Positions 1 to 39,326 of a stretch of DNA of 39,326 nucleotides are shown piece after piece. This stretch comes from Akkermansia sp. (lineage in GTDB: Bacteria > Verrucomicrobiota > Verrucomicrobiia > Verrucomicrobiales > Akkermansiaceae): NCBI GenBank assembly GCA_017521405.1, contig JAFXCP010000003.1:1-39326 (forward strand). Direction: 5' to 3'. The notes under the pieces were generated by a model. The model made no database searches, was not told the DNA's origin, and saw only the letters and a program-made list of their open reading frames with translations. Each line of letters starts with the position of its first letter. Position 1 is the first letter of the stretch. The position numbers and the translations under genes are program-made.

Positions 1-2271
1 CAGAGTTACACACAGCAGCGCATCATTCAGCACAATCGTGCCCTCCGCGCCCACGCTGAACATACAGGCATCATCGAACTCCACATCCGTCAGCTCCAGC
101 AGCGTCAGCGAGGAAGCAAACTGCACATTCTCCAGCTTCACACCCTTCAGCGTATGAGAGGCCCCGGTTCCCTGAATACGCACATCCTTCACCACGGCAT
201 CCTCACCGGTGCCCGTAATGCTTCCGGAGAACAGCGTCACATCTTGCAGCGTGGCAACAGTGTCGGCGGAGCTAAGGCTCAGCCCTCCATCCAGCGTTAC
301 GCTACCCTTCACATTCATCTCCGCGCCGGGAGCCAGCACAATGGCACCACTAATGCTGCTGCTGCCCTCCGTCTCCAGAGTTGTGCCGGAAGCAAAAGTC
401 AGGCTATACCCCTTGTGGTTAAGCGTGGCATCCTTTACCCGTACCGTAGCATCGGAGTACTCATGGACAGTAATACCTTGTCCCTTATACACCGCACCAT
501 CCTCCACACGCAGGCGTCCGCCGTACAACTTCGTCACCGCATTCACCTCAGAAGTGCGAGAATTCATAATTTCCTCTGCCGTCCCGGCACTGCCCTTCAC
601 CGCCAGCAAATCCGCCTCTGTGGTAGCACCGGTAAAGAGAATATCGCCCTTCTGCTTCTTAGCATTGTAATCAGCATTCAACGACACAGTATAACCACTG
701 ACGGTATAGATAGAATCTCGGAAGGTGATGCTCTTTCCCTCCGCAGCAGAGAGGGAGACCTCACCAGAGGCATGAATACTCCGCAATCGATAAGTACCCC
801 CGGATAGCTCCACATTGCCGGCAAATTCTACGGAGCCATTGTTCCGGATATCCAGATTGCTATTGGTATAAATCGCCCCCCCGGTAAATTTGGTCATCTT
901 GTTATCTCTGAAGATAACGTTATCATTATCATTCAACGAAATAGCACCATCCTTTCCCAAATAAATCGCTCCGCCACTGTTTTCGCTGAAGGTGACAGTG
1001 CCATTTTTGTTCAATGAGATGATGCTATGGGCACCACCATAAATGGCACCACCGGTGTTAGTGGCTTTGTTGGCATTGAAAGTCACTATGCCGTTATCAT
1101 TAAGAGAGATGGAGTTTTTGCGGCCACCATGAATGGCACCACCATAAGAGGAAGAAGACGATGTGGCTACATTCCCATCAAATACAACTATACCATTATT
1201 ATTCAGCGAGATGGGATTATCCAACCATCCACAAATGGCACCACCGTTTACATAGTTACGAGAAGCATGGTTATTACTGAATACGACCTTACCATTATCG
1301 CTTAACGAGATGATGCATTTGCTAGATCCGTAAATAGCTCCGCCATAGGAGGAAGCCACATTATCATTGAATATTACTTCATCATTGTTATTCAATTCAA
1401 TGAGGTCATTACCCCTTATCGCACCGGCATAACCGGCATCGGCCTTATTACCGATAAATTTTACAATACCATTATTGTTCAGCTTAATGGTGAGTCCCAA
1501 AATGGCACCACCATTATCGGAAACGGTATTTTGGCTGAATGTTACCGAATCGTTGTTATTTATGGTAATTTTATCCCCCAAAACGGCACCGCCACTAGCA
1601 TAGGAATATACAGGTTTTTTGGAGGAAGCTAAAGCCGCATTTTGCTCGAAAAGCAACATTCCGTTATTGCAGATTTCTATAGAGCTACCATCGTCCCCGT
1701 AAATAGCCCCCCCGTGGGCATAAATGGTGGAAGAGTCATAAGTGGCATTGCTGTTGTAGGTGAAAGAGACCTTGTTCCCAACGAAGCTCACCTGTTCGTT
1801 TTTGTTCAGCCTAATGGTACTATTTTCGCTTCCATATATAACGCCACCGTACACGCTGCCAACGGAGGAGGAAACTTCGTTTCCGCTAAAGTTCACATTC
1901 TTTAGTGCCACAAATTCCAAAAAATGGTCTGAGCTAACATTAAAGAGGCGGTATGTGTTATCTAGAAAATTTAAGGAATAAAGGGCATACGGTGCGCGAC
2001 TTGTAAAATACCGAGACCCCACTCCCGAGTGCATGAGATTATCGCTCAATGCTTTTGCTTCAATATTCGTAAGAACTCGAAAAGCTACATGAGCAGCGGA
2101 AGTAGAATAGTCTGCCATGTCACGAAGGGTAATAACCTCCTGCTCAACGTTGTATTCCCCCGGAATGTTAATTTCCGTGGGAGCTGTGTATGCGGCGTAC
2201 AAAGCAGAAGGGGCAATCACCATCATGCTCATGATGGCACGAAAGATGCAAGTAGGAAGATGCGGCTTCAT
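1..2271 (-). CDS. Pmp-like repeat surface protein, partial (C-terminus outside window)
   Basis: An uninterrupted frame of 757 codons starts at 2271 and is still open at base 1, so the C-terminal end (perhaps a beta-barrel) is missing. The N-terminus is a signal peptide: basic start MKPHLP, hydrophobic core, cleavage after SALYA. Residues about 142-486 hold eleven degenerate units of roughly 31 residues. Each has a GGAIYG-type motif, a SLNxNG-type turn and an F-x-x-N motif. GGA(I/L/V) plus FxxN are the defining short motifs of chlamydial polymorphic membrane proteins, which fold as beta-helical passengers. After residue 486 the sequence becomes a less regular beta-rich, Thr/Ser/Gly-rich region. 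The start is supported by a promoter ending 9 nt upstream. An adhesin or surface-layer role is inference. A PEP-CTERM-type or other surface anchor cannot be excluded without the C-terminus. Confidence 0.85.
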   Translation of the reverse strand, partial: MKPHLPTCIFRAIMSMMVIAPSALYAAYTAPTEINIPGEYNVEQEVITLRDMADYSTSAAHVAFRVLTNIEAKALSDNLMHSGVGSRYFTSRAPYALYSLNFLDNTYRLFNVSSDHFLEFVALKNVNFSGNEVSSSVGSVYGGVIYGSENSTIRLNKNEQVSFVGNKVSFTYNSNATYDSSTIYAHGGAIYGDDGSSIEICNNGMLLFEQNAALASSKKPVYSYASGGAVLGDKITINNNDSVTFSQNTVSDNGGAILGLTIKLNNNGIVKFIGNKADAGYAGAIRGNDLIELNNNDEVIFNDNVASSYGGAIYGSSKCIISLSDNGKVVFSNNHASRNYVNGGAICGWLDNPISLNNNGIVVFDGNVATSSSSSYGGAIHGGRKNSISLNDNGIVTFNANKATNTGGAIYGGAHSIISLNKNGTVTFSENSGGAIYLGKDGAISLNDNDNVIFRDNKMTKFTGGAIYTNSNLDIRNNGSVEFAGNVELSGGTYRLRSIHASGEVSLSAAEGKSITFRDSIYTVSGYTVSLNADYNAKKQKGDILFTGATTEADLLAVKGSAGTAEEIMNSRTSEVNAVTKLYGGRLRVEDGAVYKGQGITVHEYSDATVRVKDATLNHKGYSLTFASGTTLETEGSSSISGAIVLAPGAEMNVKGSVTLDGGLSLSSADTVATLQDVTLFSGSITGTGEDAVVKDVRIQGTGASHTLKGVKLENVQFASSLTLLELTDVEFDDACMFSVGAEGTIVLNDALLCVTL
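814..1848 (-). repeat. Eleven GGAI/FxxN protein repeats
   Basis: Translated on the minus strand, this stretch contains eleven consecutive units, each opening with GGAIYG or a variant (GGVIYG, GGAVLG, AGAIRG, GGAICG, GGAIHG, GGAIYL, GGAIYT) and closing with F-x-x-N. At DNA level the copies are diverged but share GGTGGTGCCATT-like and AATAATGG-like cores. The unit length varies around 31 codons, so this is an old protein repeat and not a recent tandem duplication. Confidence 0.85.
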
Positions 2272-2280
2272 GTTGCCCCT

Positions 2281-2309
2281 AGGCTAGCAGTTTCTAAAAC
2301 CGCCGTCAA
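2281..2309 (-). promoter_or_regulatory. Promoter of Pmp-like surface protein
   Basis: Read on the minus strand: TTGACG (2309-2304), a 17-nt spacer and TAGCCT (2286-2281), followed by 9 nt to the ATG at 2271. The AGGGG in those 9 nt could double as a weak ribosome-binding site. The predicted transcript start leaves a leader of only two or three nucleotides. Confidence 0.6.
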
Positions 2310-2482
2310 GCACAGAGAAAAAAAACAAACCGTAATATCAATCAAACAGACGTTTTAATCTTGGATAAATAATGATGTTTATCAGCAGAAAATAAATCTT
2401 ATATCATCCTCTATCTGACAATTAAGAAGAAACACCATTTAGAAAACAGCAAAAGATATCGAAATCCATGAAAAGGCACAAG

Positions 2483-2521
2483 GAAGAAAAGACCTCACGG
2501 CCATGCCTCCGGGCCAGAGGT
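2483..2521 (-). terminator. Probable terminator of the panC-ABC ATPase operon
   Basis: Downstream of the ABC ATPase stop the minus strand reads ACCTC-T-GGCC, a 9-nt loop, GGCC-GT-GAGGT and then CTTTTCTT. The stem has 5 + 4 paired bases with a small internal loop, followed by a T-rich tail. The hairpin spans 2492-2521. The interrupted stem makes this moderate rather than certain. Confidence 0.55.
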
Positions 2522-2531
2522 GCTTCCGAGT

Positions 2532-3191
2532 TTAATGGGAGGCTACCACGCCATCTCGTATAATGAGGGTGCGGTCTCCGCGGGCGGCGATGGAGGCATC
2601 GTGCGTGACGGTGACGAGGGTGCGGTTGCCTTCCTCGGCCAATTCGAAGAGGAGGTCCAGGATTTGTCCGCCGTTGCGGGAGTCGAGGTTGCCGGTGGGT
2701 TCATCGGCAAAGATGATGGCGGGGTCGTGTGCAAGGGCTCGGGCAATGGCCACGCGTTGTTGTTCTCCGCCGGAGAGTTCGTTGGGGAGGTGGTCCATGC
2801 GGTCGGCAAGGCCGACACGTTCGAGGAGATAGCGCACGCGTTCCGTGGCTTCCCGCCCGGCGATGGCGGTGGCAAGGGAAGCGTTCTCCAGAGCGGTAAG
2901 CTCCGGCATGAGCATGTAATTCTGGAAGATGAAGCCCATGAGGCGGTTGCGGAAGAGGGCGCGGGCGCGAAGGGAGAGGGCGTAGATATCTGTTCCCTCG
3001 ATGATGACTTTTCCCTGCTGCGGGACTTCCAGCCCTGCGAGGGTGTACATAAGGGTGGTTTTGCCGGCACCGCTGGGGCCGCAAAGGAATACTTTTTCGC
3101 CACGGGTAATATGCAAATCGAGGCCGTGGAGGACTTCTATTTGCTTTTTGCCGATGGTGTAATGGCGGTGGAGGTTTTCTGCCCTAATCAT
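2532..3191 (-). CDS. ABC transporter ATP-binding protein, LolD/MacB type
   Basis: This 219-residue protein is a single ABC ATPase domain of the size usual for LolD. It has Walker A GPSGAGKT (about residue 39), a Q-loop in FIFQNYML, the signature LSGGEQQR, Walker B AIIFADEP and an H-loop in VTVTHD. The family powers lipoprotein release (LolCDE) or MacB/FtsX-type permeases at the inner membrane. No permease gene lies beside it: its ATG overlaps the stop of panC by 4 nt (ATGA), so the two are translationally coupled, and a terminator follows. The real partner is therefore elsewhere and the substrate cannot be read from this window. Confidence 0.88.
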   Translation of the reverse strand: MIRAENLHRHYTIGKKQIEVLHGLDLHITRGEKVFLCGPSGAGKTTLMYTLAGLEVPQQGKVIIEGTDIYALSLRARALFRNRLMGFIFQNYMLMPELTALENASLATAIAGREATERVRYLLERVGLADRMDHLPNELSGGEQQRVAIARALAHDPAIIFADEPTGNLDSRNGGQILDLLFELAEEGNRTLVTVTHDASIAARGDRTLIIRDGVVASH

Positions 3192-4039
3192 GAGCGGGAG
3201 AGTTCGATGTTATCGATGAGGCGGACTTCGCCGAACCAAGCGGCAAGGGCTAAGAGAGCCAAGCGGTTCTCATCCGAAATGGGGCCAAGGGTGGCGGCAT
3301 CCACCAGTTCCGCATAGTCCACGCGCACGCCGGGGATGGCACTCAAGGTAGCCTTGACGGCAGCACAGATATCCCCGGGGGCATCTCCGGCCGCATAGGC
3401 GGCACGGGCAGCCAAAAGGCTGCGGCGAATGGCCGGGGCGGCCGCGCGATGCTCTGGGCTGAGGCGGACGTTGCGGCTGGAAAGTGCGAGTCCATCGGCC
3501 TCGCGCACGATTTCTGCCCCATGAAGGGTAATGGGAATATCGAGATCGCGCACCATGCGGCGCAGGATGGCCAACTGCTGGTAGTCTTTCTTGCCGAAGA
3601 TGGCATCCGTGGGCTGCACGAGGTTGAAGAGTTTGCAGACTACAAGGCACACGCCGGCGAAATGGCCGGGGCGGCTGGCGCCGCAAAGCACGGTGGAAAG
3701 GCAGGTTTCCTCCATAGCCATGGAGCGGTCCTTGCTGTACATGTGCCCGGGGGTGGGCATAAAGACGAGGTCCACGCCGCAGGACTCGCATACATGGAGG
3801 TCCTGCCGGGGGGTTTGGGGATAGGCGGCAAGGTCGCCGGCGTTATCAAACTGTACGGGATTGAGGAAGATGCTGGCCACCACGGTACCCTCGGCTCCCG
3901 CAAGGCGGCGAGCTTGGCGCAGGAGGGAGGCATGCCCCTCGTGCAGGGCACCCATGGTGGGAACGAGTACCACCGGGCCGCGGGCACGCAGGGGTGCAAG
4001 CATGGAGCGTAATTCTTCCTTGGTGTAAGCAGTCTGCAT
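3188..4039 (-). CDS. panC: Pantothenate synthetase
   Basis: A 283-residue protein of normal family length that joins pantoate and beta-alanine with ATP to make pantothenate (coenzyme A precursor) in the cytoplasm. Visible motifs are PTMGALHEGH (residues 27-36, the ATP-binding HxGH), SIFLNPVQF, FGKKDYQQL and LSSRN. The reading frame stays open to 4351, but the ATG at 4039 is chosen because the conserved domain starts there and an excellent promoter ends 7 nt upstream. It is first in an operon with the ABC ATPase (4-nt overlap). It diverges from the dsbD-like gene. panB and panD are not in the window. Confidence 0.95.
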   Translation of the reverse strand: MQTAYTKEELRSMLAPLRARGPVVLVPTMGALHEGHASLLRQARRLAGAEGTVVASIFLNPVQFDNAGDLAAYPQTPRQDLHVCESCGVDLVFMPTPGHMYSKDRSMAMEETCLSTVLCGASRPGHFAGVCLVVCKLFNLVQPTDAIFGKKDYQQLAILRRMVRDLDIPITLHGAEIVREADGLALSSRNVRLSPEHRAAAPAIRRSLLAARAAYAAGDAPGDICAAVKATLSAIPGVRVDYAELVDAATLGPISDENRLALLALAAWFGEVRLIDNIELSRS

Positions 4040-4046
4040 GGGTGGG

Positions 4047-4075
4047 ATTCTACCACAATCCCCCCGCAGGTACAA
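4047..4075 (-). promoter_or_regulatory. panC promoter, apparently leaderless
   Basis: Minus strand: TTGTAC (4075-4070), 17-nt spacer, TGG then TAGAAT (4052-4047), then 7 nt to the panC ATG. The TGG just before the -10 fits an extended -10 element. Transcription would begin at or within a base or two of the start codon. Confidence 0.65.
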
Positions 4076-4139
4076 CCCGGATGACAGGAATGAGACAAAG
4101 GATGTGCGCCGGAAGGTTGAGAAATGTTTGAAATGGCAC

Positions 4140-4169
4140 TTGGCAAGGGTGGCGCGAGTGTGGTAGCAT
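4140..4169 (+). promoter_or_regulatory. dsbD-like gene promoter, apparently leaderless
   Basis: TTGGCA (4140-4145), 18-nt spacer, TGG then TAGCAT (4164-4169), then 7 nt to the ATG at 4177. It faces the panC promoter across about 64 nt. The same TGGTAGnAT core occurs at panC, at 14203 and at 36115. Confidence 0.65.
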
Positions 4170-4176
4170 AAGGCAC

Positions 4177-6354
4177 ATGAATAAGTTTCGCCTTCTCTTA
4201 ATGATGGGGCTGCTGTCCCTCTATCCGGCGGCAGCTCAGATGCCGGAGCTGCTGATGGGGATTCCGGGGATGTCGGCAGCATCGCAAATTTCCGCAAGTG
4301 CTTCTGCCAGTGTGCAAAGTTATGCAGCGGGCAAGCCGTTCTGGGTGGCATTGGAGGTAAGCATCACGCCACCATGGCATGCGTATTACCACCGCAATCC
4401 CGGTACGGTGGGTGAGGGGATGACGGCGGAGTTGCAGGCGCCGGAAGGATTTACCGTCAAAGGGCCGTACTGGCAGGTGCCTACCCGCCACGAAGGGGTG
4501 ACCGGAGTGGCATATGCCTATGAAAACCCCGTGGTGGTGTGGGAGCTGTGTGCGGCAGAAAATGCCCCGGCACAAGCAGAGTTCCGCATGAGCTGCACGG
4601 CGCAGACCTGCTCCGATGATGGGTGCAATCCGCCGGAAACACAGGAGGCAATCGTGATGCTCTCCGCCGGGGATGGCGCCGCCAACCCGGCGTGGAAGGA
4701 GCTGCAAAAGCAGGTGGAGGGGCCGGGCGATACGCCCACAGAGATTTCCGCCAGTCAAAAAGCGGATGCTGTGCAGCTGCATTTTACAGCGGAACCCGGG
4801 CTGGAGAAGGCTTATTTCTTCTCGGCAGATAACAGCATCTCCCCCACGGCCGCACAAACGCTGGCGGCAGATGCTTCCGGCACACACTATACGCTCACCC
4901 TGCCCCGGAACGATAACAGCGATTCGATGTACCCGGTGCTTGATGAAGCTACGGTGGGTAAGCCGCTGCCGCGCTTGCAGGGTACGCTCTGCTATGGCGC
5001 CCGACACTGCACGGTGGATGTGGAGCCGCAAGCCGCCCCGGTGGATTTGAGTATGCCGGAGGGGCTGGCTGCGCTCTGTTTCTCTCTGTTTCTGGGGGGG
5101 CTTATTTTAAATTTGATGCCTTGCGTATTCCCGGTGATTGGGCTGAAGGTGATGAGTTTTGTGCAAATGGGGGGCGGAAGCCGCCGCAGGATTTTTGCCC
5201 ATTCCATGGCCTTTGTGCTGGGGGTGCTGGTATCGTTCTGGTTCATTTCTCTGCTGCTGATTGTGTTCTCTAATTTGGGGACGCTCTCTCAAACGCCATG
5301 GACGGAGTGGGCCGGGGCGCTGCTTCAGGATGCCGGCTCCGCCTCCCGCAGTTGGGCGGCATGGATGCAGAATCCGTGGATTGTGTATGGTATTCTCCTG
5401 CTGCTGCTGGTGCTGGGGATGAGTATGTACGGGGTGTTCGAAATCGGTGCTTCCATTACCGGTGCCGGGCAGGAGATGCAGCAAAAGGAGGGTTTTGTGG
5501 GTTCGTTCTTCCAAGGGCTCTTCGTGACGGTGGTTGCCACGCCTTGCAGTGCGCCTTTCTTGGGGGCAGCTATGCCGGCGGCCATGGCCTTGCCGGGGGT
5601 ATGGATGCTCGCCGCACTCACTTTCATGGCACTGGGGCTCTCTTTCCCGTACATTGTGCTGGGGTGCTTCCCTGCTTTGGTGCAGAAATTGCCCGCACCG
5701 GGAGAATGGATGGAATCTCTCAAACAAGGGCTTTCCTTTGCGCTCTTTGCCGCCGCCGGCTGGATGCTTTATGTGTACCTTTCCTTCTGGCCGGTGGCAG
5801 AAAGTACGGAGACGATGTGGGTATACATGGCACTAGTGGTGTTCTGCGCGGCATTCTGGGTGTATGGGCGCTGGTGTTCCCCCTTCCGCAGCCGTAAGGC
5901 TCGGGTAACGGGGTTCTGCGTGGCGCTGTTACTGGGGGGCTTAGGATTCTGGGGCGCACGCCCCTACGAGGTCGATAAAGCAAAGCCGGAATGGCAGGCA
6001 TGGAGTGCGGCTGCTATGCAGGAGGCACTGGAGGATGAACGCCCGGTGTATGTGGATTTCACGGCAAAATGGTGTGCCACCTGCCAAATGAATAAGAAGG
6101 TGGCATATTCCGATGAGGTGTACGCCCTGCTGAAGAAGGGGGATGTGCTGCTGCTGCGGGCGGATAAAACCAGCCCGAATCCAGAGATTGATGCCGAGAT
6201 GCGCCGTCTGAATCGCAGTTCCGTCCCGGTCAATGCTTTGTACCTGCCGGGCAAGGAGCCGCTGGTGACCTCCGAGTTGCTTACGCCGGATTATCTGGCA
6301 AATTTCCTGCAGCAGCACTTGCCGCAGGAAAAGCAGGAAGATGCAGAGAATTAA
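4177..6354 (+). CDS. DsbD/ScsB-like thiol:disulfide interchange protein
   Basis: A 725-residue inner-membrane protein that should carry electrons from cytoplasmic thioredoxin to periplasmic thiols. In order: a signal peptide (cleavage near AAAQ); a periplasmic N-terminal domain (about 30-285) with cysteines in CTAQTCSDDGC; a hydrophobic core of about eight membrane segments with the paired redox motifs NLMPCVFP (C316) and ATPCSAPF (C457); and a C-terminal thioredoxin-like domain with WCATC (C633, C636). This three-part layout matches DsbD; the long N-terminal domain is also typical of ScsB-like proteins. Its last 14 nt overlap recQ. The promoter lies 7 nt before the ATG. Likely partners here are the secreted thioredoxin-like protein at 35.4-36.0 kb and other envelope proteins (inference). 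Confidence 0.88.
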   Translation: MNKFRLLLMMGLLSLYPAAAQMPELLMGIPGMSAASQISASASASVQSYAAGKPFWVALEVSITPPWHAYYHRNPGTVGEGMTAELQAPEGFTVKGPYWQVPTRHEGVTGVAYAYENPVVVWELCAAENAPAQAEFRMSCTAQTCSDDGCNPPETQEAIVMLSAGDGAANPAWKELQKQVEGPGDTPTEISASQKADAVQLHFTAEPGLEKAYFFSADNSISPTAAQTLAADASGTHYTLTLPRNDNSDSMYPVLDEATVGKPLPRLQGTLCYGARHCTVDVEPQAAPVDLSMPEGLAALCFSLFLGGLILNLMPCVFPVIGLKVMSFVQMGGGSRRRIFAHSMAFVLGVLVSFWFISLLLIVFSNLGTLSQTPWTEWAGALLQDAGSASRSWAAWMQNPWIVYGILLLLLVLGMSMYGVFEIGASITGAGQEMQQKEGFVGSFFQGLFVTVVATPCSAPFLGAAMPAAMALPGVWMLAALTFMALGLSFPYIVLGCFPALVQKLPAPGEWMESLKQGLSFALFAAAGWMLYVYLSFWPVAESTETMWVYMALVVFCAAFWVYGRWCSPFRSRKARVTGFCVALLLGGLGFWGARPYEVDKAKPEWQAWSAAAMQEALEDERPVYVDFTAKWCATCQMNKKVAYSDEVYALLKKGDVLLLRADKTSPNPEIDAEMRRLNRSSVPVNALYLPGKEPLVTSELLTPDYLANFLQQHLPQEKQEDAEN

Positions 6355-8218
6355 GCTCTCCCGCCCGGAGTTTATGGATTTTACCCCCCAGGCCGAACAG
6401 CAAATTCTGCAACGCTTCGGCAAGCAGGCTTTGCGACCGGGGCAGCGGCGACTCATTGAGCTGGTGCTGTCCGGGCAGGATGCCTTGGGGGTGCTTCCCA
6501 CCGGGCACGGAAAAAGTCTTTGCTACCAGGCTGCGGCCTGTTTGCTGGGGGGAACCACGCTGGTGGTATCCCCCCTCATCGCGCTGATGCGGGACCAGTG
6601 CCAAGCATTGCTGCAATGGGGTATCCCCGCCGCTCGCTACGATTCCACTCTGCCGGAGCCGGAACGGGCGGAGGTGCTGCAGGGGCTGCGCACCGGAGCG
6701 TGGCAAATTCTCTTTGTCGCGCCGGAATCGCTGGGGAATACCATCCTGTTGGAATTGCTGCGTGCCCGGCAGCTCTCCCTCATGGTAGTGGATGAGGCAC
6801 ACTGCGTTTCTGAATGGGGACACAGTTTCCGCCCGGATTATCTGCAACTTCCCGGCATTCGGCAGCAGCTCCGCCCCCGCAGTGTATTGGCTCTCACGGC
6901 CACCGCCACGCCCCGCGTACAGGAGGATTTGCGGCAGGCATTCGGCATTGCGGAGGAGGCTTGTGTGCTGCTCTCGCCCTATCGTTCCCATATCCGCCGT
7001 CTCTGCCGCAGTGTCGAGGACCGCCGAGCGGCGCTTCTGCGTTTCCTCCGCGAGGAGGAGACGCCCCTGCCCGCCATTGTGTACTGCCGCAGCCGGAAGG
7101 AAACGGAACAGGTGGCGCTTTTCCTTGCAGATGCAGGCTTTTCGACCGCGCATTACCATGCCGGGCTCCCGGCGGATGTGCGGGAGCGTTTGCAGGATGA
7201 TTTTCTGGCCGGGCGGCTCTCGCTTCTGGTGGCCACTATTGCCTTCGGCATGGGGGTGGATAAGGCGGATGTACGCTCAGTCATCCATTACAGTGTTCCC
7301 TCCTCCCCGGAATCCTACTTGCAGGAATCCGGGCGCGCCGGGCGAGATGGTTTGCCTTGCACCAGTTTGGTTCTCCTGCATGGGGGTGATGTGACAGATG
7401 CCCGCAACCGTATTCGGGCAGCAGAGCCGGATGCAGAGGGTGTTCTGCGCGCAGTGCGCTGGATGCTGCCGCCGCTCCGCCGCGTGGTTTCCCTGTGGGA
7501 GCTGGGTACTAATTGCGATGTGCCGGAGGATGTGCCCACCCGTATTCTCCGGCGTTTGGAATCCGTGGTGGAGGTGGAGGCTCGGGGCTATAAATGGTAC
7601 AAGGCAAAACCACTTTTCCCCATTTCCACCATTACGGACGGACGAGAAACGGATGAGGTGTCACGCCTTCTCTGGCTGAATGAACACCGGGAGGCAGAGG
7701 TGGAGGAGGCTGCGCTGGCTTGGAATTGCTGCTGGGAGGAGGCTCTCTCTTTCCTGCGAGATTGCGAGCAGGCCGGCGAATGGAAAATTTCCTTGCGACA
7801 GCAGGCTCTTTCCCTACGCACGCTCCGCCCGGTATCCGCCAAGGAGATTGCCCAAGAACTTTCCGATGCTTTTGCCCGCCGCCGAGCGGATGATGAGGCA
7901 CGCTTAGAAACCATGCTCCGCATGTTCTCCGCCCCGCATTGTCTCAATCTTGCCTTGCAGGCGTACTTCGGCTTCCCGGTGGAAGCACCCGGCTGCGGGC
8001 ATTGCAGCGCATGCCTTGGTTCCGCCCCGGCGCTGCCGGAGGCAGCCCTGCCGCCCATGCCGAACTTTGCCCCGGGGGATTTGCCGGATTTTGACAGAAA
8101 TGCCCAAAGAAGGCGTTTTCTTCTCGGCATTGCCAGCCCGGGGCTGATGGCACGGCGATTGTGGGCGCATCCCTTGTACGGCTGCTGCGCTGCCCATTCC
8201 TGGGAACAGTTGGGATAA
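6341..8218 (+). CDS. recQ: RecQ-family ATP-dependent DNA helicase
   Basis: This 625-residue superfamily 2 helicase unwinds DNA 3'-5' during recombinational repair. Visible are motif I LPTGHGKS (K58), motif Ia SPLIALMRDQ, motif II DEAH within VVDEAHCVSEWGHSF, motif III TATATP and motif VI SGRAGRDG. A RecQ zinc site follows: a Cys in PHCLNLALQAYFG, then CGHCSAC. No HRDC domain follows, so it is shorter than proteobacterial RecQ in domain content. The ATG at 6341 lies inside dsbD. A second in-frame ATG at 6374, 19 nt past the dsbD stop, is an alternative start before the conserved region. It is presumably cotranscribed with the dsbD-like gene although the functions are unrelated. Confidence 0.9.
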   Translation: MQRIKLSRPEFMDFTPQAEQQILQRFGKQALRPGQRRLIELVLSGQDALGVLPTGHGKSLCYQAAACLLGGTTLVVSPLIALMRDQCQALLQWGIPAARYDSTLPEPERAEVLQGLRTGAWQILFVAPESLGNTILLELLRARQLSLMVVDEAHCVSEWGHSFRPDYLQLPGIRQQLRPRSVLALTATATPRVQEDLRQAFGIAEEACVLLSPYRSHIRRLCRSVEDRRAALLRFLREEETPLPAIVYCRSRKETEQVALFLADAGFSTAHYHAGLPADVRERLQDDFLAGRLSLLVATIAFGMGVDKADVRSVIHYSVPSSPESYLQESGRAGRDGLPCTSLVLLHGGDVTDARNRIRAAEPDAEGVLRAVRWMLPPLRRVVSLWELGTNCDVPEDVPTRILRRLESVVEVEARGYKWYKAKPLFPISTITDGRETDEVSRLLWLNEHREAEVEEAALAWNCCWEEALSFLRDCEQAGEWKISLRQQALSLRTLRPVSAKEIAQELSDAFARRRADDEARLETMLRMFSAPHCLNLALQAYFGFPVEAPGCGHCSACLGSAPALPEAALPPMPNFAPGDLPDFDRNAQRRRFLLGIASPGLMARRLWAHPLYGCCAAHSWEQLG

Positions 8219-8240
8219 GCGGCCTTACCCTCGCATATGC

Positions 8241-8273
8241 AAAAAAGCACCCTTCCCAAGATGGGGAGGGTGC
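8241..8273 (-). terminator. Rho-independent terminator of lipoprotein operon
   Basis: An 11-bp stem (8247-8257 with 8263-8273, one G:T pair) with a 5-nt AAGAT loop. On the minus strand it is followed by six T (8246-8241). It sits 30 nt after the minus-strand lipoprotein stop and 28 nt after the recQ stop. On the plus strand there is no T-run, so it serves the minus strand. Confidence 0.85.
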
Positions 8274-8302
8274 GCTGTGTAAAAATGGTGCTTGCCGGGC
8301 TT

Positions 8303-8737
8303 TTACCCGCGGCGGCGGCGGCCGGTGCTGCGCTTGCGGGTCGCTACGCGCTTGCGGCTGCTCGCTTTGCTGCGGCGTGCCACCTTGCTGCGCTTGGTGT
8401 ATGCCTTGCCACGGCGCGCCACTTTGCCGCGCTTGATATAGGTTTTACCACGGCGCGCCAATTTGCGCTTGGGTGCAGCCTGATTGGGCACGTATTTGGG
8501 GACAGGCATCTTGGCATGATGCACAGCCTTGGCCAATGCGGCACGCTGCTCATCCGCACCGTAGTTGCGCCCATTCTGCGCCTCAAAGTACTTGCGGTAG
8601 GCAGGGTCGACATCGTTGAGGGTGGTTACCTCATCCGGGAAGTGGTAGTAGGCAAGCCCACTGTTCTGCTGACAAGCGGTGAACAAGACCACCAGGGCAG
8701 CAAGTAGGCAAAAAAGAAACTGGCTTTGACGGGACAT
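8303..8737 (-). CDS. Small lipoprotein with very basic repeat tail
   Basis: 144 residues. The N-terminus is a type II signal peptide with lipobox LFTAC, so the mature protein should start at Cys22 and carry lipid. A short ordered-looking segment follows (residues 28-88, Tyr and acidic residues). The last 55 residues are almost entirely Lys, Arg, Ala, Ser and Thr: three tandem 13-residue copies of the type K-V-A-R-R-G-K-A-Y-T-K-R-S, then more Arg. The tail resembles histone-H1-like or LPS/peptidoglycan/nucleic-acid-binding basic tails. What it binds is unknown. It begins 4 nt after the stop of the smaller lipoprotein upstream, so the two form an operon ended by a strong terminator. I do not recognise the family. 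Confidence 0.75.
   Translation of the reverse strand: MSRQSQFLFCLLAALVVLFTACQQNSGLAYYHFPDEVTTLNDVDPAYRKYFEAQNGRNYGADEQRAALAKAVHHAKMPVPKYVPNQAAPKRKLARRGKTYIKRGKVARRGKAYTKRSKVARRSKASSRKRVATRKRSTGRRRRG
8348..8464 (-). repeat. Three tandem 39-bp units encoding 13-residue basic repeats
   Basis: Residues 92-130 of the lipoprotein are three 13-residue units (KLARRGKTYIKRG and two variants). At DNA level the plus strand repeats the block CCACGGCGCGCC with 39-bp spacing, showing internal tandem duplication. Confidence 0.8.
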
Positions 8738-8741
8738 GTTT

Positions 8742-8900
8742 TTATGGGATAAAGGCTCCTAAGACATTGAACGGCAGTTGTAAAAGATAACTCAGCAGCC
8801 CACCGACCATACTGCAAGAGCTGAGCAAAAACGGACTCAGCAGGAGGAGGAACATCTGCGCCGCGCGCTTAAGCCATGCTGTACAGAATGTTGTTGCCAT
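8742..8900 (-). CDS. Very small lipoprotein
   Basis: About 52 residues from the ATG at 8900. A Lys/Arg-containing n-region and a long hydrophobic segment lead to the lipobox LLSSC. Only about 24 residues, mostly hydrophobic, remain after the Cys. This resembles entericidin-size lipoproteins, but no family is recognised. The frame stays open to an ATG at 8951 with an AGAGGG 12 nt upstream. That start would give a poor, acidic signal-peptide n-region, so 8900 is preferred; the choice is uncertain. It lies 4 nt before the basic-tail lipoprotein and is probably cotranscribed with it. Confidence 0.5.
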   Translation of the reverse strand: MATTFCTAWLKRAAQMFLLLLSPFLLSSCSMVGGLLSYLLQLPFNVLGAFIP

Positions 8901-9006
8901 GCTTGTCTGGATACTATGCGGGCGGTCCTCTCCCCTTGCTGAAGGGAGCATAGCATATGTTTACCCTCTTGCCAATACTAAACTTTGCTGAATTATTAAA
9001 TTTTCT

Positions 9007-9035
9007 TTGCAAGAATTGAGAAGTAAGCGTAACAT
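9007..9035 (+). promoter_or_regulatory. Promoter of Nudix gene, apparently leaderless
   Basis: TTGCAA (9007-9012), 17-nt spacer, TAACAT (9030-9035), then 6 nt to the ATG at 9042. Confidence 0.6.
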
Positions 9036-9041
9036 AATGCC

Positions 9042-9614
9042 ATGAAGTGCATTTTTTCTGATTCTCGGGAAGAGCTCCGCAAGATGTTGGAGGATTTTGG
9101 CCACCGCCACCCGAGCCAAGCCCCCACGGTACAGGAGATGCTCCGCCGAATAAGCGAGCGGCATGATTGTTTCAGCCGCAGTGAGTTAGATGGTCATTTT
9201 ACAGGCTCAGCATGGTTGGTGAACCCGGCAAATAATCGTGTTCTGCTCACGCTGCACCGCAATTTAAAACGCTGGATGCAAACAGGCGGACATGCCGATG
9301 GGGATTCATGCCTGCTTCGCGTTGCTCTGCGGGAAGCAGAGGAGGAAAGCGGCATTAGCGGTATTGTTCCCCTCTCGGCGGGTGTTTTTGATGTGGATAT
9401 CCACGCCATACCCAACCGCCCGGACAGACATGAGCCGGCACACCTTCATTACGATGTGAGATTTCTCTTACAGGCTCCCCACGAGGAGTTTAGCATCTCC
9501 GATGAATCTGATGACCTAAAGTGGTGGAGTGCAGAGGAAATCCTGCAACAAGCCGATAGTATGGATGAATCCGTGCAACGCATGGCAAAAAGGTGGATGG
9601 AAAATGCTTGCTGA
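9042..9614 (+). CDS. Nudix hydrolase
   Basis: 190 residues. The Nudix box begins at GGHADGD and ends REAEEESGI, placing the catalytic helix near residues 83-105. The REx-x-EE core that binds the metal is intact. The first box Glu is replaced (DS where the general pattern has Glu), as seen in the GGHADG-type subgroup. The family hydrolyses nucleoside diphosphates linked to another group. The substrate cannot be read from the sequence. The N-terminal 50 residues are a helical extension. It is a single gene with its own promoter, divergent from the small lipoprotein operon. Confidence 0.88.
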   Translation: MKCIFSDSREELRKMLEDFGHRHPSQAPTVQEMLRRISERHDCFSRSELDGHFTGSAWLVNPANNRVLLTLHRNLKRWMQTGGHADGDSCLLRVALREAEEESGISGIVPLSAGVFDVDIHAIPNRPDRHEPAHLHYDVRFLLQAPHEEFSISDESDDLKWWSAEEILQQADSMDESVQRMAKRWMENAC

Positions 9615-9638
9615 GGGCTGCTTTTCAGCGGAAAGGGC

Positions 9639-9667
9639 TTGCCTGATGCCTCCGGCTCTGATAGGAT
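9639..9667 (+). promoter_or_regulatory. Promoter of unknown helical protein
   Basis: TTGCCT (9639-9644), 17-nt spacer, TAGGAT (9662-9667), 13 nt before the ATG at 9681. The reading frame extends up to a TTG inside the -35 box. The promoter therefore argues for the ATG at 9681 as the true start. Confidence 0.55.
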
Positions 9668-9680
9668 AGACTGCGCGATT

Positions 9681-10274
9681 ATGCTCTTCGAAACCACACC
9701 ATTAACTCCGCAAGGACGCTTATCCGCGCTGGAGGCTCTGTTTACCGAAGTGGCGCGGCGCAGCGCTCCGCAGGTGAAGGAGGGGCATGTACCGGTGGAG
9801 GTATTGGAGGCGTATGGCAATTTTGAGACACCCCTCAAATACACGCTGGAGGCAGCCATGAGCAGCAGCCGAGAACGCGAGCGCCTGAGCCACCTGCGAA
9901 AGATTGAAAAGCTCTTGCGAGAGCTGCCGGATGCGCTGATGCTGAGCCTGACAGCCGGGCCGGAGGAGAACTGGCTCTGCCTCTACCGAAAGTTGCTTTT
10001 ACTGCACGAGCTGCTTACCGGTGAGAACTCCACGATTGAGGAGGAGGGATACCGGGTGATGATGCAGAAGATGGTGCATTTGGCGGAGACGGTGGCAAAA
10101 TATGCCGCTGTGGAGATTAATGCGGCATCCATGTTCACGCTTCTGCTGATGCAGGTGGAGATGCAACGCATCAACCCACCCCGGAGACGAAGGGTTAAGC
10201 CCCGGAAGAAGCGTAAATCCAAGCGCAACACAAGAATGCGTCAGCGCGGAGCCTCCGAGGCGGCTGTCTCCTGA
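9681..10274 (+). CDS. Unknown helical protein with basic C-terminus
   Basis: 197 residues from the promoter-supported ATG. It is predicted almost wholly helical, rich in Leu and Glu, with repeated amphipathic stretches between about 20 and 150. From about residue 160 it turns strongly basic (PPRRRRVKPRKKRKSKRN). There is no signal peptide or membrane segment, so it should be cytoplasmic. The basic tail suggests nucleic acid or ribosome contact, which is only inference. Its last 34 nt overlap, tail to tail, the end of the J-domain gene on the other strand, and no terminator separates them. I do not recognise the family. Confidence 0.6.
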   Translation: MLFETTPLTPQGRLSALEALFTEVARRSAPQVKEGHVPVEVLEAYGNFETPLKYTLEAAMSSSRERERLSHLRKIEKLLRELPDALMLSLTAGPEENWLCLYRKLLLLHELLTGENSTIEEEGYRVMMQKMVHLAETVAKYAAVEINAASMFTLLLMQVEMQRINPPRRRRVKPRKKRKSKRNTRMRQRGASEAAVS

Positions 10275-11002
10275 GCTGATGGCTCCGATTTGAAACTCTG
10301 CAAACAGCGTAGGGCGGCGGCATTTCCCTGCGCGGCCGCCTTTTCCCACCAGCGGCGAGCCTCCTCGCGGTTACGCTCGATGCCCACTCCCTGATAAAGG
10401 ACAAAGCCATAGCGCAACTGCGCGGCGGCATCCCCCTGCTCTGCGCGGCGGCGCAGCTCATCATTCATAAGGGAAAGGCGGGCTTGTATTTCTGCGGCAC
10501 TCAATGTTTTAGTGGCAGGCTCCGGGCGTTTTGCCACGTTTTCCTGCGGAGTGGCACCACGATGCACCCGCACCAACAGCGGCATGAGAAAGCTCACCCA
10601 TGTAAGGCAGAATAAACACATAACCCACCATGGCATGGGCCTATTCCGCCGCAGTAAAAAGGGACGGGCACGCCCGGTACCACGGCGTTCGGCACGCGTT
10701 CTACCCCGGCGGGCGGACATGCGTACTCTGCGGCGCATGCCTGCCAACTCCGGGACCGCAGCATAACGAATTTCCCGCGCCAGACGTTCATCGTACAAGC
10801 GGCGTTCCTCCGCATCCCCCAGCACACGATACGCCTCCGCCACGAGTTTGAACTGCTCCTCTGCGGCGGCATCTCCATCGTTGTGGTCGGGGTGGTATTT
10901 TTTTGCTTTTTGGTAATAGGCACGTTTCAGGACCTCCGGGGAGGCATCGTGCGGTGCCTCCAGCAACTCGTAATAATCCGGGCGAAAGGGGGGGATACTC
11001 AT
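10241..11002 (-). CDS. Membrane-anchored J-domain protein with Sel1-like repeat
   Basis: 253 residues. An N-terminal J-domain (about 8-75) has the HPD triad at 37-39, which stimulates DnaK ATPase. An extremely basic linker (about 90-121, many Arg) precedes one membrane segment (about 124-145). A C-terminal Sel1-like repeat (around 195-235, with AAQLRYGFVLYQGVG and WWEKAAAQGNAAAL) ends the protein. The Arg-rich side marks the N-terminus as cytoplasmic, placing the Sel1 part outside. There is no Gly/Phe or zinc region, so this is not DnaJ itself but a specialised class C J-protein. The start overlaps the epimerase stop (ATGA) and has a full AGGAGGTG Shine-Dalgarno 5 nt upstream, rare here. It is last in the yqeY-ispD-epimerase operon. 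Confidence 0.85.
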   Translation of the reverse strand: MSIPPFRPDYYELLEAPHDASPEVLKRAYYQKAKKYHPDHNDGDAAAEEQFKLVAEAYRVLGDAEERRLYDERLAREIRYAAVPELAGMRRRVRMSARRGRTRAERRGTGRARPFLLRRNRPMPWWVMCLFCLTWVSFLMPLLVRVHRGATPQENVAKRPEPATKTLSAAEIQARLSLMNDELRRRAEQGDAAAQLRYGFVLYQGVGIERNREEARRWWEKAAAQGNAAALRCLQSFKSEPSAQETAASEAPR

Positions 11003-11763
11003 TGCTGCACCTCCTGCTGCACAAAGGCACGGAAAAAATGGCGAGGCTTCCAGCCCGGTACCGGGCAGCACGCTGCTCCCTCCGGCAAGGCTGCCCCCCC
11101 CCTGCGAGAAGGCGAAGCGTTTTCCCGCGCCACGGGTACCCCCGTCCATGCGGCCAAGCAGGCGTATATATTTCCTTTGGTAAAAGTTTCGCCCACCACC
11201 TCGGCGCAGGTGCCGGGAGGAGCGGAACACAAGAGCAACAGAGCCTGCACGGCATCCTCCACATGCAGGTAATGCAGCAGGCGCGTATCTTCGCCGAAAA
11301 GGCAGGGTTCTCCGGCCAAATGGCGGCGCAGAAGCTCACAGCGTCCCGGTCCGTACAGTGCCGCCAATCGCGCCACTCTCCCCCCCCGCTGCAACACAAG
11401 CTGCTCCGCTTGCCGGAGGATGTCCGCAGATGGGGAACTTCCCCAACCGGCAGATAAAGAGCTGCAAAAAACTATCTCCGCAGTGGGGAACATGCGCTGT
11501 AAAAGGCGAAGGGGATGCAAATATGTATGCTCATAGCGTTCCATTTGCCCCCGGGTGGAAAGGCAGCAAAAAATCAGCGTGGGTGCCACTTGGCATGCGG
11601 CGGCACGAAGCACGGTCTCATCCGCCGCATCCCCATGCACCTCCGCAGGAGTGGTAGCATCTATACAAAGCACCCGCGCTCCGAGTCTGCGGCAGGCCTC
11701 TGCCAGCCGGCTTCCTAAAAAGCCATTCCCCAACACCCACACGTTGTGAGCTGCCGAAATCAT
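10999..11763 (-). CDS. NAD(P)-dependent epimerase/dehydratase (extended SDR-like)
   Basis: 254 residues. A Rossmann start VWVLGNGFLGSRLAEAC has the GxGxxG nucleotide-binding pattern at about 12-17. A CSSLSAGWG stretch where SDRs keep the catalytic Ser, and a YGPGR motif typical of extended SDR epimerases, follow. A clear Tyr-x-x-x-Lys pair is not obvious, so catalysis may differ from classical sugar epimerases. It resembles the short YeeZ-like SDR group. The substrate is unknown. It overlaps ispD upstream and the J-domain gene downstream by 4 nt each, indicating one polycistronic message. Confidence 0.75.
   Translation of the reverse strand: MISAAHNVWVLGNGFLGSRLAEACRRLGARVLCIDATTPAEVHGDAADETVLRAAACQVAPTLIFCCLSTRGQMERYEHTYLHPLRLLQRMFPTAEIVFCSSLSAGWGSSPSADILRQAEQLVLQRGGRVARLAALYGPGRCELLRRHLAGEPCLFGEDTRLLHYLHVEDAVQALLLLCSAPPGTCAEVVGETFTKGNIYACLAAWTGVPVARENASPSRRGGAALPEGAACCPVPGWKPRHFFRAFVQQEVQQ
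11008..11015 (-). promoter_or_regulatory. Strong Shine-Dalgarno of J-domain gene
   Basis: Minus strand AGGAGGTG ends 5 nt before the ATG at 11002, inside the 3' end of the epimerase gene. Most other genes here lack any such sequence, so it fixes this start and suggests extra reinitiation strength. Confidence 0.75.
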
Positions 11764-12428
11764 GCCCGATAGCGGCGTATCAGCTCTGCTAATTCCAAAT
11801 CTCCCGGGAGGGTAATCTTCAGATTAGCACCCACCTGCACTAAACGCGTGGCTACGCCTATGGCTTCCATGGCGGACACCTCGTCCGTAACATTCAAAGC
11901 ATCCCGCTCCACAGCAGCATAAGCCCGTTGCAACAGAGGGAAGGAAAAAATCTGTGGTGTTTCCATGCCCCAAAGATGCTCGCGGCTTACTTTCTCCGGT
12001 AAGGTACAGGCGAAGGCATCTGCACGCTTCAGGGTATCCACCACCGGGTGGGCACAGGCAGCGGCGCCCGTTTCCCGGGCTGCCTGCAAGCAAGCTGCTA
12101 TGCCGGCAGGGGTAATGAGCGGGCGGGCTCCATCATGCACTGCCACCATGGTAGTTTCCGGGGGCAAGGCGGCCATTCCGGCCGCCACGGAATGCTGCCG
12201 TTCTGCGCCTCCATCCACACGATGCACAGGTATGGAAAACTGAGCGGAGGAGAGCCCTGTTTCCTCCCAGCGAGAGGCGGGGCACACCACCACGACTGCG
12301 GCACACCCGGCCTCTACAAAAGCATCCACGCTATGCCGCAACACAGGCTTTCCGTCCAGAAGGGCAGCCAGTTTGTCGAATCCGGCACGGCGGGAACTCC
12401 CTGCTGCTACAATTATGGCACAAAACAT
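11760..12428 (-). CDS. ispD: 2-C-methyl-D-erythritol 4-phosphate cytidylyltransferase
   Basis: 222 residues, the usual length. It transfers CMP to methylerythritol phosphate, the third step of the non-mevalonate isoprenoid pathway. The CTP-binding start AAGSSRRAGFDK (about residues 8-19), RVDGGAERQHSV, VAVHDGARPLI and the C-terminal LKITLPGDLELAE all match the family. It overlaps the epimerase by 4 nt and begins 26 nt after yqeY. ispF, often fused or adjacent, is not in the window. No Shine-Dalgarno is visible. Confidence 0.93.
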   Translation of the reverse strand: MFCAIIVAAGSSRRAGFDKLAALLDGKPVLRHSVDAFVEAGCAAVVVVCPASRWEETGLSSAQFSIPVHRVDGGAERQHSVAAGMAALPPETTMVAVHDGARPLITPAGIAACLQAARETGAAACAHPVVDTLKRADAFACTLPEKVSREHLWGMETPQIFSFPLLQRAYAAVERDALNVTDEVSAMEAIGVATRLVQVGANLKITLPGDLELAELIRRYRA

Positions 12429-12454
12429 GGACGTAAGGGAAATAAAATGCTATC

Positions 12455-12910
12455 TTAGCTCAAACGCGCAGCCACCATGGCAGAAAGCACCTTGCCGGGG
12501 GCTCTCCCTTCCGTGCGGGCTTGCATTTCCTTCATCACGCGCCCCATGTCCTTTTTACCGAAAGCACCCAACTCCGTCACAACGGCTTCCAATACCGGGC
12601 GAATTTCCTCCTCTGTCATCTCCTTTGGCAGAAAGGCGGCCAGAATGGCCATCTCCGCCTGTTCTTTTTCCACCTGCTCCGTGCGCCCGGCCTGAGTGTA
12701 GAGAGCGATGGCATCCTCTCGCTGTTTTATTTGCTTGCGTACCACGCTTTGCTCCTCGGAGGCAGAGATTTCCGCTCCCACGCTACCCTTAGCCACTTGG
12801 GCATTTTGCAATGCCGCCTTCAGCCCGCGAAGCGCCCCCAGAGCTACGGCATCTTTAGCGCGCATGGCCGTCTTCATCCCTTCCGTTATTTGCTCAGAAA
12901 TTGTACTCAT
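12455..12910 (-). CDS. GatB/YqeY domain protein
   Basis: 151 residues from the ATG at 12910. It is the stand-alone YqeY form of the domain found at the C-terminus of the GatB amidotransferase subunit, thought to bind tRNA. The visible pattern is MKTAMRAKDAVALGALRGLKAALQNAQ, then QREDAIALYTQAGR, AILAAFLPKEMTEEEI and GxVMKEMQARTEGRAPGKVLSAMV, all normal. The frame stays open to 12964. The inner ATG is chosen because the domain begins there and a promoter ends 9 nt before it. It is first in the operon with ispD, the epimerase and the J-domain gene. Confidence 0.9.
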   Translation of the reverse strand: MSTISEQITEGMKTAMRAKDAVALGALRGLKAALQNAQVAKGSVGAEISASEEQSVVRKQIKQREDAIALYTQAGRTEQVEKEQAEMAILAAFLPKEMTEEEIRPVLEAVVTELGAFGKKDMGRVMKEMQARTEGRAPGKVLSAMVAARLS

Positions 12911-12919
12911 ATCGTTTTT

Positions 12920-12948
12920 ATTAAATACGCAGAACCGCGCGTACTCAA
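12920..12948 (-). promoter_or_regulatory. Promoter of the yqeY-ispD operon
   Basis: Minus strand TTGAGT (12948-12943), 17-nt spacer, TTTAAT (12925-12920), 9 nt before the ATG at 12910. Confidence 0.5.
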
Positions 12949-12979
12949 GGCGGAAATGCGGCATGGATGCACAAATTCA

Positions 12980-13008
12980 TTGATTAAACAGCTTGAGACA
13001 GGTAGAAT
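12980..13008 (+). promoter_or_regulatory. Promoter of small membrane protein-pdxA, apparently leaderless
   Basis: TTGATT (12980-12985), 17-nt spacer, TAGAAT (13003-13008), then 7 nt to the ATG at 13016. Confidence 0.6.
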
Positions 13009-13015
13009 ACCCCAC

Positions 13016-13255
13016 ATGAAGACGTGTCTGGGAAGCCTGTTGCTGGTTCCTGTTATCATCATTCTGGTGGTAACAGTCATCTACCATGCATCCGTCAACT
13101 CGGAACTTCGTTTCGAGCAGCGGGATACAAATGCCCAGTACATTAACACCGCACGCTCCTACCGCCCCCAAATTAAAGCTACCCCCAAACAAGCTGCTCC
13201 CCCCATTTTGGAAGAGCTGCAGAATGATGACACCGCAGAGGAGGTACAGCCGTGA
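13016..13255 (+). CDS. Small single-pass membrane protein
   Basis: 79 residues from the promoter-supported ATG. Residues 4-24 form one strongly hydrophobic segment (LGSLLLVPVIIILVVTVIY). A soluble tail rich in Gln, Pro and acidic residues follows. It could be a membrane anchor or an uncleaved signal. The stop overlaps the GTG start of pdxA (GTGA), so translation is coupled. The family is not recognised. It is too short to match by eye, but promoter, coupling and composition support a real gene. Confidence 0.6.
   Translation: MKTCLGSLLLVPVIIILVVTVIYHASVNSELRFEQRDTNAQYINTARSYRPQIKATPKQAAPPILEELQNDDTAEEVQP
13239..13245 (+). promoter_or_regulatory. Strong Shine-Dalgarno deciding a GTG start for pdxA
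   Basis: AGGAGGT ends 6 nt before the GTG at 13252, inside the small upstream gene. It supports the non-ATG start. Confidence 0.75.
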
Positions 13256-14151
13256 GCAGCCCTCTGCAAGCACCTGTTATCGGCTATACACTGGGGGACC
13301 AAGCCGGTATAGGACCGGAGGTGATGGCCAAGGCGCTGAAGCATCTGCCCCCTGTGGCGGAATATCGCCTCATCGGCCGCCACATCTCCGCCACCCCGGG
13401 CTGCCCTACCGAGGATACGGCTCAAACTGCGCTGGAACATTTGGAACTGGCTGCAGAAGCCATGAAAGAGGGGCACATTGATGCCGTGGTAACGGCTCCC
13501 GTGTACAAGGAAGGGCTGCACAAGGTGGGTTTCTCTTTCCCGGGGCAAACGGAATTTTTTGCAGACAGGCTCGGTTCCCGCAATTACGCCATGTGCCTTA
13601 CCGGGAAAAAGCTGACGGTGGCACTGGGGACCATTCACACCGCACTGGCAGATGTACCCAAGCTGTTGACGTGTGATGAACTGGTGCGCATAGGGCTTCT
13701 TCTGGCTCAATTTTTGCAACGCTCCGGGAAGAAAACGCCGCGCATAGCCCTTGCCGGTGTGAATCCGCACAATGGAGAAAACGGCGCCTTCGGGGATGAG
13801 GAGGCACGCATCGTTTCCCCGGCGGCGGAGCAGCTGCGCCGCCTGATTCCTTATGCCCGGATTTCCGGTCCCTGCGTACCGGATTGCGTGTACAGGGATG
13901 CCGTTCAGGGGCTGTACGATGCCGTCCTTGCTCCCTACCACGACCAAGCTCTCATCCCCCTCAAACTTGTCGACTTCGATACGGCTGTTAACACCACACT
14001 CGGCCTGCCGAAATTACGTGTAAGCCCCGACCATGGAACAGCGTTCAACATTGCAGGTAAAGGCATTGCATCCCCCAAAAGCACCATCTGTGCTTTTGAA
14101 CTGGCCTATGCTTACACACTCTCCGAGAGGGGGGGCTCCCCCACCCGGTAA
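13252..14151 (+). CDS. pdxA: 4-hydroxythreonine-4-phosphate dehydrogenase
   Basis: 299 residues, about 30 shorter than the common form. The deficit lies near residues 40-65, before AAEAMKEGHIDAVVTAPVYKEGL. It oxidises 4-phosphohydroxythreonine in the DXP-dependent vitamin B6 pathway, using NAD and a divalent metal. The three metal histidines are visible in GTIHTALADV, PYHDQALIPLK and SPDHGTAFNIAGKG, as is the nucleotide-side NPHNGENGAFGDEE. The first motif reads GDQAGIGPE where the family usually has GDPAGIGPE. The start is GTG with a full Shine-Dalgarno. No pdxJ is nearby. A PdxA2-like paralogue acting on other hydroxy-threonate substrates is possible but not favoured. Confidence 0.88.
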   Translation: MSSPLQAPVIGYTLGDQAGIGPEVMAKALKHLPPVAEYRLIGRHISATPGCPTEDTAQTALEHLELAAEAMKEGHIDAVVTAPVYKEGLHKVGFSFPGQTEFFADRLGSRNYAMCLTGKKLTVALGTIHTALADVPKLLTCDELVRIGLLLAQFLQRSGKKTPRIALAGVNPHNGENGAFGDEEARIVSPAAEQLRRLIPYARISGPCVPDCVYRDAVQGLYDAVLAPYHDQALIPLKLVDFDTAVNTTLGLPKLRVSPDHGTAFNIAGKGIASPKSTICAFELAYAYTLSERGGSPTR

Positions 14152-14178
14152 AAATTTGTGTCTTCCCCATAAAAAGTC

Positions 14179-14208
14179 TTGCTAACGCATGGGGAAATAT
14201 GGTAGCAT
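14179..14208 (+). promoter_or_regulatory. Promoter upstream of 3D-domain gene and its short leader frame
   Basis: TTGCTA (14179-14184), 18-nt spacer, TGG then TAGCAT (14203-14208). The first ATG, 6 nt downstream at 14215, opens a 13-codon frame and not the protein-coding gene, whose ATG is at 14278. The leader of the main gene is therefore about 60 nt. Confidence 0.55.
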
Positions 14209-14214
14209 CCGCCC

Positions 14215-14256
14215 ATGCCGCGCCCCGGGGCTCGGCATCCTTTCATAGTATACTGA
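14215..14256 (+). CDS. Possible 13-codon leader peptide overlapping a hairpin
   Basis: ATG at 14215 reads MPRPGARHPFIVY and stops at TGA (14254-14256), 21 nt before the 3D-domain gene. Its first 24 nt (14215-14238) are a near-perfect inverted repeat: ATGCCG pairs with CGGCAT and GCCCC with GGGGC. A message starting here would carry its first start codon inside a stem. This is either a regulatory leader peptide or simply a 5' protective hairpin containing an accidental ATG. Confidence 0.3.
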   Translation: MPRPGARHPFIVY

Positions 14257-14277
14257 AATTTTCCGAAATTCCTTCAC

Positions 14278-14907
14278 ATGACTAAACTTTTTTCCAAAGC
14301 GCTGAGTGCCGTAGCTGCCGTTGTCATGGCGGCTACCGGGCTCCCCGCCATGGGCGCACACAACCCCGATGCCACCAGCAGCGGGTTTGTGCTTCCTGCC
14401 GCCCCCAGCCGCAATGCCATGCCGGATCGCCGCCTGCCTAACCTCGGGCGGGATAAGCACAGTCTGCCGTTCTACCACCCCCGCCAGTTGAACCGCATTG
14501 TCCGCACCACGGCTTACACACACTCCGAGAGTGACCATGTGGGCTATGGTCCCCGCAATGCCGTGGGTACGTACCTGAAGTACACGGACAAGGTACGCAG
14601 TGCTGCTGCTGATTGGTCCGTTTACCCTCTGGGTACCAAATTCCGCATCAAAGGGCAGCCCTATGTCTACGTTATTGATGACTACGGCAGTGCTTTGGTC
14701 GGCACGGGCACGATTGATATTTACCAGCCCAGCAAGGCACTGATGCGCCAGTGGGGGCGCCGCATCGTGGAAATCGAAATCATCCAGTGGGGGTCCTCGC
14801 GTCTGAGCATGCAAAAATTGGCGGACCGCCGCGGCTACCGCCATTGCAGCGAGATGTATGCATCCCTGCAAGAGCAAAGCCGCCACCGCCGCCAAACCCG
14901 CCGCTAA
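14278..14907 (+). CDS. Secreted 3D-domain protein
   Basis: 209 residues. The signal peptide (MTKLFSKALSAVAAVVMAA, cleavage near AMGA) directs export. The C-terminal half matches the 3D domain, a double-psi beta-barrel related to MltA/RlpA that is associated with peptidoglycan cleavage. It opens with TTAYTHSESDH, continues with SAAADWSVYPLGTKFRI, and holds the three Asp that name it in VIDDYGSALVGTGTIDIY. The final 20 residues are Arg- and His-rich. It is a single gene with a roughly 60-nt leader and a strong terminator. A lytic or cell-wall-remodelling role in the periplasm is inferred from the family. Confidence 0.82.
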   Translation: MTKLFSKALSAVAAVVMAATGLPAMGAHNPDATSSGFVLPAAPSRNAMPDRRLPNLGRDKHSLPFYHPRQLNRIVRTTAYTHSESDHVGYGPRNAVGTYLKYTDKVRSAAADWSVYPLGTKFRIKGQPYVYVIDDYGSALVGTGTIDIYQPSKALMRQWGRRIVEIEIIQWGSSRLSMQKLADRRGYRHCSEMYASLQEQSRHRRQTRR

Positions 14908-14936
14908 GCCGCTGCCATCAAAACAGATTTTCTCTC

Positions 14937-14967
14937 CACCGCCCGCTTACCCGGGCGGTGTTTTTTT
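14937..14967 (+). terminator. Rho-independent terminator of 3D-domain gene
   Basis: A perfect 9-bp stem CACCGCCCG/CGGGCGGTG (14937-14945 with 14952-14960) with a 6-nt loop, followed by seven T. Confidence 0.92.
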
Positions 14968-15003
14968 CACCCGGGCAGTAGTACCGGGCATGGAGATATA
15001 CCC

Positions 15004-15032
15004 TTGACAGTTGGTAACATCTGCGGTAATCT
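15004..15032 (+). promoter_or_regulatory. khpA-priA promoter
   Basis: A consensus TTGACA (15004-15009), 17-nt spacer and TAATCT (15027-15032), 35 nt before the khpA ATG. The leader is pyrimidine-rich just before the start codon and lacks a Shine-Dalgarno. Confidence 0.65.
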
Positions 15033-15067
15033 CTCAGCAGTAAAATTCATCCCCTCCCTTCCCGACT

Positions 15068-15355
15068 ATGCAGCAGCTTATCGAATCGATTGGAAAATAC
15101 CTTCTGGCCGCCGTTTCTCCCTTAATTCGCCATCCGGAGAATGCCGAGATGCGCGTAGCCAAGGGAACGGAGGGTAATATGGTACGATTCCGGCTGGTGT
15201 TGGAGCAGGCGGATGTGGCTCGCGTCATCGGCCGTAACGGCATGACGGCATCTGCCATACGCTCCTTGGCTAAAGCCGCGGGCGAGAAACACGGCATCAA
15301 AGTAGTGGTTCACATTCTCTCTCGGGAAGAAGCCGAGGCGGATGCCGCCGTGTAA
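15068..15355 (+). CDS. khpA: KH-domain RNA-binding protein KhpA
   Basis: 95 residues, a single type II KH domain. The RNA-binding GxxG loop is GRNG at 55-58 in VARVIGRNGMTASAIRSL. Length and pattern match KhpA (YlqC), a small RNA chaperone that in other bacteria pairs with KhpB/Jag. It lies 11 nt before priA and shares its promoter. The N-terminal Met is the only reasonable start. In many genomes this gene sits with rpsP/rimM, which are absent here. Confidence 0.88.
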   Translation: MQQLIESIGKYLLAAVSPLIRHPENAEMRVAKGTEGNMVRFRLVLEQADVARVIGRNGMTASAIRSLAKAAGEKHGIKVVVHILSREEAEADAAV

Positions 15356-15366
15356 CGGCCACCCCC

Positions 15367-17622
15367 ATGCAGGAGCTTTTTGCAGAAAATCCGGTGCCCG
15401 CAGCTCTTGCCGCGCGGGTATTGCTGGATGGGATGAATGACATGGTGCTGGACTATGCCATTCCGGCAGGGATGGAGGGGGTGCAGCGCGGAAGCCGCGT
15501 GGAGGTACCCCTGCGCGGGAGGCACACCACCGGCACTGTGCTGGCATTGGCCGCGCCGGACGAACGCTGGGCTAACCACCTAAAACCCCTGCGCCGCCTT
15601 ATTAGCGAGGAGCCTACCATCTCCGCCTCTTTGCTGGATATGGCCGAATGGGCCGCGCGCTACTACGCCGTGCCGGTGGAGCAGCTTATTCGCTGCATTG
15701 TGCCGGAACCGGTGCGCCAAGAGAGGCACAATGAAAAAACCTGCAAAATTCTCGTTCTTCAGGATTGGCCGGATGCAGATACCCTCAATAAACTCAACAG
15801 CCGGGCACCACGGCAAGCTGCCATTCTGCGCTACCTGCATGCCAGTCCGGATAAGAAGGCGCTTTTGTCAGATGTGGGAGGTTCCCCCGCCCTCACCCCG
15901 GCGCGAGCTTTGCAAAAACAAGGCTGGCTACGCATCGAGGAGGAAGCCCAACACCGCGACCCCGCCGGGAACGAACAATTCGCCCCCAGCACTCCGCTGG
16001 AATTAAATGAGGAACAACAACTTGCCCTGCAAGAAATTATTCAGGCGGTGGATGAAACGGCCACCCGCCCGCTCCTCCTGCAAGGCGTTACCGGCTCCGG
16101 CAAAACTGAGGTTTACTTGCAAGCGGCTCGGCATGCTCTGGAATGCGGTAAAGGAGTGCTGATTCTCGTGCCGGAAATTTCGCTTACCCCGCAAACGATG
16201 GCACGCTTCAAAAGCCGCTTTGCGGATATTCCCGGTGCAGTGGCTATTTTGCACAGCGCTATGAGCGATGGTGAACGCTTTGATGAATGGCACGCCATCC
16301 ACCGTGGAAAGGCCCGCATTGCTATTGGCCCCCGAAGTGCCCTTTTTGCTCCCATTCGACATCTGGGGCTCATCATTGTGGACGAAGAGCATGATGCCTC
16401 CTACAAACAGGAAACATCCCCGCGTTACCACGGCCGGGATTTAGCCGTTCTCCGAGCCCATTTGGAAGGAGCCACCGTGGTACTGGGCTCGGCCACGCCC
16501 TCCCTCGAATCCCTGCACAACGTCCGCCTCGGCAAGTACAAACTCCTCCGCATGGATAAACGGGCAGATGGACAGCGCCTACCTTTAACCCGTGTGCTGG
16601 ATATGCGTACAGAACCCAAGGATAAACGCTACTTGGGCATTCTTTCCGAACGCCTTCGCATGGCTATCGAGGAACGTCTGGGCAAGGGGGAACAAACTAT
16701 CCTGCTCCTCAATCGCAGAGGTTTTGCCCGCGCCTTGCAATGCCCGGATTGCGGGTACTCCGCCCAGTGCGAACACTGTGCCCTCCCCATGACTTATCAT
16801 GCCACGGAAAACCGTTTGGTGTGCCACATTTGCGGCTTCCGCGCCGTGGTACCGGGCTGCTGCCCGGAATGCCGCTCCAAGGGCATTCTGCTGGAGGGCT
16901 ACGGCACACAAAAAGTGGAGGCGGTGTTGAGACGCTGTTTCCCGCAAGCGCGCCTGCACCGTGTGGATGCAGATGTAACTATCCGTAAAAATGCCCTGCG
17001 AGATATTCTGGATGATTTTCGGGCACACAGGACGGATATATTACTGGGTACGCAAATGATTTCCAAGGGGCTGGATTTTCCCGGGGTAACGCTCGTGGGG
17101 GTGCTGAATGCGGATCTGGGTCTGAACATTCCCGATCCGCGTGCCGCAGAACGCACCTTCCAACTTCTTACCCAAGTGGCAGGCCGCGCAGGCCGCGGCG
17201 ATTTGGATGGGGAAGTCATCATCCAGACTTATTCCCCGCAGGCGGATTGCATCCAATATGCCCGCAGACACGATACTGACGGCTTTGCCGAAACAGAGCT
17301 TGCCCTGCGGCAACAAATGAACTTCCCCCCCTTCTGCCATATGGCGGTACTCACGGTACGCTCTCCGCAGGAAGAGCTGGCTCGCCTCGCGGCAGAAACT
17401 CTTTACTCCCGCCTATTGGCTGCACTCCCCCCCAATATCCAAATAAGCACGCCCCTGCCCGCACCCTTGCCCAAAGCGCATGGGCAATTCCGCTACCAAT
17501 GCACCCTCAAATCCCCCACGGCTCGCACCATGGCAGATGTCTGTGCCCGGGAAATTAAGGCGCTTGCCGCCGGAGATGATGTGACGATAGTACTCGATAT
17601 CGACGCTTACAGTTTTGTATAA
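15367..17622 (+). CDS. priA: Primosomal protein N' (PriA replication-restart helicase)
   Basis: 751 residues, a normal length. It reloads the replisome at stalled forks. After an N-terminal DNA-binding domain (about 1-115) the helicase core shows Walker A GVTGSGKTEVY (240-250), the DEEH box (339-342) and motif LNRRGFARAL. A double zinc-binding insertion follows: CPDCGYSAQCEHC (from C459) and CHICGFRAVVPGCCPEC. Then come the GTQMISKGLDFPGVTLV motif and QVAGRAGRGD. All essential residues seem present. It is cotranscribed with khpA. No clear intrinsic terminator with a T-run follows it, only the structured region before the autotransporter. Confidence 0.95.
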   Translation: MQELFAENPVPAALAARVLLDGMNDMVLDYAIPAGMEGVQRGSRVEVPLRGRHTTGTVLALAAPDERWANHLKPLRRLISEEPTISASLLDMAEWAARYYAVPVEQLIRCIVPEPVRQERHNEKTCKILVLQDWPDADTLNKLNSRAPRQAAILRYLHASPDKKALLSDVGGSPALTPARALQKQGWLRIEEEAQHRDPAGNEQFAPSTPLELNEEQQLALQEIIQAVDETATRPLLLQGVTGSGKTEVYLQAARHALECGKGVLILVPEISLTPQTMARFKSRFADIPGAVAILHSAMSDGERFDEWHAIHRGKARIAIGPRSALFAPIRHLGLIIVDEEHDASYKQETSPRYHGRDLAVLRAHLEGATVVLGSATPSLESLHNVRLGKYKLLRMDKRADGQRLPLTRVLDMRTEPKDKRYLGILSERLRMAIEERLGKGEQTILLLNRRGFARALQCPDCGYSAQCEHCALPMTYHATENRLVCHICGFRAVVPGCCPECRSKGILLEGYGTQKVEAVLRRCFPQARLHRVDADVTIRKNALRDILDDFRAHRTDILLGTQMISKGLDFPGVTLVGVLNADLGLNIPDPRAAERTFQLLTQVAGRAGRGDLDGEVIIQTYSPQADCIQYARRHDTDGFAETELALRQQMNFPPFCHMAVLTVRSPQEELARLAAETLYSRLLAALPPNIQISTPLPAPLPKAHGQFRYQCTLKSPTARTMADVCAREIKALAAGDDVTIVLDIDAYSFV

Positions 17623-17672
17623 CGTAATGATTGTTATCTATATTGCGTTGACGCATTGATTCTAACGCAATA
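17620..17672. promoter_or_regulatory. AACGyAATr repeats: candidate operator over the autotransporter promoter
   Basis: TATTGCGTT (17641-17649) and AACGCAATA (17664-17672) form a perfect 9-bp inverted repeat with 14 nt between. A third, direct copy TAACGTAATG lies at 17620-17629, overlapping the priA stop. The repeat spans the -35 spacer and touches the -10 box, where a repressor or activator dimer would act. This is a sequence observation; no regulator is identified. Confidence 0.45.
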
Positions 17673-17676
17673 GGAT
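17648..17676 (+). promoter_or_regulatory. Autotransporter promoter
   Basis: TTGACG (17648-17653), 17-nt spacer, TAGGAT (17671-17676). Transcription would start near 17683, leaving a leader of about 130 nt. That is far longer than the leaders of its neighbours. Confidence 0.6.
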
Positions 17677-17680
17677 ACCC

Positions 17681-17709
17681 AACATCATGCCCGGTCGTGG
17701 CATGATGTT
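17681..17709 (+). other. Perfect 11-bp hairpin at the expected 5' end of the autotransporter mRNA
   Basis: AACATCATGCC (17681-17691) pairs fully with GGCATGATGTT (17699-17709) across a 7-nt loop. Only three T follow, so it is a weak terminator candidate for priA. Because the promoter lies just upstream, it more likely forms at the very 5' end of the autotransporter message, as a stabiliser or attenuator. A second GC-rich hairpin (CGCCCC-TTCG-GGGG type) lies near 17759-17776. Confidence 0.5.
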
Positions 17710-17811
17710 TCTCCCCCGGCAGGAAAAGTGATGTACAGCTCCTGCGCTTCCCCTTTGAACGCGCCCCTTCGGGGGATAGGCGGCGCCCCCCCAACCCAAT
17801 GCCCACATTCC

Positions 17812-20800
17812 ATGAAATTACACTTACCCCTGCTATTGCTGCATGCCCTGCTGGGTAGCAGCTTTGCCGCATATACCGATCAGGATGGCACACGCACCTA
17901 TACCGGCAGCGGCAATACCAATATCAACCTTACCAATATGCCGGGAATCAGCGCTCTGGTGTTCGATATGAATGCCTCCGGCAGCAACTATTTCAACAGC
18001 GGAAACCAGAGCTTTGCCGGAGATGTCACCATCGGTAATACTGAAACCACGCAGGGGCTCATTATCAACAACGGCTACGCCGGGCAAACCATCACCTTCT
18101 CCGGGAATATCTCCGGCAATGGCAGCATTCTCAAAACAGGCGCCCCGCCCAAGGGCATGAGCCTCCATTTCTCCGGAAATATGGAGAATTTTACCGGGAA
18201 TATGGAAGTGGATGGCAATTCCGGCATCATTCTCGGTAATGCCTCTACAAGCCTCATATGCAATGCCGCTACATACAACTTCAGCAACCTAGCCCTGCAA
18301 GGGGATACCACCTTTTCCGGGAGCGGCAGCATTGGAAATCTCAGCGGCAATACAGCCACTTTATCCCTCACAAGTACAGCTAACCTCTCGCTGGAAGGCA
18401 CCATCCGCCTAAGCCAAGCCATTTCCAATGCCGGTTCCGTTAGCTTTGGTTCCAATGTTGTTTTGGATTTATCTGCTCTCACTCCCCAAAATCAGGTATA
18501 CACCATCGTATCCGGGGGAAATTTAAGCGGATTCACCTCCCTCTCGGAGGAATCAAACATCACAGGATACGAAGATTTTGGCACAACGCTGACTTTTCAA
18601 CCGGACGGAACCATATCCATTACGAAGGACAGCAATCTGCGTACTTGGAGCGGAGGGGCACTCACATGGCAAATCGGTAGTCTTTTCGATGGGAACGAGA
18701 GCTATTCCAATGGAGATTTTGTTCTCTTTTCCGGGGTGTCGGAAGTTGTTCTGGGAACAAATATCGATACAGGAGGCATCAACATTACAGAGGGAGCCGA
18801 AGTCTCACTGAGAGGAAATGGTAACACACTCAGCAATAATGGACGCCTAATTATTAACGGAACTTTATCCTTGCAGGATTCTGCTCTGGCAGCCCCGGCG
18901 GAGGCGGAAGGCAGCGGTACTCTCTCTATCCAAGGGAGTGAGGTGCAGCTCGACACCTTCTCCACTGCAAGCACCGCCACACTAATGCTGGAGGTAGCTC
19001 CGCAAGCTGCTCTGGTGCTGAATGGCGGCAGCACGCACTTTTACAACACCTCCGCCATACAGGAGCATGGAAGCATCTCTCTGGAAAACAGTGCAACACT
19101 CCTTTTGGATTTGAACGGCAGAGCCGGTACGATTACCGCCACCATGGAAACCCTCACATTGGCGAACAACAGTACCTTCCTACTAGGGTTCAGCACCGGA
19201 GGCAAATCCTTTCAGGTGGACAATTTGCAAGTATCCGGGAATACTACTTTCGGTGCACGCAACACCGGGGATTGCGGCATCATTACCATTGGCAAGCTCG
19301 TTTCCGAAGGCAGTGGTAACACCCTCGTATTAGCCTCCGGAGTTCCTACCTCCAAACACAACATTTTTCATTTGAACGGAGGCAGTTTTAGCGGCACAAT
19401 AGAATTGAGCAGCTCCGACGGAGGCACCGCTAGTTTGCGGCGGCCGGTAATGAACATCAGTGCAGAAAGTGTAGCTGCCAATGCGGTGCTGAACTTCTCG
19501 GAAACTGCTGCCAAACCCACACAGTTCGGCTTAGGCATAGGCGCCCAATTAGTTCAATTGGGAGGCATTGATACTACGCTTGATAACACCGATTCCCTTA
19601 CCATTTTCTCCGGAGCATGGAGTCAGTCCAGCAATCGCCCCTACACATCAGACTCCACGGTACGAACGATTCAATTGATGTCTCCCCAAGGGTGCGATTA
19701 CAGCACCAATGCCCTGCTTCTGGAAAATCTCAATCTCCTAAAATCCGGAGAAGGGACACAACGATTCACAGGAGATTTATCTGCTATGAACGGCAGCATC
19801 CAAGTACAAGCGGGACTACTGGAACTCTCCTCCGCAGGGGCAGCCGGCACTATCTCCCTAGCAGAAGGATGCACAATTATCATCACCGGGGGCTGGCTCC
19901 TCGGCAATGGGCAAACTTTAGAGGTAAAGGGAAATGCCACTATGGGAAATCCACTTACGCTGCAAGTCGGCACCTTGCAACTCCAAGGAACACTTTCCTT
20001 AGATGACCATCCTCTCACGCTGGATGCTACGGATAAAACAACTCTTGTGCTCGATACGCCCTCCCTCGGGGAACAGGTGTTGTTCTCTAACGTATCTGCA
20101 TTGGAAGGAAGCACGCTCTCTGCCGATTCTGTTTTGGGAGATTTTTTTGTTGTGGATGACCCCAATTTGGCGGCATCGTCCATCGTTTTTGACAATAATG
20201 AATTAAAGATAATCATCAGCAATGCGGATACGCTCTACTGGGAAGGAAATAGTGGAAGCAGCTGGGATTCCGTCTCGTGGTCAGCCACGGATGGCAGCTC
20301 TGCAAGGCTCTCTAACTTTAGTCCCGGGAAAAAAGCCGTTCTCTCCGGAGCCGCTCAGGATACGACCATTCTCGTGAATGCTGCTACGGAAGCAGCAGCC
20401 CTCACCGTGCAGCAAGGCAACTATGTTCTGAGCGGCAGCGGAAGCCTTTCCGTGGCCGGAGATATTCTCGTGGAAGAAGGGAAACTGACATTGGGAGTCC
20501 CCACGGAAGCCACCATGCTTCAGGCAGAAAACGCCGGTGCGGTGCGATTGCAGGAAACAGCCACGTTTGAGCGCATTTCGGGCGGACAAATTGAAGCTCA
20601 GGCAGCCTTAAACCTCCAAACCGGCGCCAGTACCACAGAGCAATTAAGCAGCACAGGCGGACTGTCTCTTGGTGCCACGGCCACATTAGCAGTAGAGGGG
20701 ATGCTCAGCATTGGTGGAAGCATTGCACTTGCCGGTGATGATGGGACGGCAAGCACGCCCATCATCACCGCAGGGAGTCTCACGCTGCTCTCCGAGCTTA

Positions 20801-22965
20801 TGGAGTGGGATGTTAGCCCGCTCATGCAAAAACAAGCCGGCAAAAGCCTCCTCCTGCAACTCGCCCAAGGAAGCAACAGCCCCGCGCTAAGCATCAACGG
20901 AACAGGAATGGCCAGTACCAGCACGGATGGGGGGCTATACACTTACACCCTTGCTTGGAGCAACAACGGCACCATGCTTTCTCTTATTACCACAGTGTTG
21001 CAAAATGAGTGGATAGGTGATATTTGGACTAACGCCGCTTCCTGGAGCATGGGATTTGCCCCCACAGCGGAGGGAGAAGCTGCTTTTCTGGGCAATGGGA
21101 ATGCCATCGTCAATCTTGGCGGGGCAAGCCCTCGTGCCGGCACACTCACCGTGGAGAGTCCGGAGAAGGATTACACCCTCGTCAATGGCTCACTTTCCAT
21201 CAATTCCATGCAGCTGAACAGTGGGGCATTCACCATTGCACCCTCGGCTCAACTCTTTGCCGGACAGCTCAATGGAGAGAGTGGCACTCTGGGCGGCACT
21301 ATCACTATTTACGGTTCCGGTGGCGATTTCAGCGGAACGTATTCTCGAGCCACAGTGCAAGTGGAGGGCGGCACCCAGAGATTAGCCCCGGCGGAAGGTC
21401 TCACCATCGCCGGAGGTGAAGGAACTATTCAACTTTACTACGACACGGATGCTCAAATGGATGCCATGCGGCTGACCGGCGCAAATGTCGTACTGGAACG
21501 TACCACCGGCAGTACGCTCAGCCTTTCGGACACGTCCTCCATAAGAGGCGGTAGCCTCACCTTCCTCATGAGCGGAGAGGAACTGGGCAGCAATATCATC
21601 CTTGGCACACTGAATATGCAGGAAAGCACCCTTTTTCTCGGGGCGGATGCCTCCACCACCCTTCTTGATGTGCGCGGGTATGGGGATACAGTGCTGGCCG
21701 TAGTGGGAAGCGGAGAGACCAGCAGCACCCAAGTGCAGCTGCAAGGCCCCGTGTTCCGAAAGTATTTTCGGGCAGCAAAAGTGGAAAACGGAGTGGTTAC
21801 AGCCCGGCGGAACAATGGATATGTGCAGGAGATGCTGGGGGCTCATACGCCCAATGGCAAAGCCGGCGCCTCCTTGCTAAACGATGTTTTCATTTCCCAA
21901 AACCCACAATACTCCCATCCCGGCAGCATCCTGGCCACTCTTCTGAATGCTGTGGATAAGCAAGAGCTGGATGACCGCACGGCAGCAGCCATTGCGGGTG
22001 CCGGCACAGCCATGTTAGGAGCAGCACTCAATGGAGATGTGCAGCGGCAGTTACACAGCATCCGCAATCGCACCTCCACCATGGGAGTGGACCAAATGGT
22101 AGAGCATCCGGACATGCCTTACTTCAATGCCTGGATTCAGGGCGAATATGACTATGCCGAGCTGTCCTCCGATGGCACATATAGCGGCTACAGGAGAAAC
22201 CGCTGGGGCGGCACTCTGGGGTGCGATGCGGACTTTACCCCCGAATGGGTGGCCGGATTGGCTTTTACTGCCATGCAGGGTGATTCGGACGCCCGAAGTG
22301 CCGATGATGCTCAGGGGGAATTGGAATCATACTATTTGAGCCTTTTTGCTCGCTATGCCGCAAGAGCATGGACTCACACCTTCGTTGCCACCGTGGGGCA
22401 AGCAGAGGCAAAACTTCATCGTACGGTGCGTTTTGGGGAAGGGCTTTATCACAGCACCGGCAGGACAGATGGTAAGGCTTTTGGCTTTCTGTACGAGTTC
22501 GGAAGAGTATTCGCCCTCGATGAACATGCCGAGACCTGCCTCCAGCCCATGGCCAACATTGCGCTTCGCCACAGCAGTCTCGATGCCTACAAAGAACATG
22601 GCAACGAGGCCTCGCTCCATGTAGATGCCCGGAGCATGACTTCGCTTGATTTAGGACTGGGCGCAAGGCTGCAATCCATTGTGGGGGAGAGTATTTATAA
22701 CAGGAGTGCTGTCTTGGAGCTGCGCGCTCTGCTCAAGGGTACACTGGGGGACCGCCGGGCGGAAAGCGTGGTGCGTTTCCTGAACGCCGATAAGCACGCT
22801 ACATTGCACAGTACAAAAGTCGGTGCTCTGGGGATGGAACTGGGTGCCGGCTTGGCCGTCCCTATCAGCCAATCGGCAGGCTCTCTCTTTCTGGACGTCT
22901 CGGCGGAACTACGCAGCCACACCTCGCAAATAAACGCCACTGTGGGTTATAGGTTACCATTTTGA
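17812..22965 (+). CDS. Large autotransporter (type Va secretion) surface protein
   Basis: 1717 residues from the ATG at 17812. The frame is open 28 codons further up, but a clear signal peptide (MKLHLPLLLLHALLGSSFAA) starts here. The passenger (about 20-1430) is Gly/Ser/Thr/Asn-rich with repeated short beta-strands (for example SGNISGNGSILKTG), typical of autotransporter-associated beta-helices. Three W-x-G segments of the type WEGNSGSSWDSVSW (about 278, 808 and 1066) punctuate it. The last 285 residues (about 1433-1717, from MPYFNAWIQGEYDY) are an autotransporter beta-barrel ending in an outer-membrane-type aromatic residue (YRLPF). It should display its passenger on the cell surface. The ligand is unknown. 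A 130-nt structured leader and operator-like repeats suggest regulation. No Shine-Dalgarno is present. Confidence 0.9.
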   Translation: MKLHLPLLLLHALLGSSFAAYTDQDGTRTYTGSGNTNINLTNMPGISALVFDMNASGSNYFNSGNQSFAGDVTIGNTETTQGLIINNGYAGQTITFSGNISGNGSILKTGAPPKGMSLHFSGNMENFTGNMEVDGNSGIILGNASTSLICNAATYNFSNLALQGDTTFSGSGSIGNLSGNTATLSLTSTANLSLEGTIRLSQAISNAGSVSFGSNVVLDLSALTPQNQVYTIVSGGNLSGFTSLSEESNITGYEDFGTTLTFQPDGTISITKDSNLRTWSGGALTWQIGSLFDGNESYSNGDFVLFSGVSEVVLGTNIDTGGINITEGAEVSLRGNGNTLSNNGRLIINGTLSLQDSALAAPAEAEGSGTLSIQGSEVQLDTFSTASTATLMLEVAPQAALVLNGGSTHFYNTSAIQEHGSISLENSATLLLDLNGRAGTITATMETLTLANNSTFLLGFSTGGKSFQVDNLQVSGNTTFGARNTGDCGIITIGKLVSEGSGNTLVLASGVPTSKHNIFHLNGGSFSGTIELSSSDGGTASLRRPVMNISAESVAANAVLNFSETAAKPTQFGLGIGAQLVQLGGIDTTLDNTDSLTIFSGAWSQSSNRPYTSDSTVRTIQLMSPQGCDYSTNALLLENLNLLKSGEGTQRFTGDLSAMNGSIQVQAGLLELSSAGAAGTISLAEGCTIIITGGWLLGNGQTLEVKGNATMGNPLTLQVGTLQLQGTLSLDDHPLTLDATDKTTLVLDTPSLGEQVLFSNVSALEGSTLSADSVLGDFFVVDDPNLAASSIVFDNNELKIIISNADTLYWEGNSGSSWDSVSWSATDGSSARLSNFSPGKKAVLSGAAQDTTILVNAATEAAALTVQQGNYVLSGSGSLSVAGDILVEEGKLTLGVPTEATMLQAENAGAVRLQETATFERISGGQIEAQAALNLQTGASTTEQLSSTGGLSLGATATLAVEGMLSIGGSIALAGDDGTASTPIITAGSLTLLSELMEWDVSPLMQKQAGKSLLLQLAQGSNSPALSINGTGMASTSTDGGLYTYTLAWSNNGTMLSLITTVLQNEWIGDIWTNAASWSMGFAPTAEGEAAFLGNGNAIVNLGGASPRAGTLTVESPEKDYTLVNGSLSINSMQLNSGAFTIAPSAQLFAGQLNGESGTLGGTITIYGSGGDFSGTYSRATVQVEGGTQRLAPAEGLTIAGGEGTIQLYYDTDAQMDAMRLTGANVVLERTTGSTLSLSDTSSIRGGSLTFLMSGEELGSNIILGTLNMQESTLFLGADASTTLLDVRGYGDTVLAVVGSGETSSTQVQLQGPVFRKYFRAAKVENGVVTARRNNGYVQEMLGAHTPNGKAGASLLNDVFISQNPQYSHPGSILATLLNAVDKQELDDRTAAAIAGAGTAMLGAALNGDVQRQLHSIRNRTSTMGVDQMVEHPDMPYFNAWIQGEYDYAELSSDGTYSGYRRNRWGGTLGCDADFTPEWVAGLAFTAMQGDSDARSADDAQGELESYYLSLFARYAARAWTHTFVATVGQAEAKLHRTVRFGEGLYHSTGRTDGKAFGFLYEFGRVFALDEHAETCLQPMANIALRHSSLDAYKEHGNEASLHVDARSMTSLDLGLGARLQSIVGESIYNRSAVLELRALLKGTLGDRRAESVVRFLNADKHATLHSTKVGALGMELGAGLAVPISQSAGSLFLDVSAELRSHTSQINATVGYRLPF

Positions 22966-22982
22966 AAATGAAAGCCACCCCT

Positions 22983-23023
22983 AAAGAAATCCCCGCCACA
23001 TTCACTGTGGCGGGGATTTCTTT
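22983..23023. terminator. Bidirectional terminator between autotransporter and SurA-like gene
   Basis: An 18-bp perfect stem (22983-23000 with 23006-23023) with a 5-nt TTCAC loop. It has A-rich left and T-rich right ends, so it can end transcription in both directions. It lies 17 nt after the autotransporter stop and 12 nt from the convergent gene. Confidence 0.92.
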
Positions 23024-23035
23024 TAGGAAAACACC

Positions 23036-24052
23036 TCAAATGAAGGTTCGAATAACGGCTTTGTCTCGCAAACGGTCAATCCACTGGCGGTAGCGTTTTT
23101 CGCTCTTCTTACGGCGTACCGCATCGTCCACCTTCTGCTTCACCTCCGGATCGGATAGCGGTGCGGCAGCAGCCAAACGCTTACTGCGAACCTTTACAAT
23201 CGTGAAACCGGCAGGATCCAACAAGGGACCTACAAGCTGCCCACGCTCTGCCGCAAACACCACGTTGGCAAATTCCACAGCCAAATCGCTACGGCGCAGC
23301 TCCGGCCAGCGGCCACCATCCTCCGCATGAGCATCGCGGGAGTGCTGCCGCGCAGCATCCGCAAAGCTAATGCTGCCCTTCTCAAGCTGTTCCTTCAGCC
23401 CGACTGCCAAGTTGTACTGGGCTTCGGGGTCCAACATAGGATTCTCCGGGTCCATGGCGGGGATGAAAATCTTATCATAGGAGATAGCATCTTTCATAAT
23501 ATCACGATAATCTGCGCGGGTCGCAGCATATTCTTCCTTAATTTCATCCGGGGTGGGCGGGATGCCGCGCTCATAACGGGCACTTCGCATGGAAGATACG
23601 GTGATTTCCTTACGCACGGAATCGCGATACTCGCTGTACGTCATCCCGCTCTTACGCAGGCTACTCAAAAATTCATCCCGATCGCCATTGAACTGGTAGA
23701 GAACTCGGCGGCTAATCTCATCCTCCACCATGTCCTCCTTCATCATGTACCCCTTTGTCTCGAACTCGCTGAGTACGAGTTCACGCTCAATCAGGTCATC
23801 CATCACGGCTTTTTTAGCCTTCACCAGCTCGGAATTAAAGCGGGGACCCTGCCGGGGATACAGCAGCATCAACTCGCGGAAATAGGGAATCAAACGTGCA
23901 CGCACTTCGCTGGAGGTAATCGGGCGTCCATTCACTGTAGCGGCAATGCGGTTCACCACGCCTCCTTTGGGCGCAGACCCCTGAGCAGACACCTCTAAAG
24001 GCAGCGTCAACATGGCCAAAATAATGGCGACGAAACGGCAGATGGGTTTCAT
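23036..24052 (-). CDS. SurA-like periplasmic peptidyl-prolyl isomerase/chaperone
   Basis: 338 residues from the ATG at 24052, chosen because a signal peptide (MKPICRFVAIILAMLTLPLEVSA) begins there. An N-terminal SurA-type chaperone region (about 30-180) opens with IAATVNGRPITSSEVRARL and includes MDDLIERELVLSEFETKG. A parvulin-type rotamase domain follows (about 190-310), with the motifs SFADAARQHSRDAHAEDGGRWP and VGPLLDPAGFTIVKV. SurA escorts outer-membrane proteins to the BAM complex, so the adjacent convergent autotransporter is a natural client (inference). It has one parvulin domain, not two as in E. coli SurA. The promoter is 9 nt upstream. Confidence 0.85.
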   Translation of the reverse strand: MKPICRFVAIILAMLTLPLEVSAQGSAPKGGVVNRIAATVNGRPITSSEVRARLIPYFRELMLLYPRQGPRFNSELVKAKKAVMDDLIERELVLSEFETKGYMMKEDMVEDEISRRVLYQFNGDRDEFLSSLRKSGMTYSEYRDSVRKEITVSSMRSARYERGIPPTPDEIKEEYAATRADYRDIMKDAISYDKIFIPAMDPENPMLDPEAQYNLAVGLKEQLEKGSISFADAARQHSRDAHAEDGGRWPELRRSDLAVEFANVVFAAERGQLVGPLLDPAGFTIVKVRSKRLAAAAPLSDPEVKQKVDDAVRRKKSEKRYRQWIDRLRDKAVIRTFI

Positions 24053-24061
24053 ATGCCCATC

Positions 24062-24090
24062 ATCATACTGCACTTTAGCACCAGCTGCAA
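24062..24090 (-). promoter_or_regulatory. Promoter of SurA-like gene
   Basis: Minus strand TTGCAG (24090-24085), 17-nt spacer, TATGAT (24067-24062), 9 nt before the ATG at 24052. Confidence 0.6.
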
Positions 24091-24180
24091 TCTACTTCTT
24101 TGTCAACGATGGAATTTTATGCTCGCCAACAAATAAAATCCATGTTAATTTGGGAGAGTTAAGCAAATTTACTTTTCACT

Positions 24181-25272
24181 ATGGCAATCAAATTGTTCAT
24201 CCCCGGTCCGACGATTGTGTCGGAAGACATTCTTCAGGAAATGAGCCTACCGATGATTGGTCACCGCTCCAAGAAAGCATCCGAAATCCAGAAGCGCATT
24301 TCCGACAACATGCAGAAGGTACTTTTCACGGAAAATCGGATTTTGCTCTCCACCTCCTCCGGCTCCGGTCTTATGGAAGGAGCCATTCGCTCCTGCACAG
24401 CGAAGCGTGCGGCCGTATTCTCCATTGGTGCCTTCGGTGATAAGTGGTTCAAGATGGCCAAGGCTAATGGTGTTCCGGCGGATAAGTTCGACAGTGTGAT
24501 GGGCGAACCCACCACCGCCGAAATGGTGGATGCCGCGCTCTCCACCGGCAAATACGATGTGCTGACGGTAACCCACAATGAGACCTCCTCCGGTATTCAA
24601 AACCCGGTGGAAGAAATTGCTGAGGTGATGAAGAAATACCCGGATGTGGTGTGGTGTGTGGATGCGGTTTCCTCTGCCGCAGGCTCCAAGATTGAAACGG
24701 ACAAGCTCGGCATTGACGTACTGATTACCTCCACCCAGAAGGCTCTGGCCCTGCCTCCGGGCTTGGCACTCTGTGCCATGAGCCGCAAAGCATACGAACG
24801 CACCGCCGAGGTGGAAAATCGCGGTCTGTATTTCGACCTCCGCACACTCTGGGATTTCATTGACAAGAAGAATTACCAGTACACCTCCACCCCCTGCCTT
24901 TCTCTGATGTATGCACTGGACAAGCAGCTGCAACACATCGTGGAGGAAGAAGGCATCGAAAACCGCTTTGCACGCCACGAGCAGATGGCCGAATTCACCC
25001 GTGCTTGGGCAGATGAATACTTCCGTGTATACCCGAACCGCAAATACCTCTCCAAGACGCTGACGGTGATTGATTCCCATTCCAAGGGTTCCGATGAGAT
25101 GATTTCCATCCCCGAACTCAATAAATTCTTGGCAGAGCGCAATATGCAGCTGGGTAACGGATACGGAGGCCTTAAGGACAAGACATTCCGCATTGCCCAC
25201 ATGGGCGAACTCACCATGGAACACATGAAGGAAATTACCTCCGCCGTGGTCGACTACCTCCGCAGCAAATAA
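24181..25272 (+). CDS. Class V aminotransferase, probable phosphoserine or serine-glyoxylate type
   Basis: 363 residues. It is a PLP enzyme of the alanine-glyoxylate/serine-pyruvate aminotransferase clade. The opening FIPGPTIVSEDILQEM, the cofactor Asp in WCVDAVSSAAGS (D161) and the Schiff-base Lys in ITSTQKALALPPG (K187) are visible. Enzymes of this clade can replace SerC in serine synthesis, and a serA gene lies 8.5 kb downstream. Use as the phosphoserine transaminase is therefore plausible but not shown. A possible -10 TTTACT lies 7 nt before the ATG with a poor -35 (TTAATT). It diverges from the SurA-like gene. Confidence 0.88.
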   Translation: MAIKLFIPGPTIVSEDILQEMSLPMIGHRSKKASEIQKRISDNMQKVLFTENRILLSTSSGSGLMEGAIRSCTAKRAAVFSIGAFGDKWFKMAKANGVPADKFDSVMGEPTTAEMVDAALSTGKYDVLTVTHNETSSGIQNPVEEIAEVMKKYPDVVWCVDAVSSAAGSKIETDKLGIDVLITSTQKALALPPGLALCAMSRKAYERTAEVENRGLYFDLRTLWDFIDKKNYQYTSTPCLSLMYALDKQLQHIVEEEGIENRFARHEQMAEFTRAWADEYFRVYPNRKYLSKTLTVIDSHSKGSDEMISIPELNKFLAERNMQLGNGYGGLKDKTFRIAHMGELTMEHMKEITSAVVDYLRSK

Positions 25273-25305
25273 CTGCAAAGGCGAAGAACATACCTTTTCC
25301 CCATT

Positions 25306-25345
25306 TCCCGCAGCTGCATCTTGTGGCTGCGGGATTTGCGTTCTT
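25306..25345 (+). terminator. Probable terminator of the aminotransferase gene
   Basis: A 9-bp perfect stem TCCCGCAGC/GCTGCGGGA (25306-25314 with 25326-25334) with an 11-nt loop, then TTTGCGTTCTT. The T-run is interrupted. It also lies in the gap downstream of the convergent minus-strand pair. Confidence 0.6.
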
Positions 25346-25349
25346 GCAC

Positions 25350-25829
25350 TCACATCCCGGGGAATGCAGGCAGTTGCGCCCTCTGAGCCCACCATTGAGC
25401 CACCGTATCGGCCACCGGAATACTTAAGCCGCACGGCAATTTACCCACCCGGTAGGCTTGCTCCAGCAGCAGGCAAGCCTCCTGCTGTCCGGCACGCCCC
25501 ATGCGGTGCAAATCCACAGCCGCAGCATACTGAGCCTCGTGCCTGGAGATATCCACTGTGGGATTACGCTCCTGCAACCAGAGCAACAAGCGAATACAAA
25601 ACAGGGCATCCTCCCGGCTCTGCATAGCGGCATGCCAACGCACCCACGCCTGAGGGAGAACTACTCGCCCTGTTTGCAGGATAAGGCCACTCTCCGCCGC
25701 AGCTCCGCTACCATTCCACACCTCTGCAAAAGCAGCCGGATCCAGAGTAACGGCACCTTCCGGAGCCAATGGCTCACTCGCCCCCCACAACGCCGTGGAG
25801 AAACAAAAGGAGACCGCCGCCCCCTGCAT
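25350..25829 (-). CDS. Unknown small exported protein
   Basis: 159 residues from the ATG at 25829, which overlaps the upstream gene's stop by one base (TGATG) and so is translationally coupled. A short hydrophobic N-terminus (MQGAAVSFCFSTALWGA) looks like a signal peptide without a strong basic n-region. The rest is helical, with Trp-rich segments (WVRWHAAMQ, QWWAQRAQL) and a middle part (RHEAQYAAAVDLHRMGRAGQQEACLLLEQAYRVG) that resembles a TPR/Sel1-like helical hairpin pair. No family is recognised. Confidence 0.6.
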   Translation of the reverse strand: MQGAAVSFCFSTALWGASEPLAPEGAVTLDPAAFAEVWNGSGAAAESGLILQTGRVVLPQAWVRWHAAMQSREDALFCIRLLLWLQERNPTVDISRHEAQYAAAVDLHRMGRAGQQEACLLLEQAYRVGKLPCGLSIPVADTVAQWWAQRAQLPAFPGM

Positions 25830-26263
25830 CAGCGCTGAGCGGAACGGCGAGCAAAGGGATGTGTGATGATGGTCCATGCTTCCTGCAAACCGGAAGAAAT
25901 AAAGTACGGCTCATTCTTCAACGCCTCCATCTGGAGGTTTATTTTATTCTGAGCCACCGAGAGAGCCTCCAACTGAGCCACATTACCGTTCATAATAGGA
26001 GGCAAGGGAGAAAACATCTGCTTGAGCTTCTTGCTCACCTCTTTGGCCGATTTCTCATCGTCCACCTGCCGCAACAAATCCGCACCTTGTACCAACGCCT
26101 CCATTTCCTTGTTGATGACGTTGGCTAACCCCTTTTCCGAGAGAGCGCGCGGTCCGTTTCCACGACGTTTGATAGAGGCCTCATCCAAATCCGCCATCAG
26201 CGGCAGAGGAGCCAACAAACTTACAGCAAGAGAGAACAAAATCAGATGGCGCTTTCCGGGCAT
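25829..26263 (-). CDS. Small exported helical protein (DxxSA family)
   Basis: 144 residues from the ATG at 26263. It has a signal peptide (MPGKRHLILFSLAVSLLAPLPLMA). The mature part is helical and contains LLRQVDDEKSAKEVSKKLKQM. This has the same pattern (hydrophobic-x-x-I/V-x-D-K/E-x-SA-x-x-x-x-x-L) as the two small exported proteins at 29.6-30.5 kb. No enzyme motif is seen. The start is fixed by a consensus promoter ending 6 nt upstream. It is the first gene of a coupled pair. Confidence 0.68.
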   Translation of the reverse strand: MPGKRHLILFSLAVSLLAPLPLMADLDEASIKRRGNGPRALSEKGLANVINKEMEALVQGADLLRQVDDEKSAKEVSKKLKQMFSPLPPIMNGNVAQLEALSVAQNKINLQMEALKNEPYFISSGLQEAWTIITHPFARRSAQR

Positions 26264-26269
26264 GCCCGC

Positions 26270-26299
26270 ATCATAGCACAAGAAATCACGCCCTGTCAA
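26270..26299 (-). promoter_or_regulatory. Promoter of small exported protein pair, apparently leaderless
   Basis: Minus strand TTGACA (26299-26294), 18-nt spacer, TATGAT (26275-26270), then 6 nt to the ATG at 26263. Confidence 0.7.
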
Positions 26300-26310
26300 A
26301 TAGCAAATAA

Positions 26311-26339
26311 TTGACAAAGCACCGCACCGGGAGTATCTT
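26311..26339 (+). promoter_or_regulatory. Promoter of C_GCAxxG_C_C gene, apparently leaderless
   Basis: TTGACA (26311-26316), 17-nt spacer, TATCTT (26334-26339), then six C and the ATG at 26346. It is back to back with the minus-strand promoter, only 11 nt apart. Confidence 0.7.
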
Positions 26340-26345
26340 CCCCCC

Positions 26346-26789
26346 ATGAACGATAGCGAGAAAGCCCTGCACTACTTCCACCAAGGATTCAACTGCGCCC
26401 AATCTGTCTTTGCAGCACTAGCTCCCCGCCTGAATCTTACAGAGGAAACAGCCCTGCGGCTGGCCTCCGCTTTCGGTGCCGGGCTGGGACGCATGCGCGG
26501 CACATGCGGAGCCTTCTCTGCCCTGTGCATGGTGGCCGGTGCGCGCTATGGCAATCTGAGCGGCATCCCGGAGGATAAGGAGCGTATCTTTAGCCTCACG
26601 CGCCAACTGGCGGAGGAGTTTAAGGCGGAGTTCGGCAGCCTGAACTGCCGGGAATTACTGCATTTGGAGGAGGAAATGGAAAACTCTGCGCGCCCCTCCG
26701 TACGCACGGAAAGCTACTATGCCTCCCGCCCCTGCGAACACTGCGTGGCATTCTGTGCGAAACGAGCCGGGCAGCTGTTGGAAAGTTAG
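26346..26789 (+). CDS. C_GCAxxG_C_C family (putative redox-active) protein
   Basis: 147 residues. The family's conserved cysteines and glycine pattern are visible: C17 in FNCAQSVFAAL, then SAFGAGLGRMRGTCGAFSALCMVAG, then a late Cys in LNCRELL and the C-terminal CEHCVAFC. Such proteins are small cytoplasmic, possibly metal- or disulfide-linked redox proteins of unknown reaction. There is no signal peptide. It is followed by an MFS transporter after 39 nt, with a possible separate promoter, so co-operation with that transporter is only a guess. Confidence 0.85.
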   Translation: MNDSEKALHYFHQGFNCAQSVFAALAPRLNLTEETALRLASAFGAGLGRMRGTCGAFSALCMVAGARYGNLSGIPEDKERIFSLTRQLAEEFKAEFGSLNCRELLHLEEEMENSARPSVRTESYYASRPCEHCVAFCAKRAGQLLES

Positions 26790-26790
26790 T

Positions 26791-26819
26791 TTGCCCGGTC
26801 GCATGCCTTGTGCCAGAAT
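26791..26819 (+). promoter_or_regulatory. Possible promoter of MFS transporter
   Basis: TTGCCC (26791-26796), 17-nt spacer, CAGAAT (26814-26819), 9 nt before the ATG at 26829. The -10 lacks the usual first T, so this is weak. It does favour the ATG over the in-frame TTG at 26808. Confidence 0.35.
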
Positions 26820-26828
26820 GCTCAAAGC

Positions 26829-28022
26829 ATGCATTCACACCCAGACTCATCGCACTCGTTGTGGTCCTTCTCCTTGGTATTTCTGCTGGTTAGTTTTAAC
26901 CTGCGGATGTCCTTTGCCGCAGCAGATCCCTTGCTGGTGTTTCTCATGCGGGAGCTGCATCTTGGCATTAGTTCCGGCACTCTTTTCGGGCTGATTCCCA
27001 TTATTGCTTTGGGGCTTGCTGCGCCTTTGGGAGCGTGGCTTTGCAATTTTATCCGTCCCCGCCGTCTCATTACACTTTCCATGCTCGTAGCGCTGGGTGG
27101 CATCCTATGGAGAAGTTACGGCGCCCTCCCCGGTCTCTTCGGCGGAATGCTCATTATCGGCCTCGGCTTGGGTGTGACGGGCAGTGTCATTCTAGGCATT
27201 GCCCGGCAAGTAGTACCCACGAAAAATCTTCCCCGGCTTATGGCAGGATATACAGCCTGTGTCAGCCTCGGTACAGCGGCAGGCAGCGGTGCAGCGGACC
27301 CGGTGGAACTTTGGCTGGGAAATTGGCAGGAAAGCCTTTTATTCTGGGGGCTCCCACTGCTGTTTGCCACCATTTTGTGGCATTGGCATGTGCACCGGCA
27401 CCCCAGCGTGGATGTGTCCCGGCAAAATACGGTGCATGCACCGCTCGGGCACTGCTTGCGGCGCCGCAAAGCATGGTACATCACCTTTTTTTATATGTTC
27501 CGCGTAGCCGGTAACTGGCTGCTCACAGTTTGGCTTGCCAGCCTCATGCGAAAGCGGGGGCTGCCGCTCGTGGAATCCGGCATGGTACTGGCTATTTCCA
27601 CCCTCTGCCAAATTCCCGGTGCGCTCCTCACCCCGCACCTGCTCTCGCGGCTCAAGAGCCACAGCGGGAGCTTACTTCTTATCATCATGCCCTTGGCTGT
27701 AACGGCTTGCAGTATGATGCTATTAGCTCCGCTCAAGTGGTGGCTTGCCGGAGCTGTTTTATTTGGTCTTTGCTCCGGTATCATCTTCGCCATGGGGATG
27801 ACCTTTATCATCCTCAACGCAAAAGGAGAAGCGGATACACTAGCACTTTCCGGCATGGCTCAAGGCATAGGCTTTATAGGAGGAGGTTTACTGGCATGGT
27901 GGGGAGGAAGCCTTGCCCTGCAACAAGCCGCACCCCATTATGCCATTTGCCTTCTTTATGCTTTATTCACACTGGGAGGCCTTATCAACGGCTGGAAATC
28001 CGCACCACAGGCGGAAATATAA
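26829..28022 (+). CDS. MFS transporter, CynX/NimT-like
   Basis: 397 residues with about twelve hydrophobic segments. The opening VSFNLRMSFAAADPLLVFLMRELHLG and the first-loop APLGAWLCNFIRPRRLI match the cyanate/nitroimidazole (CynX/NimT) branch of the major facilitator superfamily. These proteins are secondary transporters in the inner membrane. A His-rich central loop (HWHVHRHPSVDVSRQNTVH) separates the two halves. The substrate is not predictable; no cyanase or nitroreductase lies nearby. The ATG at 26829 is chosen over an upstream TTG. Confidence 0.85.
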   Translation: MHSHPDSSHSLWSFSLVFLLVSFNLRMSFAAADPLLVFLMRELHLGISSGTLFGLIPIIALGLAAPLGAWLCNFIRPRRLITLSMLVALGGILWRSYGALPGLFGGMLIIGLGLGVTGSVILGIARQVVPTKNLPRLMAGYTACVSLGTAAGSGAADPVELWLGNWQESLLFWGLPLLFATILWHWHVHRHPSVDVSRQNTVHAPLGHCLRRRKAWYITFFYMFRVAGNWLLTVWLASLMRKRGLPLVESGMVLAISTLCQIPGALLTPHLLSRLKSHSGSLLLIIMPLAVTACSMMLLAPLKWWLAGAVLFGLCSGIIFAMGMTFIILNAKGEADTLALSGMAQGIGFIGGGLLAWWGGSLALQQAAPHYAICLLYALFTLGGLINGWKSAPQAEI

Positions 28023-28054
28023 CACATTTTTCCTGTCAGGGAACAATTTGTTGT

Positions 28055-28083
28055 TTGCCAGACTGGAAGTTTTATGCTATCCT
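28055..28083 (+). promoter_or_regulatory. Promoter of the GH110-serA gene cluster
   Basis: TTGCCA (28055-28060), 17-nt spacer, TATCCT (28078-28083), about 25 nt of leader before the ATG at 28115. An overlapping alternative pair (TTGTTT, 16 nt, TATGCT) is shifted by 4-5 nt. Confidence 0.5.
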
Positions 28084-28114
28084 CATGCTTGATTAGAATT
28101 TCCCATCCCAAACC

Positions 28115-29596
28115 ATGAAGCACTCTGTTCTCATTCTGCCTCTTCTCGCATTAACCGCTGCATTCTCCCAAGCAGCCACCGTATACACCATACATCTTGT
28201 TTCCTCTGAAAAATTTACGGACTGCTCCATCCTTTATGCTGCAGAATCCACCAAGTTTCGCGGCAAGGATAGTTCCGGCAAAATGGTAACAAAGGAAGTT
28301 CCGTCCTCCCACATTGTGATGATGAGGGAAGTGGTTGTAGAGGAGAAACCGGCACCGGAGCAGGAAAAGGAACCAAGCACGGATGCAACACCTACAACAG
28401 AACAGACAGCACCCGAAGCCAACGCCGAGACACCTGCAGCACCCGCAGCTACGGAGGCCAAGCCAGAAGAACCCATTGCCGACGGCAATATTGCCCAAAA
28501 AGAAGGCGAGCAGAAAGCCAAGGACGTTACCCTGCGCCTTCGCACCAAACTGGCAAGCATTGATGAGGGGTTGGCATCTATCACCAAGCCCAGCCGCTCT
28601 CTGGTAACCCGGGCTAATGCTACCAAAACCCGAGTTTCCCGCCGTTTGGAAACCATGGATAAACTCGCACTGGAGGTAAGTGCCCTCCAAGAACAGTTCA
28701 ACCAAGCCGGGGCAGCAGATTACCAATTCACCATCGTTACCCCGGAGCAACGCGATGCCTATGTGCGCGATGCTCAAGCCGCATATAAGGCCATGCGCGT
28801 GGATATGAAACAGAAAAAGGGACGCCGCAAAGTGGGTGGTCTGGATAAATTCGAAATCATGCGCGAGCGCTATCAAGGCATCCCCGAATACAAGAGTGCC
28901 TACGAGTGGTACCTGCGTACACTCCGTTCCCTGAACAGGCAGTGGACCAAGCAACTGGCTGCGGAAGAATCCCGCCGCAAAAAACTCCAGCCGGACCGTG
29001 CCCGAGCCGCTAAAGAACAGGACCAAGCTCAATTCGATAAACTCACCGCCCAACTCAAGGCAGAGGGAGATGACATTGCCACCGTATGGTATGTACCCAA
29101 TGCTCGCAATGTTCGCATGCTCAGCACCGCTGTTCACAAGGTAGAGGCCGCTCTCCGCAGTGCAGAAAAAGAAACTCTGGACGACGCCGTTGGCACGGTG
29201 CCAGATCTTATTAACCAGTACTGGGAAGCCATGGATTCAGCCCGCACAGCACTCGTAACGGGTAATTTTGACGGAGCTGAAAAAATACTCCAAGAAGACG
29301 GCAGTTTTCCCATCCTCAACCGTCTGAGCGCTAAACTCATCCCGAATGAATATCGCGATGGTCTCCGCAAACAGCGTCAGGACTTCCAAAACGAAATCCG
29401 CAACCGCAGCCGTAAATATGCCTCTCTGAAGCGCGATTTGGAACGCCGCACCAGCATGCTGGACCGAGAAACCTCCGGCGCAGACGCCCAGCTGGATAGC
29501 GTGCTGGAGGAAATCGCCAAAGAACGCGATACGGATACCGGCGAAAAGACGATGGAAGTGGAGAAGCCTGCGGCACCCGCACCGAAGAAAAAATAA
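28115..29596 (+). CDS. Exported coiled-coil protein of unknown function
   Basis: 493 residues. It has a signal peptide (MKHSVLILPLLALTAAFSQA), a small beta-rich N-terminal part (about 21-72, TVYTIHLVSSEKFTDC and VPSSHIVMMREVVVEE) that could be an SH3-like fold, and a Pro/Glu/Thr/Ala-rich linker (about 75-130). A long helical, probably coiled-coil region (about 135-480) follows, rich in Lys, Arg, Glu and Gln, with an embedded YKSAYEWYLRTLRSLNRQW stretch. The C-terminus is a Pro/Ala/Lys tail. There is no enzyme motif. It is first of a cluster continuing after 19 nt with two small exported proteins, then GH110. A periplasmic scaffold or envelope-spanning role is speculative. Confidence 0.75.
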   Translation: MKHSVLILPLLALTAAFSQAATVYTIHLVSSEKFTDCSILYAAESTKFRGKDSSGKMVTKEVPSSHIVMMREVVVEEKPAPEQEKEPSTDATPTTEQTAPEANAETPAAPAATEAKPEEPIADGNIAQKEGEQKAKDVTLRLRTKLASIDEGLASITKPSRSLVTRANATKTRVSRRLETMDKLALEVSALQEQFNQAGAADYQFTIVTPEQRDAYVRDAQAAYKAMRVDMKQKKGRRKVGGLDKFEIMRERYQGIPEYKSAYEWYLRTLRSLNRQWTKQLAAEESRRKKLQPDRARAAKEQDQAQFDKLTAQLKAEGDDIATVWYVPNARNVRMLSTAVHKVEAALRSAEKETLDDAVGTVPDLINQYWEAMDSARTALVTGNFDGAEKILQEDGSFPILNRLSAKLIPNEYRDGLRKQRQDFQNEIRNRSRKYASLKRDLERRTSMLDRETSGADAQLDSVLEEIAKERDTDTGEKTMEVEKPAAPAPKKK

Positions 29597-29615
29597 ACAG
29601 CGCAGCATTTCACAC

Positions 29616-30032
29616 ATGAAAGGCCTCCTTACCTTTCTTTCTCTGCTGAGTCTTGTAGTCTCGCTCCCGGCTCCCGGGAGCGAGCCTGTGCTTCCGAAAC
29701 ACATCACCACGGCTTTTGAAAAATACACAGCAGCCCCCGGCTCCTTGGTACCCATCCTCAAAGGCGTTACAGATAAAGCCAGTGCCGATGCCGCCGCACC
29801 TCGGCTGCGGGAAGCCCTCGTCTGCGTGTATGAGGCCAGAAGCGCCCTGCACGACATCAAGCGCCTTACCAACGAACAAAGCCAAATTGTACAGGAACGT
29901 TACGCCCTCAGAATGAGACAGGAATGGGGACTTTTGTACGAACAGATTGCAAGACTCCGCAAAGCACGCTGCTACCAATCCCGGGAATTTGCCCAATCGT
30001 ACCAAATCATGTGCATGCTTATCGAACGATGA
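29616..30032 (+). CDS. Small exported helical protein A (DKxSA family)
   Basis: 138 residues. It has a signal peptide (MKGLLTFLSLLSLVVSLPAPGS) and then a helical mature part. The segment ILKGVTDKASADAAAPRLREAL aligns with TLSGISDKDSAEAAVASVLRAG of the next gene. Both continue with an ERY-type motif (VQERYAL, YEERYLP) and a closing Arg/Gln-rich helix, so the two are paralogues. The stop overlaps the next ATG by 4 nt (ATGA). No known family or catalytic residues are seen. Confidence 0.72.
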   Translation: MKGLLTFLSLLSLVVSLPAPGSEPVLPKHITTAFEKYTAAPGSLVPILKGVTDKASADAAAPRLREALVCVYEARSALHDIKRLTNEQSQIVQERYALRMRQEWGLLYEQIARLRKARCYQSREFAQSYQIMCMLIER

Positions 30033-30463
30033 AACACGCCTTAGGATTTCTACTGAGCCTTGCCCTCCTGCCCGTATCGGCGCAAACGGCGGCATCCCCC
30101 CCTGTTGCAGTGCCGGAGGAAGCAAACATCCCCCTCCAAGAACAGCGCATACGCATGGGCATTATTACACTGGGTAAACTAAACCAAACGCTTTCCGGCA
30201 TTAGCGATAAAGACTCCGCGGAAGCAGCCGTGGCATCGGTACTCCGCGCCGGAGAGGAACTGCGAATTTGGGCACAAACCTTCACCACCCTTCCGCCGCT
30301 AAGCGAGGCAGAGCAAAGCCTGTACGAAGAACGCTATCTTCCCATCGTCCGCAGACTCAACCGCCAAATCAAACGCCAAGGCGAACGTCTGGCCTCCGCG
30401 GAGTACTACGGTTCCATGAATTTGGCCGGAGCTCTTGTACGCATTGTCCACAGCAATCAATGA
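30029..30463 (+). CDS. Small exported helical protein B (DKxSA family)
   Basis: 144 residues from the ATG at 30029, inside the stop of the preceding paralogue. The signal peptide (MKHALGFLLSLALLPVSAQT) and the GISDKDSAEAA motif near residue 60 are clear. The C-terminal helix is basic (VRRLNRQIKRQGERL). Only 10 nt separate it from the GH110 gene. Function is unknown. Duplication beside its paralogue and coupling to a glycosidase suggest a shared envelope role (inference). Confidence 0.72.
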   Translation: MKHALGFLLSLALLPVSAQTAASPPVAVPEEANIPLQEQRIRMGIITLGKLNQTLSGISDKDSAEAAVASVLRAGEELRIWAQTFTTLPPLSEAEQSLYEERYLPIVRRLNRQIKRQGERLASAEYYGSMNLAGALVRIVHSNQ

Positions 30464-30473
30464 GTATACAACC

Positions 30474-32486
30474 ATGAAAAAACTCCTTCAAACTGCACTT
30501 CTTTTGCTTGCTATGGCAAACCTTTTACCGGCTGCAGATTCTGCGGATGCTCTCCAAAGCGGACGTCGCATGCTCCCCTGCACCGTTGAAGGTAAAACAC
30601 TCCGTGGTACCGCACCTCACGGAAAGGGAGCCCCCTTCTACATTACAGATGGCAGCAACATTCTATGGCAGGGAAATGCGGGAGAATCCTTCACAATCTC
30701 CCCGGAAAACAAGCTGGAAAAACTCTACCTTGTAGCCACATCGGACAATAATACTCGGTGGGAAAACCTTACTTGGAAAGGAACACCCCCCACCCCACGC
30801 AAAGAAAAAAAACTGAAACTGAATGCTGCGGACTTTGGAATGCACCCGGGTATAAAGGATGCCGGTTCCGCCATGCGAAAAATTCTGGACGTTGCCAGAA
30901 AAAACACAGGCAAAGGCCACTGTACCATCCATATTCCCAAGGGAATCTATCACTTCTACCCCATCGGTGCCCTGCAACTGAGCTACTACATCTCTAACCA
31001 CGACCAGCAAAACATGCACCCTGTGGGTGTACCTCTGGTTAACCTTCAAAACGTACAAATAAAAGCGCACGGCTCCACCTTCATCTTCCATGGGCGCATG
31101 CAACCCTTCCTCTTCATGGATTGCCAGCGAGTATCCCTTAGCGACCTACACATTGCCTACGCCACCCCCTTCTACGTAGAAGGTACAATTACCGACATTT
31201 CGGCAACCCACACCACCCTCCGCATGAGCAAGGCCACGCCCAACTGGCGAGTCAACAACGGGCAATTCCAATTCTACGGCGATGACTGGGAGCAAAACAT
31301 CAACGTGGCTCTGGCTTTCGAGCCGCAGGGTCCCATGGTACCCACAGGACGAGGAGGTGACATCGGCTGGCCGGGGCAAGCCGAGCAGTTAGATGCTCAC
31401 CACGTACGCTTCCCTGTTAACGCAAGTGCAAAAGGGCTTGCTAAAGGTCACATTCTAGTCCTGCGTAGTTACTGGCGCCCGCACCCGGCCATGGTACTCT
31501 ACCGTGCCAAGAATACCCGCCTTTACGATATCGTATTCCACGATAGCCAGGGCATGGCACTGCTTGCCCAGCGCAGCGAAAATATCACCATCAAAGGCGG
31601 CGGTTGCATACGCGCCAAAGGCAGGTTACATACAGCCGCCGCAGATGCCACACACTTCTCCAACTGCCGGGGACACATCTGCGTTTCTAACGCCCTGTAC
31701 GAAGGCATGATGGACGATGCCATCAACGTTCATTCCACCTGCCTTGGCATCACGGCGGTACACAGCCCCACGGAAATCACCGCTCGTTATATGCACGGTC
31801 AAGCCGTGGGGTTCGAGGTATTCCAACCCGGGGAAAACATTCAATTCATCCGGGGCAAGACCTTGGAAAACCATCCCCGCCAAATCAAAGTGGCACATGC
31901 ACAAAAATTGGATGAACGGCACCTGCGCCTCACCCTGGCAGAACCTTTGCCGGAAGATATAGGCACAGGGGATGCTATTGAAAACGCAGATTGGTACCCT
32001 TGCGTGAGTTTCTGCAACAACGAAGTACGCCACAACCGAGCCCGAGGCACCCTCTTCACCACACCGAAAAAAGTACTGGTGGAGAACAATCGCTTTATCC
32101 GCTCCCATGGCTCTGCCATCCTTCTGGCCGGAGATGCCCAAGGATGGTACGAAAGCGGAAGATGCCGCGATGTCATCATCCGCAAAAACATCTTCGAGCA
32201 CAACCTTACCGCAGCCTACCAGTTTACCAACGCTATCATCTCCATCTGCCCGGAGGTAAAACAACCCTCCCGGCAAACCACACGATACCACGAAAACATC
32301 CGCATTGAGGATAACACCTTCATAACACACCGGGTACCCATCCTCTCCGCCATCTCTGCACATAACCTCATCTTCAAAAACAACCGCATCCAATATAACG
32401 AGATTTTCCCCTCCATGTACGGAGGAAAGCCCTTCAACATCAGCCACTCCGGTTACACCGAACTTCAACCCATTAACCTCCCCTAA
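30474..32486 (+). CDS. Secreted GH110 family alpha-1,3-galactosidase
   Basis: 670 residues. It has a signal peptide (MKKLLQTALLLLAMANLLPA), a short N-terminal beta region, and then a right-handed parallel beta-helix (about 110-660). The helix opens with LNAADFGMHPGIKDAGSAM and IHIPKGIYHFYP. The acidic motif MMDDAINVHSTC (D414, D415) matches the catalytic-site aspartates of GH110. This family removes terminal alpha-1,3-galactose, as in blood group B and linear B structures on mucin. The start is the ATG at 30474, 10 nt after the small paralogue gene. A gut mucin-foraging role fits the GH20 enzyme 4 kb away. Another beta-helix glycosidase is possible but less likely. Confidence 0.82.
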   Translation: MKKLLQTALLLLAMANLLPAADSADALQSGRRMLPCTVEGKTLRGTAPHGKGAPFYITDGSNILWQGNAGESFTISPENKLEKLYLVATSDNNTRWENLTWKGTPPTPRKEKKLKLNAADFGMHPGIKDAGSAMRKILDVARKNTGKGHCTIHIPKGIYHFYPIGALQLSYYISNHDQQNMHPVGVPLVNLQNVQIKAHGSTFIFHGRMQPFLFMDCQRVSLSDLHIAYATPFYVEGTITDISATHTTLRMSKATPNWRVNNGQFQFYGDDWEQNINVALAFEPQGPMVPTGRGGDIGWPGQAEQLDAHHVRFPVNASAKGLAKGHILVLRSYWRPHPAMVLYRAKNTRLYDIVFHDSQGMALLAQRSENITIKGGGCIRAKGRLHTAAADATHFSNCRGHICVSNALYEGMMDDAINVHSTCLGITAVHSPTEITARYMHGQAVGFEVFQPGENIQFIRGKTLENHPRQIKVAHAQKLDERHLRLTLAEPLPEDIGTGDAIENADWYPCVSFCNNEVRHNRARGTLFTTPKKVLVENNRFIRSHGSAILLAGDAQGWYESGRCRDVIIRKNIFEHNLTAAYQFTNAIISICPEVKQPSRQTTRYHENIRIEDNTFITHRVPILSAISAHNLIFKNNRIQYNEIFPSMYGGKPFNISHSGYTELQPINLP

Positions 32487-32499
32487 TTCACTATACACC

Positions 32500-33744
32500 A
32501 TGGCTACCATTCGCCCCTTCGCCGCACTCCGCCCACCCAAAGCATATGCTGCACAGGTATCCTCCCTCCCCTACGATGTAATGAACCACGAGGAAGCCTG
32601 CTCCATGGCTGCCGGCAATCCCTCCTCCTACCTCCATATCTGCCGGGCGGATATCGACACCAGCGAAGCAGAAATCCACGCCCCCGCCACCTACGAAAAA
32701 AGCCGCCTCAATTTAGAAGAATTCCTGCGCCGGGGCATCCTCATCCGGGAGGAGAAACCCTGCTATTACATCTACCGCCAAATGATGTGGGGCAGAGTGC
32801 AAACCGGAATCGTGGGCTGCGCCAGCGTGGATGAATATTTGGACGGCACCATCAAAAAACACGAACTCACCCGCAAAGAAAAAGAGCTGGACCGCATTAA
32901 CCACTTCGACACCTGCTCCACCCAAACTGAACCCGTATTCCTGGCCTACCGCAAGCACGAAGGCATCTCTGCCGCCATTCGCGAATGGATTAAATTCCAC
33001 AAACCGGAATACGACTTCACCAGCGAAGACGGCGTTACCCACCTGCTCTGGCCTGTAACGGATGATGAAGTCATCGCCGCCATTCGCCAAGGATTCGAAG
33101 AAGTACCCACTCTTTACATTGCCGACGGACACCACCGCACAGCCAGCAGCGCAGCCGTTTCCGCCAAGCGCCGGGAACAACACCCCGATTATACCGGAGA
33201 GGAAGAATTCAACTACCTCATGGCCGTCACATTCTGCGATGAGGACCTCTTCATCATGGACTACAACCGCGTTGTGATGGATTTGAACGACCTTAGCCGA
33301 GAGAACTTTCTTACCAGCATCAGCAAGGATTTCACCCTCACCCCTATATCCGGAACAGCCCCCTACGCCCCCCGCCATAAGCACGAATTCGGCATGTGCC
33401 TGGCCGGGCAATGGTACAGCCTCACCGCTCGGGAAGGCAGCTTTAACCCAAGCCACCCCATCGAAAGTCTGGATTGTGCCATCCTGCAAAGCAACCTTCT
33501 TGCTCCCATCCTCGGCATCGAAGACCCTCGCACCAGCGAACGCATCGACTTTGTAGGCGGTATTCGCGGCTTAGAAGAACTCCGGCAACGCGCCGGAGAA
33601 AACGGCGTCGCGTTTGCCCTCTACCCCGTCACCATGGAAGACCTCTTCCATGTGGCCGACAGCGGTGAAATCATGCCACCAAAATCCACCTGGTTCGAAC
33701 CCAAACTCCGCTCCGGACTCTTTGCCCACGAAATCGAACGCTAA
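32500..33744 (+). CDS. DUF1015 domain protein
   Basis: 414 residues, a normal length for the family. The opening IRPFAALRPPKAYAAQVSSLPYDVMNHEEA and the central LYIADGHHRTASSAAVSAKR are diagnostic. The His pair in that motif and conserved acidic residues suggest a metal-dependent or phosphatase-like activity. The reaction is, to my knowledge, not firmly established. There is no signal peptide. It is 13 nt after GH110 and 21 nt before serA. DUF1015 commonly neighbours serA, and a link to serine synthesis is inferred from that. There is no Shine-Dalgarno; the upstream sequence is pyrimidine-rich. Confidence 0.88.
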   Translation: MATIRPFAALRPPKAYAAQVSSLPYDVMNHEEACSMAAGNPSSYLHICRADIDTSEAEIHAPATYEKSRLNLEEFLRRGILIREEKPCYYIYRQMMWGRVQTGIVGCASVDEYLDGTIKKHELTRKEKELDRINHFDTCSTQTEPVFLAYRKHEGISAAIREWIKFHKPEYDFTSEDGVTHLLWPVTDDEVIAAIRQGFEEVPTLYIADGHHRTASSAAVSAKRREQHPDYTGEEEFNYLMAVTFCDEDLFIMDYNRVVMDLNDLSRENFLTSISKDFTLTPISGTAPYAPRHKHEFGMCLAGQWYSLTAREGSFNPSHPIESLDCAILQSNLLAPILGIEDPRTSERIDFVGGIRGLEELRQRAGENGVAFALYPVTMEDLFHVADSGEIMPPKSTWFEPKLRSGLFAHEIER

Positions 33745-33765
33745 CCACCCATCCTTTCCCCCCTC

Positions 33766-35334
33766 ATGAAGATACTCATCCCCACAAAACTCGATAAAGC
33801 CGCCGCCGCCACCATGGCCGCAGCAGGATACGACGTCGTCCAAAACGATACCACCCCCTTGGCAGAACTCATCTCCGCCCACCCAGACACAGCCGGCATC
33901 ATCGTCCGCTCCGAGAAAATCACCCCGGAAATCATCGATGCCCTCCCCGCCCTCAAATGCATCATCCGCGCAGGAGCCGGCTACGACAACATCGACTACG
34001 TGTACGCCCGCAGCAAAAACATCGATGTCATGAACACTCCGGGCGCAAACTCCAACGCCGTAGCGGAAGAAGTAATCGCTATGATTCTGGCAGCCTACCG
34101 CTACATCGTCCCCGCCGATACCACCACACGCGCCGGAGAATGGAACAAAAAGAAATACATGGGACACGAACTTACCGGCAAAACCGTAGGCATCCTCGGT
34201 CTTGGCAACATCGGACGCCTACTCGTCAAACGCCTCCAAGGCTTTGAATGCACCGTTTTAGGGTACGACCATTTCCTCTCCAAACAACGCGCCTTGAATA
34301 TAGGCGCCACACCCACGGAAATTGACGAAATCTTCGCCAACTCCGACATCATCTCCCTGCATGTCCCCGGCGGTCCCTCCACCAAAAACCTCATCAACGC
34401 AGAACTCATCGGCAAGATGAAGGATGGTGCCCTACTCATCAACTGCTCCCGCTACGGCGTAGTGGATGAGGATGCCCTCCGAGCTGCCAAGGCTGCCGGC
34501 AAAAACATCATCTACTGCACCGATGTACACCCCAAGGACACCGCAGCCATGCAACCCAGCGCCGATGTGGCAGACCTGCTACTGCCCCACCTGGGAGCTA
34601 ACACCAAAGAAGCCAACAAGAAAGCAGCCCTCAAAGCCGCCCGGCAAATGGTTGACTACTTCACCAGCGGAGATACCAGCTGCGTCATCAACGGCGAAAA
34701 ACCGAAAGACCTTAACCCCGCCCACCTGCACTTGGCCACCATGCTGGGCAAACTCTGCTACCACACCGGTGGCTGCAAACCCATCCGCAAAGTAGAATGC
34801 ACCTTCTACAACAACCTGCGCTCCTACCGCAAATGGTTTACCCCGTGGATTCTGGAAGGAGCCGTACCCGGAGCGGAAAAAGGCCTTATGCCCGCCGCAG
34901 CAGAAGCCTCCTTCCGCGAACACGGCATCGTCTTCAAAGCCCGAGAACCCAAGGATGACAAGCAGTACGATGACGCCCTCACCCTCGACATCTTTATGGA
35001 AGAAAACGGCGCACAACACATCAGCAGCGTACGCGGCATGGTAGTGGACGGCGTACCCGTCGTCTCCCGCATCGGAGATTTTGACCACCTATATGCCGCA
35101 TTGGAAGGTAACACCCTCGTCCTGCGCTATAACGACCGCCCCGGTGTCGTCGCCGTCATCGGCCAAGCACTCTCCCTTGCCGGCATCAACATCGAAAACA
35201 TGATGGCCCCCAGCCACCACGCCAGCGGCACCTCCCTCGCCATCATCAAAACGGACAAACCCGTTTCCCCCCAGCAAGTGCAAGGCATCGCCAGCACCAT
35301 TGATGCATCCCTTGCCTTCGCCATCAGCATGTAA
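33766..35334 (+). CDS. serA: D-3-phosphoglycerate dehydrogenase
   Basis: 522 residues, the long form of the enzyme that opens serine biosynthesis by oxidising 3-phosphoglycerate with NAD. Visible are the NAD-binding GILGLGNIGRLLVKRL (about 143-158), the substrate-side NTPGANSNAVAEE, the catalytic Arg in LINCSRYGVVDEDAL and the catalytic His in LLLPHLGANTKEA. A middle domain typical of the long form precedes a C-terminal ACT domain (about 448-520, VLRYNDRPGVVAVIGQALSLAGINIENM) that usually senses serine. It is last in the cluster starting at 28115 and is followed by a strong terminator. Confidence 0.93.
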   Translation: MKILIPTKLDKAAAATMAAAGYDVVQNDTTPLAELISAHPDTAGIIVRSEKITPEIIDALPALKCIIRAGAGYDNIDYVYARSKNIDVMNTPGANSNAVAEEVIAMILAAYRYIVPADTTTRAGEWNKKKYMGHELTGKTVGILGLGNIGRLLVKRLQGFECTVLGYDHFLSKQRALNIGATPTEIDEIFANSDIISLHVPGGPSTKNLINAELIGKMKDGALLINCSRYGVVDEDALRAAKAAGKNIIYCTDVHPKDTAAMQPSADVADLLLPHLGANTKEANKKAALKAARQMVDYFTSGDTSCVINGEKPKDLNPAHLHLATMLGKLCYHTGGCKPIRKVECTFYNNLRSYRKWFTPWILEGAVPGAEKGLMPAAAEASFREHGIVFKAREPKDDKQYDDALTLDIFMEENGAQHISSVRGMVVDGVPVVSRIGDFDHLYAALEGNTLVLRYNDRPGVVAVIGQALSLAGINIENMMAPSHHASGTSLAIIKTDKPVSPQQVQGIASTIDASLAFAISM

Positions 35335-35354
35335 ATCCCACAGCAGCCCAATTA

Positions 35355-35389
35355 AAAAAGGCGGTCTTCCCAAAGAAGACCGCCTTTTT
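35355..35389. terminator. Bidirectional terminator after serA
   Basis: A 10-bp GC-containing stem (35360-35369 with 35375-35384) extended by five A:T pairs, with a 5-nt loop. A-run on the left, T-run on the right. It lies 20 nt after the serA stop and serves the convergent thioredoxin-like gene too. Confidence 0.93.
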
Positions 35390-35417
35390 CCATTACAACA
35401 AAACAACCAAAAAATCA

Positions 35418-36017
35418 CTACCTCTTGCCAGAAACCGTATAATCCTTCCAGTTGGATAGCACCTCCTGCACCTGCCCGGCACCCACCACACTCTTAATTA
35501 AAGTACCATCCTTATCCGCCACACTCACCGCCGGAAAGCCAGGCATACCACAGCCGGGAATCCCCTGAAAATTTGTAGCCTTCAGCGCATCAAACATCAA
35601 ATAAGGCATCTTCCCCTTATACGCCCGCACATAATTCTTAGCCTCCCCCTCCGTCTTATCCCCGCAAATAAGCACCAACTCCACCTTCCGCGAACGCCTA
35701 ATCTTCTTATACTCATCCACCGCCACAGGCATACACTCCCGGCAATAGAGACACCAACTCGCAGAATAAAGGAAAATGTAATAATCCGCCTTCAAATTCA
35801 CCTTCCCATTGTACACATCAAAATTGCCTAACGCACGAGCAACCACCCCGCGAGACTCCTGCGCCCCACCCTTCTTCGCCTTCTTCTTACGCCCCTTTGC
35901 AGAGGATACATGCCCCTCTACCTCCCCCAACTCCTCCCCTTGAGCCATTGCAGGCACACACCAAAGCACCACCCCGCACACCACCAACAACACGATATAT
36001 AACTGACGGAACAACAT
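35418..36017 (-). CDS. Secreted thioredoxin-like protein
   Basis: 199 residues from the ATG at 36017. A hydrophobic signal or anchor (residues 1-25) and a Lys-rich linker (about 41-50, KGRKKKAKKG) precede a thioredoxin fold. The redox motif SASWCLYCREC (C89, C92, with extra C95) is followed by KVELVLICGDKTEGEA and the cis-Pro side GFPAVSV. The layout resembles nucleoredoxin/TlpA-like proteins acting outside the cytoplasm. The CLYC pair differs from the usual CGPC or CPHC. Likely electron partner: the DsbD-like protein at 4.2-6.4 kb (inference). It has its own consensus promoter 9 nt before the ATG. Confidence 0.82.
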   Translation of the reverse strand: MLFRQLYIVLLVVCGVVLWCVPAMAQGEELGEVEGHVSSAKGRKKKAKKGGAQESRGVVARALGNFDVYNGKVNLKADYYIFLYSASWCLYCRECMPVAVDEYKKIRRSRKVELVLICGDKTEGEAKNYVRAYKGKMPYLMFDALKATNFQGIPGCGMPGFPAVSVADKDGTLIKSVVGAGQVQEVLSNWKDYTVSGKR

Positions 36018-36026
36018 AATAAACGA

Positions 36027-36055
36027 AGCATAACAAACCCACCTACAAGAGTCAA
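36027..36055 (-). promoter_or_regulatory. Promoter of thioredoxin-like gene
   Basis: Minus strand TTGACT (36055-36050), 17-nt spacer, TATGCT (36032-36027), 9 nt before the ATG at 36017. Confidence 0.65.
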
Positions 36056-36092
36056 CCCTAATAAAGCACATCACCCGCCGCTTCTTTTTAAC

Positions 36093-36120
36093 TTGACTCC
36101 CCCTTTAATTTTGGTAGGAT
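36093..36120 (+). promoter_or_regulatory. Promoter of GH20 gene
   Basis: TTGACT (36093-36098), 16-nt spacer, TGG then TAGGAT (36115-36120), 11 nt before the ATG at 36132. The predicted leader is about 4-5 nt. Confidence 0.6.
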
Positions 36121-36131
36121 ATGAGACAATT

Positions 36132-38387
36132 ATGAAGAAGCGTACCCTTATCATCATGGCAGCTCTCTCCGCAAGCGCCCTCTCCGGGCAAGACTTGCAA
36201 CAACAGGCAGACTCCCTCTCACTCCCCACCGAAATACGAGGCTCAAAACTCCACATCCCCTCCGTCCCCGGAGCAAAAGTCTCCCTCCTTGGCGCAGACT
36301 ACGAACAAATCATCTCCCCCAAAGGCAAAATATCCCCCCTGCCCACAGACGTTCCCGTACAAGTAAGCTTCACCCTTTCCAAAAACGGCCAAGAAGCTGT
36401 CAGCAAAGACTACACCATCACCATTAAAGGCAAAGCCATCCCCCAAAACAACGCCAACCCCAAACCCCGCATCATCCCCGACATCCTCAGCTGGCAAGGA
36501 GACAACGGCAAATACACCCTCGGCAGCGAAATCATCCTCTCCGCACCGGAAGGCCCCATGGCTCGCAACTTTGCCCGAGAACTTGAAACCACCACCGGGA
36601 AAAAAGTAACCCTCCTCAAACCTGGCAAAAAAAACGACAAAAAAGCACACATCATCCTCTCCCCCCACATGGCCGATGACCTGGGTAAGGAAGGCTACCG
36701 CATAAACATCTCCAAAAATGGTATCCGCATCACCGCAGGAACAGAAACAGGCCTCTTCTGGAGTACCCGCACCCTCCTCCAAATGCTCGTTCAAGACTCC
36801 TCCGCCCTACCCTGCGGCAAAATCCTGGACTTCCCCCGCTACCAACTCCGCGGCTTCATGCTCGACATCGCACGCCTCCCCTTCCCCATGGAATACCTTA
36901 AAGAAGTCGTGCGCCTCATGGCCTGGTACAAAATGAACGACCTGCACCTCACCATCAACAACAACTACATCTTCCACGAACAATACGTAGACGAAGGCAA
37001 AGACCCCTTCAAAGAAAGCTACGCCGCCTTCCGCCTTCAATCCAAAGTCAAAGGACTCACCGCCACAGACCTCTCCTACACCAAACGAGAATTCCGTGAA
37101 CTCATTGACTTTGCTCGCCAGCACGGCATCAACATCGTACCGGAATTCGATGCCCCCGGCCATGCCCTCTCCTTCACACGAGTCCGCCCGGACCTCATCT
37201 ACAAAGGAGAAATGGGCCACGCCAAACGCCGCTGCGAAATGCTCGATGCCGCCAACCCCGAAACCCTTAAATTCCTCGAAGGCATTTACGACGAATACCT
37301 CCTCCCCCAAAAAAATAAACCCGCCGTATTCGATGGCTGCGTCATGCACATCGGCGCAGATGAATTCTATGGCGGTGCAGAACACTACCGCAGCTTTATG
37401 GACGGACTCCTCGCCATGGTCCAGAAAAAAGGCTACACCCCCCGCGTATGGGGCAGCCTTAGTGCCAAACGAGGCAACACACCCGTACGCTCCGAAGGCG
37501 TACAAATGAACCTCTGGAGCGAAGGCTGGTCCAACGCATGGGAAGCCGTCAAAGCCGGATACGACGTCATCAACACAAACGACGGCCGACTCTACATCGT
37601 CCCCTACGCCAACTACTACCGCGCAGACTACAACCACAAAGGCCTTTACAACAACTGGACACCCAACCAGATGTACAAACAGACACTCCCCGCCGGTCAT
37701 CCCCAACTCATCGGCTCCACCTTCGCCGTCTGGAACGACATGATCGACCAGAAATACAACGGCTACGGCGCATGGGACATCTGGAACACCATCTCCGGCA
37801 CCGTAGACGTCCTTGCCCAAAAAATGTGGGGCACAGCCACCGCCCCCACCACCTTTGAGCAGCACCGCGAACTCGTTGCCAAAATCAACCACATCCCCGG
37901 CTGCGACCCCCTCTTCCGCAGCACCATCACCGAGCCCCTCTCCCTCAAAGCCAAACGCTTCGAAAAACTCCCCGCCTTCATCCGCAAAGGCTCCCTCGGC
38001 CCGGAATACCACCTCACCATGAGCCTCGAAATGAAAGCCTCCCCCAAGAACGGAGAAGAACAAATCCTCCTCCAATCCCCGGAAGGCACACTCTATGCCG
38101 CCATGAAAGACGGCACCATCGGCTTCACCCGGTCCGACTCCATGAGCTTCAGCTTCAACTGCAAACTCCCCGTCGGCAAACGCACCAAACTCGAACTCAT
38201 CGGCACCATGGGTAAAACCCAACTCCTTATAGACGGACAACCCGCCGGCCAAGCCACCCTCACACGCTTCCACAAACGCACAGAAGGACTCATGAACACC
38301 TTCATCCTGCCGCTGGACATCGTAGGCCGCCACTTCAACGGTACCATCTACAGCATGGACGTAACCCCCGCCGCCCCCAAACAATGA
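36132..38387 (+). CDS. Secreted GH20 beta-N-acetylhexosaminidase
   Basis: 751 residues. It has a signal peptide (MKKRTLIIMAALSASALSG), a beta-sandwich region and a GH20b-type alpha/beta domain (about 110-230, EGPMARNFARELETTTGKKV and TAGTETGLFWSTRTLLQML). The catalytic TIM barrel starts at RGFMLDIARLPFPMEYLK. The substrate-assisted catalytic pair is in MHIGADEFYGG (D410, E411); LWSEGW and IWNTISGTVDVLAQKMWG follow. The last 140 residues (about 610-750) look like a lectin-type beta-sandwich. The enzyme removes terminal GlcNAc/GalNAc from glycans such as mucin. The short promoter-proximal start at 36132 is preferred. Codon use is extremely C-rich at third positions. It overlaps the next gene by 4 nt. 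Confidence 0.92.
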   Translation: MKKRTLIIMAALSASALSGQDLQQQADSLSLPTEIRGSKLHIPSVPGAKVSLLGADYEQIISPKGKISPLPTDVPVQVSFTLSKNGQEAVSKDYTITIKGKAIPQNNANPKPRIIPDILSWQGDNGKYTLGSEIILSAPEGPMARNFARELETTTGKKVTLLKPGKKNDKKAHIILSPHMADDLGKEGYRINISKNGIRITAGTETGLFWSTRTLLQMLVQDSSALPCGKILDFPRYQLRGFMLDIARLPFPMEYLKEVVRLMAWYKMNDLHLTINNNYIFHEQYVDEGKDPFKESYAAFRLQSKVKGLTATDLSYTKREFRELIDFARQHGINIVPEFDAPGHALSFTRVRPDLIYKGEMGHAKRRCEMLDAANPETLKFLEGIYDEYLLPQKNKPAVFDGCVMHIGADEFYGGAEHYRSFMDGLLAMVQKKGYTPRVWGSLSAKRGNTPVRSEGVQMNLWSEGWSNAWEAVKAGYDVINTNDGRLYIVPYANYYRADYNHKGLYNNWTPNQMYKQTLPAGHPQLIGSTFAVWNDMIDQKYNGYGAWDIWNTISGTVDVLAQKMWGTATAPTTFEQHRELVAKINHIPGCDPLFRSTITEPLSLKAKRFEKLPAFIRKGSLGPEYHLTMSLEMKASPKNGEEQILLQSPEGTLYAAMKDGTIGFTRSDSMSFSFNCKLPVGKRTKLELIGTMGKTQLLIDGQPAGQATLTRFHKRTEGLMNTFILPLDIVGRHFNGTIYSMDVTPAAPKQ

Positions 38388-38746
38388 ACCCCAGCACCCC
38401 TGAGCAAGAATTCCAAGCCGGAGCCGATGCCTTCCGCGATGGGCGCCATGCGGAAGGCGCGGAACACCTCCGCCGCGCTGCCTTTGCCGGCCACCCCGAA
38501 GCCCAGAACCAACTTGCACGCATCTACTTCGCCCGCCTCAAAACTCGCACCGACCTCCTCGACCTTGAAACCGCAGCCCAAAGCGGAGACCACGTCGCAC
38601 TCTTCGTCCTCGCTATGACCCTCATCGAAGGCCGACTCATCGACAAAGACACCGACAAAGCCCTCACCGCCCTGCGCCACGCCGCCACCCGGGGCAACCT
38701 CATGGCACAAACCATGCTCCAAGCCACCACCCCGCCCACCGAATAA
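38384..38746 (+). CDS. Small Sel1-repeat protein
   Basis: 120 residues with no signal peptide. It contains two or three Sel1/TPR-like helical pairs: EHLRRAAFAGHPEAQNQLARIYFA, LETAAQSGDHVALFVLAMTLIEG, KALTALRHAATRGNLMAQTMLQA. Such repeats bind other proteins. The start codon overlaps the GH20 stop (ATGA), so it is translationally coupled to a secreted enzyme although it appears cytoplasmic. No intrinsic terminator follows it. Confidence 0.78.
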   Translation: MNPSTPEQEFQAGADAFRDGRHAEGAEHLRRAAFAGHPEAQNQLARIYFARLKTRTDLLDLETAAQSGDHVALFVLAMTLIEGRLIDKDTDKALTALRHAATRGNLMAQTMLQATTPPTE

Positions 38747-38775
38747 AAAACTTAGCCCGAAAACACACATTATCC

Positions 38776-38804
38776 TTGCCCCCCACCCCGAACGCGTGTA
38801 AAAT
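38776..38804 (+). promoter_or_regulatory. tRNA-Ala promoter
   Basis: TTGCCC (38776-38781), 17-nt spacer, TAAAAT (38799-38804), 13 nt before the mature tRNA 5' end. Confidence 0.6.
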
Positions 38805-38817
38805 ACCCCGCACACAT

Positions 38818-38890
38818 GGGGCATTAGCTCAGTTGGTAGAGCGGTTGCATCGCACGCAACAGGTCAGGGATTCGAGTTCCCTATGCTCCA
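38818..38890 (+). tRNA. tRNA-Ala (anticodon CGC)
   Basis: 73 nt fold into a standard cloverleaf. The acceptor GGGGCAT/ATGCTCC has one G:T pair. A D-loop AGTTGGTA, an anticodon stem GTTGC/GCAAC with loop ATCGCAC (anticodon CGC, reading GCG), a variable AGGTC and a T-arm AGGGA-TTCGAGT-TCCCT follow. The discriminator is A. The 3' CCA is not encoded. Confidence 0.95.
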
Positions 38891-38917
38891 GCCTCCGTTT
38901 TTTCGGAGAAAAACTTC

Positions 38918-38956
38918 GGCTTGGCAAGCCTTTGGGTTTGCCAAGCCAACTTTTTT
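38918..38956 (+). terminator. Terminator after tRNA-Ala
   Basis: A 10-bp perfect stem GGCTTGGCAA/TTGCCAAGCC (38918-38927 with 38938-38947) with a 10-nt loop, then AAC and six T. A smaller hairpin CTCCG-TTTTTT-CGGAG lies just before it at about 38893-38908. Confidence 0.85.
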
Positions 38957-39096
38957 ATGCAGCAACGCGAAATAAAAAAGGGAGGCTGCCACGCTGAAGC
39001 GCTTGTCACGCCATAGCTCCGAAGGAGCGACGGCGGAAGTGCGGAAGCGGGCAAACCACAGTGGCGCAATACATGCGGTAAATGCAAAACATAGCA
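38957..39096 (+). other. Non-coding stretch with inverted repeat before broken GIY-YIG gene
   Basis: No gene is seen. The notable element is CGCC-ATA-GCTCC-GAA-GGAGC-GAC-GGCG (39009-39035), a hairpin with a 3x3 internal loop. Its G-rich right side continues into GGAAGTGCGGAAGCGGG. Similar GC-rich imperfect hairpins often flank stand-alone GIY-YIG genes in other bacteria; this is my recollection, not checked. Confidence 0.35.
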
Positions 39097-39326
39097 ATGC
39101 TAATACCAACCTCTCATTTCTACTACGTTTACATTCTGCGTGATGTCGCTACAGGCAAACGCCATTACACAGGCGTGACTCATGATTTGTAAGAACGCTT
39201 GGCTATGCACAATGCAGGGCATGTACCGCACACTTCCAAATTTGCACCATGGTATATTGAAACCGCCATTGCTTTCCGAGACAAAGAAAAAGCCTTTGCA
39301 TATGAGCGATATCTCAAAACAGGTGC
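39097..39326 (+). pseudogene. GIY-YIG endonuclease-like gene with in-frame stop, cut by window edge
   Basis: From the ATG at 39097 the frame reads into YYVYILRDVATGKRHYTGVT, the GIY-YIG start in its common YVYIL/YTG form. A TAA at 39190-39192 (codon 32) stops it. The same frame then continues ERLAMHNAGHVPHTSKFAPW, ending YERYLKTG at the edge, which is exactly the expected rest of the domain. The stop replaces what is usually Lys or Glu in DL-x-ERL, so one base change explains it. The result is a small UvrC-type GIY-YIG domain protein that is either inactivated or carries a sequencing error. Confidence 0.8.

Follow-up and report, generated by a model that had tools for sequence, protein, structure and literature searches.

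The window (the whole stretch of DNA analysed, 39,326 nt) is contig C18 of an Akkermansia-like MAG assembly of 1.985 Mb in 38 contigs. Promoters combining a TTG-led -35 box with a -10 box of the form TAnnnT lie ahead of several of its genes and are collected in Table 1, where d is the gap in nucleotides from the -10 hexamer to the start codon. The panC product matches the Pantoate_ligase domain, the DsbD-like product matches DsbD domains, and the C_GCAxxG product matches the C_GCAxxG_C_C domain; comparison of the exported protein (ATG 26263) with Pfam gave zero matches, and the small membrane-type protein of gene 13016 is conserved in 57 of 60 genomes, its own genome counted. The 82-nt gap between the divergent exported-protein and C_GCAxxG genes (26264-26345) is filled by two back-to-back promoters, and both divergent messages are therefore predicted to be leaderless. 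At the left end of the window, positions 1-2271 on the minus strand, to the left of ATG 2271, contain many imperfect repeats recognizable by eye, and this putative frame may encode a surface protein rich in repeats that extends beyond the edge of the window.

Table 1. Promoters in the window, with the spacing to the start codon and the predicted type of message.
Promoter of	Coordinates	Strand	-35 box	Spacer (nt)	-10 box	d (nt)	Start	Prediction
panC	4047..4075	-	TTGTAC (4075-4070)		TAGAAT (4052-4047)	7	ATG 4039	predicted leaderless
DsbD-like gene	4140..4169	+	TTGGCA (4140-4145)		TAGCAT (4164-4169)	7	ATG 4177	predicted leaderless
Nudix gene	9007..9035	+	TTGCAA (9007-9012)		TAACAT (9030-9035)	6	ATG 9042	predicted leaderless
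Small membrane-type gene (13016-13255)	12980..13008	+	TTGATT		TAGAAT	7	ATG 13016	predicted leaderless
3D-domain gene	14179..14208	+	TTGCTA	18	TAGCAT		14278	predicted 63-nt leader, 14215-14277
SurA/PpiC-like gene	24062..24090	-	TTGCAG	17	TATGAT	9	ATG 24052	second class, predicted 2-nt leader
Exported-protein gene	26270..26299	-	TTGACA (26299-26294)		TATGAT (26275-26270)	6	ATG 26263	predicted leaderless
C_GCAxxG gene	26311..26339	+	TTGACA (26311-26316)		TATCTT (26334-26339)	6	ATG 26346	predicted leaderless
Gene starting at 36017	36027..36055	-			TATGCT	9	ATG 36017	second class
GH20 gene	36093..36120	+	TTGACT	16	TAGGAT	11	ATG 36132	second class

The first-pass annotation had read seven sites in the window as leaderless starts. 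All seven of its strings of -35 box, spacer, -10 box, gap and ATG match the sequence letter for letter, and the leaderless reading is retained for six, at which the -10 box stands ~6-7 nt ahead of the start codon as it does in leaderless genes. Orthologue sets consist of best-scoring loci and are not random samples: for panC, the 13 Akkermansia-labelled loci among the 80 relatives listed, all from MAGs with labels that include goat, yak, buffalo, roe deer, horse and A. muciniphila; for the other genes, the best 29 loci besides the source, out of 58 other genomes matched for the DsbD-like gene, 46 for Nudix, 43 for C_GCAxxG, 57 for the SurA-like gene and 58 for the 3D-domain gene. A d of 6-7 recurs in 10 of the 13 panC loci and in 23 of the 26 placed DsbD-like orthologues (19, plus 4 at another in-frame ATG). 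Among the 27 placed Nudix orthologues, d is 6-7 in 8, 9 in 7, 8 in none, and 13 at another ATG in 1; among the 29 C_GCAxxG orthologues it is 6-7 in 15 and 9 in 1. The absence of the layout from the remaining 11/27 Nudix and 13/29 C_GCAxxG orthologues speaks against the leaderless reading. Predicted leaderless initiation is thus well supported by orthologue spacing at panC and at the DsbD-like, Nudix and C_GCAxxG genes, and at 13016 and 26263 it is plausible from the spacing itself.

The short frame at 14215, the seventh site, is rejected as a leaderless start. The frame falls within the leader that precedes the 3D-domain gene (14278), and the promoter ahead of it is the leadered promoter of that gene. 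A TTG/TAnnnT promoter is found 50-83 nt before the start in 28 of 29 3D-domain orthologues (search range 40-94 nt), with nothing nearer in the placed frame and one case of d = 12 at another ATG; these orthologues retain a leader of ~45-77 nt, and an ATG at the predicted +1 occurs in 0 of 28, so that 14215 is not a conserved coding start. Within the leader, a 24-nt imperfect inverted repeat begins at the predicted +1 (fold z -1.4), and a similar GCCG/CGGC pair is visible by eye in some close orthologues; the orthologue alignment of this leader yielded no pairs for a consensus structure.

The case of 14215 illustrates a general alternative, namely that the ATGs are mis-called, the real start being a later in-frame codon and the mRNAs leadered. 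Start calling relied only on codon score and a bonus for ATG, upstream signals being unused, and some of the starts will be wrong. Nevertheless, in many panC, DsbD-like, C_GCAxxG and SurA-like orthologues the similarity extends to residue 1, each with its own promoter equally spaced, and as a general account mis-calling is quite improbable.

The spacing was counted in a sample of the source genome comprising 785,794 bp (40 stretches plus the window, about 40% of the genome), in which 525 genes were called. First genes were taken as those that diverge from the previous gene or follow it at a distance of more than 80 nt; 272 qualified, of which 262 start with ATG. Among the 272, TAnnnT occurs 9, 24, 12 and 3 times at d = 5, 6, 7 and 8, then 20, 15, 11 and 7 times at d = 9, 10, 11 and 12, and 1-11 times per position at d = 13-35. 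The TAnnnT peak before ATG that the first-pass annotation proposed to look for is thus present in this part of the genome: 36 of the 262 ATG first genes have TAnnnT at d = 6 or 7, against a mean of 7.5 and a maximum of 16 in 300 shuffles (expectation 3.6-3.9 per position), although at least five of the 36 are window genes that prompted the test. When a TTG 16-19 nt upstream is also required, the counts for d = 6 to 13 are 17, 8, 1, 13, 8, 5, 0 and 0, with 0.3-0.4 expected at each. Its description of leaderless initiation as widespread is fair, the layout fitting about one first gene in ten, but it is not the rule: full TTG/TAnnnT promoters are present at d = 6-7 in 25 of the 262 and at d = 4-13 in 54, while 48 have one solely at d = 14-60. 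In a small E. coli control of 24 first genes, TAnnnT occurs at d = 6 in 0 and at d = 7 in 2.

The layout is confined to promoter-proximal genes: it occurs in 4 of 136 genes close behind another and in 36 of the 272 first genes (Fisher P = 0.0006). Since TAnnnT and ATG are both frequent and the sites were originally picked by eye, some of them reappearing in the sample, chance could be suspected. As a general explanation it is rejected by the shuffle counts, with and without the -35 box, and by the recurrence of the peak in ten genomes outside the original observation, and its probability is negligible. Positional enrichment, restriction to first genes in the source genome, and conservation in orthologues of several genes are observed.

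In the ten congeneric genomes (299 first genes, 282 with ATG), TAnnnT occurs at d = 6, 7, 8 and 9 in 19, 7, 5 and 18 genes, giving 26/282 at d = 6-7 against 7.4 in shuffles, the same peak as in the source. A MAG labelled A. muciniphila (G059) has a weak peak at d = 6-7 (5/75 against 1.9, shuffle maximum 9); with a -35 box required, it has 2, 3 and 2 at d = 6, 7 and 8 against 0.1 expected. The order-level relatives G041 and G050 have 3/64 and 0/71 at d = 6-7, and the low-G+C order-level relative G057 is at background (3 against 3.3). The source and its ten relatives together differ from G041 and G050 (63/571 against 3/135, Fisher P = 0.0008, G057 being left out of this comparison). The actinobacterial control G060 has 13, 4, 5 and 2 of its 79 first genes at d = 6, 7, 8 and 9, and there close-behind genes also have the spacing (7/59 at d = 6-7). 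The d = 6-7 pattern is real and common to the relatives.

First genes carry few Shine-Dalgarno (SD) sequences, as do leaderless genes and the genes of SD-scarce bacteria. SD 5-mers precede 4.9% of 142 first genes, with controls at 4.2-4.9%, and strong 6-mers precede 5 of 272 (control 82/4352), in agreement with the initial observation that almost no first gene has an SD. AGGAGGT does lie 6 nt ahead of both pdxA (GTG 13252) and the J-domain gene (ATG 11002), as had been described. The contrast drawn from these between first and coupled genes survives weakly, in pooled relatives only: strong 6-mers precede 10/182 close-behind genes in 11 relatives against 110/5920 control ATGs, a modest excess, and in the source they precede 4/136, without clear excess. 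A search for the 16S rRNA gene, which would carry the anti-SD CCUCC, found none in the source assembly and matched 9 of 14 genomes. Akkermansia has been described as SD-scarce with CCUCC intact (PMC10783764).

The counts contain a second peak, at d = 9-11. The first-pass annotation had noted seven further sites leaving 9-13 nt. Five of these have TTG, 16-17 nt and TAnnnT, at d = 9 (2271, 24052 and 36017), 11 (36132) and 13 (9681); the other two do not, site 26829 having just CAGAAT at d = 9 and site 12910 having neither TAnnnT nor CAnnnT within 30 nt upstream. These sites are not a loose tail, as most fall in the second peak. In 12 pooled genomes, the 102 full promoters are distributed as 29, 15, 5, 22, 11 and 7 at d = 6 to 11 and 13 elsewhere, a few being counted at two spacings where TAnnnT hexamers overlap. 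Tested against its neighbours, the trough at d = 8 gives P = 0.0003 for the source, 0.10 for the remaining genomes and 0.0002 for all pooled; these values are post hoc, the trough having been noticed before it was tested. It is weak outside the source (4 observed against 8), absent from G059 (3, 3 and 2 at d = 7, 8 and 9), and not absolute, d being 8 in 14 and 9 in 11 of the 29 SurA/PpiC-like orthologues.

The base before the ATG is C in 34 of the 44 pooled d = 6-7 promoters, as expected for a pyrimidine-purine start on A; this is weak evidence, because close-behind genes, too, are frequently preceded by C (53% of 309). In the d = 9-11 class, T precedes the ATG in 20 of 40. A non-ATG start codon 3 nt upstream was rejected as the origin of the second peak, the triplets there being mixed. 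From a simple rule for transcription start sites (TSS), the second peak predicts leaders mostly of 2-5 nt, often with U at -1. For the SurA/PpiC-like gene a 2-nt leader is predicted because A or G followed by T stands ahead of the ATG, an arrangement counted by eye in 23 of 29 orthologues. Ahead of its -35 box (24091-24105), many orthologues share a run resembling ACAAAGAAGAA, perhaps an UP element or operator.

Another account of the d = 8-11 peak is that it, too, is leaderless, with a longer discriminator placing the transcription start at the A of the ATG and the frequent T serving as the pyrimidine. This would require starts 9-12 nt past the -10 box, farther than is usual, and the SurA-like orthologues mostly offer a purine 7-8 nt past the box; the account is unlikely. 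Tentatively, and at somewhat less than even odds, SD-less first genes of the Akkermansia family would have two discrete layouts, with the ATG either at +1 or behind a leader of ~2-5 nt that frequently carries U at -1, a 1-nt leader being avoided. If so, the ribosome would distinguish a bare 5' AUG from one with a minimal leader, genes with a minimal leader would form a second functional class of starts, and the two-peaked spacing would provide a natural data set on the shortest working leader. Two-class spacing was not found in those parts of the literature on leaderless and short-leader genes, Akkermansia and Verrucomicrobia that were drawn on here; it is a new detail of the pattern and a lead deserving new data.

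Taken together, the data favor, with a probability of about 0.88, housekeeping-type promoters placed for leaderless initiation and SD-independent translation. The promoters appear to be of the ordinary housekeeping type (TTG, ~17 nt, TAnnnT, often an extended -10). RNA polymerase usually starts ~7 nt past the -10 box, which in this placement would be the A of the start codon. The leaderless mRNAs would be translated without SD pairing, ribosomes presumably recognizing the 5'-terminal AUG. Roughly one first gene in ten has this layout, and in about as many the -10 box and the ATG are 9-11 nt apart. We infer the actual 5' ends and TSS, like the translation mechanism, from the DNA.

Alternatively, the promoters could be real while others upstream yield the main, leadered transcripts, likewise SD-less. 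Flavobacterium johnsoniae lacks SD sequences and yet is mostly leadered, according to the part of the study cited (PMC6847099), and 48 of the 262 first genes have only a more distant candidate promoter. The near promoter is kept in panC and DsbD-like orthologues despite differing flanks, however, and leaderless TSS have been measured in A. muciniphila, as reported in the portion used of PMC4782308; dominance of upstream promoters is very improbable. In practical terms, the -10-to-ATG spacing, and not an added ribosome-binding site, is what to attend to when calling starts or designing expression constructs for these bacteria.

Translation of leaderless mRNAs by 70S ribosomes is covered in a review (PMC9031893). 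In Actinobacteria and Deinococcus-Thermus, leaderless genes are marked by TANNNT at about -12 relative to the start codon (PMC3160421); the TA-led genes described there share this mark with the source, and Verrucomicrobia and Akkermansia are absent from the main text. The single actinobacterial control has one main peak (17 at d = 6-7 and 4 at d = 9-11 among 79 first genes), whereas there are two in the source and ten relatives taken together, with 63 and 76 among 571 first genes (Fisher P = 0.004). Flavobacterium johnsoniae, of the Bacteroidota, is likewise SD-less, there with an intact anti-SD, and differs in that 87% of its predicted transcripts have leaders longer than 10 nt, judging from the excerpt of PMC6847099 used here. 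The closest precedent is Cappable-seq of mouse caecum, in which ~10% of A. muciniphila TSS coincide with gene starts, compared with 0.4% in E. coli, so that the leaderless phenomenon is already known in the genus (PMC4782308, in the portion drawn on). Those transcripts resemble the source in genus label and in their usual -35 and -10 boxes, and differ in being RNA data from another species, with -10-to-ATG spacing classes not found in that portion of the paper. Leaderless initiation, RNA-mapped in a single Akkermansia species, is here extended to an Akkermansia-like lineage of the gut, orthologues supplying the evidence at individual genes.
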